A DNA stretch of 64,000 nucleotides from Pagrus major (lineage: Eukaryota > Chordata > Actinopteri > Spariformes > Sparidae). The DNA is taken from NCBI RefSeq assembly GCF_040436345.1, contig NC_133221.1, positions 2,946,618 to 3,010,617 on the forward strand. Direction: 5' to 3'. How positions within the stretch are numbered: the first letter of the stretch is position 1; each line of letters starts with the position of its first letter. Under the pieces are notes generated by a model. That model searched no databases, had not been told where the DNA came from, and was given only the letters and a program-made list of their open reading frames with translations. Of the stretch, positions 1-64,000 are shown in pieces. A program made the position numbers and the translations under genes.

Positions 1-1496
1 TGTCTGACCTCTGAAGTGGGAAAACAGCCAAAACTGTGGTTATTACATGCAGTAGATCCGGTTCGAGGCTTGAACTCGGTCACCTGGAGACGGCTGGCTG
101 GCACCACAGCAGAGTGCCGTTCAAAGCAAACGCAAACAGACTGAATATACAGAACATCTGAGGTTAAATATACAGAACAGGAAAGCAAATAAAATCGCTC
201 TCATAACACGAATTCTACTTACTGAGAACGAAGCATTTTCTCTCTGAAAAGTGACAAAGTGAGAATTATGAGGAAAGATCTGAAGTCATGAGGTGCATCT
301 TTTTCTACATTTGTGTTTCAAAGTGGATTTACGGACGATATTATTACAGTTCACAATTTGTAACTAGTGATGTGTACGCTGACGATGTCGACTTTTCCAA
401 TTCCTAAACGCAGCATCCATTTCTGACATCATCGCCTCCAAACAGTGTTACTGCAAGTTAAACCACCAGAGTGGCGTCCATGATCTTGACCTGAACTTGT
501 GTTACTGTTATTGTTGTCATGTTTCTCAAATCAGTCTCTGCTTAAGTGTGTTTTGGAAAAGCTGTTCTGTAAATTTCCTGTCATGTCCGTGCTCGTCCGT
601 TTTTGTCTTTGCTTTCGTCGCGCCGTTATTTGCTCTCCTTTCATTGCTGCCCATATCTTTGTCCTGACACGCCTGATTGTTGCTTTAAACTTGTTTCTTC
701 ACGCTTGATTTTAGTTTGCCAACTTTACACCTGGCCAAGGACTACAGATGAAAACTAGCCTGTAGGCATATTTACAGTAATGTTCATTAGTATGCACTGT
801 CATAAACTGGATAAATGAAAAAAAATATATATATATGCACTGTAAGTGTAGGTGTAACGATTCTCCATTCATGATTTGATTCAAGTTCTGGTTTTTAATT
901 TGAACCCTTTTTTCCAGCTCTGACGGCAATGCCATTGTTACATTATCGTATCACGATTTGTAAAGATCAACAGATGATTTGTTTTATTTAACAAGGTTAA
1001 AGGATTATTTTACAACAACATCTTGACGTTATCCTGGTGGCTTTTTGTAGGTTAGACAAGTTTGAATAATATTCACCAAGAATAAAATATTCCAGAGTTC
1101 AACACCTTTCAGTCATTCAACAATAAACAGACAACAAATATAAGGTAGAAATTCAGTTTGTTACAAGGTTCAGTTTCTCAAATCTGTCCAGAGTAAACCC
1201 TCTTTCTGAACAAATCAATGTAGGATCTCTGACAAAGGAAATAAACCCACCATCTCTGACACTTTTGGAGTTTTTGCTGGTACCGGTCAGCTGATCCTTC
1301 GATGTGCACTCAGGACAAGTGTCTGAAAGTGCAGCTGCAGGCTTCTGCTTTTTAGTTTCCAATCCAGACATGCAGAAGTTAATCGCTTACTCTAAACTGA
1401 AACTGAAACCTCATTTGATCGATTTGTGATTTAGAATTGAAATCATGACTGATTCTAAATACATTTGCTTGATTTGTGTTTCCAGGAAGTATTTGC
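1..1496. other. intergenic DNA, no gene seen
   Basis: No reading frame here resembles a known protein and none has convincing splice sites. The few short open frames are at chance length for this composition. Positions 940-1140 look like degenerate repeat-derived sequence, but I cannot name a family. Confidence 0.6.
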
Positions 1497-1838
1497 AAAC
1501 TAAAGTTAAACAACAAACTAAAGTTAAATAACAAACTAAAGTTAAACAACAAACTAAAGCTAAATAACAAACTAAAGTTAAATAACAAACTAAAGTTAAA
1601 TAACAAACTAAAGTTAAATAACAAACTAAAGTTAAATAACAAACTAAAGCTAAATAACAAACTAAAGTTAAATAACAAACTAAAGCTAAATAACAAACTA
1701 AAGCTAAATAACAAACTAAAGTTAAACAACAAACTAAAGCTAAATAACAAACTAAAGTTAAACAACAAACTAAAGTTAAATAACAAACTAAAGCTAAATA
1801 ACAAACTAAAGCTAAATAACAAACTAAAGCTAAATAAC
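1497..1838. repeat. 18-bp minisatellite, 19 copies
   Basis: The unit is AAACTAAAGYTAAAYAAC, repeated exactly 19 times (342 bp) with no indels. Variation is confined to two positions, GTT/GCT and AAAC/AAAT, giving three unit types in a mixed order. Because 18 is divisible by three, several frames stay open on both strands and give repetitive conceptual proteins (NNKLKL, FSFSLL, CYLALV). These are composition artefacts, not genes. The array is followed at once by ordinary AT-rich intergenic DNA. Confidence 0.97.
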
Positions 1839-3062
1839 ATGTCTTTAGAACACAATGTTCCAGCGACAGAAGGTCACAGTTCGACTGACAAATGTTGGTG
1901 CAAGTAAGCAAACAGTAAATACTAATTTCTTGTGCACCGACTGCAAACATTTTCCTGATACACACCTACCAATAGTTGCTGATTACTCTGCAATACTCAC
2001 ATTACCTTATACTCAAAACATAAACTTTAACTGTTAAAGTTATAGAAAAGACAGAAAAAGTGGCTTAAAACATCTCATTCACATGGATCAAGCATGCAGA
2101 TTCATAATAAAGTGAAATTCGTCTGGCACTTTTGTTAGTTTCAGGTGAAAACAACACATTTCCATAAGAACATTTCACAGTTTTTGAGTGTTAGCTTAAA
2201 ATTTAAAAACAGAGATGGTCGACATCTCTGAAGCAGGAGTTTCTGAACAGACCCTCTCCTTCTCCTCCTGTCAATTTTTTGTTCAGCTGCTCCAGAATCT
2301 CATCCCCTTTATACAGAGTGACCTTTATACAGACTGAACTTCATACCAGGTTATCTGTTGCATTGCAGCACGTGTCCTGTACTGTGTGTTTGTTGCAGGC
2401 ATTACTGGAAGTGGGGGAAAATACATACTTTTGTAATTTGGATTAACTGACCTTTAATGGGTCATTTTGAACTTGGCGGTAAGAATTCAAGACGATGAAA
2501 GTGACGGGGAACGTCACAAAAGATGATAAAATTGAAACTTCAAAAGTGACCCACTCTGTCTTAAAGTGAAGCACACAAGGAGGAAACAACAACACTGAAA
2601 CCTGCTCCTCCTGTTTTACAGCTGGTCACATTGTTTTTATCCCACGACGTCCTTATCAGCGGCACAGCGTCAGAACCTTTCTAAAACCAATTACCTGCTG
2701 TTTACTGTGCACGCAACTAGAGCTGAACGATTTGGGGAAAACAAATCGAATTGCAATTGTAAGTCAAGCTTCAGCTCAATATTCACCGTGTATCACTCGT
2801 TTCAGCAGTTTTTTTGCTGTACACTGGTCATATAGGTGCCTGTGGTGTTTTTTAAGTGCTGGTACATGTTTGTGGTGTTGCCTCGTGGTGTGGCATTGTA
2901 CCTTTTTTTGATGGCATCTGTCTCTTCGAAGCCAAAAAATACTTCCATATGACGGAAGTGCCGCCTTTCTTTGTTACTAAATCATCCAAGGTTGCTGCTG
3001 GATCAGAGGATGCCATCTTTCCGCACCACAAACTAAAGTTTTACTTGCAGGTGTTGTTGTTG
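1839..3062. other. intergenic DNA, no gene seen
   Basis: No recognisable coding sequence, RNA gene or clear repeat. There is one moderately long open frame after 2856 without homology or splice context. Confidence 0.55.
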
Positions 3063-3185
3063 GTAGGCGTACACCATGTACAGAGGCTTTGTCCTCACTG
3101 TAGCGGCCCGGGGTTTGAGTCTGACCTGCGGCCATTTGCTCTTTACTCTCTCATCCCATTCTGTTACCTCAAATCAAATCAATTT
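3063..3185 (+). mobile_element. tRNA-derived SINE fragment
   Basis: The sequence carries a diverged B-box-like stretch (GGGTTTGAGTCTGACC) followed by CTGCGGCCATTTGCT and a pyrimidine-rich tail with CTCTCTCATCCC. This arrangement (tRNA-like head, 'gacctgcggcc', then a CT-rich tail) is typical of tRNA-derived SINEs that are common in fish genomes. The A-box is diverged, so the copy is old. Family assignment is from memory of the pattern. Confidence 0.6.
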
Positions 3186-3480
3186 GATCTATGGTGCCCA
3201 AAATCACAATCACATTGCCTCAGTGGGGTTGAGAAACAAATTTTACAGAAATACAGATATAAGGAGATGGTAAAACCGAGGAGAGCAATGAGCCAGTGGA
3301 CGGCACGGGGTATGACGATCCAGATCCGTCAATATGTGAGGCAGCAGGAGCCCGGAGAGGTAGATGGTCCCAGGGGCCCGCGGTCCACCAGGAGGGAGCC
3401 TGAATGAGAAGAGATTGATTAATTAGAAATGTAGTCCATAACTCTGAATAATTTGGCCAAGAGGTGAAATACATATAGAG
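3186..3480. repeat. interspersed repeat, family not named
   Basis: The stretch begins with text like 'tttgatctatggtgcccaa' followed by 'cacattgcctcagtggg', which resembles a repeat widespread in percomorph genomes ('...caatcacaattgcctcagaggg...'). It contains long chance frames on both strands. No boundary repeats could be fixed by eye. Confidence 0.45.
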
Positions 3481-6400
3481 AAGAGCAAAGGGCCAAGAAC
3501 AGAGCCCAGCAATCCTACAGAGGAAACTTACAGGGTGGCCGCTTGTGTCTCATACTTTTGGTCACTGACCATACAGGAGGGCTGGAACGTAGATCGACTG
3601 GTAAACTGTTGTGAAAGTACTTGATTACTGACAATCGCAGGCGTCCACATTTTGAATCCTAGATATTAAACACGTTTGATATTTATCGGGGCAGCGCCAA
3701 TGAGTTCGGGAGGTATGAGGCTGGATCTGTTCACCTCTCACATTAACAGATAATCTGGGCCGACCCTCCGGACCAACCGAGCGCTCCGATCTGATCGTCA
3801 GGAGGGTTGTTGCTCCTTACGTGTGTCATGTTTAATCTTTATTTAAGTAAACAAATCAGAACAAGGACACTGTTTCATACATGCAAAGCAAAAGACATTC
3901 TTGCAAATCTAGAATATAACTTATTTTTCCAGGATAATTGAAATGTTGTCAGGAGTGCTTGCTTCTCCTGTAAAGCCACAGTGTTCCTTATTTATGGGGA
4001 AGGATGAGGGAGGGGTGGAGGGGAGAGAAGAGATAGGAGGTTTGCTTCCTCGACTAATAAAAGCTTCAGGAGGTGTGTGAGTGTCTGTCGTGTGTCTGCA
4101 GTGGAGAGTAGACACGCTTCTGTCTAATCAACAAGTGTTTCTCCTTTCAGCTTTAGACAAGATTTCTCTGCATGTATCTGGATTCTGCATCTTTAGTGAC
4201 GTGAAATTCTCAAATCAGTGGATCTGACATCACAAGCAAATACTGAGCAAAAGGTAAGACTTTAAGCTTTTCAGTTTTAAACTGCAGCAAAAATATGAAA
4301 GTGTCCTTCCTATATCTGTATATTTTATATTTTTTGTGAAAAGGACTGGCAGTGAACGGGACGTTTGTGTTGTTAAAATTAAACAAAAAGGTGACATTTA
4401 GTTTTGTTTCTTTTTCTGGAAACTCACGTGATCCATTTCAGTCGACAAAATATGAAGAGTAGAGTCTCAGACTTGAGTCAATCACTTGCACAAAAATATG
4501 AAATCAAAAATTATTTCAGAGGCATTGTTTGGACCAGATTCCCTACAAACTTCTAGTGAGGCCACTCTCTCGAAGTACACAACAGACTTTCATTTGTAAA
4601 CAGCTGTTATTTGCGTGTCGTATTTCTTGCTCCTAAAATTAGACTCCTAATAATAATAACCTTTACCACTGCATTTAACTTTTTAAAGTTGTGGTTGAGC
4701 AAACATTGTAGCTCTGAAAATGTGACAGATTTAATTAATGTAATGATAATGTGAAGGCATCATGATTACACTTTGACACTTTGGCCTTCGGACTTTCAGG
4801 TTGTGACTTGGCCCGAGTGCAGCTCAACCAGCTCCAGTGCAGCAGTTAGCCTGCACTGCATCCACTGTTAGTCACAATACCATAATAGTGGCGATTCTCC
4901 ACCCTGTATCCTCTCTATCGTGTCCTGACTTGTTCAAGGGCCGGTGAAGTTCACATGATATTCTCTTCAAGTTAAGCACGAGCAGTCAGATGATCAGACA
5001 GGTTGTAAATGTCAGCCCTTCTCAGAAAGTTTCTAGGTTTTTTTCCCTTCTTTTACAACCTGTGTTGTCGACACCGTTCTTAGAAGTACGATAACATTGT
5101 ACTCGCCATCTTAAGTCCAGCGGGGGAGATAACAAGACTATCAATCACACAAGTCGTAAACAGAGGTGCCAAAAGTCCACATAATCTCTCCTCCAGTAGA
5201 AGTTCAGATAAGACTCTGGTGAAAGTACAAGTACTGATTCAACTTCTTTACTCCAGTAAAAGTAATAGCACCACAAAGATAGTTGATGGTTGAGTCTCAT
5301 TCCCAGGACGTCAAATAGCCACATGTTGGGTTGGTAAAGCGTCCCGAGCAGCAACAAAGTGAGAAATAAGAAACTCTCTGCAGATACGAGACACTAACAC
5401 GCCTTTTCTCCCCATTCCAGCCTCCCTCTCTGTCTGTTTACATCTTCTTACGTCTTTGTTTCGTCTCGCTGCGTCTGCCGTGCGTGATGTGCTCTGATAG
5501 GTTGAAATCAGTCTTGTGATGTTTGGAAGGCGGCGTGCGATGACGCCAAATAAAAATAATCCATAATTCCCCTCAAATGCATCAAACTAAAGTAACGAGC
5601 CTGTTTTGAAAATGTGAGGAGGAGAAAGTAAAGATATAGGCCGTTGACATGGGACCTCCAGAGCTTTCTTTTCTATCTATCAGTCTCTTGATGTCTGCCT
5701 GGAGATCCCGTCATCAGGCGTTCTCCGGCCTCTTCCTTTTCCTTTGAGGGGCTCCATGTCAAAGCTTGTCTGGTGTTTGACACTGGTTTCAGTAATGTGA
5801 GCCTGATTCATCTCCATCTTCTTCTTCCAGTTCTGTCTGCTGCTGGTAGTTGTTGTGTCCTCGCCTACAGATCATTCTTGCTGATCTTGTCTGTCCAGCA
5901 GTCAGCAGTTGTTGATAAAAGTTTGCACTTTATTGATTGTGGTCTTTGTTATTTTCAAGGTCTTGGCGCCATAAAGCAGCACTGATTTTACATTGGAGTT
6001 TTGATTTGAAAAGACATTATTTACTCCTTTATTCGATTTGCACACTGAGGGTGTAAATAAAGTCTTCTCAAATCAGTTTGGGATTTTGGGACTTCCGGGA
6101 GCCATTTTTCTGTTTTTGGTTTTGTACATTATTTCCAACATTGTAAATGCTCAGGCAGAGCACGCTTACTTGCTCAGTTAACTCTGCAGGGTCGAAGCTG
6201 CACAGCTCACATGCAGTGAAGCATGTTAAAGCCTTCACGAGTTTGTGTACAGATACTGCTCGATGTAATCCAGCAGAAGGCGGCGAGTGAGTCCGAGGTC
6301 AGTGGATTTACGGCTTGATTTTGTAAACTCTCGGCCTTCTAAGACCTCATCGCTCTGCAGTCTGCTGATGAGGCAAATCTCCTTGGCATCCCAGTCATTA

Positions 6401-8149
6401 GTCAGGATAAACAAGGAGACTTGTTTCACAGGTTGAAGGGCAAAGTCTACAGGAACAAACATTTACAGCTGCACAAGGTGGGATTTTTATGTAACAAGGA
6501 CAAAACCGCCCAAACTAAACATGCAGCCTACAAACTGTCAGAGTGGTGGTGGTTGAGTTTTTGGTTGGATATTATGGTCTTGTTTAGTCTGGCTAGATTA
6601 GAAATGTGCAGACAGTCAGTTAAATGTTTAAACCCTCGATGGAAAACTAGAATAACCACATCACAGCGAGGTCACAGCGAACAATTTTTGCATAATATTA
6701 AGATGTCACAGTGAAGTTTGTGTACATTTTATGTTACTAATTGAACAATGCGGTTAGCTGTTGTGTCCAAGATGGAATACCCAATATTTTTTCGGATAAT
6801 GTTTGAAATTATGGATAAAATTGTGCTCAACTGAGTGTTTCCTCACTTTTAAACTCATTGACTGGTCCAAGGTTAAACCACAGAAAAAATAAGTCGTCAG
6901 AAAAATCCACAATTCAGACAGGAAACAAGAGGAAACAAGAGAAAACCAACAAAAGTAAAAGTAACAACTTCGGAGCTTTCAACAGCTCCAAAGTTGTTTC
7001 ACTCATTTGTTGTTCTTAAAATAATATTGCGATACATGATATATATCGACATTTTGACCAAATACCTCTATATCTGTATGGCAGATAATCATCAGTAATG
7101 TGGATATAATGACTACATTGGTAAAGACAAGTATAAGAACAAGTAGAGAGTCTGGTAAGTTCAGAAAAAGACATCACTTTACTGTGATACAGCCTTTAAA
7201 AACAGGAAAAGGGCAATACATATGACATATCACAATATAACAACATCCAAAATCTAAGACGATACATACACATCATTATAACGATGTGTATCTCATATAT
7301 TACCATGTTGACATCACAGAGTATGAACAAAGGCACGAACACACTGGTAATATAGGTAAAAAGACTTGAAATTAAAGCTTTAAAAAGGACTTTGCAGGTA
7401 AATAGAAGTGCTGTACAACACCTGAAACATTCACCACCACCACGCTCATGTAGGTGGCACAGGTGTGTAGGACGTCCTTGAGGTCGTGAATAATAAACTT
7501 TTGATAACCTCCATAAAGCCTGAAACTAACAGCTGAGTCGACTTCAGATTTGGATAAAGTCCACGAAGGGTTAGGACATAAAACAAGACCGCTGACTACA
7601 GAAACTCAAAAGACTGATATCACAGTCCTGCCTTCACTGTTTGACTCAGAGGGTGATCTCTGCGAACAGCAGTGAAGGAATGACAGAATAAGGATTCATC
7701 TGACTTCATGTTAAAGACATTAGGCTCTCTGCACTGTCATGTTCATGGAGGGAGACCCTCCAGTTACTTCAAATGTAGGTCACAACGGAGCTAAAATATG
7801 TCGCCGTGAGCCACGAGATAAAAACGGCTGCTGACCTTTTGACTTGGATGCTACCCGACTCCTAGCCACTCCTACGCTGCGTATGAGACCTGCAGCGTCA
7901 TCCCCCTCAGAGGGGAACCTGCAGATGTTGGTTCATTTCCTGCACGTTTCTGTCTGAAATCTTCAGGATCCTGCAGAGCTCCAGTCTGTGTCTGGTTTAT
8001 TACAGTGAGGGAAAAGATTTCAAGTGTCTGACGAGCTGATTAAAGGTGGGTGCGTGCATGAGAACAGATCAGGTCTGTTTATCATCAGTGAACCAGTTGT
8101 CAAGTCAGTTTAAAGGTGCGTGCACGTGTGATTTGACAGACCTGTCCGT
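3481..8149. other. intergenic DNA with old repeats
   Basis: No gene found. About 6001-6105 shares a stretch (GTAAATAAAGTCTTCTCAAA then TCAGTTTGGGAT) with 33,904-33,935, so both are copies of one interspersed family. About 7015-7310 is an AT-rich repeat of the 'gatacatgatatatatcga ... aagacgatac' type that I recognise from other fish. A frame near 6421 (HRLKGKVYRNK) weakly recalls ribosomal protein L19 but does not extend. The rest is featureless. Confidence 0.5.
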
Positions 8150-8930
8150 CGTTCTTCCTTTCATGTTTCCTACTTTCCTTCATGTTTCCATCGTTCTTCC
8201 ACATTTCTTTCCTTTCTCGCTTACGTGTTTGCTTCTTCCTTCCTTCCATGTATCGTCTTCCTTATTAGCTCCCATGTATCCTTTTCTGCATTTAAAAAGT
8301 TTCCTTCCTCCCCTCTGCATATTTCCTTCAATTCATGTTCCCCCCTTTCGTCTGTTTCCTTCCCTCCTTCCATGTAACTTATTTCTTCTTTCTTTACTGT
8401 CTTCCACATTTCCTCCTTCCTTCCTTCTCTTTTTTACTACCTTTTATGCATGTTGTGTATTTTCTTCTTTCTTGCTTCCTTCAATTCATGTTTCCTCCTC
8501 CACTGTGTTTCCTAATAAATTTTCTTCAATGTGACTTAATCCCTTCCTTCCCAAGCCCTTTCTTCCTTCCTTGTTGTAGTCTTTCTATATTCCCTTCTTT
8601 CCATCCCTGTTTACTTCCTCTCTTGAGCCCTTCCTTCCTTCCTTGTTTCCTTCTTCTTCCTTCCTGTCTTCCATGTTTCCTTCTCCTTCCTCTTCCATGT
8701 TACCTTCTTCTTTCTTGCTTTCCTCCTTTTATTTCCAGTTTTATTTTGTCATATTTACTTTTTTCTGTTTGATCTTTTCTTCCTTCCTTCCTCGTTTGCA
8801 TCTCTTTTTACATATTCTATCATTTCCATCTGTTGATTTCCTCTCTTGAGCCTTTCTTTCTTTTCCTCCTGCCTTGCTGTTCTTTGTTGTTGTGTTTCTT
8901 TCCTTCCTCTTGTCCCTCCCTCCTGTTCAG
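8150..8930. repeat. long pyrimidine-rich tract (CTTCC)n
   Basis: Almost 0.8 kb of the + strand is dominated by C and T, built from imperfect CTTCC and TTTC units with short interruptions. The long open frames across it (on both strands) follow from this composition and have no protein features. Such homopurine-homopyrimidine DNA can adopt triplex (H-DNA) structure and is prone to length change. Confidence 0.9.
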
Positions 8931-11900
8931 CTCATGTTTTCATTCAGATCAACTGACGGCTGCAACAGTTGTATAAAGAAAAATTATTTAAAAACAAATT
9001 ATTTTTCCTTTCCTTTCTATATTTGAAGTAAAATCACAGATCATCATAAAGCTCTGCATGTGTGTACGTGAGACAGATGTAAGATAGAGTCTTGCAGCCA
9101 CATGATTGAGGGATTGAGGGAAGTAAAAGGAGAAGCTGAGTCTATAGGAGGAGGAGGAGGAAACAACAGTGGGTGGCTGCGACCTTTGTCCTACATCTCA
9201 CTGACAGACCAGGCTTACATAAGCAGTGTTTAGATTACCCTTACAAAACACAGCAGCATGAAATCAAAGACAGACACGGGAGAACTGGTTCAATGCAGAG
9301 TCACTGGAGACGTCATTACGCTGCACTTTTACCAATTCACATTTCTGTATTTTTTTGTCTTCCATCAAAGAAATCTACTTTTTCAGATCACAAAGCTTCG
9401 GACCTTGTTTTGGCTCGACTCCAGCACAATGGACTGAATGAATTTCTACTTTACAGTAGTTCGATGTCGTTTACATCTTGGGTGAACAGAGTAGGACTCA
9501 TTTTGATTCATACTGCACGTATTCCTCCGATTCTTACAGCTGAGGGAGGCTAATCCCAACTCCAGATGTCGGGCAGGAAACAAAGTACAAATGTATTTCA
9601 TTTGTTAGTTCAGTGCAAAGTTATTTAAGAGTAGGGGAAAAAAGATTTACACTTACTGTAAAAACTTATCATATAGAAATGTATTCAAACTCTTATAATA
9701 ATGGAAATAAAAACACAATTTTCAGAAATATGGTGCTTTCTTGCAGCACTTGAATGCTGAAGTGGCCCCTCTACAAGGTCAACCAGCAACGTTTCAGTGG
9801 ACTTCATCAGAACATCGAAATGTTAGCATGTCGGTTGACCTGGCCAGTACAAATTGGCGAAAATGAGATTAATCAACTTTGTCCTGGAGATCGGTGTGTG
9901 TGCTACCTTTAAACCTTTGGGTATTTAGCAGATGGAGTCCCCAAAATATTCAGCGTTTTACGGGAAGATAGAAGTGAGATGGTTTTTATGTATTTTTGGC
10001 TAATTATTAAAACACAGGGAGACAGAATTAAAATGTAACATGTCTTTAACATCACAGTCCTTGTTACACTTAATATCCGATGTGCTGAAGTAGAGCAACG
10101 CATTGATGACAGACCGCACTTTAGGTCACGTCCTACTTAAAGACCAGTACTGTGGGTGGTGCTGCAGTGGTAGATATGGACTGTACACACCACAGCAGTT
10201 GGTTCTTGGTGAGAATTCACTCAGCCTCAGGGTGAAGCGAGGGGTCACCTACATATGAAATACTACACAGACTCAGAAATACTTATCTCTCCAGCACACT
10301 CATGCCATTATCATCCCAGCGTGACCAAACGGATTTACGTAACCAACAGTATAACCAATTTTAAGTGTGTCACAGCAAAATCCAACTTAAAACAAGACTT
10401 TCTAAATACACTGCGCATATTTACTTAATGCTGAACAGACCAACGTCCACACAGCTGCACGGTCTTACCAGGTATGACTGTCTTTACTATCACATTAAGA
10501 TATTATTTGCACACTGCATTTCTTTGAACAAACACCGTATTTGTACAATACATGTAGAGTTTGCACGTTGGTATTTATGTGCATGTTGTTTCTGAGCTTT
10601 GTTGCCGTTTTAATTTCAACCAGGTCACCACCGATATGGTGAAACTTTACTTTATGTTGATGCTTTAGTTTTCTTTAGGTTCATTTTTCAATTTAATGTT
10701 GTGACAATGTTGTCTGTTTAGATTTAGGTGCAAAAACATCAACCCAATCGCCAGAGTAAATGTTGCTGTAAATGCCAAGTACGTTACTGCAAAACCACAG
10801 AGAAGTTAAAACTGAAGGCTTCTTTATGTTGCAGCTTTACAAGTGTTGGCCACAGACAGATTGGTATCGGCGTATATGTTGTCAATATCGGCCGATATGA
10901 AAGGTTTTTGGTTTTAAAGAACACTGCAGAAATCGATGCTTGGGGAGATATATAATTATTACATTGAGTCAAGTTGACAGTTTCAGTTCACTGATGTAAT
11001 TTTAGATTTGTTAAACTGTAAAATATCTCACCTTCATTACATATTCTCGTTGATAACCACATTTGTGTGTATATCAGCCAATACATCACTAACGACATTT
11101 TTTACTGCTAAATTTTGTCATCGGCCCCGAAACTGCTTATCAGGCTCTAGACAAAATCATGGTTTGGCTTTAAATACCTGTTTTGGTCATCTTGATCGCG
11201 GATGGAGACGGTCCCACTTCCAGTTAAAAATAGCCGGTGTTGATACAACTTAATTGGCTAGAAATGTCCCCAGGTGTCCCCAAATATTCAGTGGTGTGAC
11301 TCAAACAGCCGTCGGCCATTTGGCAGCTTTGTTGGCTGTAATAACGCTCTGTCCCCTCCACCTCCCCTCGTGAAAGATGTCTAATAAGCATATCATCTGA
11401 ACCTGATATGCCACATTTGGTACAAATGTCAACCTTCGACGTATCTGTGGTTTGTAGAAACGTTAACTGCTCTCATTATATCCTGGCGACTGGGCTGGAA
11501 CGATCATGTTTTGGCTAAATATACCTGGTTTTGTTGCCACAAACACGGCTGGAGATGTCCTGACATCTTGGTAAAACATGCGGTGGTTTCACGCTTACAG
11601 TTGAAAAAATGTCCCCAACAGTGGTCTCTGGCTTGGCAGCCATCTCGTGCAGCTGCAGCGTCACCACCATCCCCCTCCAACTGCCAGCATCCAAGTTAGT
11701 TTATATGGATGTAATGTTAACGTAATATGACGCAGATTGTAACAACATCAGTGTTATATGTGCGATAGGTATGTAATTTCTGTGGTTTGCAAAAATGTAA
11801 AATGCCGAAAACATTTTTGATACTCAACAGTAAAGAGGCAACGTGGTCGGTGCCAGGAAAATATCAAAACTCGATACTCCTACATAACACAAGACAAAAT

Positions 11901-13052
11901 TGCCAGTGCAGATGGATGATGGATTAAAATTGTGATCAACGTGTTCCTTTTAAGAATGCAGCTGATGCATTATTAGACTGAGGTCAACAGAAAAACATCA
12001 AACTGGAGCAGCAAGACTTTTGAAACAGAGCCATGATCCCTGAACCACAAACGGATCTTATCTCTAAAAATAAATGACTGCGTGCTTCCCCAGCCGCTCC
12101 GCTGTCTCACATTTCAACACTAAAGCAAATATTTTTTAGAGATTCTGCTACCAGAAAAAGGATTTTTTATCTAAAGCCAACAGGGCTGCACTGATACCCC
12201 CGACTGAACCAGGACAGGACAGGCCTTAAATAAACACCAGCATGCACACAGCATGTGGGCTGTTGACCTTGACTTCAGGACACGTAACTTTAATCCTATT
12301 TTGACAGTTTATCACCAACGTACCTAAATCTGAATTGATGAAGACGTTATGACTGACAATTATGATAGTTTTGTTAGCAGAGATTCAGGTTATTGATGGT
12401 AAAAGATATCCTGCATATTGCAGGAGCACAGAGGGAACTCCAAATGATCTAAAGAAACAATCACAGATCCCAACTCCTACATGCTCTTATTCTAGACTCA
12501 TCAACCAAATAAGAGACACGCTGTAGTCAATCTGAGTTTTGGGCTGCTCATCTTGATTACTACATGCTGATATCTTGGTGATCTAAAGTCGTGTTTTCTT
12601 GCAGCTTTTCAAGAACCTTCCTGTGGGTTTCAAATCTCTAAATCTTAAAGCAACTAAGATCAGTTGTTTGTACTACCAAAGAATCAGATGTAGCATCAAA
12701 TAATCTCCCAAAACACATCATAAATAGATTTTCCAAAGTGATACTTACTGAGATGCACCCTAAAAATGAAAACTAAGAAAAACAAACCGGTATTTGTTTC
12801 ATGGTATCAGACCAAAAACGAGATAACAAATTTATCACCTTTTCATTTTCCGATTTTCAATTGAATATGGAAGGAACGAATGAACCATGTTATTTCATAC
12901 AGTGATGGCCTGGGAACCATGTTATTTCATACAGTGATGGTGAACGGGAGAGCGTGCATGATTGTAATGCAACAAATATTCAGTCACAAGATCAAATAAA
13001 AGACATCAAATTGAAGTGGAAGTGAAAATGCAACAGGGAGACAAAAGGCAGT

Positions 13053-13053
<1 letters not shown>
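8931..13053. other. intergenic DNA with interspersed repeats
   Basis: No gene recognised. About 11,120-11,735 holds a repeat with segments such as ACATCTTGGTAAAACATGC and GGTCTCTGGCTTGGCAGCC, which I recognise as recurrent in percomorph genomes. At about 12,880-12,943 a block (GAACCATGTTATTTCATACA plus GTGATGG) occurs twice in a row, a small tandem duplication. A 126-codon frame at 9173-9553 starts from GTG and resembles nothing. Confidence 0.5.

Positions 13054-13131
<78 letters not shown>
13054..13131. repeat. (AC)39 microsatellite
   Basis: 78 bp of perfect AC dinucleotide repeat, directly flanked by GTG on the left and TAACAG on the right. Confidence 0.99.
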
Positions 13132-13134
<3 letters not shown>

Positions 13135-13848
13135 CAGAGTGCGTCTAAAAATAGCAGCATCAGTGTTCAGGTTGAACGGTCTCTGCGTTCACTGGAGTAA
13201 TCATTGACTCTGTTTGCCTTTTATCTATTTGGACATCCAGCTCAGGATTTACCTTTCCCTCTTCCTGTCCTTCTTTCCACCACGTCACCCTCTCTCTAAC
13301 ATTGTTCGTTTGATTTTCTGTTGGTGCAGTTTTTAGTTTAGATGGAGCTCTATCCTCCGTCTGGTCTGGTCTGGATCTTCTGTTGTTCAGGTTTTGGTGA
13401 CTGTTCAACGAGACGGCGTCGCTAACGAGACTGTTGGCTGTGTAGTTCTTATAATTTTACGTATTTTCACAGTCTTATGACAAAAACTGTGACTTTAAAG
13501 TAATATTCTTGAAGATTTTCATGTAAATAAATGTCTGTTAAGTCACTATCCATCGCCCAATGAGGTATCACAATGATGATTGAGCTCTTGCATTTGCTGT
13601 AATACCAAAGATGCACACTGGATGTCTGTGGCGACTTTCCCGGGAAAATATCACAAGCGGCGCACAGTTAGTGAAGTGTTCACAGCCAGAGAGAGAAGGT
13701 GGTACGCATCATAATGACCGGAATAAGTTAGCCTAATGTTAGAAAACATTTTTTATTCAGTAAACAGTAACTGTTATAATTACCGTCTCAGAAGACATCA
13801 TTCCCTTTTCCGCTTTCACATGGCGTTGCTATGGAGGCGTGGCAAAGC

Positions 13849-13856
13849 TGACGTCA
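13849..13856. promoter_or_regulatory. candidate CRE (TGACGTCA)
   Basis: A perfect palindromic cAMP-response element lies 17 bp downstream of GTTGCTATGGAGGC, which resembles a half-degenerate RFX X-box. It sits about 0.86 kb upstream of the first recognised exon of the small gene at 14.7-20.0 kb. It could mark that gene's promoter, but no TATA box or upstream exon was identified, so the role is inference. Confidence 0.3.
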
Positions 13857-14663
13857 CACAGGCGACACTGGATCTCCGGTGAAGCAGTGAGGCCCAAAAA
13901 TACACCTGCAATTGCCGCTTCGGGAAATCTTGGAGATAAAATTATCTTTTAAATTGACAAACATCATGTGTGTAGTTTATGGCACCAGTCAAACGGGATT
14001 TAGAAATTATTTGTCTCTATTTACTACCGTACAAAGTTTTTCCAAAATTACGTCCCATGGGGCAAACCGGAAGAGCCGTGACTTCGGCTCTCCATACTGG
14101 TCATGTGCGATCTCTGTTGTTATGGATACACATACTATAGGCCTCCTGTTTGGGTAACTGTCTGTTTGAAAGCCTGGCAAACTGATCACCAAACTTGGAC
14201 AAACAAAGATTGAACATGTTGAATCTGACCAAACATCCTAAAACAAACACCGACAGCCGTGGCACACCAAACAAACAAACGTCTGTGTTTGTCTGTTTGC
14301 TGGAGACTGTTTAATTGGTGTGCCATCGGCTTTAATAACACTCAATAAACAAGTGATTTGTTTCCTTTGATGTACGGCTCGTTCAAAATTAAAGCTGAAT
14401 TATCAGATATTTAGGAGGCTTGTAACTGGTAATGGGAAAAGCGCTCCTGTTGTATTTGTTTCTACAACAGCGTAGATCGATGTCCAGCTCAACTTCAGTT
14501 TCAATTATTTATACAGTGCTTTACAATAACAACAAATAAGATTCGGAATCTAAGAACAAGATAAAAAATATTGAAATAATTACAATTCTTGTATTCGAGT
14601 CTCGAGATTTAAAAAAGGATGCCAAGTTCTGACCCGAGTGACATCTGACCTGAGTCATGAAAT

Positions 14664-14713
14664 CTCTCTCTCTCTCTCTCCTTTTGTGTCTCTCTCTCTC
14701 TCTCTCTCTCTAG
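14664..14713 (+). repeat. (TC)n microsatellite serving as polypyrimidine tract
   Basis: Two runs of TC repeats, separated by CTTTTGTG, end directly in TAG, the splice acceptor of the first coding exon of the small gene. Slippage here would change the length of the acceptor's polypyrimidine tract. Confidence 0.8.
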
Positions 14714-14757
14714 GATGTTGACCCTGTAGGTCAGTGACCTCGCACATCCGACACGCC

Positions 14758-17700
14758 ATGACAAGCGTCAACTCTCCCGCCTGTCTGCTCGCCCGCAACC
14801 GCTTCTACAGAAGTAAGACCACACGTACACTGAACTTTATTTTTACATCCTGACTTTAACGTGTTTGCCAAAAGGGAAGACAAATATTTGAACTGACACA
14901 AAGTTCATGTGGGCACGCATGAACTTGGGCACGTGTTTCCTTCATGACTGTTCATGAAATCACATGTGTTTTTAGGAAAACAGCGACTGTGCTGACAAGG
15001 AAAATAACATCCTGCCTGTCTTCACTGAACCGGGATGTCACCTGATTGAGACACTGTTTCTACTGTACGACCAATAAGTCTGATTTGACAGAAAGTAGAA
15101 TGAATCTGAATCTGCACAGAATAGAAAGTCTGGCATCTTTTAGCCCTGTGTTTAATCCATTTTCAGGAGATAACCCTACAAACTCAGACCCAGGTTAAAG
15201 TCAGGGTTAGCCCAATTTGCAATGTGCCAGGATTGTGCCTGTGTAAAAGCTCTGTTAGCTTGGAGCTTATCAACTTAAGATGGGGGCTAAAAGATGGGTG
15301 AAATAAAGCTGCAACAGTTAGTTTATTAATCATTATTCGGTTGAGAGAAAATTAATTACAAACTATTTTGATAGTTTGATGTTATTTGCTGGTTCAAGCT
15401 TCTTAAATGTGAGGATTTGCTGCTTTTCTTCATAATTTATGACAGTACATGAAGAGTCTTTGCTGTGGACTGTTGGTTCAGTGGTGGGAAGTAACAAAGT
15501 ACAAATACTTTGTTATTGTACTTGTACACAATAGGCATTGTTGGCATTTAAAAAAAAACTATTTTCTGACCTTTTATAGATTAAATGCATTGTTGGAAAA
15601 TAGAAAATAATAATCGTCAGACTTATCTATGACAAAAATGGTTGTTTGTTGCAGCTATGAATAAATAATTTGCCTTAATTGTCTGCAAGTGGAGGCAGAA
15701 AGCTCAGATGGATATCTCAAAACTTCAGCAGATAAAAACAGAACATTTGTGTGATTTGAAACTGCTCCTTGAACACATCTGCACTAAATACATAAGTGAA
15801 AAAGGAAACGAAACTCACTTGTTCCCACTAACGCTAACAAATACAGCAAATACTCCCATATATACAGTCAGCAGTCACACATGCTACCACTCACACACAC
15901 GCATACATACATAGATACAAACACTGAATCAGCACTTACACAGCGAATAAAGTCTGGCTTTGTGACGTGCTGCCATGTGCACGTGGCTCAAACTTCCTGC
16001 ACACTTGTTCTTATGAAGAACTTCAATAATTTCTAACTCGAGACAAACATTCCCACACCACGATAAACGTGCTGACACGCTCCAGCGAGTTTGAATCAGT
16101 GCCCAGAACATTTTAGAGCAGGTGGAAACTCGCCTTGAAAGAAAAACAACAACGTGACCAGGATCACCATCAGTTGGTTAATGGTTATAATGATGATTAA
16201 TTATTACACTGATGTTTAAGTAGGATAAGAACAACTTTTGCCCAAGTTGTTGGCAGTTTAGTTGCGAATGAAACTACATTCATATCATCAAACAGGCCTG
16301 TCACGATAACTGCTTTTTGTTGGACTATACGTTGTCCCAGAGATAATTGTGATAAATATTAAATGTCATTATGCAGAAAAAGATGCTTGAGGTAATTCAT
16401 AATTATTAAATTCCTAGTCAAGTTCCCTTTTAAGTGAGCTGATGTGATTTTAGACAAAGTTTATTGTCACACTGTAAAATATCCTGCCTCTGTTAGATAC
16501 CTTTGTCACTTCGCTGTGCCCAAGTCTTACAGTGGTCGGGGAAACACTGCTATTAATCTGGCATCGTGTTGGCTAAAATGTCGGTGACAAACACAACAAG
16601 TGAGATCAAGGCCAATAGAAATGATCGAGGTCATAAACAGTGGGGTCTGAGAACGCACTGAAAATGTATAATAGTGTCATGTAAACCAGGAAATAATCTG
16701 AAAGTTTGAGGATTCGGACAGTAAGTGAAAGTGTCAGAAGTCAAATTGTTATTCTGGGCAAAAAGGGGCTGTCTCAGCATCAAATCATGGCTAGACTGAA
16801 GGTTTCTAGTGCTTGGAGGTCTATACCACTTTACAAAAACTGGATCTCAGCCCATAACATAAGGAAATATGTCATCATATCCGTGGTTTGCAGAAACATG
16901 GAAGACAAATATTCTCTGCATACATGAATAATGAAAGAAGAACTGGGGAGGTCAGCATCAGCAGTGACAGAAACTCAAAACAGGAAGACGTTTGATTGAC
17001 TGAAGACGTTTGATTGACTGACTTACAAGAAGCTCCTACTACTACTACTACTAATTATATATCTCTTTACTGCATATTTTTCTTTCGTTCTAGCTATTGT
17101 CACAGTGAAAATGTGCTCTCAGTCACATTACAGTATATAGTAGCACTGTACAGTACACATGTGTGTCTCTCTCTCAGACCTGCCCTCCGGTCCGGAGCAG
17201 ATGAAGCCTGTGTTCAGCCGTCACAACGACTCCGTCAGACACAAACAGAAGCAGCTCACCCTCTGTGTCTCCATGGCAGCACCTCCTGGTAAACCTATAC
17301 CATACACAGTACACTTTTAAGAAAGGCTTTACACTCCCACCGCCACTGATGTTTGGTGATCAGCTCCGGCTCCTAAAGATGTGGGGTGAGTTTGAGGTCT
17401 GAGCTCGGTGCAGGCCAGTCAAATCCTTTCACACCAAACTGGGAAAACCTTTACGGACCGAGGTTTTCGCATTGGGGCATCGTCCGGGCCTTCCTTCTCC
17501 AACCTTTTGGTATAAAGTTGGAAGCACGAATGAAAAACAGGCCCGGACCAAATGTCTGTAGAGAAGGCTTCCTCATACCTTGCTGCAACACACAGCAACA
17601 TAACAAGCAGGAAGCAAAGATGAAATGATGGAAACGTGCAGCGATACACATTTTCTTTTAGGAAATTTTAGGAGCATTTAGACGAAAACATACATAATGA

Positions 17701-20035
17701 TTTCATATTACTTTGAAAAGTGTTGGTCTGGCCTCTTCGGGGGAATTTCTTTCACTTTTCTAAGAGCTGTTGTGGCCCCGGTGTGTAAATAGGTGAGTAG
17801 GCCTACAAGAAGGTAGATGTATACAAGCACACACGCTATTTATAGTTTACAAAGACATCTCTGTACGCTCAGTAGGTAGGCCAGTATACACAAACAGTAT
17901 ATGCAGCTCACACACATGCAGAATTAAACCTAGAGCAGAACAAAATTGGCCCTTTTAAAACCAGATTAAGTCCAACTGGGTTAAATTATGCATTTGGAAT
18001 AGTCTGGATTTAAACAACAAGGCCGTAGTTGTTCTGTATTTTTCCTTTTGTGAACAAACTGTGAAAAAGCAGAACCAACACTGTTAGTTTGTCTGTTAGT
18101 AGTTTCAGATGTCCCTACGCTGTCTGTGGCTCTCAGCCCGAGCCCATTCTTTCCCCACTAAAGACATAAATCTTTTAAACGGGGGCCACAAATAGAAAGT
18201 TTCCTTTTTAAAAAAAGACTTTCCTGAAATAGCAGCACGCTGTAGTTTTTGCGAATGATCGTCAAACTGGAGAAAAAAGTGCATTTGTTGCATTTTTGTC
18301 AGCTGAGGATGACGACAAAGTGGTTATTTATTTAGACACACTAAAAAACATTGAAAAGAAAGAAACAAGGGACCGGAAAGCAGAACAGAGAGGAAGAACT
18401 AGAATGTGTGACTGGTATTTGCAGACTGGGAGGGAAGGATCAGACTTTGTCTTCTCCATCTTGACTCAGTGTGTCCAGTGAGCCAGTAAAACTGCAGTGT
18501 AAGTGGAAAACAGATGCTCAGCTTGTGGAAACAGTCTCAGCCACTGTAAAACATTATAATCTGACATGATACTTCTCCAAACATATAAAATTACAGCCGC
18601 AACAATTAATCGATTGATCGAGTAGCTGACAACTATTTAAATGAATCGCCAAGTATTGATTGATCAGTTTAAAAGATAGAAGCATGAATTCTGCATCAAA
18701 ATCTCTAAAAACAACTGGAATTTGCTTTATATCTTATTGAGTTAAGTACTTACATTATCCCAAATTTGTATCCCAACAATGTTTGAACCAGAGGTATTCA
18801 GAAGTTTACTCAAGGTAACGATGCATTTCATTATGTCACCTGTCGCTATAACTTCCAGGAGAGTGTTAGGAAGGAAGTTGAAGAACATGACTTACGTCCC
18901 ATCAGATAGATTTTCATCAATCTATCTGATCTACCATTGGTGGTCGTTTAATGGTGTGTTCACCACCATCGAAGAGTTTGACTGCAGGATCATTTGTGTT
19001 TTTTCGTCCCAAACAGCCAGATTACTTTACTGTACATTAGCTGTAAAATAGCAAGCAACGTCACACACCCGAGGGTCAACATCTGACTAAACTCAGCACT
19101 CAGAAGTAAAGTACATTTCCCCTCCAGCTCCAGTCAGCAGGCAACATTACAGAACAGAAACACCCGACAATGGAGACACCTCCGCAGATCACTGCTGCAG
19201 TCAGGTTGATAAACAGGAGTGAAGATAAATCCACTTTTTAATCCCAAAAGTTAAAAAGTAAAAGTAATCTCTGAGCTCTCCTAAGAAAAATGCTGCTTTC
19301 TGTTTACTCCCGGGCGACCGGTGCCGTAAACGAGTCCTTGCGGGTGACGTAAAAATGCTACCACAAAGCAGTAGCGTTGCTGCAGTTACAGCGCCTTCAT
19401 ACAATGAACTTGTTTTGAACTCAAAATTTGGATATCCAACAGTCATTCCGACGTTGAGTTGTGCTTTACACGGCGTATTAAATCACAACCGTAGTGTACG
19501 TTAACGTTAGTGTAGCAACAGTGCTAAACAAGTAGCCTACACGTTAAAATTACGATATAAACAACAGAGGGTTATATCCTACGGTAGACATTTTTATATC
19601 GCACTACGATACATATCGTAATATCGCACAGCTCTATCGCACAGCACTACAAACAACTAATCTATCAATCCAAAAGGTACTTGACGTACTAATCGACAAT
19701 CAAAGATATTGTTAGTGGCAGATCTACATTAAATGCTGATTTACTTGGACAGTAAGCAGAGAAAAAAAACCTCACAAGCTGGATAAAAAAGGTGGCATAT
19801 CGGCAGTGAAGACCTATTGAGCTCCTGCAGGTTATCCAGGTGGTTCCTCCTACAATACAGATATTTTTTAATTTGTTTCCTGACTCAAATTAAACTCTGT
19901 TTCTCTCTCTTCCCTGGATTCTCAGGTGGCACTGGAACCAAAGGATTATGGGTCGACATCATCCTGGGCTCTTCTTCTTTCCTTTACTTCTCCACCTCCA
20001 AACCAACCAGCCCTGCTGACCGGCGCGTCAAGTAG
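14758..20035 (+). CDS. unrecognised 91-residue protein, three coding exons
   Basis: The coding exons are 14758-14812, 17178-17288 and 19926-20035 (stop TAG). All junctions are GT/AG with good context (AGAA|GTAAGA, CTCTCAG|A, CCTG|GTAAAC, TTCTCAG|G), and the phases (1, 1) match. The exon carrying ATG starts at an acceptor at 14714, so at least one non-coding exon lies upstream. The protein starts MTSVNSPACLLARNRFYR, continues with a polar, basic middle (RHNDSVRHKQKQ), and has a hydrophobic stretch around residues 63-77 (LWVDIILGSSSFLYF) followed by a Ser/Thr/Pro tail ending RRVK. The basic N-terminus and single hydrophobic segment would suit a small mitochondrial or single-pass membrane protein, but that is inference; I do not recognise the family. 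The gene is not matched by any long frame. Confidence rests on three consistent splice junctions and the poly(A) signal at 20,628. Confidence 0.68.
14813..17177 (+). other. intron 1 of the small gene, repeat-bearing
   Basis: Contains a repeat at about 15,307-15,420 ('gctgcaacagttagtttatt...cattattcggttgag'), of a family also seen at 18,595-18,660; a short MITE-like piece near 15,480 ('gtgggaagtaacaaagtaca'); and the Tc1 remnant listed separately. At 16,985-17,022 AAGACGTTTGATTGACTG occurs twice in tandem. Confidence 0.55.
16706..16990 (+). mobile_element. Tc1-like transposase remnant (N-terminal part)
   Basis: The frame from 16706 reads MRIRTVSESVRSQIVILG then KKGLSQHQIMARLKVSSAW. This closely follows the N-terminal paired-like helix-turn-helix of fish Tc1 transposases (ESVRxQIVxLxKxGLSQxQIAxRLKVS). 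Homology then becomes frameshifted (an 'RRTGRS'-like segment is visible near 16,940) and no DDE catalytic domain follows. This is a dead, truncated copy inside an intron, in the same orientation as the host gene. Confidence 0.75.
17289..19925 (+). other. intron 2 of the small gene
   Basis: No internal exon seen. About 18,100-18,300 resembles an interspersed fish repeat (a minus-strand frame with FMSLVGKEWARAESHRQR), and 18,595-18,660 is a short copy of the 'gcaacaattaatcgattgat' family. A (TACTAC)n stretch lies just upstream, in intron 1 at 17,034-17,051. Confidence 0.5.
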
Positions 20036-20627
20036 AAGGAAACAAGCGCACCTCTTTGGTTTACAGACTAAAAGGAAGTTTTAAAAAATCTGGATCATTT
20101 GACTTCCCTGCTCTTATCAGCCCTCCTGGCTGCTCAGGATTTTACAGCCTGGGTCAAATGGACAAGCCAAGACAAAGTGGACAAATTCCGTGTAGAAAGA
20201 CACTTGAAAATTAAACATCAGCAAAACGGACCTGATGTTGAATATCTAAGGCTGCTTGCAGCTCTGTAATGGGGCAAAATGTAATATCCCTGAAACAGAG
20301 CTTCACAAAGTGATCTTTTATTGGGCCACTACTGTGAGAATTCAGAAATGTATGTTTTAAGTATGTTTGCAGTGAGTCACTTTAGCTCCAGTCTCAAGCT
20401 GAAAATACAGGTACTGAGAATAATGTATGTATTAAAGTATGCTATGATTCCCTGTCCCGATTTAAAGACTGTTTAAATGTGACTTTTAGTTGGTGTTGTT
20501 TGTTAGTATCAAAGAGGGAAGCTGGCTGCTCATCTCTGATGATCTCTGAAAAAAATATGAAATTATAAATTGAAAAAAGGGGAAAAGATGACGAGGAAAG
20601 CTTGAAAATCAACTATTGTTTTGTGCC

Positions 20628-20633
20628 AATAAA
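20628..20633 (+). terminator. poly(A) signal AATAAA of the small gene
   Basis: The first canonical hexamer after the stop at 20,035, preceded by GTGCC. It implies a 3'UTR of about 0.6 kb, ending near 20,650. Confidence 0.6.
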
Positions 20634-20650
20634 CAGTATTGTCTCGACTC

Positions 20651-23600
20651 TCGTTTATCAATTATAGCATCAACTTCAGTCTGGTTCCAGGTGTCCTGCA
20701 GGGTCCACTTTTTGTCTGAATTTATGCTTGTATTCAGTCTGTGTGAACTAAAATGCAGCTTACAGCAGGAACCGAGAGCATTTTTGTCTAAATTGATTTG
20801 AGTTATCAGGCTAAGCAAGGACGTGGGAAAAACTGCTAATCTATGTACCAACATACATTGAAAATATTCTGGGTTACAGTTAACAGATGATGTTCCTAAA
20901 CTGAAGTCCTGAAATAGGTGAATTGGATGTTTTTTTAAACAATTCGAAGACTAAATCTCTGACGAAACTGGACTGCTACTTTTTTTCACATTTTATAGAC
21001 TAATCAAAAAATGAATTAATCAATAGTAGCAATTATCATCACATGCTAGCCCTAATGTTATTGCAACACTGTTTTCAACCAGCACTATGTCAAGTTAGCC
21101 AAAAGAAGAACAGATGTTGAGAAACGGAAGGAGGGGAGCCTGACAAAGAGCGGCAGAGATCCTGACAGAGGAGAAAATAAATCACCTCCTTCACTCCCAC
21201 TTTTCAACGACCCTCCGAGCACCCAGTGACCTGGAAAAACTGCAGCGTGGGACGACGACCGGCCGCTCGGCTCTTCAAATGAGCCACAGAACAAATCCTC
21301 TTTTCAACCTTTCAGCACCGTCATGCAGAGGGGCCACTTTACAGCAGCGTCGCCCATTGTTTGTCTTTCCTCTGTTTCATAGAGACAGACAGAGAGACAG
21401 AGGGGCTGAATAGGGGACAGCGGTGCTTACACAAACCCATTTTACAGTCAAATGGGAAAATCCTGGCGTCAGGATTTGTGCTGCTCTACAGTCAGCAGGG
21501 AGATTTTTCTCCACATGTCGGGATAACATGCAGGAGTCAAAAGATAAAGAGGAGTTTGTGGAATTGCGCAAAAGGCTGAAAAAGTTAGTTGGTGTTTGCT
21601 TTCTGCATCGTCATCATCCCAACTGTACGCATGCCTCAGAAGCACTGTGGTGACCACTGCTTGTTGGATTTAAAAAGGTCTGAAACTAACTCAGCTGATG
21701 ACCAGAAATAGAATTAATTTATTGTACAGATGGGTTCAATTGAGCTTTATTTATACCTGTGAAGGCAAGTGTATGCAGCTCAACACCTACAGCAAAATAT
21801 ATACAAAACATAAGGATAAAAAACAAAACAATTAAAGGCTTTGAGCTTAAAAATATGTGCAGAAATTGTATGATCAATGATTAATTGCCATTAAGAATTT
21901 AACTGATTAAAAATGTCTTAATCGACAATAAGAGGTGGGCACAAATACGTCAAAGAGTATCTTACAATAGCAGATTGCAGATACTTGTTTTTCAAATGTA
22001 TCCAAGTAAAACACAAAACACTGGTATGAGAAAATGAATGTAATTAAAATACAAGTAATTTGTAATTTTTTGTTGCTAGTTGTGGAACAGTGACAGATGG
22101 GAGCTCTGCGATTAAAATGAAGTCATTTCATTTAAAATTCAATAACTTTATGTTTACTTTATCTGTTCTTTTAGCTCCTAATGTAGCCGACTCTGATTTT
22201 ACATCAAAAACAGATCATGTCCGTGGTAAAATCAGTTTTCTAAAAGGAAAAATGTTGAACATATTTCATATATTATTAATGACTAATCGATTGTTTAGGC
22301 AGCGGACCATCGACTAAAGAAATTACTCAATATTTGCATCCCTAAACAGGACATTACCAATCTAGAGGTCCTATGGTTTTGTTGCATAGTGCACCTTTAA
22401 ACAAACAAAATCAACAACCTGTAATCATCACAAGAGTCATGCCAAATGACTAACTAAACTAAAACTGGCTGACCCACCACAAAAAATTAGTGCAATTAAT
22501 GCAAACTATGAAGACAGATGAGAGGTAGCAGCCCTTCAGCCCTTCAGCCCATAGCAAAACATCAACCACACCCAGGAAATAGCCAGCGCCATCAAAGCTT
22601 ATATTCATATAACGAAGCAGGCAAAGAAAAACCGAACAAGCCAAGAAATCCACCCATATAAAACTGTCAGCACAAACAGGTCCTACCTTGAAAAGTAAAG
22701 CAGTGGTCCTCAGGTAAACTGGACCATCTTGGATCAGGTCTCAAACTCCGACTTCCGGTTTACAATGGCGTCTGCAGGGAAAAGCTAGCTAGCTAAATGT
22801 CAACAGCTAAAAACGACACAAACATCAGAATTCCACTAAAAAAAATAAAGATATCCTGATGTAACATCGTGTGACTGTTTGTATGCTAGCTTGTTTCTAA
22901 CACTAGCGGAGCTGTGGTGGTGGTTAAAGGTAGTTTTAGCAGCCGAGGTAGCCTAATTAGTATTAGCGGCAGATGCGCGAACACAAATATGATGCGTTCC
23001 ATTGCACTCGGAAAAAACGATCCCGACACGGAAAAGTGCAACGGAGCGGTCATCAAGTTTGTAGTTATCATTTTCACTTTCAATTTTTTAAGTGCCCTTA
23101 ATTGTTAAATCAGCTGCTGTAGTTGCTTTTCTTGACTTTACATTTAATCACATTTGCAGCGAGCGTCCAGTGTTTTTTCCGGGAATGCTACTCGGAAATA
23201 CCGACTTCCGACTTGCAAGGGAATGCAGCAATCTCCCTCAGGTACGGAAGCGCATTAGGGCCAAGGGCTGCGAAAAAAATATGAGAGGAGGAAGTCTTTT
23301 TTTTCATTATGCACAATTTTGTGAATAAAGTCGAAAAGATGAGAAATAAACTTACAGAGTCGTTAGGGCCACTTGTGGGTCGTTGGCTAGGTGAGTCCAG
23401 GTGTGAATGGTTGTTAAGCTTTAACTTTTACTCAATTGGCAATGACTTTTGGCTACTCCACCATCCAAGTGCAGTATGTATAAATCTGTTTGGAAGTTGT
23501 GATTAGGCTGAATGTAATTAGACTTGTCGTTTTATTTTACAGTGGCTTGCCCAAAGTTCTACTAAATTCAAATTTGCATAGTGAGTCAAGTAGTGAAATA

Positions 23601-24564
23601 ACTTTTTTTGTCCATTTTTTGTGTGGATTACAACTGAAACTGCAATCTTGGGCCATAAAAGGAAAATGTTTGTTTCATCCTGACCACTGTGGAAGCATGC
23701 CCAAGCAATGCATTATTGAGATATATTAGATGTGGCCCAGTCTATCTTTGTATTGATTATTGCTTTATATTAACAAATGTTTAGTGAAGTTGTTCAATGC
23801 TGTTTTAGAAGTTTGCTGATGGACAAAACCAAACTGACTTGCACTTTCCCTGAATGGTGAGGTATTTTCACGTGACTTTATTGTACTATATTTAGTTGTA
23901 ATTTCTTTTCGTATGTGCAACATCAATTAAATCATTTGTTTTATAACTACTTTTTATGAGTAGCTTTACTTAACAAAACTAAACCTCTCATTTGTGTAGC
24001 TTCCCTGTAGTTAAATTTCTTTCAGTAATTAGTAATTGAAAGCAAATTTAGTCCCAACGTGAAATATTAGAACTTGGATTCAAACTTCATTTCAGGAGTC
24101 AAAGCCATCTGCAGGGGAAGTTAACCTAGATTTGTGTAGGAATCTTTCTTATCCATAGGGACTGTTGGGCTCAGTTCCCAGATGCGTTTCTGTGTTTTGA
24201 CTCTGAGCCAAGTGTTACACAACTCCAGACCAGCAGCAGCAGTTAGTGGACATGAAGTGCTGCTCCCTCAGTGTTTACTCAGTTGGTGAACAGCCCTGTA
24301 CAAAACCAGTGAACCACTCCCTGGCAAACAGACACTTTCACTGACTGGTCCTTATACGGCTATTTCAACCAACAGGACTCACCACTGCAGATGAATACAT
24401 TATAAATAGTTTGACCAGTAACAGCACACAGAATGCCATGTGTTTTACAGAATTCATGCTAAACTTGCATTGTATTATGCTTTTTCTGTCTATGTATGCT
24501 GAGGGCACATTTTTGTTTTTCCATATAGTGCATGAGTAAAATCAAAGAGGAGAACCGACACAGA
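20651..24564. other. intergenic DNA between the two gene 3' ends
   Basis: The two flanking genes converge here. No coding sequence recognised. About 21,930-22,060 is a fragment of the 'aagtaaaacac...tactt' MITE family. About 22,740-23,340 contains 'cgacttccgacttgcaaggg'-type sequence and a run reading GTGAATAAAGTCGAAAAGAT, both of which look like interspersed fish repeats. Confidence 0.5.
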
Positions 24565-24586
24565 ACATTAGGCTGCAAGAGTCTAC

Positions 24587-24592
24587 TTTATT
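24587..24592 (-). terminator. poly(A) signal of ppdpf
   Basis: AATAAA on the minus strand, about 390 bp beyond the ppdpf stop codon. It gives a 3'UTR ending near 24,565. Confidence 0.65.
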
Positions 24593-24979
24593 GCATTTGC
24601 AATCACAGGGTGACAAAAGTGAAAAACATGTTTAACAAAGGCATGTGGATGTATATGCACCACACTGTGTCTATGCACCACAGTATTACAAACATAGAAC
24701 AGTACAAATGTTAAAAAAAACATAGGAGCTTATCAGTTGCATCATCGTCTTGTTGTTTGTTTTTTTTTGTTTATTTTAAATTCTTTTTTTTTCTTGGTTG
24801 TCAATAAAATAAAAAACACAAGGTTACCAAAACAAAAAACGAGTTAGGCAGCCTATCCTACGATGAATAATATAAAAAAACTAATAAGGTTGTAAACGGG
24901 ACATCCTCCCGTCACCTAGCGTTGGTCATTGGTTGGACTCCTCCCGAGGCGCGGTGTGGATCAGAGTGAGGCTGCAGGA

Positions 24980-27900
24980 TCAGGAGGAGGTGGGGCTTCC
25001 TGCGTCGCTGCTCTCACTCGCCTGCCGCTGCATCACCATCTCCCTGGCAACGCAGGTGATCTGACCGTTGGTCACCGCACCTGGGACCCCCGCCCTGAGA
25101 GAGACAGAGAGAGAAAGGAAGATTGTGAAAATCCATTATTGACACTGGAGAAAAGGTGCATCTGTGTGTCAAACAGATACAGGTTGATTAATGTACACAG
25201 CGACAAGTCATAGTGAAGCAAACTAGCAGAAGAGATGTCATTGTCTGCACACCATGGATGTATTAACAGAGCTGGACGCAGTGCAACACTCAGTCATTCT
25301 GCTAATTTTTGCCAGTGGCCATTTGCGGTACTGCAATGAAAAAATTTGCCCCTGTGGCCCCAAAGGCATTTTACCGTTAGACCACCTGAGGAGACCCCCT
25401 GCCTGAAAAACGCTTTTTTATTTGCCTAGTGCCATCTCAGTGTGAAGTCTTCTGGTGGGCACCACAACACGGAAACAACTTTCTGGCTCATCCAGGTGAC
25501 TGTGCACCATCTATGAGTCCACTATTCAGTTACGCTAATGCATCCATGTAAGTAAAAGAAGAAGACATAAAAGCTCCATATCCAACGGTAGATTATTTAA
25601 CAGAGCTGGAAAAAGATGAAAGATATATGTGGAACATTTCACACTGCATATCTTAGCCTGGGGCTACGTGCAGTGTGAAAAGCACTATGGTGAAAGTTTG
25701 AAAGAGAAGAAACTTGGCATTTAAAGACACGGTTTAGGATTATGCCCAGGATTAAAATAACCCAGATACAGCAGCTGAGTTAGGGAATGAGTCAGCAATG
25801 TGAGAGAGTGTGTGTGTGTGTGTGTGTGTGTGCGTACTTATACTTACTTCTGCTGTGCCTCCTCAGTCAGTGGGGTCATCCCTGGCTGCTTCCCAAAGAA
25901 GAAACTGGACCACCAATGGCCAGAGTCCTGCTTGGGGAGTCCTGTGGAGGCAGATAATGGAAGCATAAGGGTTTAATCTATACAGCTAACAGTTTCTGTG
26001 AAGTCAGTGCTCTGAGGACAGTGTTTCACCTCAGTTTTAAACACCCATTTGACAGTTTAACACTCCAGTCTGATGATAGTTTCAACATCAGATTAAAGCT
26101 ACTTTGCTCTACTTTGCGAGCTGAGGAAAAGCACCAGGCAGCAATTTTATTGAAGTGAGACAGCAGACTGAGCGATGAGTGATGTTAAAATGTGTGTTTG
26201 TGTGCGTGTCTTTTAACAGCTACACCCTGAAAGAGAAATGACTCAGGTTTCCGGTGTCACGGCTCAGACGTGTTTGGATCTGGGTCAAACCTACTGTGAT
26301 GCCTCCAACAACTGCATTTACATTACAGGCAGTTATATTTACTGTACAGCTGCTGTGTGCTATAATTAGCTTCTAGGTCAACCAAATTATAAAAGTGCTG
26401 CCAGTTGGGGATGTAAATGTGTCTGCGCAGACACAGGCCTTTACCAAAACTGTTTGACGGACTATAATGTAATCTAGTGTCCCACATTTTACGGAATTAA
26501 AACAATTTTTGTATGAAACTAATTTATTCATTTGCAGAAGTATAAACCAATCATCGCTTAAAAACCTCTCTCTTTCTACAAGCTTTTGGAAATGTTTAAT
26601 ATACGTTTTTATTTTATTTTCTTCCTATTACATCTGCCTTGTCTGGTTTTAATTCTTGTTAAGCACTTTGTAACTTTGTTAAGAAAGGTGCTATAACAAT
26701 TAAGTTCATTAATTATTATTATTATTATTATTATTATTATAAAAACATGTAAATGCTCTAATTAAGCACTACAAGTTTAGTTTAGTACTATCCAGTCCAA
26801 TAGTGTGAAAGTTCTTTTCCCTGTGATTTTTCAGTTATTTGTGGCTGTAAATAACAACATTATTTTACCACTAAAGTTATGATTTTACTGCCATGAAGAA
26901 ATGTATACCTCATGACACATTTTATGAATGTATTTATTGTAATTTTTTAATGAATTGAATTTCATAAAACTGACAAAATCAACTGTAAAAATAAACTGTA
27001 TTGCACTGATCTGTCTACGAATGCATGTGCTCCTTTGCCCCCCTTTGGTGTACAGCACCTGGGGTGTGAGTGTGAATATTTCAGAACCCTGAGACCATTA
27101 AAGCTGACCTGACCCGGTGGTTAAAACAGACACAGATGTAAGACGGCCCAGATGGTTTTCACACAGAGCTGCACTGAGACGCTGATCCAGGATTACTGGT
27201 GAAGTCAGCTGATATTAACTGGTGCTGAGGGTTATATTGGTGTACCAGGAGCTCGACGCACGTGCACCAACACTGGGATGATTTTTTCTGAATCCTAACA
27301 AGAGAACGAGGGTTGAAGAAATCCACTAATCCCGAACAGGAAGTGAAAACAATTGACTGAAAATGACTTTTAGTCAAGTCAGACCAGGAGCAAGCCACGC
27401 TAGGTGTGTCACAGGATGACTCAACCATAGTAACCGTGTGGTCTGAGGCAACAGCTGACTGAACCATAGCAATCCTGAGGTTACCGAAACTGAAGCCTCA
27501 TTTGAGATGTACGAGTACAATGAGCAGCGGTACGACTTGGATTGAGCAATGATGTAATCTTTCGAAATTATTGCAAAAACTGCACACAGGATATGGGTGA
27601 GTGTTACAACACCGATTCCTAAAGAGTTGAAATGCTGTGTCAACCGTCAATAGATGCAGAATGCAACATTTATATACAACTGTGTTGACTGAAGTGTTCC
27701 TGAGCCCACGTAGTAACATCCTTTATACAATCATGTGTTTCGCAAAGTGCTGAACCTCTTATCTTTGGGTTTGAAAGGGGCATCCTTGAAAAGCTCAGTC
27801 ATTCAACTTTCCCAGTCTTTTGTTGTCCCAACTTGTTTGGAACATGTTGCTGCCAAAAAATACATTTACAAAAAAAGTTGAGTGTCTACTGTTTTCAAGT

Positions 27901-29577
27901 GCGTTTATGTCAAAAAATGGTTAGCAAATTATCAGGCTGTTTTATTTATGAGCCACATTTTTTTTCCCCAAATCGAGGTTGCTCCTGACAGACAGAAACA
28001 TCTGGAACCACCACAGACACACACACACACACTTCCTGTGGTTGTTCCTTCTTTAAAGCAGAACATGATGTTCTGTCGAAAACTCCAGTCATTGAAATGT
28101 CTTTGAGGAAGAGTGCCTTTCATGCGTCATTCTCTGTCTTAACTACAAACTGAGAAATCCTCAGGCAGCAGCTTTGATTCAGGGGATTTGGAGCACAGCA
28201 TTGTGTTGACACTATTAAACCTTTTATGAACAGTTGGACAGACACCAACAGCAGCCTTTTATACTCAGCTTGTGAATATTGTGCTATGAAAGCATAAATG
28301 GTGTTATCATTAATACAAGTTTAAAGGATTGAGTTTAAACCTCCAATGATGATTTAATTTCTGTTTCTGAAGCTTTTCAACACTGATAAACATTTAATTA
28401 TATTTATTTTGGAGTCTTCCTTTGCATAAAGACTGATTTCTTCAGTTTTTTTCCTTCATCACTGAAACAAACACCCACCTGGATGGTGAGGGATGACCTC
28501 TCCGCTGTACTCCGAACTGCCACAAGAGCTGCTGCTGGACGTAGAGCCGATGCGCCCTGAAGAAGAGTTGAAGAAGTGGTCAGTTTTATCACAGTCACAA
28601 AACTTAAAAAAGGTGAAAAGTAACAGGTAGAGAGGTCCGGCTTCATTTTGCACAGATCTCACTGAAGCAGGGTGCAAAACTTTTTTCTCCACCAGCCACA
28701 AAGCTTGTGAATGTTTGAATGTCACGAGCCACTTAACTGATCGCCATGTTTTTCTTTGGCTTGGGTTGATGGCAAATCTACCCGCAAGTTGCATTTTCTA
28801 GCAGCATTAGGCAGGTTGCTTGAGCTTATTTTGGGCCCTGCTGAAGGGTTAATTCTTTAAACCAGAGGCAGAACTTAATTCTCTTGCATAACTCCTATTG
28901 AAAGAGGGTGATGAGGCGTTCACAGGGATGCAGATATTTGAAATCCATTTTCCTCTGATTATACAACCACAACTCTGAAGCTCTAATGGACTCTTTTCAT
29001 TTGATCTGCTGAGACAGGTTATAAGTCTATTTAGCACTCTGGGAACTAAACAGAACAGAGTACATTCATTCACACTGAGAACAGAGAGAGATATTCCTGA
29101 AGTGGAAGATTTGATGTCTTCTGACTTCTGGTGAGAGACCATCCTACATATACAATCTGAAAAATACACATTAAAGACATTGTCATATTCAGAACTAATA
29201 CTTTAATCTTGATTAAAATAAAATACAATCAATGTATTGGCTACTAAAACTATCAGTGTTAAACAAATTACTCAGCCTGAGACCAAAGTTCTTCCACCCT
29301 GAGAACTGTCTACTAGTCATGTTTACTCGGACAGACGATGACTACACATACTAATCATCTTCTAGGGAAAGTCAAGGACAAACGACTCATCACAGCTAAA
29401 CTTAAACCAGTTTACTGACTGTTTATCTAGTGGGAGTAAACTGTAAATCCCACAGCAGAGTTAAAGTGAGTCACCAGACAGGAAAGGGGAGTCAGTTTAG
29501 TCCTGATTAACAAGACACTCACTTCGGTAGTAGTCAGTGGTCGCCACGAGAGAACCGCCTGCTGGAATAGCTGCCAT
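24980..29577 (-). CDS. ppdpf: PPDPF (pancreatic progenitor differentiation and proliferation factor)
   Basis: Four coding exons on the minus strand: 29577-29523, 28556-28479, 25941-25848 and 25094-24980 (stop TGA). All have GT/AG sites and matching phases (1, 1, 2). The 113-residue product is close to the usual vertebrate length of about 114. It begins MAAIPAGGSLVATTDYYRR, continues with a Ser-rich segment (IGSTSSSSSCGSSEYSGE), HHPGLPK, and then the hallmark DSGHWWSSFFFGKQPGMT. That WW-FFFGK block is the signature of PPDPF (exdpf in zebrafish). Family knowledge: in zebrafish it promotes exocrine pancreas cell proliferation; the biochemical activity is not established. The C-terminus ends with a polar Ser/Asp tail (SESSDAGSPTSS). 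A non-coding first exon lies at 31,080-31,235, so the start codon sits 41 bases into exon 2. Nothing suggests inactivation. Zebrafish has two paralogues; which one this is cannot be decided here. Confidence 0.95.
25808..25832. repeat. (GT)n microsatellite in ppdpf intron
   Basis: About 12 perfect GT units on the + strand, ending just 15 bp beyond the ppdpf exon 4 boundary, immediately past its splice donor on the minus strand. Confidence 0.95.
25942..28478 (-). other. ppdpf intron between coding exons 2 and 3
   Basis: No extra exon or gene seen. It contains an (ATT)n microsatellite at about 26,711-26,741. Frames of about 100 codons on the minus strand near 27,159-27,643 have no homology or splice context. 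A short CA run lies at 28,017-28,032. Confidence 0.5.
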
Positions 29578-29618
29578 TCTGCTGTTGTTGGTCGCTGTAA
29601 GCTGTGCTTGATGGAAAC

Positions 29619-31079
29619 CTGGAAAAAGGAAAAACAATTTCATCAAAACCAGACTGGGCCACATGACTCACCGGAGCTTCAGGGAGATTTTCTTTAAAAA
29701 ATATTCCTTTCCAGGCAAATGCCCACACATGGGTCCAGGCCAGAACTTAAGATGATTTTATAACAGTGGCTCCAACTAATGAATCGACAACTTGCTATTC
29801 ATTACCGATTCGTATATAACCAATTAACTAGGTGTCAATATGCAAAAAAAATTGCCATTGTCGACATTGGCCAATCAAAGATATATTGATATCGGCATAT
29901 TGGTTGTCCGATAAGCTCTGATTTGAAAGCTTATTTTTAAAATCATTACATTCCCAGTGAAGTTTACAGTTTCAGTGCAATGGTGTCATTTCAGACCATG
30001 TCAGGCTCGGTCAGGCTCTCGTTTTAACAGATACTGCGATATGAGTCACAATTTTAGTGGGACTGGTAGTTTTTGCATTTCAAGTTCACTGAAAAATATT
30101 TAAAACCATACAGTGATTTTTCCTGAGGTGTGGACAAAACAAGCATCTTCCCTGCTGTGACACATCTCACCTTTGACAAACAATTGCATCTCCTGAGAGT
30201 TGAATATTGCAGTTGGCCATAATATAATTTTGCTAATGTTTGGATAACACTACAATTAATCAACTAATCCTTTCCACGCAAAAAAAAAAAAAAACACTAA
30301 AAAAATCTGAGAAAAACATGCTGGACTCCACATGTGGTACAGAAAAACAACAACAACAACAACAACTCGACGCCTTGAGCACAAAACAAGACAAATAAAG
30401 ACTGTACATTAAAATGCACATAAACAGATTATAAAAAACAGCCACGATACATCATTTATGTTTTTAAAATAAAAGATTTATATCGTGTAAATCTGGCTCA
30501 GCACGTCTTCAGTGTGATGACGTCAGCCCATGTTTTGCAGGGGTCTTGTTTACATTAGAGTCTCTGCACCAAACCGACATTTTGGCTCGGTTCTTCTCTC
30601 ATCGCGAACACGAGGACAGAAGCGTCGTTTAACGGGATCACGAGCAGAGACAAAAGGGGGTCTTTGAAGGAGGGGACGGAACCGATTGTAAAGCTGGACC
30701 CGCTCTGTCTGTAAACGAGGACATTTTCTGGCCCCCAACAAGGACAAAAACAAGATCTATAGGAAGAGCCAGTTGACACCAGAACTGTCAGCTGTCGACA
30801 CCAGAACTGTCAGCTGTCGACACCTCTGTCAGTATGACCGCTTGTATTCTGGGGATGAATAAAACCCGAATAAAACGAGCCAACACCAAACACGAAACGT
30901 GTCTTCTTCTGCGTTTAACCCCAAACAAAGACAGCCACACAGCAAAAGCTGCCATTATCATCACAGGCTAGCTAGTTAGCATCGTTAGCTCGCCCCCCTC
31001 CCCTCTCCGTAAAGCAGCGAGCCGACCACCAGAAAAACCCTCGGTGTCACCACCATTTTATAGCCGGGGAGAGACTCAC
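29619..31079 (-). other. ppdpf first intron
   Basis: Repeat-derived AT-rich sequence at about 29,770-29,910 ('atattgatatcggcatattg'). A CpG-rich stretch at 30,540-30,900 is of unknown nature and includes a direct repeat (GACACCAGAACTGTCAGCTG twice in tandem, 30,775-30,820). No coding exon identified. Confidence 0.5.
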
Positions 31080-31267
31080 CTTTCACGGACCCAGACGTGC
31101 TGATGTTCGGTAGCACCCAATTCAACTCAGTCGGCGCGGCTGGGGGAGTAAACGCTAGGCGACGGGGCCCATTTGAAAATAAGTTTTGGGTAAATGTAAC
31201 CCTCCAAGGTCCGAGCGGAGATCGACGCTGCTTCCTCCCGAACCAACGGTCCGCTCCGGCTTTTATA
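31080..31267 (-). promoter_or_regulatory. ppdpf: ppdpf promoter and non-coding exon 1
   Basis: On the minus strand a TATAAAA box lies at 31,267-31,261, preceded by TACGTCACC (a CRE half-site) at about 31,280. Transcription should start about 30 bp on, near 31,235. The exon ends at 31,080 with GTGAAAG|GTGAGTC, a strong donor. The region is CpG-rich compared with its surroundings. Start position is inferred from TATA spacing. Confidence 0.75.
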
Positions 31268-31477
31268 CACACGGCTGGTGACGTAGCATCAGTAGTGGGC
31301 GGGGCTACATGGTAACGACTTCACAATAAAGTCCGTGTCATTATAATGGATTTATTCACGGAGGCTTATTAAATTAACAGGTTTATTTTAAATAATGATT
31401 ATTCTGTTTTAACTTTCCCCCTGTTTTTACCAGATTTTATTGGCTCTGGTTATGTTTTATCAATCAATCAATCTTTA

Positions 31478-31800
31478 TTTATAGAATAGAATAGATATAA
31501 TTTATTGATCCCAAGCTGGGAAATTAAGGTGTAGCAGCAGCACTACACACAGAGACGAATGACAAGACAGTGAAATAGAAAGAACAACCTAGACATATTA
31601 ACATAACAATATAAAATGTAATATAAAAAATGTTTATATACAAAAAATATGTATAAAAATGTATAAATGAGCAGTGTTATAAATGAGCAGTGTAAATATA
31701 GCACTAATATGGCACAGTGCTATATTTACAGCACTGTGCTGTAAATATAGCACTTGTCAAGCAAATCAAAGTGCAGTTTTACATTCTGCTTTACAAGTGA
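31478..31800 (-). mobile_element. LINE 3'-tail fragment (Rex/L2-like)
   Basis: Starts with an ATAGA repeat, then TTTATTGATCCCAAGCTGGG and AAATTAAGGTGTAGCAGCAG. The motif 'tttattgatccc...gggaaatt...gcagcag' next to a tetra- or pentanucleotide repeat is the 3' end of a common fish LINE group, read on the minus strand. No coding part remains. Confidence 0.6.
31716..31754. repeat. perfect 19-bp inverted repeat, 1-nt spacer
   Basis: Left arm AGTGCTATATTTACAGCAC (31716-31734), one T, then its exact reverse complement (31736-31754). A further partial arm (GTAAATATAGCACT) lies at 31,692-31,705, so alternative hairpins are possible. There is no U-run or gene context suggesting a terminator; a cruciform-prone site is the plain reading. 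Confidence 0.95.
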
Positions 31801-33075
31801 TTGAAAAAGAGCCTGAAAACATGTGTAGAGACTAATGCACATCAATTGCAACAAAAGGAACAGTTAAAACACATAATAAAAAGATAAAAACAAGCACTAA
31901 AAATGATAATAGAAATTAGATGAAAAATTGCAAATTAAATTAAATTTTAAAAAATCTATAAAATATTATATAATAAGAAGAAGAATAAAAAGAGCAATGG
32001 TAACATTTAAATAAAAAAAATCTGCATAAAATATAGTAAAAAAGACTATAGGGCTATGATAAAAACAAAATAAATAAGTCAAAAATTAAAACCATAAAAA
32101 TGATAAGAGACAGACTGAAGCCAGACTGAATATATAGTTTCTTTTTTAGTTTACGTTTAAAAGCATCAATGTATCTGTTCACTCTAAAATTTGACTGATA
32201 TTTTTAACTTGATTGAAATCCACAAAAAAAAATCAGTGTTGGAAGACGTACTTGGTTTTATCTTTCTTGTCCCACAATAAGTGAAGCTTTGCAGGCATAA
32301 TGTCCTGAAAATTGTTCTTACATTTTCACTTGAGCTCTCTCCTCAAACAGTACATTTCCAGGAAACTCCTCTGTGTAAATTCCATCGATCGCTTCAGCAT
32401 AAGGTCAGATTTTTATCTATCAGGGTATCAGCTTTACCTTTTTTTAGCACAATATGTCAAACACTAAGATATTTGGTAACCTGTGTCTCTCTGTTGCTCA
32501 ATTTAAAAACCAAAGATGACTCACACAGCTGAGTTTGGTTGCTTCATTGGTCTTTGTATTGTAATTTAAATATATTTTACTCAGAATTCTTTCCCTTTCT
32601 TTCTTTATTTTACAATACAGCATTCATCAAAAATGTTCGTCTTGTTCATATCTTTGTTGTTGTTCTGTTTTTATTACATATTTGAGCGCCGTAGCCCAAC
32701 TCTGTCACTTAGAGCTGTTTCTCTTTCATCAGGTCTTCTTTTGATCAAATATATTCTATTTTCTGCTCTTTTGTTGGTCTTCAAATACATTTTATTTAAC
32801 ACTTTTTTTGTTCTTACAATGCAACATTCATGTAAAATGTTCATCTTGTGCAAGTGTTCCTCTGCCTACATGTGACACAGTTAAAGAAATAACATGACTT
32901 GATTTCTGTGACTTTCATAGTGTACAGTAACTCTGCACAGTCACTGATGATCACAGTTGAGTCACCAGTGTAACCACAGAGACTGTCCCAAACATAAACA
33001 GCAAGCACCGTACAAGCAGCTCCCCCTGGTGGTGAAATACACGAATTGCAGTAATGTTATCATCCCTTATGTTAA
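31801..33075. other. AT-rich intergenic DNA
   Basis: Very A-rich from 31,850 to 32,240, possibly the degraded body of a retroelement. Open frames at 32,281-32,532 and 32,633-32,875 are hydrophobic by composition and resemble no protein. Confidence 0.5.
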
Positions 33076-33108
<33 letters not shown>

Positions 33109-33545
33109 CTTATTAATCCCAAGGGGAAATTAGGTTATCATAGCAGCAGGTACATTCAAGTACAAATACAATCAAAAAACAAGGGCAAATATAGAAACAA
33201 TAAGAAACAATAAAGTACTATATACAATAAAATGCTTAAGTAGTTATAAAATAAAATAAAATGCTGAGGTATCGAGGAGTAAAGGTAAGTGGAACATAAG
33301 GTGCAAGAGGATACGGTGCGGTTTTATTGACAGTGATAATAATTTAAAGTGCAAAAAATATTTGTGTGTTTTGGAGTGAGAGTTATAAAGTCTGATGGCA
33401 CCAGGACTGAAGGTGAGGTTCGCCCAGGGCGTTATGCAAGCTAGGACCGCCACTGAATAGGGGAAAGGGAAGTAGTATAATAAATATATTCCATGTATAA
33501 GCAATGTGTTTAAACTCCCACTGAAGATATCAGCAGTTAATGTCT
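33076..33545 (-). mobile_element. LINE 3'-tail fragment with (GATA)n
   Basis: An ATAG/GATA repeat (33,076-33,108) is followed by TTATTAATCCCAAGGGGAAA and ATAGCAGCAG, then by 'agtctgatggcaccaggactgaaggtgagg', all read on the minus strand as the 3' UTR of the same LINE group as at 31,478. It is truncated at its 5' end and non-coding. Confidence 0.65.
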
Positions 33546-33559
33546 GCAACAGTGAAACA

Positions 33560-34145
33560 AGTAAGTTAAAAGTTCAACCAAAAAGGAAAATTCAGTCTTT
33601 ATCTACTCACCGCCATGCTGATTGAAAGTCAGGTGAAGTTTCGTAGTCCACAAAACATTTCTGGAGCTTCAAAGCAAGACAGTGTTGCAGCATTCTCCTA
33701 AAAAACTGAAGTAATAAAAAACAACAGAAAACAAGATAAAATGGTTCCTTACAGCTTGTCCAGCATAATCTAAGCCTCCAGAAGCCCAGAGATACAAAAT
33801 GTATTTGAAAAGAAATTATTCACAACCTTTTTCAAGCCAAAATCCTCACTGTAGCTGCTAAACTAAAAGCGTCGGGTCTGAAGTGAGACTTTAAATCGAG
33901 GCTGTAAATAAGGTCTTTTCAAATCAATTTGGGATCTCTGGGCTTTGGGAGACTTAGATTACGCCAGACGAGCTGTACAGAGCCATTATATGTTGAGGTT
34001 TTTTAAAAAACGTTTTAAAACAAGTCCCCATCAACTTCAGCTGTTTAGGAGAAGGCTGCAACACTTTTCAAGCTCCAGAAACGGTCTCCAATGTGGGCAG
34101 CAGCAGGCCGGTTCAGTCAGGAGATCCTGTACCTTGTGTTACTAA
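33560..34145. mobile_element. MITE-like interspersed repeat
   Basis: Begins near 'agttcaaccaaaaaggaaaattcag' and includes 'cgtagtccacaaaacatttctggagc', text typical of short non-autonomous fish elements. The part at 33,900-33,935 is shared with about 6,048-6,080. Exact termini not resolved. Confidence 0.5.
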
Positions 34146-34189
34146 AGTGAGAAGACAACACACAAGACAATAAGAGGTTCATTGTGCTT

Positions 34190-34915
34190 GTACCCAGTGG
34201 TGTAACTGAGTGCTTCCTCAAGTACTGTACTTCAATCCAAATCTGAGATACCTGTACTTTACTTGAGTATTTCTGTTTCACACAACTCTACACTTCTCCT
34301 CCTCTACACCTCAGAGGCAAATATTGTACTTTTTACTCTGCTTAATTTTTTTTTTGACAGCTATAGTTACTAATTACTTTACAGATACATTTTTTTCATG
34401 TCCTTCCTGTCCAGTGGAAACCCTTTGAGTCCAAGCGATGATTGTGAACATGAATGTTTGCAATAAACTGAAGGATTGGACGGATGTTCTGTTACATGTT
34501 GTCAAACTTCTCCTTCTGAAGATAAATAAACTATTTCATATCCCTGTTGGATCACAAACAGGCTGCTTTTCTGACTTTTTACTGATTACTTATGATGCTC
34601 GTACATTATATGATGCACTGCTGTAGATTAAAGTAGCCAGCAGTAGATAAAATAGTTCAAATGAGCTCAACCTTAAACATCTACAGCAGGAAAATGACAC
34701 ATACACATGAACACAGCAGTAATATTAATCATCAGATATAAAAACCCTAACAGCGACCATTTTACAGCATGAGTACTTTTACTTTTCATACTTTAAGTAC
34801 AATTTGCTGATAATACTTACATACTTTTACTTAAGTTGGGTTTTGAATGCCAAAACCTTAGCTTGTAGTGGATTATGTTCACCCAGTGTGGTATAAGTAC
34901 TTTCACTTAATCAAA
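34190..34915. mobile_element. MITE of the 'CAGTGGTG...TACTTTTACTT' family
   Basis: The left end reads CCAGTGGTGTAACTGAGTGC then CTCAAGTACTGTACTT; the right end is CACCCAGTGTGGTATAAGTA. The pattern of repeated 'aagtactgtactt' and 'acttttacttaag' and near-inverted ends is a very common fish MITE. Partial copies lie at about 15,480, 21,940, 36,830 and 41,840. No transposase. Confidence 0.6.
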
Positions 34916-35565
34916 GAATGTGAATATAGATCAATATTTAGTATAATGTATCATTCAGACAGTTTTAATTCTCACTAGTTGTTGTTGTCATGTAGTGAAC
35001 GCAGCACTTGTGTTAGCATCTCCAGTCGAGCCATCCTGCTAACATTAGCTGGGCTGACGCTGTTAGCATCGCTAGTGCTAAGCTAACACAAGCAGCGCCC
35101 GCTTCTTACTGCTGGTCATGAATGTTGTCATCATTAGTGGCCGCCGTGAAAAAGTTATTCATCTTCGGTGGTTTTGCCACAAACTTTTCATTTTCCTCCC
35201 GCTTCCTCCGTCTTCCTGCTCCTCTTTACTTCATTTTCGTTTTCTTCATCATTTGTTTTGCTAGTTTTCCCTGAATCATTCCTGCACATGCGCAGTACGA
35301 TGGGATAGTCCAATGTGGTGGAGACTGAAGGGGGGGATCCTGATGTTATGATGTCATTCTAGCGCGGATTAATTGTTTTTTTTTTAATTAATCAGCGAAA
35401 AGTCAAAGAAAACTTTCTGAACCATCCGTTTATGAGATGTTTGGTGCCCAAGGCAATGAACTTTGCCTAATAATCATAATTATATATGTATTATGTCTTA
35501 ATGCTGTCAATAATCAGTAAGCTATGGCTGCTAGGTAACAGTCACTCAGGCGCTGTCGTAAAGTA
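34916..35565. other. intergenic, repeat-like
   Basis: Contains 'gctaacattagctggg' and 'gctagtgctaagctaaca' motifs typical of fish interspersed elements, but no gene. Confidence 0.45.
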
Positions 35566-35713
35566 AGCCCCGCCCACAGGCTCAGTGGCGACAACAGGCG
35601 GTTCGCGCCAAAATTCCAATCTCAGGTTTACGGCAGACGATTGGCGCCAAAAACGTAAATAATAAATGGCCGCTGACCCGACGGATCCAGCAGCGCCTGT
35701 CTGAGGACCGGAG
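35566..35713 (+). promoter_or_regulatory. CpG promoter with GC-box, CCAAT and two E2F sites; orphan first exon
   Basis: In order: a GC box CCCCGCCC (35,568), TTCGCGCCAAAA (E2F, 35,602), CCAAT (35,616), then GATTGGCGCCAAAA, which combines an inverted CCAAT with a palindromic E2F site (35,639-35,652). After that come ATG (35,666) with 12 codons (MAADPTDPAAPV) and TGA, then GACCGGAG|GTGAGTAA, a strong donor after 35,713. This layout is typical of cell-cycle or replication gene promoters. The short frame would then be 5'UTR or a uORF, with the true start in a later exon. No matching second exon was found before the lectin array, so the gene is unidentified. Confidence 0.6.
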
Positions 35714-37105
35714 GTGAGTAAACGCTGCTGTGTTAATGTGGTTTATTTGTACAATTACCTGCTCAGGAAGGTTAAATGTATGTCTGTGTGGGAGTTGGAG
35801 TGATTTTAGCATCGATTGACTTGAATCCAGTCCTGAAGGCTTAGATCGGTCATGTTTACACCCCTCTCAAGTTACAAGTACAGGTGACATTAAGCTAACA
35901 TTAGCTTTTACTGACAGTGAACTTGCACTAACTGGCTTATGACCTGAGCTAAACCAGGTAAATTTAACAATTTACAGTAACTGCGGTGCTTCCGCCTCCT
36001 GTAAAGTGTTAAGGTAAATTCGGCTTGTACATAGTTTTTCGGTACACCAAACCTCCATTGTGATTTTGATGTTTTTTTTCTGCCGGGCTTATTACATGAA
36101 TTACGCCACATTAAATTCAATTTGGGGCACTATCCCGAATCAGTCGCTCGTTTTGGTAAAGTCGGGGTGAAACCTGGTTAATGTTGAATGTAAAGGTCGA
36201 AGTCAAGGGATGGAGTTGTTATCATCTCTGTTAGCTAGCTGACTTTAGAGTTGTTGCAGTTTCACTGTGGGGTTTGGTAAACCTGTAACCAGCGGCTCAG
36301 CTGCTTTTAACAGCTAGTAACCACACATGAACTGGGTGTTGACGGTGTAAAGGGCTGTTTAGAGAAGCCTTTTTTCTGGGTTCCTGGCTGGCTCGTTGGG
36401 GTGGGGGTATTAATATATATGTATTAATTTCACTGCACTTTACTGCTTTTTGCACTCTGGTTAGACTGAATTGCATTGCAGTGACAATAAAGGTAAATGA
36501 ACATCATCGTATTTTCATTATTAGTCTATATACAGGTTTCTAGCAATAACACTTCAAATGCAAATTTCAACAAAATTTCCCACAAATGTCTCTTAGAATA
36601 AAATGAAGTGGTGGCATTTTATATCTAAAAGGTCAACTTCACTGTGTCGTCATAATAATCTGCTAAAACACTATTCTGGCCATTATTCATTCTAGTGGTC
36701 GACTGATACGACTTTTTCGGGGCCGATACGGATTATTGGAAATCAAGAAGACTGAAAACTGATATTTGGGACCGATATTCATTTGCATTAAAAATATAAC
36801 TCTTTGTGTCAAAATGTAAAATAACCAGTGATGGAATGAACCTAAGTACAGTTTACTCAAGTACTGTTCTTAAGTACAATTTCCAGGTATTTCCAGTCCC
36901 TATCCATATTCAGTGTCATAACTCAGGAAAAGAAGGGGTGATTGTGATTCACATTCGGTCAGGTGCTGAATCAGTGACATTAACCTTGAAATTGTCCTAA
37001 TTGTAGAAATCTTCTGTGCTGTCCGGTTGAAGATGTGTGAAGCATCCATATTTTAGAATTTGTAGCTTCTTCATGTTTTATCAGTCAGATTTATCGATGA
37101 AAACG
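35714..37105. other. spacer between orphan exon and lectin array
   Basis: About 36,420-36,500 is a short LINE tail (GCACTTTACTGCTTTTTGCA ... GTGACAATAAAGG). About 36,690-36,790 matches the 'gtcgactgatacgactttttcggggccgat' interspersed family, and 36,825-36,895 the 'cctaagtacagtttactcaagtactg' MITE. No exon recognised. Confidence 0.5.
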
Positions 37106-37139
37106 TGATCACATACAAGGATTAAACTGTTTGGTTTTT

Positions 37140-37240
37140 TGTCTCAATGAATGGACATTGGTTTTGCTGATATTGATTTTCAGGTGATTGTTGTTGCACC
37201 ATGTGGTGAAGCTCTCTATCAGTCCTCTGTAAAATGTGTC
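37140..37240 (-). pseudogene. reverse transcriptase scrap (LINE)
   Basis: A minus-strand frame reads LIESFTTWCNNNHLKINISK, the 'FxxWCxxNxLxLNxxKT' block found C-terminal to the catalytic FADD motif in Rex/L2/CR1-type RTs. Only about 30 codons remain. The same scrap begins units 2 and 3 (about 48,060-48,160 and 59,880-59,980), so it was part of the ancestral unit. Confidence 0.7.
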
Positions 37241-37679
37241 TGACTGGAAGTTATTCTCTGGAATCATACAGGTCAATACTGCTACTTCCTGTTGCGTGGA
37301 GGCAAACAAACGCAAGGCGGTAATTCTAGTATTAGTTTGTGAAGATCACATTACCAGAAAGAGGCGACAGGTTGTCCTTTGGGAGGAAACTTTATTTATT
37401 TTCTCCGCAAATATATTGATACTAGAATCAAATTTCATATGAACCGCCACTATGTGTAACTAGAAGGTGTACTGTGACAGTTAACACTATTGTTTTGACG
37501 CTGTATCGTTTGGAGCTGATGTCTCAAGTAACCAGAATGTTTGTTTAAAATTGTTTAAGGAACAGTTCAAAATTTACTCAAGGCTGTGGCAATATGTAAA
37601 ACAATATTCACTAATACAATAGACAGTCTCGTGTTCAGTGGATGACGAGCAAGATGAGGAAACAAGCACCCAGAAAAAC

Positions 37680-37761
37680 TATATAAAGGCCGTGTTCCCT
37701 TTGCCAAGACATCCTTCAACCTGCTACTGCACGAGCAACTTCATCTGATCATCATAACACG
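37680..37761 (+). promoter_or_regulatory. TATA promoter and non-coding exon 1 of lectin copy 1
   Basis: CTATATAAAGGCCG with TATAAA at 37,682-37,687. Expected start near 37,712. Exon 1 ends at 37,761 (AACACG|GTAAGG). The TATA element and 60 bp upstream are conserved in all three units. Confidence 0.8.
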
Positions 37762-38271
37762 GTAAGGTTTTAACTTTGTCTTTCATCACAGCACCAGCTT
37801 CACAGAAAAGACTCTGCTTCTACTATTGATTACTGCAATTACCCAGTGCTGATTTACAGTTAATCGTAGAAAAACAAAATATATCAGCTGACTGCATTGT
37901 GTCCACTTAATGAGGCCATCTCTTTTTAGGGTGTAGTTGTTTACAGTGCTACCTTCCCTTCCAAAAAAGAAGTTTATTTGAGTGTGCTATTTATATTTTC
38001 AGTTTATTTTTCATGCACTTATCAGAGATAAACGTAACAAAACTATACATAAGTATACACGGTTTATACTGACAAGTGTATAGAAGAGTTTAAGAATATT
38101 TGGATCATACATATTACTTAATATTTGCTCAAGAATTAACTTAATCAATTTTTTTGTGTGTTTCACTGTATCCATTTATTTTTATATATAAGAATAAAAT
38201 AAAATTATACCTAAATAAACACCCTGTGGTACTTTAAAGTACAAAATACTATATACAAATATTAAAGGGGC

Positions 38272-38580
38272 ACTATGTTGTTTTGGAGAAGAAATTCAAA
38301 CTCAATTGTAAAATGTACAATATTAATGAAGTAATAATACAATCTCAGAAATATTGATTTCTTTTCCATCAGTGAATAAACAAGCTGTTCTCAGAGGAAA
38401 ATAAGGTCCCAGAACACTGTTTGAAGCTAGAAAGGTGGCAGGGTCCGCCACCTATAAACAAAGTAAAACAGTATAAATTGTGTTGTCCTTGTTTGTTTAG
38501 GCAGAAAAAAAAATCAGTCAATGAAGATCTTTCTCTGCTGATTTAAAGTTCTTCACCAAAACTACAGAATGCTCCTTTAA
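38272..38580 (+). mobile_element. MITE in lectin intron 1, copy 1
   Basis: Imperfect terminal inverted repeats of 25 bp: TTAAAGGGGCACTATGTTGT at the left end and, in reverse complement, TTAAAGGAGCATTCTGTAGT at the right. 309 bp, no coding capacity. The same element sits in units 2 (49,194-49,514) and 3 (60,788-61,108), so it predates the duplications. Confidence 0.75.
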
Positions 38581-38774
38581 CCTATGTTGATAGAGTTCAT
38601 TTCAAGAAAACAAGTATACCTGCAGTATAAAGTAGAACCTGTAGTTTAATGAGTGTGTACTTTATAGTGTACTTTCACAAACTGAAGTATATAACCAGTA
38701 CCTATAAGTTACTGTAGTTTTGATTGTCAGTTGATTTCTGAACAACATAACTTCTTTAATATGTCTTTCTAGAG

Positions 38775-40878
38775 ATGGCATCAGCTCTTCCTCTCATTGT
38801 GCTCCTCTGTTTGACCGTTGGACTGTTGAACGTAAGTGATGATGCATCTTGCAAGAGTTTTTAAATCATTTGTTTTATTCATAAGACCTACATTAAACCC
38901 TTTCTACTTCTCTGACATTATTATTTCATCCTCAGCAGTATGAAATTCTCACTTTGTCCCTTCTTCACAATAATAATCAGTCTTCTTCGTCTACTTCTAC
39001 TTATTAATTTAACTACAGCAACTACCTTCCAAGCTGATTTAATGAATGTCTTGTTCATGTTCACAGGTGTCTACTGCTAAAGGTAGGTAGCTGCAACCTT
39101 CAACTGTGTCCAGTGGCAGAAGTTCATCCAGAACACATTACATCATCTGGTTTGCTCGAGTCATTACACAGAGCAGTTCACCAACACACCACCACCTACT
39201 CTGATCAATGCACAAAATGCTGTTGTCACTCTGTGATGGAGCGATAAAATTACTCAATGTCATCAGACTGTTTATATGAACCTCTGACACAAATTATTTC
39301 ATGTCAGCCCAAGTGATTACAGCATCTTTATTAGTTATTCTGATGTTGTGGGAGGGTGTTAAAGTTTATTTCTCTTAAAGGAGAGACACTACAGGAGAAG
39401 CCATCATATATTCATACATTAATCCATAACATGTCTTCTTTCAGACTCAAGAAAACAACTAAAATACACATTTATGTGTCTATTTTAGTGCAGATTTCTG
39501 TTCTACACATTTAAATGCAAATTATCACATGTTTAATAGATAGTTCCTCATTGGCTATATAATTTCAGAAAACTTGTAATACAAAAAAATAAGTTTTATG
39601 GTGATATTTATTAGTTTAAATAATTCCACCCATTTACCCAAAGTGTCATTATTTATGTCTGAAGTTGTACAATAGTTTTATTATTTGCATATTTAAGTCT
39701 ACAATTTCTGAAAATTCTGAAATAATTGACTTAAAGGTGCAATATGTAAGAATTGTTCACCTGTTTAATTTATACTCAAAACAAATACAGGCAGCATATA
39801 ACCAGAGTTACTGCTAACTGCTGCTAACTGTATTCTGTTACATGCATGATTGTAGCTACTGTTACCGTGTTAGCTAAGTTAGCCGTGAAGCTAGCCAGAC
39901 AACCGGGGGAATGTTGGTGTTTACACTGCTTGCACAGGAGCTCCAGATTGCTGGGAGAAAGAGGTTTTCAGGCCCAGTGCTAGCTGCTTTGCATGCTAAC
40001 TGTAGATCTCTCTAACCAAATACATAGACATAGTTGCAGCCTGTCCTCCTGGTTGGACTCCGATTGGCTCGCGCTGTTTCATCGTTCAGGACACAAAACT
40101 GTCGATGGCTGATGCAGAGGTGCGTAGTTAATCGCTCTTTATTGGCCTTCAGGTAGTCGATGATCACGTTTTAGCTTTTCAGAACCTGTTTGTATTTCTC
40201 TCCTCTGTTATTCTTCTCTGCGTACATGCTCTCACATGTTCCATATTGATTTTGTGTCTCTGTTTTCTCCCACCGTCTCCTCCATCAGCTCAACTGCATT
40301 CGTCTTGGTGGGAACCTGGCCTCAATCCACAACGATGGTGAAAACTTAGTAGTTAGGGGAATGATTAAAAGAGCCTGTGGCTCTTATGTGTTCGCCTGGA
40401 TTGGGCTGTCTGATGCAATTCAGGTGAGTCCTTTTTACACTTGTAGACTTCAGACAAATCTGTAACCTGCAATCAATGCAGCTGTTCAGCAATCAGCTTT
40501 CTCTTTCAGGAGGGAAAGTGGCTGTGGACTGATGGGTCGAGGTTGGTCTTCACTCGCTGGTTGCGCGGTCAGCCCGACAACCACCTTGGAAAAGAACACT
40601 GTGCCCATATCAACTTCAAAGGTACGAATATTATTTCTAAACTTCCTAATGGTTTTTTATTGAGAAGAAAAATGGATAAAAAATGTGTGTATGTTTTTCT
40701 CAATTTGTCTGCAGAACAAGCATTATATTTAAATGCACTCTGATCAGTTCGACAAATCATTAACTGCAAAGATGTTTGTGCTCTTGTACTCAGCGACTCT
40801 TTTCCTTTTACAGGGGACTACTGGAATGATTTACCATGTAACCGTGCATTGCCTTCTGTTTGTGTGGGGAGACAGTGA
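38775..40878 (+). CDS. secreted C-type lectin, copy 1 (QPD, galactose-type)
   Basis: Coding exons: 38775-38831, 39067-39082 (a 16-nt microexon), 40040-40119, 40289-40423, 40510-40621 and 40814-40878 (TGA). Splice sites and phases are all consistent; the product is 154 residues. Residues 1-25 are a signal peptide (MASALPLIVLLCLTVGLLN, then VSTAKA), leaving a mature single C-type lectin domain starting CPPGW. Visible family marks: the N-terminal Cys pair of long-form CTLDs (CPPGW, GSRC), LNC, GNLASIH, WIGL, the Ca2+/sugar site QPD with KEHC, WND, and final Cys residues LPC and SVC. An extra Cys (RACG) could pair between chains. The closest type is the fish galactose-specific, nattectin/ladderlectin-like group. 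QPD predicts galactose binding by established CTLD rules; EPN would mean mannose. It probably acts outside the cell in recognition of microbial sugars. Intact, no frameshift. Confidence 0.94.
39731..40036 (+). mobile_element. 3'-truncated MITE at lectin exon 4 acceptor, copy 1
   Basis: Starts TTAAAGGTGCAATATGTAAG, a known fish MITE end. Its other end is missing: the element runs straight into GTTG|CAG, the exon 4 acceptor. Copy 2 is the same (50,656-50,967); copy 3 keeps the full element. Confidence 0.65.
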
Positions 40879-41196
40879 TGCCTCCATCCTCCATCTGCCC
40901 TCATGTGTACCGAGATGATGCCACTTCCACCACGACGTTACTTTGTCTTTGATGTTACACTTAAATAGTAGCAAACTTTCTCTGATGATTCACTTTTCAT
41001 TTAATGTTTCAAATCAAAATACCACCAGATCAGTAAATGGCAGCATAGGAAATTGCCTCACTAAACTATGATTTAAAAACTTGCTCTCAAGTGAGCGGGA
41101 CAAAATGATTTTTCTTGTGATTTTTCTCATTTACTGTCATATATTCACTATCTTTAATCTCAATCGTAATCAATACAAAAAACAAAAATACACTGA

Positions 41197-41202
41197 AATA
41201 AA
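41197..41202 (+). terminator. candidate poly(A) signal, lectin copy 1
   Basis: AATAAA 319 bp after the stop codon; the homologous sites are 52,131 in copy 2 and 63,984 in copy 3. Confidence 0.5.
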
Positions 41203-43095
41203 AATAATCTTTAAGCATAGTGTGTTTCTGTAATGTTGTTTGTGTGTGTGTGTGTTTGTGGAAGACTTGTATTATGTGACCAGACTGTCACACTTACTGT
41301 CAGAGAGGTGAAACTATCAGACACACTATGACAGACAAAACTCACAGCAGAGATGTAAAAAGTATTTTTAACTTACAGCCCCCCTCCATTGTATTTTGAT
41401 ATTTTTATGATATTTCTGAGTCCTTTCTTGGCAGTGTTGATGAGGCAAATATTTTCAGACAAATCACATAATTTTGTGCTCAGAGTCACTAAATTTAAGC
41501 TGTTGCTAATATAGAATAATATATTCAGCAGATAAGTTGTCTAGTGGCAGTAAATGTACAGTACAGGTTACAGTTTGACCATGAATAAACTCTGCAGCTC
41601 CTCAATACACAAGAAGAACTTCAGTTTGAGTGACAGCGAGCACTATCCCTGCTAATACTCATGCTGCTTGTCCATGCCAATATCGATGCTGTTGCTAATC
41701 CATGCTAGTGATGTTGATGTAGCTATAACGGCAGTCTGGTTATGATGGTGATAACTATTTATGACTGCTAACCACGTATTCTCTGTTTGAGGAAGAACGT
41801 CGACCTTTAGACAGGAATAAAAACTGACTGGAGGGGGCTTTAAGTGAAAGTATGAATACCACACTGTGAGTATATTCAACTACAAGTAAAAGTACTGCAT
41901 CCAAAACGTACTGTTTACAGTATTATCATTAAAATCCACTTCAGCTGTTACCATTCCTGGAAATTGATGTAATATTATCTTAAAACGTCTGTCCCCGTCT
42001 AGCCCAAAGTTGATTCAAAGCTGTTGTTGAACCATTTGGAGTACAGACATGGTTTTGGGCTCTTTTGAAAGGTTATAACCTGATTTTTGTTTTACCCCCA
42101 AGCTGTCAGAAGCTCTGTAAGTGCTTCTGTCATTGATCTATACGAGTCCGAACACACTGAATTATTTATCTGTTTATCTCACCTGAATTTTTCTAACTCA
42201 ACATAAGTCTGCAGATGACCTGTAACTGCCCCTGTTAGCTGTAAACAGCATATAGTCTTAAATAGCCCAAGTTGTAATTTAAAATGCAAATTTTGACATC
42301 ACAAGCTTTTATTCAGAACTCTGACTGAAGTATTTTCTCTAAATAAGTTAATTTCATAAACACAATGATTCTGTATGAATGAGGGCCTAAGGCAGCGCAG
42401 TGCAAATTAATAATCCACCCACACAAACGTAACAGTTTATAAACCTGTCCTTTGAGAACCACATGTTGCTGAAAAAAGTCAGAAAAGCAGCCTGTTTTCA
42501 GTTTGTGATGATGATTCCAGCTCATCTAGAGGGTTTTTAAAGAGGTTTTTAGCTCCATAAGAGGAGAATTTTTTGGACACAAAGGATCACTTCATCCCTC
42601 AGTTTATCACAAACATACAAAATCAGCACATCTGTAGATGCATGGTTTTTACTGGACAGGAAGGGGATGTAATATTGTAACCTGAGAAGTAACTCAGCTG
42701 CCAGACAAATGTAGTGAATAAAAAGTACTGTTGATGAAGGTTCTCAGTCATCAGGGTCATGGTAAATCTAAGTGCTGATACGACTCAATGCTAAAGCTTT
42801 CTAACCACAACCAACAGTACATTTGGTGTTGGACGACCTAAATAAACCAATCAATCCATGTCGAGGCATACAGAGACTTTCTACAGGAACCTAGTTGAAT
42901 ATTTCCCAGTGACATTTATTTTCCTGATCATATGTAGGATCAGAGCTCTGTGGGTTGGATAAAGGAAGTTGCAGCGTACCAAAGATATTCTTTTAATTTA
43001 TTATTTAAGTCCATTGTCATAGATCATAGTTTCTTATATCCACTAAATACTGTCACTCTTTCAGTCTTATTTTTTGATTTCACTCTCTGTAACAG
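41203..43095. other. spacer from lectin copy 1 to SUEL exon
   Basis: No coding exon recognised on either strand; in particular I looked for other rhamnose-binding lectin exons and found none. 41,551-42,100 is absent from unit 2 and includes a MITE fragment near 41,840-41,930. The rest matches 52,137-53,580 closely. Confidence 0.55.
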
Positions 43096-43231
43096 ATGGC
43101 GGTGTGATCGGTGTGCAGGCAGCTCTGTATGGACGTGCAGACAGAGAGACCTGCAGTGAGGGAAGACCTCCACAACAGCTCACCAACACAAAGTGCTCTC
43201 AGCAGGGCACTGTGGACGTCCTCAGGAGGAG
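43096..43231 (+). pseudogene. orphan SUEL (rhamnose-binding lectin) exon, unit 1
   Basis: A 136-nt open exon with a good acceptor (TCTCTGTAACAG|AT) and donor (AGGAG|GTAGGC), phase 1 in and phase 2 out. It encodes [19 protein letters not shown] then [14 protein letters not shown] and [11 protein letters not shown]. This is the core of a SUEL/Gal_Lectin domain: the YGR motif followed by D-x2-TC, with the Cys spacing of fish L-rhamnose-binding lectins. The flanking exons expected in that family (signal peptide, the domain's first strand with its Cys, and the C-terminal DPC-x-GTYKYL block) are not visible in the unit. It is either a decayed gene relic with one exon still open, or an exon used by another transcript. 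No stop or frameshift. Confidence 0.85.
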
Positions 43232-43274
43232 GTAGGCACAATAAAGTCCAAACTGTCCTCATGTGCATCTTTGA

Positions 43275-43910
43275 TTAAAGCAACACTATGTTGTTTTTTG
43301 TTCCATTTGGCGCAACACACCTGTCATAAAAACAAATACCAGGTGATTGTAACAGTTTCTCAGATGAAATGTTACCTTACGTGCTAACTACAAACAACAG
43401 TCAGCATGTAGTAACAATGCTGCGTCTTGAAGTGAACATGCATGCTTTTTCCCACGCCGCAGTCAAAGTTTTCACAAGCACCACACACAACTCAAAATAG
43501 TAACAGCATGTTGAGCTAACGTAACCTGAACCAGAGACCATAACATCTGACTTTAACATGCTACTGGCTGATTATCTTTCCAAATGGGCTTTTATTCAGG
43601 GAAGCTGCACAAATGACTGAAAGCCGGTCTGAGACTCGTGTCTCTTTCTTGGCTGCTCTCTTTCTCTCCTCCGAGTCTCCTCAGACATTGTCCTCTTTGG
43701 TCTCTTCACCTCTGTCATGATGTCTGTAGAGGCTGCTGAGCCTGGGTATGTTGCCCACTCTACGGAGGGTTGATCCAATGTAAACATTTGACATGAAGCC
43801 AAATTCCAGACCGGACTAGTAATACAGAATTTTAGCACTAGGTGGCGTACGTGACTCAGCCTCTTCTGAGTGGAACTTAGTGAGTGTAGTGGCACCACAA
43901 TCTGTGTCAG
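43275..43910. mobile_element. MITE-like repeat, unit 1
   Basis: Begins TTAAAGCAACACTATGTTGT, nearly the same terminus as the intron 1 MITE, so probably the same superfamily. A 100-codon minus-strand frame inside (KRPKRTMSEETRRREREQP) also occurs in unit 2 and has no recognisable function. The unit 2 copy is at about 53,760-54,395. Confidence 0.45.
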
Positions 43911-44697
43911 GCATGTTCAATCTGAAAACTGTGAAATCTTTGAGGTACATTTTCTCTGGTTAGGTGGGGGTGTCAGAGGTGTGACCCACTCAGTAGTCGT
44001 GCACTGATGAGAGCAGCCCTTGCCCCTTTTTTGGGTGAAACCAGCCCCTTGAATTTGACTGGCAGTAAATGGCTATTAGGAGCCTGAATCTGATGGCCAG
44101 TCAGGCAAACAATGATGTTATGTTGTTGTTGATCTACAATCTGCGTCACTATACAGTATAGAAAAAATGTAAATAAAAACAAAGAACAACTGATGTTGTG
44201 TTAAAAAAATGAACTCATTCTAAAAATAGAGCTTTGTATCGTCCTCTTCATGTTTTTGTTTTTGTCAGATTAATATGGTTGTATCTGTATCTGCCACAAC
44301 AAACAGATAATTATCTATTAAAAAAATAGATTCATGTTATTGGCCTTCTTCACATGGTCCTTTCCTTTTCACTGATGTAGTTTGACCCGCAGCTGTGGCA
44401 AGTGATGTCATCCACCACCCCAGTTTTCCCACCTGGGGGGTGTTTAGGATGTAACAGCAGAGATATTGGCTACATCTTCTGACTGTCCAGTCTGTGAACA
44501 GTCCCTGTTGGGTTAGTAGTGTCAGTTCTGGTCTTGAATCTCAGTGGAGGATTCCCGTCGTGTGTCATCCACAGAAGAAGTCCATGGGATACGACCAAAA
44601 GCTTCGGCAACGGCTAAATAAGTTATCTTACCCCACGATCATTAATGAATGCTCTATATCACATTATGTCTTTTTAATGCACAGTAGGCTTGCATCC
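43911..44697. other. unassigned spacer, unit 1
   Basis: Nothing recognisable. A phrase 'ggtacattttctctggt' recurs at about 47,442, suggesting an unrecognised repeat. Confidence 0.45.
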
Positions 44698-44705
44698 CTC
44701 TACAT

Positions 44706-46115
44706 CAGGCCTATTCAACTTCTTTTGTAGAAGGGTCAGATTTGAAATAAGTGACGTGCTAAGGGGCCGGACTTTTACGTTACCTATATCTGCCCTTTAC
44801 AACTTGTAATTTAAATGTGTTAAAACAATGTACTCATAGTTTTCACAATTGAAAGAGAAATTATGTGTACAAAAGTGCAGAAGAAGAAAAAAACAATTCA
44901 CCTTTTTAATCTTAGATGTAGGTTGTCAGCTTGATTTTTGTGGTTGTACAGTTGTCAAAAGTTTTACATACACTTGTAAAGAACATGTATATCATGGCAG
45001 TCAGGTGAGGCAGTTCAGAGGAGAAAGTAAATACAAAGCGCTGAAAGAGAAATTTGCTACTGCAGAGTAAAAGTGCAGAGGTGATGACTTGCACACGAGG
45101 AAATGTTCTTCAACTCTGTTGTTTTTGTCACCTCCTGACCAGAAGTCACATGCAAAATGACTGATGTTGAAGAAATGCAGCTCGGGGCAGGTGAAAGGAA
45201 TTAGCACACAACAACCGTTGTCATGTTTGTTGTGTGGAAACACTTTAGTGTCAGTCAACATGCTACAGGACAAAATGAAGCTCCTGACAGGTGTCCTGCC
45301 ATTGAAAGCATTCAGGTTGGCAGTTAATGTATCAGTGCATATTAATAATGAGCTACAGTTTGTCATTAGCCAAAATAAATAAATAAACTAGAATGGCAAA
45401 TAAACTAGAGTGCATACCTCTGCCAAGGCCCAACAGTCCCCTGTAATTCAATCAAGCAGTTAGAGTGCACACCACGACCGAACAGACAGACAAACATTCA
45501 TGAATCTTGGTTCAATAATGAATTTAATTTGGGTCTTCTGAAAATGTGTGTATATTCCCTCTGCTTAAACAGCCTGGGTTAAAACTCTTTTATAAAATAA
45601 GAGTATTTTTCACCTAGTAACAGATGGTTGCTACATACATCTTGTGATGCAGTTTCTTGGACACATCCTCAGTGATAGTACCTGGGGTCACGGGGGGTTT
45701 CGGGTCTTTCAACTTCAGACCCCCCCACCCAGGCGACCCGACCGGGAGTGATCAGTTCCTGGCCTGTGTCCAAGACGCTGTCGCCCACTGCTTGTCCCTC
45801 CTGATCCACAGCCATCGTGAGGCTCTCTCTGCAGCCTCGGATGCTGCACTGATGGCTTTTCTCTTGCGTGCTCCGGTGATGCCCAGGAGGCTGTAGGCCT
45901 TCCAGAGTGACTTTCCTGCAAAGCCCCTTCCTCCAACTTCAACGGGAAAGCACCTCGCACGCCACCCCCGTCTGCGGCACTCCTCCACCAGCTCCGCGTA
46001 TAAAGACATAACTAATGAAAGGGGCTAATTAGCCTACTAGCAAAATGAGTTATGGGCCAGAATGAGGTTGTTAAAGTGACACATTTGCCCCTGGGCCTCC
46101 AGTTGAATAGGTCTG
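44706..46115. mobile_element. hAT-type DNA transposon, non-autonomous, unit 1
   Basis: Flanked by an exact 8-bp target duplication CTCTACAT (44,698-44,705 and 46,116-46,123). Ends are CAGGCCTATTCAACT and, in reverse complement, CAGACCTATTCAACT: a 15-bp inverted repeat with one mismatch. An 8-bp duplication with CAG ends defines the hAT superfamily. No transposase is recognisable inside; a 121-codon minus-strand frame (45,001-45,366) is unassigned. An R2-like fragment is nested at its right end. Confidence 0.9.
45640..46007 (-). pseudogene. R2-like retroelement, C-terminal fragment, unit 1
   Basis: The minus-strand frame reads YAELVEECRRRGWRARC then FPVEVGGRGFAGKSLWKAYS and RASRWLWIRRDKQW. 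This is the extreme C-terminus after the restriction-like endonuclease of the fish R2-type reverse transcriptase, the same protein as in unit 2 but cut at the Tyr codon before AELVEEC. The cut (CGCGTAT|AAAGACATAAC) is shared with the distal end of the unit 2 copy. No RT domain remains. Confidence 0.8.
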
Positions 46116-46400
46116 CTCTACATGATGCATTTGATTTCATTGCTTTTTAAGTTGTTTTACTCATTTAGGCACTATCATCAGAATGGAACTGTATTGTTCA
46201 CTTTTTGACAGTTTATACAGTTTTTGTACTTGAGCAGTGTATTTGCACAAGCGACGGGTTGGACTCATGTGCCACAGTGTGCTCAGAAAAAGCCTCTACA
46301 TGCTTTATTCTTTAATACTTTATTGTAAGGGTGCAAAAATCTTAATTAATAACAAAATAATATTAACAATGAAGATGATAAAAATCTAAAATAATGACAG
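46116..46400. other. spacer between hAT element and LTR, unit 1
   Basis: AT-rich, no feature; the right part is deleted in unit 2. Confidence 0.5.
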
Positions 46401-47007
46401 TGTTACTTGTGGGCTGGTTGTTCTCTCTCTCTCTCTCCCTCCCTCTGTTGCTCTCTGGCGCCCTCCCTTCCTTTGTCTGTGTTTATCTTCCAGGAAGACA
46501 CACCTGCCCAGGTGTGTTGCAATCACCTGATGACAGCATTTGAGGAGGACTGAGTGGAAAGCTCACTCTCTCTGGAGCCGCTGCCCAGCTCACATCAGAA
46601 GGGGGATATTCTTCCCTTCTTCTCTTTGTTGTCTTTTTCCCCGCAGGTTTTTTCAGTGCTGGGGTTTTGTTTTGTTAGTTTGTTTTTAGTTTGGGTTGGA
46701 GATCACCGGTAGTCCAGTTTTCAGTTTTCTTTGGTTCATTTAGGGTTAGATTACTTTATCCTTTCCCTTTTTGATAATTTAGAGGGGATAACTGGGTGCG
46801 ACGGCCCACTGCGTGGCTGGCTCAGTGATTTCCCCTTCTTTTGTTGATTTCAGCTGGGATCTCCATCCTCTTTTGGTAGGTACTTTGCTTGAGCTTCAGT
46901 GAATGATTTAAAATAAACTTTTGTTCAACTGTTCGTTTGGTGTCTGAGCGTCCTTTTAAATATGTTGCACCCTCTCTGCGAGCCTTTAGGTTAGAGGGTC
47001 CGTAACA
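46401..47007 (+). mobile_element. solo LTR (gypsy-type), unit 1
   Basis: Starts TGTTAC and ends GTAACA, with an exact 5-bp target duplication GACAG on both sides (46,396-46,400 and 47,008-47,012). It carries a poly(A) signal (AAAATAAACTTTTG near 46,910) followed by GGTGTCTGAGCGTCC, typical of the R/U5 part of fish gypsy LTRs. There is no internal region, so it arose by LTR-LTR recombination. Confidence 0.85.
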
Positions 47008-47012
47008 GACAG

Positions 47013-48024
47013 GAAATGAGAAAAATAACAGGTTAGTATGGTGGTGCACATACCTACTGTATATACATACATATGAAGTATTCATTACCTTCACATATAT
47101 TTATTTATATACATGCCATCTGCACATGCCTACACACAAACACAAGAAGAAAAAGTGACCCAAACTCCTCTCGACTGAATGTGTCAATATTATTAAACTG
47201 TGTTCCACAATCTGTTTATTCCATCTTATCAAATATTCCATATTTGAAACAGGCGTATATTGTTGGCAGTTACTGGAAATACGGCACACATGTAGACATT
47301 TGACTTGTTTCAGATACCACGACTGAACTGCAGATTAAATATGGCTTTAAGAGATAAGGGAGGACAGTATGCCAACAGCTTTGACTGCTTGGAACGAATC
47401 CACGACAGAAGACTCATGATGTTTGTTTTAGATTTGTTTTCAGGTACATTTTCTCTGGTATAGTGGGTGTGTCAACAGCCAGTAGTCCTGCATGAGCAGA
47501 TCTAGCTCCTGTTTTGTTTGACTATATTTGACTTTTTCATGCTCTCGTTCATATGATGTGTTTGCAGAAGCATGTGCTCTACTGCAATGATGACAGTTAA
47601 GGTTCAGTCAGCTAGATCACAGGCTCAAACGTGGCAGTGTAACACACAGTGCTGAAACTGTCTTATTGAGTTACAATGTTCACTGTATAAAAAACATCAA
47701 CGTTTTCTGATTCCAGCTTCTTAAAAGTAAATATTTTATATTTATTTTTTTATTCCGTAGATGCATGTTTGGATGATTCTGCATAACGACAGCAGATTCA
47801 ATGATGACAAGCCAGAAGAATGACATTTGAAAGTAGTTTTATGCCTGCGCTGGTGATCGCTCTGGCTGGAGGCGTTTTGTTTTCAGGTTTTCCATATATA
47901 CGTATGTCCCGATGTTGTGAACCCAACATCTTAGGAACACCTCGAGGGAATTTCCCCACAGTTGGCAGAAACGTCCACTTGGACCCAAGGATGGACTGAT
48001 TTGACTTTGGTGGTGTCATGTTGC
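47013..48024. other. tail of unit 1
   Basis: No gene. About 47,820-48,020 contains 'acacctcgagggaatttccc' and 'aacgtccacttggaccca', a repeat I recognise as widespread in fish. It forms the boundary against unit 2. Confidence 0.5.
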
Positions 48025-48619
48025 TGATCACATACAAAGATTATAACTGTTTGGTTTTTTTTGTCTTAATGAATGAATCTTTGTTTTGCTGATATTGATT
48101 TTCAGATGATTGTTGTTGCAGCATGTGGTGAAGCTCTCTATCAGTCCTCTGTAAAAATGGCCTCCAAGTGTAGCCGGCATGTGTCTGACTGGAAGTTATT
48201 CTCTGGAATCACACAGGTCAATACTGCTACTTCCTGTTGCGTGGAGGCAAACAAACGCAAGGCAGTAATTATAGTTTTAGTATGTGAAGATCACATTACC
48301 AGAAAGAGGCGACAGGTTGTCCTTTGGAAGGAAACTTTATTTATTTTCTCCGCAAATATATTGATACTAGAATCAAATTTCATATGAACCACCACTATGT
48401 GTAACTAGAAGGTGTACTACGACAGTTAACACTATTGTTTTTGACGCTGTATTGTCTGGAGCTGATGTCTCAAGGAACCGGATTGATATCATAAAATTGT
48501 TTAAGGAACAAATTTACTCAAGGCTGTGGCAGTAGATAAAACAATTTTCACCAGAACAATAGACAGTCTCGTGGTCAGTGGATGACGAGCAAGATGAGGA
48601 AACAAGCACCCAGAAAAAC

Positions 48620-48701
48620 TATATAAAGGCCGTGTTCCCTTTGCCAAGACATCCTTCAACCTGCTACTGCACGAGCAACTTCATCTGATCATCATAACAC
48701 G
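48620..48701 (+). promoter_or_regulatory. TATA promoter and non-coding exon 1 of lectin copy 2
   Basis: TATAAA at 48,622-48,627 in the same context as copy 1; exon 1 ends at 48,701 (AACACG|GTAAGG). Confidence 0.8.
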
Positions 48702-49193
48702 GTAAGGTTTTAACTTTGTCTTTCGTCACAGCACCAGCTTCACAGAAAAGACTCTGCTTCTACTATTGATTACTGCAATTACCCAGTGCTGATTTACAGT
48801 TAATTGTAGAAAATCAAAATATATCAGCTGATTGCATCGTGTCCACTTAATGAGGCCATCTCTTTTTAGGGTGTAGTTGTTTACAGTGCTACCTTCCCTT
48901 CCAAAAAAGAAGTTTATTTGAGTGTGCTATTTATATTTTCAGTTTATTTTTCATGCACTTATCAGAGATAAACGTAACAAAACTATACATAAGTATACAC
49001 GGTTTATACTGACAAGTGTATAGAAGAGTTTAAGAATATTTGGATCATACATATTACTTAATATTTTGCTCAAGAATTAATTAATTTTTTCTGTGTTTGA
49101 CTGTATCCATTTATTTTTATATATAAGAATGTAAAATTATACCTAAATAAACACCCTGTGGTACTTTAAAGTGCAAAATACTATATACAAATA

Positions 49194-49514
49194 TTAAAGA
49201 GGCACTATGTAGTTTTGGAGAAGAAATTCAAACTCAGAATTGTTAAATGTACAATATTACTGAGGTAATAATACAATCTCAGAAACATTGATTTCTTTCC
49301 ATCAGTGAATAAACAAGCTGTTCTCAGAGGAAAATAAGGTCCCAGAACACTGTTTGAAGCTAGAAAGGTGGCAGGGTCCGCCACCTATAAACAAGGTAAA
49401 ACAGTATAAATTGTGTTGTCCTTGTTTGTTTAGGCAGAAAAAAAAAATCAGCCAATGAAGATCTTTCTCTGCTGATTTAAAATTCTTCACCAAAACTACA
49501 GAATGCTCCTTTAA
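49194..49514 (+). mobile_element. MITE in lectin intron 1, copy 2
   Basis: Orthologous to the unit 1 element at 38,272, with left end TTAAAGAGGCACTATGTAGT. Confidence 0.75.
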
Positions 49515-49708
49515 CCTATGTTGATAGAGTTCATTTCAAGAAAACAAGTATACCTGCAGTATAAAGTAGAACCTGTAGTTTAATGAGTGTGTACTTTATA
49601 GTGTACTTTCACAAACTGAAGTATATAACCAGTACCTATAAGTTACTGTAGTTTTGATTGTCAGTTGATTTCTGAACAACATAACTTCTTTAATATATCT
49701 TTCTAGAG

Positions 49709-51812
49709 ATGGCATCAGCTCTTCCTCTCATTGTGCTCCTCTGTTTGACCGTTGGACTGTTGAACGTAAGTGATGATGCATCTTGCAAGAGTTTTTAAAT
49801 CATTTGTTTTATTCATAAGACCTACATTAAACCCTTTCTACTTCTCTGACATTATTATTTTATCCTCAGCAGTAAATTCTCACTTTGTCCCTTCTTCACA
49901 ATAATCAGTCTTCTTCGTCTACCTCTACTTCTTAATTTAACTACAGCAACTACCTTCCAAGCTGATTTAATGAATGTCTTGTTCATGTTCACAGGTGTCT
50001 ACTGCTAAAGGTAGGTAGCTGCAACCTTCAACTGTGTCCAGTGGCAGAAGTTCAATCAGAACACATTACATCATCTGGTTTGCTCGAGTCATTACACAGA
50101 GCAGTTCACCAACACACCACCACCGACTCTGATCAATGCACAAAATGCTGTTGTCACTCTGTGATGGAGCGATAAAATTACTCAATGTCATCAGACTGTT
50201 TATATGAACCTCTGACACAAATTATTTCACGTCAGCCCAAGTGATTACAGCATCTTTATTAGTTATTCTGATGTTGTGGGAGGATGTTAAAGTTTATTTC
50301 TCTTAAAGGAGAGACACTACAGGAGAAGCCATCATATATTCATACATTAATCCATAACATGTCTTCTTTCAGACTCAAGAAAACAACTAAAATACACATT
50401 TATGTGTCTATTTTAGTCCAGATTTCTGTTCTACACATTTAAATGCAAATTATCACGTTTAATAGATAGTTCCTCATTGGCTATATAATTTCAGAAAACT
50501 TGTAATACAAAAAAATAAGTTTTATGGTGATATTTATTAGTTAAACAATTCCACCCATTTACCCAAAGTGTCATTATTTATTTCTGAAGTTGTACAATAG
50601 TTTTATTATTTGAATATTTAAGTCTACAATTTCTGAAAACTCTGAAATAATTGACTTAAAGGTGCAATATGTAAGAATTGTTCACCTGTTTAATTTATAC
50701 TCAAAACAAATACAGGCAGCATATAACCAGAGTTACTGCTAACTGCTGCTAACTGTATTCTGTTATATGCATGATTGTAGCTACTGTTACCGTGTTAGCT
50801 AAGTTAGCTGTGAAGCTAGCCAGACAGCCGGGGGAATGTTGGTGTTTACACTGCTTGCACAGGAGCTCCAGATTGCTGGGAGAAAGAGGTTTTCAGGCCC
50901 AGTGCTAGCTGCTTTGCATGCTAACTGTAGATCTCTCTAACTGAATACATAGCTGCAGACATAGTTGCAGCCTGTCCTCCTGGTTGGACTCCGATTGGCT
51001 CGCGCTGTTTCATCGTTCAAGCCAGAAGACTGTCGATGGCTGATGCAGAGGTGTGTAGTTAATCGCTCTTTATTGGCCTTCAGGTAGTCGATGATCACGT
51101 TTTAGCTTTTCAGAACCTGTTTGTATTTCTCTCCTCTGTTATTCTTCTCTGCGTACATGCTCTCACATGTTCCATATTGATTTGTATCTCTGTTTTCTCC
51201 CACCGTCTCCTCCATCAGCTCAACTGCATTAGTCTTGGTGGGAACCTGGCCTCAATCCACAACGATGGTGAACACTCGACAATTAGCGGAATGATTAGAA
51301 GAGCCTGTGGCTCTGATGTGCGTACCTGGATTGGGCTGTTTGATGCAATTCAGGTGAGTCCTTTTTACACATGTAGACTACAGACAAATCTGTATCCTGC
51401 AATCAATGCAGCTGTTCAGCAATCAGCTTTCTCTTCCAGGAGCGAAAGTGGCTGTGGACTGATGGGTCGAGGGTCGACTTCACTCGCTGGCATCCCAAGG
51501 AGCCCAACAACTACGCTGGAAAAGAACACTGTGTCGAGATCAACTACAAAGGTACGAATATTATTTCTAAACTTCTTAATGGTATTTTTTATTGAGAAGA
51601 AAAATGGATAAAAATTGTGTGTATATGTCTTTCTCAATTTGTCTGCAGAACAAGCATTATATTTAAATGCACTCTGATCAGTTCGACAAGTCATCAACTG
51701 CAAAGACGTTTGTGCTCTTGTACTCAGCGACTCTTTTCCTTTTACAGAGGGCAATTGGAACGATAGACCATGTAACCATGCGTTGCCTTCTGTTTGTGTG
51801 GGGAGACAGTGA
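49709..51812 (+). CDS. secreted C-type lectin, copy 2 (EPN, mannose-type)
   Basis: Coding exons: 49709-49765, 49995-50010, 50971-51050, 51219-51353, 51440-51551 and 51748-51812 (TGA). Same phases and length (154 residues) as copy 1. The signal-peptide exon is identical in sequence to copy 1. The domain keeps GSRC, LNC, GNLASIH, RACG, WIGL, KEHC, WND and the final Cys pair. The sugar-site motif is KEPNNYAG, so EPN replaces QPD; by established CTLD rules this predicts mannose/fucose-type specificity. Loop residues around it (HPKEPNNYAG against LRGQPDNHLG) differ at most positions. All canonical Ca2+-site-2 ligands (E and N of EPN, E of KEHC, N and D of WND) are present. Intact. Probably secreted and involved in innate recognition; regulation likely shared with copy 1, given the matching promoter. 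Confidence 0.94.
50656..50967 (+). mobile_element. 3'-truncated MITE at lectin exon 4 acceptor, copy 2
   Basis: Same truncation as copy 1: the element ends at GTTG|CAG, the splice acceptor. Its last 40 bases differ slightly from copy 1 (an extra AGCTGCAG). Confidence 0.65.
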
Positions 51813-53580
51813 TGCCTCCATCCTCCATCTGCCCTCATGTGTACCGAGATGATGCCACTTCCACCACGACGTTACTTTGTCTTTGATGTTACACTTAAAT
51901 AGTAGCAAACTTTCTCTGATGATTCACTTTTCATTTAATGTTTCAAATCAAAATACCACCAGATCAGTAAATGGCAGCATAGGAAATTGCCTCACTAAAC
52001 TATGATTTAAAAACTTGCTCTCAAGTGAGCGGGACAAAATGATTTTTCTTGTGATTTTTCTCATTTACTGTCATATATTCACTATCTTTAATCTCAATCG
52101 TAATCAATACAAAAAACAAAAATACACTGAAATAAAAATAATCTTTAAGCATAATGTGTTTCTGTAATGTTGTTTGTGTGTGTGTGTGTTTGTGGAAGAC
52201 TTGTATTTGGTGACCAGACTGTCACACTTACTGTCAGAGAGGTGAAACTATCAGACACACTTTGACAGACAAAATTCACAGCAGAGATGTAAAAAGTATT
52301 TTTAACTTACAGCCCCCCTCCATTGTATTTTGATATTTTTATGATATTTCTGAGTCCTTTCTTGGCAGTGTTGATGAGGCAAATATTTTCAGACAAATCA
52401 CATAATTTTGTGCTCAGAGTCACTAAATTTAAGCTGTTGCTAATATGGAATAATATATTCAGCAGATAAGTTGTCTAGTGGCAGTAAATGTTTTTTTAGC
52501 TGTCAGAAGCTCTGTAAGTGCTTCTGTCATTGATCTATACGAGTCCAAACACACTGAATTATTTATCTGTTTATCTCACCTGAATTTTTCTAACTCAACA
52601 TAAGTCTGCAGATGACCTGTAACTGCCCCTGTTAGCTGTAAACAGCATATAAACAGCATATAGTCTTAAATAGCCCAAGTTGTAATTTAATAACATCACT
52701 GAAAATGAAAACTGTACACATGTTTTTCTGATTAAATATCCAGGCGCCTGGGGAAAAAATAAAAACTTTGACATCACAAGCTTTTATTCACAACTGACTG
52801 AAGTATTTTCTCTAAATAAGTTAATTTCATAAACACAATGATTCTGTATGAATGAGGGCCTAAGGCAGCGCAGTGCAAATTAATAATCCACCCACACAAA
52901 CGTAACAGTTTATAAACCTGTCCTTTGAGAACCACATGTTTCTGCAAAAGTCAGAAAAACAGCCTGTTTTCAGTTTGTGATGATGATTCCAGCTCATCTA
53001 GAGGGTTTTTAAAGAGGTTTTTAGCTCCATAAGAGGAGAATTTTTTGGACACAAAGGATCACTTCATCTCTCAGTTTATCACAAACATACAAAATCAGCA
53101 CATCTGTAGATGCATGGTTTTTACTGGACAGGAAGGGGATGTAATATTGTAACCTGAGAAGTAACTCAGCTGCCAGACAAATGTAGTGAATAAAAAGTAC
53201 TGTTGATGAAGGTTCTCAGTCATCAGGGTCATGGTAAATCTAAGTGCTGATACGACTCAATGCTAAAGCTTTCTAACCACAACCAACAGTACATTTGGTG
53301 TTTGACGACCTAAATAAACCGTTCAATCCATGTCGAGGCATACAGAGACTTTCTACAGGAACCTAGTTGAATATTTCCCAGTGACATTTATTTTCCTGAT
53401 CATATGTAGGATCAGAGCTCTGTGGGTTGGATAAAGGAAATTGCAGCGTACCAAAAATGTTCTTTTAATTTTCGTATTTTATGACAAAAACAAGTCCATT
53501 GTCATAGATCATAGTTTCTTATATCCACTAAATACTGTCACTCTTTCAGTCTTATTTTTTGATTTCACTCTCTGTAACAG
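51813..53580. other. 3'UTR and spacer of unit 2
   Basis: AATAAA at 52,131-52,136 is the likely poly(A) signal of lectin copy 2. There is no exon between it and the SUEL exon. About 52,690-52,765 has a short insertion relative to unit 1. Confidence 0.5.
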
Positions 53581-53716
53581 ATGGCGGTGTGATCGGTGTG
53601 CAGGCAGCTCTGTATGGACGCGCAGACAGAGAGACCTGCAGTGAAGGAAGACCTGCACAACAGCTCACCAACACAAAGTGCTCTCAGCAGGGCACTGTGG
53701 ACGTCCTCAGGAGGAG
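53581..53716 (+). pseudogene. orphan SUEL (rhamnose-binding lectin) exon, unit 2
   Basis: Same acceptor, donor, phases and length as the unit 1 exon. I see three substitutions: two silent (CGT/CGC, GAG/GAA) and one Pro to Ala in GRPPQQ (here GRPAQQ). Still open, with the YGR motif and all cysteines kept. No partner exons recognised. Confidence 0.85.
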
Positions 53717-55189
53717 GTAGGCACAATAAAGTCCAAACTGTCCTCATGTGCATCTTTGATTAAAGCAACATTATGTTGTATTTTGTTCCATTTGGCGCAA
53801 CACACCTGTCATAAAAACAAATGCCAGGTGATTGTAACAGTTTCTCAGATGAAATGTTACCTTACGTGCTAACTACAAACAACAGTCAGCATGTAGTAAC
53901 AATGCTGCGTCTTGAAGTGAACATGCATGCTTTTTCCCACGCCGCAGTCAAAGTTTTCACAAGCACCACACACAACTCAAAATAGTAACAGCATGTTGAG
54001 CTAACGTAACCTGAACCAGAGACCATAACATCTGACTTTAACATGCTACTGGCTGATTATCTTTCCAAATGGGCTTTTATTCAGGGAAGCTGCACAAATG
54101 ACTGAAAGCCGGTCTGAGACTCGTGTCTCTTTCTTGGTTGCTCTCTTTCTCTCCTCCGAGTCTCCTCAGACATTGTCCTCTTTGGTCTCTTCACCTCTGT
54201 CATGATGTCTGTAGAGGCTGCTGAGCCTGGGTATGTTGCCCACTCTACGGAGGGTTGGCCCAATGTAAACATTTGACATGAAGCCAAATTCCAGACCGGA
54301 CTAGTAATACAGATTTTTAGCACTAGGTGGCGTACGTGACTCAGCCTCTTCTGAGTGGAACTAAGTGAGTGCAGTGGCACCACAATCTGTGTCAGGCATG
54401 TTCAATCTGAAAACTGTGAAATCTTTGAGGTACATTTTCACTGGTTAGGTGGGGGTGTCAGAGGTGTAACCCACTCAGTAGTCGTGCACTGATGAGAGCA
54501 GCCCTTGCCCCTTTTTTGGGTGAAACCAGCCCCTTGAATTTGACTGGCAGTAAATGGCTATTAGGAGCCTGAATCTGATGGCCAGTCAGGCAAACAATGA
54601 TGTTATGTTGTTGTTGATCTACAATCTGCGTCACTATACAGTATAGAAAAAATGTAAATAAAAACAAAGAACTGATGTTGTGTTAAAAAAATGAACTCAT
54701 TCTAAAAATAGAGCTTTGTATCGTCCTCTTCATGTTTTTGTTTTTGTCAGATTAATATGGTTGTATCTGTATCTGCCACAACAAACAGATAATTATCTAT
54801 TAAAAAAATAGATTCATGTTATTGGCCTTCTTCACATGGTCCTTTCCTTTTCACTGATGTAGTGTGACCCACAGCTGTGGCAAGTGATGTCATCCACCAC
54901 CCCAGTTTTCCCACCTGGGGGGTGTTTACGATGTAACAGCAGAGATCTTGGCTACATCTTCTGACTGTCCAGTCTGTGAACAGTCCCTGTTGGGTTAGTA
55001 GTGTCAGTTCTGGTCTTGAATCTCAGTGGAGGATTCCCGTCGTGTGTCATCCACAGAAGAAGTCCATGGGATACGACCAAAAGCTTCGGCAACGGCTAAA
55101 TAAGTTATCTTACCCCACGATCATTAATGAATGCTCTATATCACATTATGTCTTTTTAATGCACAGTAGGCTTGCATCCCTCTACATCA
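53717..55189. other. repeat block of unit 2
   Basis: Matches 43,232-44,697 of unit 1, including the MITE-like repeat at about 53,760-54,395. No coding sequence. Confidence 0.5.
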
Positions 55190-55197
55190 GGCCTATT

Positions 55198-58008
55198 CAA
55201 CTTCTTTTGTAGAAGGGTCAGATTTGAAATAAGTGACGTGCTAAGGGGCCGGACTTTTACGTTACCTATATCTGCCCTTTACAACTTGTAATTTAAATGT
55301 GTTAAAACAATGTACTCATAGTTTTCACAATTGAAAGAGAAATTATGTGTACAAAAGTGCAGAAGAAGAAAAAAACAATTCACCTTTTTAATCTTAGATG
55401 TAGGTTGTCAGCTTGATTTTTGTGGTTGTACAGTTGTCAAAAGTTTTACATACACTTGTAAAGAACATGTATATCATGGCAGTCAGGTGAGGCAGTTCAG
55501 AGGAGAAAGTAAATACAAAGCGCTGAAAGAGAAATTTGCTACTGCAGAGTAAAAGTGCAGAGGTGATGACTTGCACACGAGGAAATGTTCTTCAACTCTG
55601 TTGTTTTTGTCACCTCCTGACCAGAAGTCACATGCAAAATGACTGATGTTGAAGAAATGCAGCTCGGGGCAGGTGAAAGGAATTAGCACACAACAACCGT
55701 TGTCATGTTTGTTGTGTGGAAACACTTTAGTGTCAGTCAACATGCTACAGGACAAAATGAAGCTCCTGACAGGTGTCCTGCCATTGAAAGCATTCAGGTT
55801 GGCAGTTAATGTATCAGTGCATATTAATAATGAGCTACAGTTTGTCATTAGCCAAAATAAATAAATAAACTAGAATGGCAAATAAACTAGAGTGCATACC
55901 TCTGCCAAGGCCCAACAGTCCCCTGTAATTCAATCAAGCAGTTAGAGTGCACACCAAGACCGACAGACAAACAAACATTCATGAATCTTGGTTCAATAAT
56001 GAATTTAATTTGGGTCTTCTGAAAATGTGTGTATATTCCCTCTGCTTAAACAGCCTGGGTTAAAACTCTTTTATAAAATAAGAGTATTTTTCACCTAGTA
56101 ACAGATGGTTGCTACATACATCTTGTGATGCAGTTTCTTGGACACATCCTCAGTGATAGTACCTGGGGTCACGGGGGGTTTCGGGTCTTTCAACTTCAGA
56201 CCCCCTCACCCAGGCGACCCGACCGGGAGTGATCAGTTCCCGGCCTGTGTCCAAGACGCTGTCGCCCACTGCTTGTCCCTCCTGATCCACAGCCATCGTG
56301 AGGCTCTCTCTGCAGCCTCGGATGCTGCACTGATGGCTTTTCTCTTGCGTGCTCCGGTGATGCCCAGGAGGCTGTAGGCCTTACAGAGTGACTTTCAAGC
56401 CCCTTCCTCCAACTTCAACGGGAAAGCACCTCACACGCCACCCGTCTGCGGCACTCCTCCACCAGCTCCGCGTATTTCTCACTCTTCCTCTCATTGGCTT
56501 CCTCCATCCTCTCCTCCCAGGGCACCGTTAGCTCCAACAAAATGACCTGCTTGGATGACTCTGAGAGCAGGACGATGTCTGGTCTAAGGCTGGTTTCCAT
56601 GATGTTATCAGGGAATCGAAGCTGTTTTCCCAGGTCCACCCTTAGCTGCCAGTCCTTCGCTGCTCCCAGGAGGCCTGTTTGGGCTTTTGGTCTGGAGGGT
56701 AGTTGTTCTCCAGCTCGCACGAATGGAATTTCATGCCTTGTGTTGATGGACTCGGCAACCGCCTTCAGCACCTGGTCATGGCGCCAGCGATAGCGACCAT
56801 CTCCAAGTGCTTTAGGACAGCTGCTGAGGATGTGCTCCAGAGTTTCTCTTACTTGGCACAAGGGACACGCTGGAGTATCGACCTTGCCCCAACAGAAGAG
56901 GTTCGACGGGCTGAGCAGGACATCATAGACAGACTGAATGAGGAATTTGATGCGATAGGGTTCTGCCTTCCACAACTCAGGCCACGAGATCTTCCTATTC
57001 ATGGCTTCTTCCCATCTGGTCCATGCGCCCTGTTGTCTCAATCCCACCGTCTGGCTTGCACGCTGTTCCTCGACCCCGGCCTTCACTTCGCGTTGAACCA
57101 GGTCCCGCCTTTCCTTGCCCTCAAGTTTGTTGTAGTGGATTGTCGGAATTTTTCCCAGACCTGCACGGCCAGTTGCCACAGATCCCACAAGCTCTTTGTG
57201 ACGCAGCCGTGATTCTGCCTGGTCCACGGCCTCCTGTGCTCTCCATTTTCTGCCAGTCCTCACCTCAATGCCCACTTGAGATACTTTCAGGTCCTTGGAT
57301 TCCCTGTATTGGAGCACCTCCCTTGCTCTGGTAACCATGAACTCCTTAGTAGGGCTGTTGATGGGGAGCGTCAGCTTGTTCTTGTTACCGTAGAGGGCGA
57401 TGCTGCTTAGGCTTCGAGGTAAGCCCAACCAACGTCGCAGGTGGCTGCTGACCCTCCTCTCGAGTCCTTCCACAGTCGAGATGGGAAATTCGTATACCAG
57501 CAATGGCCACAGTATTCTAGGCAGAATGCCATGCTGGTATAACCACGCCTATTCCCCGGAAGCCCTGACTTGTCGACTGTTGTCAGCCAACTCTCCAGTT
57601 GTTCATTGGTTGCCCTGATGGAAGCGGCATCCTTTAGGGAGCAGTCAAAGGGTTTTCCGAGGCTCTTCACGGGTTTCTCTGTGACTGATGGTATGCGGGT
57701 ACCTCCTAGAGAGAAGTGGAACCGGTTGATCACCTTCCCTCTCTTCAGGACCAGAGACCTGGATTTTTCCGGCTTGAAGCGCATCTGAGCCCAGATGGTA
57801 AGTCTCTCCAAGCCCGGGAGGATCCATCTGCATCCAGGAACTGTTACTTGCACGCCACCCCCGTCTGCGGCACTCCTCCACCAGCTCCGCGTATAAAGAC
57901 ATAACTAATGAAAGGGGCTAATTAGCCTACTAGCAAAATGATTTATGGGCCAGAATGAGGTTGTTAAAGGGACACATTTGCCCCTGGGCCTCCAGTTGAA
58001 TAGGTCTG
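55198..58008. mobile_element. hAT-type transposon with nested R2-like copy, unit 2
   Basis: Same 15-bp terminal repeats and 8-bp duplication CTCTACAT (55,190-55,197 and 58,009-58,016) as in unit 1, but 2,811 bp long instead of 1,410. The difference is the longer nested retroelement. Confidence 0.9.
56125..57893 (-). pseudogene. R2-like non-LTR retrotransposon, RT thumb to endonuclease, broken
   Basis: The minus strand encodes the C-terminal half of a reverse transcriptase with a restriction-like endonuclease. From the 5' side (57,850 downwards): RFKPEKSRSLVLKRGKV, PSVTEKPVKSLGK, SWLTTVDKSGLPG; a frameshift near 57,545-57,556; then WLYQHGILPRILWPLL and a 362-codon frame (57,503-56,415). In that frame a CCHC knuckle (C-x2-C-x7-H-x4-C) lies at residues 213-229, RHDQVLKAV follows, and the endonuclease signature PD at 308-309 with Glu 324 in LLELTVPWEER. 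A two-base deletion (CCC for CCCCC) near 56,441 shifts the C-terminus after EECRRR. The polymerase core (FADD region) is missing. At its 5' end (57,851-57,893) it abuts a second copy of its own C-terminal coding segment. Non-functional. The family is R2-superfamily by domain layout; the exact clade is unsure. Confidence 0.85.
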
Positions 58009-58233
58009 CTCTACATGATGCATTTGATTTCATTGCTTTTTAAGTTGTTTTACTCATTTAGGCACTGTCATCAGAATGGAATTGTAGTGTTCACTTTTTG
58101 ACAGTTTATACAGTTTTTGTACTTGAGCAGTGTATTTGCACAAGCGACGGGTCGGACTCATGTGCCACAGTGTGCTCAGAAAAAGCCTCTACATGCTTTA
58201 TTCTTTACTACTTTATTGTAAGGGTGCAAAAAT

Positions 58234-58819
58234 CTTTCTTCTCTCTCTCTCTCCCTCTGTTGCTCTCTGGCGCCCTCCCTTCCTTTGTCTGTGTTTATCT
58301 TCCAGGAAGACAAACCTGCCCAGGTGTGTTGCAATCACCTGATGACAGCATTTGAGGAGGACTGAGTGGAAAGCTCACTCTCTCTGGAGCCGCTGCCCAG
58401 CTCACATCAGAAGGGGGATATTCTTCCCTTCTTCTCTTTGTTGTCTTTTTCCCCGCAGGTTTTTTCAGTGCTGGGGTTTTGTTTTGTTAGTTTGTTTTTA
58501 GTTTGGGTTGGAGATCACCGGTAGTCCAGTTTTCAGTTTTCTTTGGTTCATTTAGGGTTAGATTACTTTATCCTTTCCCTTTTTGATAATTTAGAGGGGA
58601 TAACTGGGTGCGACGGCCCACTGCGTGGCTGGCTCAGTGATTTCCCCTTCTTTTGTTGATTTCAGCTGGGATCTCCATCCTCTTTTGGTAGGTACTTTGC
58701 TTGAGCTTCAGTGAATGATTTAAAATAAACTTTTGTTCAACTGTTCATTTGGTGTCTGAGCGTCCTTTTAAATATGTTGCACCCTCTCTGCGAGCCTTTA
58801 GGTTAGAGGGTCCGTAACA
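58234..58819 (+). mobile_element. 5'-truncated solo LTR, unit 2
   Basis: Matches 46,425-47,007 of unit 1 and ends GTAACA followed by the target duplication GACAG. The LTR start and the left duplication are deleted. The junction is at a CT repeat (AATCTTTCTTCTCTCTC), probably a slippage or microhomology deletion. Confidence 0.8.
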
Positions 58820-59838
58820 GACAGGAAATGAGAAAAATAACAGGTTAGTATGGTGGTGCACATACCTACTGTATATACATACATATGAAGTATTCATTAC
58901 CTTCACATATATTTATTTATATACATGCCATCTGCACATGCCTACACACAAACACAAGAAGAAAAAGTGACCCAAACTCCTCTCGACTGAATGTGTCAAT
59001 ATTATTAAACTGTGTTCCACAATCTGTTTATTCCATCTTATCAAATATTCCATATTTGAAACAGGCGTATATTGTTGGCAGTTACTGGAAATACGGCACA
59101 CATGTAGACATTTGACTTGTTTCAGATACCACGACTGAACTGCAGATTAAATATGGCTTTAAGAGATAAGGGAGGACAGTATGCCAACAGCTTTGACTGC
59201 TTGGAACGAATCCACGACAGAAGACTCATGATGTTTGTTTTAGATTTGTTTTCAGGTACATTTTCTCTGGTATAGTGGGTGTGTCAACAGCCAGTAGTCC
59301 TGCATGAGCAGATCTAGCTCCTGTTTTGTTTGACTATATTTGACTTTTTCATGCTCTCGTTCATATGATGTGTTTGCAGAAGCATGTGCTCTACTGCAAT
59401 GATGACAGTTAAGGTTCAGTCAGCTAGATCACAGGCTCAAACGTGGCAGTGTAACACACAATGCTGAAACTGTCTTATTGAGTTACAATGTTCACTGTAT
59501 AAAAAACATCAACGTTTTCTGATTCCAGCTTCTTAAAAGTAAATATTTTATTTTTTTATTTTTTTATTCCGTAGATGCATGTTTGGATGATTCTGCATAA
59601 CGACAGCAGATTCACTGATGACAAGCCAGAAGAATGACATTTGAAAGTAGTTTTATGCCTGCGCTGGTGATCGCTCTGGCTGGAGGCGTTTTGTTTTCAG
59701 GTTTTCCATATATACGTATGTCCCGATGTTGTGAACCCAACATCTTAGGAACACCTCGAGGGAATTTCCCCACAGTTGGCAGAAACGTCCACTTGGACCC
59801 AAGGATGGACTGATTTGACTTTGGTGGTGTCATGTTGC
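58820..59838. other. tail of unit 2
   Basis: Nearly identical to 47,008-48,024; no gene. Confidence 0.5.
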
Positions 59839-60239
59839 TGATCACATCAAGGATTATAACTGTTTGTTTTTTTTGTCTTAATGAATGATTCTTGGTTTTG
59901 CTGATATTGATTTTCAGGTGATTGTTGTTGCACCATGTGGTGAAGCTCTCTATCCGTCCTCTGTAAAAATGGCCTCCAAGTGTTGCCGGCATGTGTCTGA
60001 CTGGAAGTTATTCTCTGGAATCACACAGGTCATTACTGCTACTTTCTAACACTATTGTTTTTGATGCTGTATCGTTTGGAGCTGATGTCTCAAGGAACCG
60101 GATTGTTTTCATAAAATTGTTTAAGGAACAAATTTACTCAAGGCTGTGGCAATAGGTAAAACAATATTAACTAAAACAACAGACAGTCTCGTGGTCAGTG
60201 GATGACGAGCAAGATGAGGAAACAAGCACCCAGAAAAAC

Positions 60240-60321
60240 TATATAAAGGCCGTGTTCCCTTTGCCAAGACATCCTTCAACCTGCTACTGCACGAGCAACT
60301 ACATCTGATCATCATAACACG
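60240..60321 (+). promoter_or_regulatory. TATA promoter and non-coding exon 1 of lectin copy 3
   Basis: TATAAA at 60,242-60,247; exon 1 ends at 60,321 (AACACG|GTAAGG). The block from about 190 bp upstream of TATA outwards is deleted compared with the other two copies. Confidence 0.8.
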
Positions 60322-60787
60322 GTAAGGTTTTAACTTTGTCTTTCATCACAGCACCAGCTTCACAGAAAAGACTCTGCTTCTACTATTGATTACTGCAATT
60401 ACCCAGTGCTGATTTACAGTTAATCGTAGAAAAACAAAATATATCAGCTGATTGCATCGTGTCCACTTAATGAGGCCATCTCTTTTTAGGGTGTAGTTGT
60501 TTACAGTTCTACCTTCCCTTCCAAAAAAGAAGTTTATTTTTCATGCACTTATTAGAGATAAACGTAACAAAACTATACATAAGTATACACGGTTTATACT
60601 AACAAGTGTATAGAAGAGTTTAAGAATATTTGGATCATACATATTACTTAATATTTTGCTCAAGAATTAACTTAATCAATTTTTTTGTGTTTCACTGTAT
60701 CCATTTATTTTTATATATAAGAATGTAAAATTATACCTAAATAAACACCCTGTGGTACTTTAAAGTGCAAAATACTATATACAAATA

Positions 60788-61108
60788 TTAAAGGGGCACT
60801 ATGTTGTTTTGGAGAAGAAATTCAAACTCAGAATTGTAAAATGTACAATATTAATGAAGTAATAATACAATCTCAGAAATATTGATTTCTTTTCCATCAG
60901 TGAATAAACAAGCTGTTCTCAGAGGAAAATAAGGTCCCAGAACACTGTTTGAAGCTAGAAAGGTGGCAGGGTCCGCCACCTATAAACAAAGTAAAACAGT
61001 ATAAATTGTGTTGTCCTTGTTTGTTTAGGCAGAAAAAAAAATCAGCCAATGAAGATCTTTCTCTGCTGATTTAAAATTCTTCACCAAAACTACAGAATGC
61101 TCCTTTAA
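60788..61108 (+). mobile_element. MITE in lectin intron 1, copy 3
   Basis: Orthologous to the elements at 38,272 and 49,194. Confidence 0.75.
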
Positions 61109-61302
61109 CCTATGTTGATAGAGTTCATTTCAAGAAAACAAGTATACCTGCAGTATAAAGTAGAACCTGTAGTTTAATGAGTGTGTACTTTATAGTGTAC
61201 TTTCACAAACTGAAGTATATAACCAGTACCTATAAGTTACTGCAGTTTTGATTGTCAGTTGATTTCTGAACAACATAACTTCTTTAATATATCTTTCTAG
61301 AG

Positions 61303-63662
61303 ATGGCATCAGCTCTTCCTCTCATTGTGCTCCTCTGTTTGACCGTTGGACTGTTGAACGTAAGTGATGATGCATCTTGCAAGAGTTTTTAAATCATTTG
61401 TTTTATTCATAAGACCTACATTAAACCCTTTCTACTTCTCTGACATTATTATTTCATCCTCAGCCGTATGAAATTCTCACTTTATGTCCCTTCTTCACAA
61501 TAATAATCAGTCTTCTTCGTCTACCTCTACTTATTAATTTAACTACAACAACTACCTTCCAAGCTGATTTAATGAATGTCTTGTTCATGTTCACAGGTGT
61601 CCACTGCTAAAGGTAGGTAGCTGCAACCTTCAACTGTGTCCAGTGGCAGAAGTTCATCCAGAACACATTACATCATCTGGTTTGCCCGAGTCATTGCACA
61701 GAGCAGTTCACCAACACACCACCAACTTCTCTGATCAATGCACAAAATGCTGTTGTCACTCTGTGATGGAGCGATAAAATTACTCAATGTCATCAGACTG
61801 TTTATATGAACCTCTGACACAAATTATTTCACGTCAGCCCAAGTGATTACAGCAGCTTTCAAGTTATTCTGATGTTGTGGGAGGGTGTTAAAGTTTATTT
61901 CTTTTAAATGGGAGACACTACAGGAGAAGCCATCATATATTCATACATTAATCCATAACATGTCTTCTTTCAGACTCAAGAAAACAACTAAAATACACAT
62001 TTATGTGTCTATTTTAGTGCAGATTTCTGTTCTACACATTTAAATGCAAATTATCACGTTTAATAGATAGTTCCTCATTGGCTATATAATTTCAGAAAAC
62101 TTGTAATACAAAAAAATAAGTTTTATGGTGATATTTATTAGTTTAAATAATTCCACCCATTTACCCAAAGTGTCATTATTTATGTCTGAAGTTGTACAAT
62201 AGTTTTATTATTTGAATATTTAAGTCTACAATTTCTGAAAATTCTGAAATAATTGACTTAAAGGTGCAATATGTAAGAATTGTTCACCTGTTTAATTTAT
62301 ACTCAAAACAAATACAGGCAGCATATAACCAGAGTTACTGCTAACTGCTGCTAACTGTATTCTGTTACATGCATGATTGTAGCTACTGTTACCGTGTTAG
62401 CTAAGTTAGCTGTGAAGCTAGCCAGACAACCGGGGGAATGTTGGTGTTTACACTGCTTGCACAGGAGCTCCAGATTGCTGGGAGAAAGAGGTTTTCAGGC
62501 CCAGTGCTAGCTGCTTTGCATGCTAACTTCTGTAGATCTGTCTAACAGAATACGTAGACATAGTTGACATATCGTCAACATTATTTCACTTTCTCTTAAT
62601 AACTTTAGTTAATATTTGAATGGTTTAAAACAAAAATTCTGACATATTTCAATGTTAATGTTAGTAATCAACTGTGGAAGTTTCATGGTGATGTCTATCA
62701 GTTAAATCATTCACGTATTCACCTCTCGTGTCTTGCCAACCCCAGTGAATATGATGTAACACTTCTGACTCAGATTAGAGCCTCATCCTGTTATATTAGT
62801 CTGTCTAACATGAAAACTGTGTTGCAGCCTGTCCTCCTGGTTGGAGTCTGTGTGGCTCGCGCTGTTTCATCGTTCAAGCCAGAAGACTGTCGATGGCTAA
62901 TGCAGAGGTGCGTAGTTAATCGCTCTTTATTGGCCTTCAGGTAGTCGATGATCATGTTTTAGTTTGTATTTCTCTCCTCTATTATTATATTATTCTTCTC
63001 TGCGTACATGCTCTCACATGTTCCATATTGATTTTGTATCTCTGTTTTCTTCCACCGTCTCCTCCATCAGCGCAACTGCATTCGTCTTGGTGGGAACCTG
63101 GCCTCAATCCACAGCTTCAGTGATGACTCCTTCATTAGGGGACTGATTAGAAGAGCCTGTGGCTCTGATGTGCGTACCTGGATTGGGCTGTTTGATGCAA
63201 TTCAGGTGAGTCCTTTTTACACTTGTAGACTACAGACAAATCTGTAACCTGCAATCAATGCAGCTGTTCAGCAATCAGCTTTCTCTTCCAGGAGGGAATG
63301 TGGCTGTGGACTGATGGGTCGAGGGTCGTCTTCACTCGCTGGGCTCGCAGGGAGCCCAACAACTCCGGTGGAAAAGAACACTGTGTCGAGATCAACTTCA
63401 GAGGTACGAATATTATTTCCAAACTTCCTAATGGTATTTTTTATTGAGAAGAAACATGGATAAAAATTGTGTTCATGTTTTTCTTTATTTGTCTGCAGAA
63501 CAAGCATTATATTTAAATGCACTCTGATCAGTTCGACAAGTTATTAACTGAAAAGACGTTTGTGCTCTTGTACTCAGCGACTCTTTTCCTTTTACAGGGG
63601 GCAATTGGAACGATAGACCATGTAAGGATGTGTTGCCTTCTGTTTGTGTGAGGAGACACTGA
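61303..63662 (+). CDS. secreted C-type lectin, copy 3 (EPN, extra cysteine)
   Basis: Coding exons: 61303-61359, 61597-61612, 62828-62907, 63071-63205, 63292-63403 and 63598-63662 (TGA). 154 residues, same phases as the other two. Identical signal-peptide exon. The sugar site is RREPNNSGGKEHC with WND, so mannose-type EPN is predicted. Distinctive changes: CPPGWSLCGSRC has an added Cys in the N-terminal hairpin; exon 5 reads RNCIRLGG and SFSDDSFIRGL instead of NDGEHSTISGM; the C-terminus is VRRH instead of VGRQ. The second half of exon 5 (IRRACGSDVRTWIGLFDAIQ) equals copy 2. With the RACG cysteine there are now eight Cys in the mature domain, so an additional internal or inter-chain disulfide is possible. 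Intact and presumably secreted. Confidence 0.93.
62258..62658 (+). mobile_element. complete MITE in lectin intron before exon 4, copy 3
   Basis: Left end TTAAAGGTGCAATATGTAAG and right end AAAAATTCTGACATATTTCA-ATGTTAA, whose reverse complement resembles the left end. About 400 bp. Copies 1 and 2 have lost its right third. Confidence 0.55.
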
Positions 63663-63983
63663 TGCCTCCATCCTCCATCTGCCCTCATGTGTACCGAGAT
63701 GATGCCACTTCCACCACGACGACGTTACTTTGTCTTTGATGTTACACTTAAATAGTAGCAAACTTTCTCTGATGATTCACTTTTCATTTAATGTTTCAAA
63801 TCAAAATACCACCAGATCAGTAAATGGCAGCATAGGAAATTGCCTCACTAAACTATGATTTAAAAACTTGCTCTCAAGTGAGCGGGACAAAATGATTTTT
63901 CTTGTGATTTTTCTCATTTACTGTCATATATTCACTATCTTTAATCTCAATCGTAATCAATACAAAAAACAAAAATACACTGA

Positions 63984-63989
63984 AATAAA
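63984..63989 (+). terminator. candidate poly(A) signal, lectin copy 3
   Basis: AATAAA at the position homologous to those of copies 1 and 2, 11 bp before the window end. Confidence 0.5.
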
Positions 63990-64000
63990 AATAATCTTTA

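Follow-up and report, generated by a model that had tools for sequence, protein, structure and literature searches.

According to the available excerpts of the snake-venom literature, venom genes, including those of C-type lectin-like proteins, undergo accelerated evolution, with exons changing faster than introns and KA/KS >1 (PMC6062510, PMC2711939). The same excerpts describe ASSET (accelerated segment switch in exons), where segments seem to switch within exons, with changes at the surface. In the excerpted text of a Fugu CTLD survey, sugar binding is given as lost in snake-venom CTLD proteins, and antifreeze-like fish CTLDs as having one intron before C1, another after WIGL and a third between C2 and C3 (PMC514892). 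For type II antifreeze proteins, the partial text of PMC2440524 gives ten cysteines with a fifth disulfide, and a dN/dS of about 0.9 in herring and smelt. Also, conger-eel congerins I and II are presented, in the excerpt of PMC3269628, as defence galectins showing dN/dS >1 after duplication together with a changed sugar specificity. Among the matches listed in our literature search, none was recognisably on a fish CTLD array of the kind described here.

The window, a stretch of 64,000 nucleotides of Pagrus major, holds a recent tandem array of lectin genes with three copies inside it. A first-pass annotation had noticed that the sugar-binding exons of these copies differ more than their introns, and had proposed that selection diversifies the binding face or that gene conversion brought in the variation.

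Organization of the lectin array

Five copies had their exon limits set from the reading frame and the AG/GT splice signals: the three of the window and two further intact copies outside it (C7:3018040, + strand, and C7:2553170, - strand), and all five have canonical splice sites and an intact frame. By self-comparison, the window copies are spaced 10.9 and 11.6 kb from gene to gene, and the long aligned pieces of the duplication are mostly 95-99% identical, with 91-95% for the pieces that contain the divergent exons. The features of the window are the following:

37106..64000, +, tandem segmental duplication with copies 1-3 (self-comparison)
37680..37761, +, copy 1 TATA box with putative non-coding exon 1, donor at 37761 (TATA motif and donor common to 3/3 window copies)
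38775..38831, +, copy 1 exon 2, signal peptide, 57 nt, identical in 5/5 copies
39067..39082, +, copy 1 micro exon 3, 16 nt (open frame and splice sites)
40040..40119, +, copy 1 exon 4, lectin domain start, among-copy divergence 2.5-11.3%
40289..40423, +, copy 1 exon 5, carries the WIGL motif
40510..40621, +, copy 1 exon 6, sugar motif QPD, predicted galactose type
40814..40878, +, copy 1 exon 7, WND motif and stop
48620..48701, +, copy 2 TATA box with putative non-coding exon 1
49709..49765, +, copy 2 exon 2, signal peptide
49995..50010, +, copy 2 micro exon 3
50971..51050, +, copy 2 exon 4
51219..51353, +, copy 2 exon 5
51440..51551, +, copy 2 exon 6, sugar motif EPN, predicted mannose type
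51748..51812, +, copy 2 exon 7
60240..60321, +, copy 3 TATA box with putative non-coding exon 1
61303..61359, +, copy 3 exon 2, signal peptide
61597..61612, +, copy 3 micro exon 3, 1 silent difference from copies 1, 2 and 5
62828..62907, +, copy 3 exon 4
63071..63205, +, copy 3 exon 5, no base differing from exon 5 of copy 4, which lies beyond the window
63292..63403, +, copy 3 exon 6, EPN
63598..63662, +, copy 3 exon 7

Exon boundaries fall after codon 51, after codon 96 and within codon 134. The translations match PF00059 with 72.4-81.4 bits against a cut-off of 22.6 in the four copies submitted (1, 2, 3 and 5). WIGL is kept in all five copies, as are WND, the sugar motif EPN or QPD and its following Glu, these last three being what we take to be the Ca2+/sugar-site residues of the C-type lectin domain; the sugar motif is QPD in copy 1 and EPN in the other four. 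The copy 5 protein is strongly basic, with a net charge of +17. The gene structure is antifreeze-protein-like, and the predicted product is a secreted protein with one CTLD. PDB matches of copy 2 include 2afp, 2py2 and 2zib, the top matches being multi-CTLD receptors. Identity with type II antifreeze proteins is ruled out by cysteine number, the five mature proteins having 7-8 against the ten given in the excerpt cited above.

Divergence of exons and introns

The counts of the first-pass annotation were reproduced. Between copies 1 and 2, exons 5 and 6 differ at 35/247 bases (15/135 in exon 5 and 20/112 in exon 6), and the amino acid is altered in 24 of the 24 differing codons, with 0/73 differences in the signal-peptide and micro exons (2 and 3) and 4/86 in intron 5. 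Copies 2 and 3 differ in these exons at 15 + 11 = 26 bases, falling in 21 codons of which 20 are amino-acid-changing and one silent. The excess proved to be wider than exons 5 and 6, being present in exons 4 and 7 as well and in the two copies beyond the window; for example, copies 3 and 4 differ at 15/65 bases of exon 7 versus 1/194 of intron 6.

Introns 3-6 are now 1.4-3.2% apart among units, and the comparison of amino-acid-changing bases with these introns gives Fisher p from 4.6e-7 to 3.4e-30 in the 10 pairs of the five copies, which are not independent. Pooled over the 10 pairs, divergence is 0.173 at amino-acid-changing sites (taking 300 sites a pair), 0.025 in introns and 0.023 at silent sites of unchanged codons, the lectin-domain amino-acid-changing rate being about 7 times the intron or silent rate. 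Moreover, 61 of the 130 CTLD codons vary among the five copies, and 2 of these are silent-only, against a silent share of 25% expected under random mutation (binomial p = 3.9e-6). The differences in the 5' and 3' parts of the gene alignment (up2.2k and 3p) were excluded as a neutral yardstick; they lie mostly in two stretches where two copies fail to align with the others. Transitions and transversions stand at 31:45 in exons and 41:29 in introns, which gives no clear lead.

Codon models and selected sites

With the additional copies included, dN/dS stays above 1, both in the pairwise NG86 estimates for exons 4-7 (1.63-4.23, 10/10 pairs) and in the site models. Pairwise maximum-likelihood omega ranges from 2.1 to 10.9, being significant at 0.05 in 6/10 pairs, with a non-significant LRT in 4/10. 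For the five copies, M0 gives an omega of 2.8 (p = 1.3e-4), and M2a is preferred over M1a with an LRT of 70.6 and an omega of 14 at 24% of sites. When three partitions with their own trees are used, split at recombination breakpoints, the M0 omega is 3.2 (p = 1.5e-4) and the M2a LRT 49.7 (p = 1.6e-11); the partition omegas are 1.43 for exon 7 alone and 3.9 and 7.2 for the other two. These site-model p-values are approximate, given five copies and recombination. Together, counts and codon models support diversifying selection.

The claim that this selection falls on the binding face is only partly borne out. Codons 112-148 (37/130), around the sugar motif and containing EPN/QPD, the following Glu and WND, hold 14 of the 28 positively selected sites (Fisher p = 0.006). 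The other 14 lie outside this segment, in the N-terminal part (codons 32, 33, 42 and 46), before WIGL (67, 68, 71, 72 and 86), between WIGL and the sugar motif (92, 98, 99 and 111) and at the C-terminus (154).

A second lectin family and a related array

A second lectin family of at least 21 copies is found on the same chromosome (C7:1.70-3.07 Mb), the set comprising all 21 near-full-length PF00059 hits listed, a lower bound. At the sequence level, family 2 is a repeat of the pattern seen in the five copies above (family 1). Of its 135 codons, 56 vary with amino acid changes and 5 are silent-only (all 21 copies), and the sugar motifs, counted on all 21, include EPN, QPD, EPD and QPN. In 7 of the first 8 copies, one being dropped for an identical protein, flanks differ by 0.6-2.4% versus 6.5-11.3% at amino-acid-changing sites. 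Silent sites are significantly above flanks in 2/21 pairs.

For the four-gamete, silent-codon and linkage analyses, 2 of the 21 copies were dropped as near-duplicates. Linkage declines with distance inside the family 2 exon (p = 0.0005), within tens of bases, and 364/861 site pairs of the exon fail the four-gamete test. An exon-specific excess of such incompatible sites is not supported, the flanks being similar (upstream 19/46, downstream 62/153).

A third replicate was sought in a related array on C16, which instead gave a contrast, with exons 5 and 6 not faster than the rest of the gene (introns, flanks and other exons): 3/234 and 25/1886 for X1-X2, 1/231 and 57/1548 for Y1-Y2, 18/231 and 240/1524 for Y1-Y3, and 17/231 and 260/1507 for Y2-Y3. 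The differing codons of these pairs (2, 1, 14 and 14, respectively) are all amino-acid-changing, with 0 silent.

Exchange between copies

MaxChi, which assumes even rates, was applied to 30 triplets, and 7 were re-run with 20,000 permutations; 5/7 pass Bonferroni correction for 30 (best 0.0015), while copy 4 with 3 vs 5 (0.0645) and copy 1 with 2 vs 5 (1.0) fail. A breakpoint of copies 2/3/4 is placed at the start of exon 7 (40814-40817 in copy 1 coordinates), and beyond it the 3' flank of copy 3 also follows copy 2 (2/837). In the interior of exon 5, support for exchange is mixed. For ASSET-like switching, which would replace short exon segments with introns left unchanged, these observations give mixed support.

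Discussion

We consider it very probable, from the letters of these genes, that a young tandem array of secreted single-CTLD lectins has had its lectin-domain exons diversified by recurrent positive selection and reshuffled by exchange. The contrast between exons and introns could also arise if exons 4-7 had been converted from old divergent paralogues, with introns and flanks being recent. Mosaic patterns between copies agree with such import, and so does the NG86 dS of exons 4-7 (3.0-12.8%), which exceeds the divergence of introns 3-6 in 9/10 pairs; silent divergence of the exons is at the intron level only once amino-acid-changed codons are set aside. Also, amino-acid-changing codons of family 1 carry extra silent-type changes (34/333), above the intron rate, and multiple hits or a few older imported codons may lie behind them. 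However, silent differences in unchanged codons of the divergent exons (15/652) equal those of introns (358/14194), and the 86-bp intron 5, flanked by two divergent exons, is only 0-4.7% divergent. The silent sites of these exons look no older than the introns, which speaks for positive selection and against old exons having been imported wholesale. Moreover, a genome DNA search with exons 4-7 and introns (E up to 1e-10, common words skipped) gave the five copies and one more at 71%, with no close donor for the divergent exons, and in this sixth copy most of the codons that differ from the five change the amino acid (36-45/109, with 7-11 silent, in exons 4-6 only). Wholesale import from an old paralogue is rejected as the main cause on the basis of silent sites, and import at large is judged improbable. 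What stands of the gene-conversion proposal is that exchange between copies appears to occur, reshuffling segments; for conversion of exons 5 and 6 from an old divergent paralogue, neither a donor nor a silent-site signal was found.

Somewhat less improbable, though still unlikely, is that introns and flanks were homogenised by gene conversion while old exon variants were retained by selection in an MHC-like balance, in which case the exon excess would be partly age and not rate. The reticulate sites of the family 2 exon and the decay of its linkage fit this possibility, but the silent sites of unchanged codons, placed amid selected codons, are as young as introns, so that homogenising tracts would need to be of about codon size. 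Such a balance also requires diversifying selection. Relaxed constraint or targeted hypermutation would account for fast exon change; nonetheless, relaxation could lift the amino-acid-changing rate to the intron rate at most, not seven-fold above it, hypermutation would strike silent sites as well, and frames, splice sites, WIGL and WND are retained in 5/5 copies, which leaves these two with hardly any credence.

The sequences show that, once the units had duplicated, the exons of the mature CTLD gathered amino-acid-changing differences, and that the signal peptide, the splice sites and the reading frames were preserved in the five copies. Under recurrent positive selection with exchange, selection would act on point mutations in loops near the Ca2+/sugar site and in other patches. 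Gene conversion or unequal crossing-over would recombine the selected variants, and each copy would come to bind its own set of ligands, the observed change here being that of the sugar motif between QPD and EPN. Judging from the family, the likeliest driver would be an arms race with microbes or their glycans. A more tentative possibility, which we favour less than its opposite, is that C7 carries a repertoire of germline lectins organised in the manner of antibody V genes, with a framework near-identical even at silent sites, hypervariable and length-variable sugar-site loops, more than 20 genes shuffled by short-tract exchange, diversity kept by selection, and many combinations of loops that provide EPN, QPD, EPD and QPN specificities.

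Should the copies differ in the glycans that they bind, this would be a fish recognition array diversifying fast in the germline. The array offers a natural contrast of near-identical genes differing almost solely in the binding domain, and lectin specificity, including the mannose/galactose motif switch, becomes testable gene by gene. As a caution, duplications in such arrays should be dated by introns and silent sites, not by whole exons.

Finally, regarding the known systems, as far as the excerpts cited go, the three CTLD introns match in place those of antifreeze-like soluble fish CTLDs (PMC514892), whereas dN/dS is >1, unlike the approximately 0.9 of herring and smelt antifreeze proteins (PMC2440524). 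The array resembles snake-venom genes in being composed of duplicated genes with coding exons faster than introns and dN/dS >1, although, in contrast to the snake-venom CTLDs of the survey excerpt, the Ca2+/sugar-site motifs are kept in these secreted fish lectins (PMC514892). It is like the congerins in that dN/dS is >1 among duplicated fish lectins (PMC3269628); however, congerins are two genes of galectin fold, and here the fold is CTLD, in arrays of 5 and at least 21 copies. Sea urchin 185/333, in the partial text of PMC1988830, is likewise a large diversified immune gene family, but of a different protein. As in gene families under accelerated (positive) evolution, the amino-acid-changing rate between paralogues exceeds both silent and intron rates, and the fish CTLD array appears to be a fresh case of the accelerated gene evolution known from snake-venom genes and congerins.

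Organization of the lectin array

The genome, whose gene content and size point to a bony fish, comprises 786 Mb in 25 contigs, with the window located at C7:2946618-3010617. Self-comparison reveals a tandem segmental duplication spanning from ~37100 to the window end, with gene-to-gene spacings of 10.9 and 11.6 kb. Most of its long aligned pieces are 95-99% identical, being 91-95% for those with the divergent exons. Each of the three lectin copies in the window (copies 1-3) presents a TATA box and a non-coding exon 1 predicted from the sequence. Exon 2 then encodes the signal peptide, exon 3 is a micro exon of 16 nt, and exons 4-7 encode a single C-type lectin domain (CTLD). The encoded protein has 154 residues, with intact frames and canonical splice sites. 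The relevant loci outside the window (copies 4 and 5 being the intact ones) and the second lectin family are as follows:

C7:3018040, + strand, intact copy outside the window
C7:2553170, - strand, intact copy outside the window
near C7:2561870, diverged sixth copy (L015) outside the window
C7:1709951-3064797, second family (loci L010-L013, L019-L022, L027-L039)

The sixth copy was read to exon 6, after which a run of N is found (C7 ~2562700 onward). Also, ~260 bases immediately 5' of exon 4 in copy 3 (window 62560-62827) are missing from copies 1 and 2. The lectin region at C7:2.98-3.07 Mb is largely repeated ~0.45 Mb apart, at 2.53-2.56 Mb, with pieces in both orientations and mostly 94-99% identical.

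Units 1 and 2 of the array carry an exon similar to the rhamnose-binding lectin domain SUEL (window 43101 and 53586; E 6.4e-5 for unit 1, under the curated cut-off), with more SUEL matches at C7:3026762 and C7:3033642. A 377-codon open frame at window 56418-57548 (- strand) weakly matches a zinc-binding reverse transcriptase (E 1.7e-4, under the cut-off) and is probably a retroelement remnant. Finally, an 18-base unit is found in ~19 tandem copies at window 1496-1839.

Divergence of the CTLD exons

The first-pass annotation had claimed an excess of amino-acid-changing differences in exons 5 and 6, and all its counts were reproduced exactly. When the five copies are compared, 62 of the 154 codons vary, three of them only silently. 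For the CTLD exons, 61 of 130 codons vary and two are silent-only, whereas a silent share of 25% is expected under random mutation (binomial p = 3.9e-6). Pooling the ten pairs, the amino-acid-changing divergence is 0.173 per site (taking 300 sites per pair), ~6.9 times that of introns 3-6 (0.025). Moreover, exons are up to 29% divergent, whereas the three short introns between divergent exons reach only 0-7.3%.

Alternatively, exons 4-7 could be old imports, in which case their silent sites should also be old. However, silent-site divergence in unchanged codons is 0.023 (ten pairs pooled), compared with the intron value of 0.025, which argues against this origin. On the other hand, the NG86 dS, which includes steps within multiply hit codons, is 3.0-12.8% and exceeds the introns in 9/10 pairs, and altered codons carry silent-type extra changes at 34/333. 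We read both observations as repeated hits in the same codons, and some import may have taken place.

Exchange between copies was addressed by MaxChi in 30 triplets with 500 permutations each, seven being re-run with 20,000; five of these seven are significant after Bonferroni correction for 30. In the strongest signal, copy 3 is mostly like copy 4 until the end of intron 6 and switches to copy 2 likeness at the exon 7 start (40814-40817). Also, the four exon 5 sites common to copies 1 and 2 all lie 5' of the seven common to copies 1 and 5 (p = 0.006, for an ordering chosen after seeing the pattern); the corresponding MaxChi triplet is not significant after Bonferroni correction for 30.

Codon models and the sugar site

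For exons 4-7, NG86 dN/dS is above 1 in all ten pairs, and pairwise maximum-likelihood omega ranges from 2.1 to 10.9, being significant in six of them. The unpartitioned fit gives an M0 omega of 2.8 (p = 1.3e-4) and a likelihood-ratio statistic of 70.6 for M2a against M1a. Because the copies seem to recombine, a second fit used three partitions and a separate best tree for each. These models were run with a custom script that keeps branch lengths fixed up to scale for the site models. Single-partition omegas are 3.9, 7.2, and 1.4, the last corresponding to exon 7, and the joint M0 omega is 3.2 (p = 1.5e-4). For M2a, the likelihood-ratio statistic is 49.7 (p = 1.6e-11), with omega of 11.5 at 38% of sites and a posterior >0.9 at 28 sites. 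Half of these (14/28; Fisher p = 0.006) fall in codons 112-148, around the EPN/QPD and WND motifs, the segment that forms the sugar site in CTLDs; for the unpartitioned fit, the proportion is 13/18 (p = 4e-5).

The sugar motif is QPD in copy 1 and EPN in copies 2-5, and the net charge of the mature protein goes from +1 (copy 2) up to +17 (copy 5). According to PMC5379193, EPN binds mannose and QPD binds galactose. The likeliest reading is that these genes encode secreted recognition lectins whose ligand sets are diverging under selection, the selecting agents being, we infer, microbes.

A second family with the same pattern

The second family has at least 21 near-full-length copies (C7:1.70-3.07 Mb), with the CTLD in one exon and another CTLD exon ~1.2 kb upstream in the two copies inspected. 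Among seven distinct copies, amino-acid-changing divergence exceeds flanking divergence in 21/21 pairs (p 4.7e-6 to 9.2e-18), whereas silent sites do not differ from the flanks at 0.05 in 19 pairs and are higher in the other two. Of the 135 codons compared over all 21 copies, 56 differ in amino acid, 5 show only silent variation, and 74 are invariant; the framework is nearly invariant, and the loops around the sugar site are hypervariable and length-variable. All four E/Q-P-N/D combinations are present (QPD 10, EPN 7, EPD 2, QPN 1, and a gap in one copy), and mean r2 is 0.30 for sites up to 6 bases apart, dropping to 0.06 for those more than 150 bases apart. In contrast, in the related C16 array, exons 5-6 are no faster than the rest.

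Comparison with known systems

Nothing recognisably on the C7 lectin array appeared among the matches listed in a literature search, whose coverage leaves out most subscription journals. Exons faster than introns with KA/KS >1 are described for snake-venom families (PMC6062510, PMC2711939), and dN/dS >1 for congerins (PMC3269628). Antifreeze-like fish CTLDs have intron positions in common with the C7 copies (PMC514892). Nonetheless, unlike the C7 array, the antifreeze genes of herring and smelt show a dN/dS of ~0.9 (PMC2440524).
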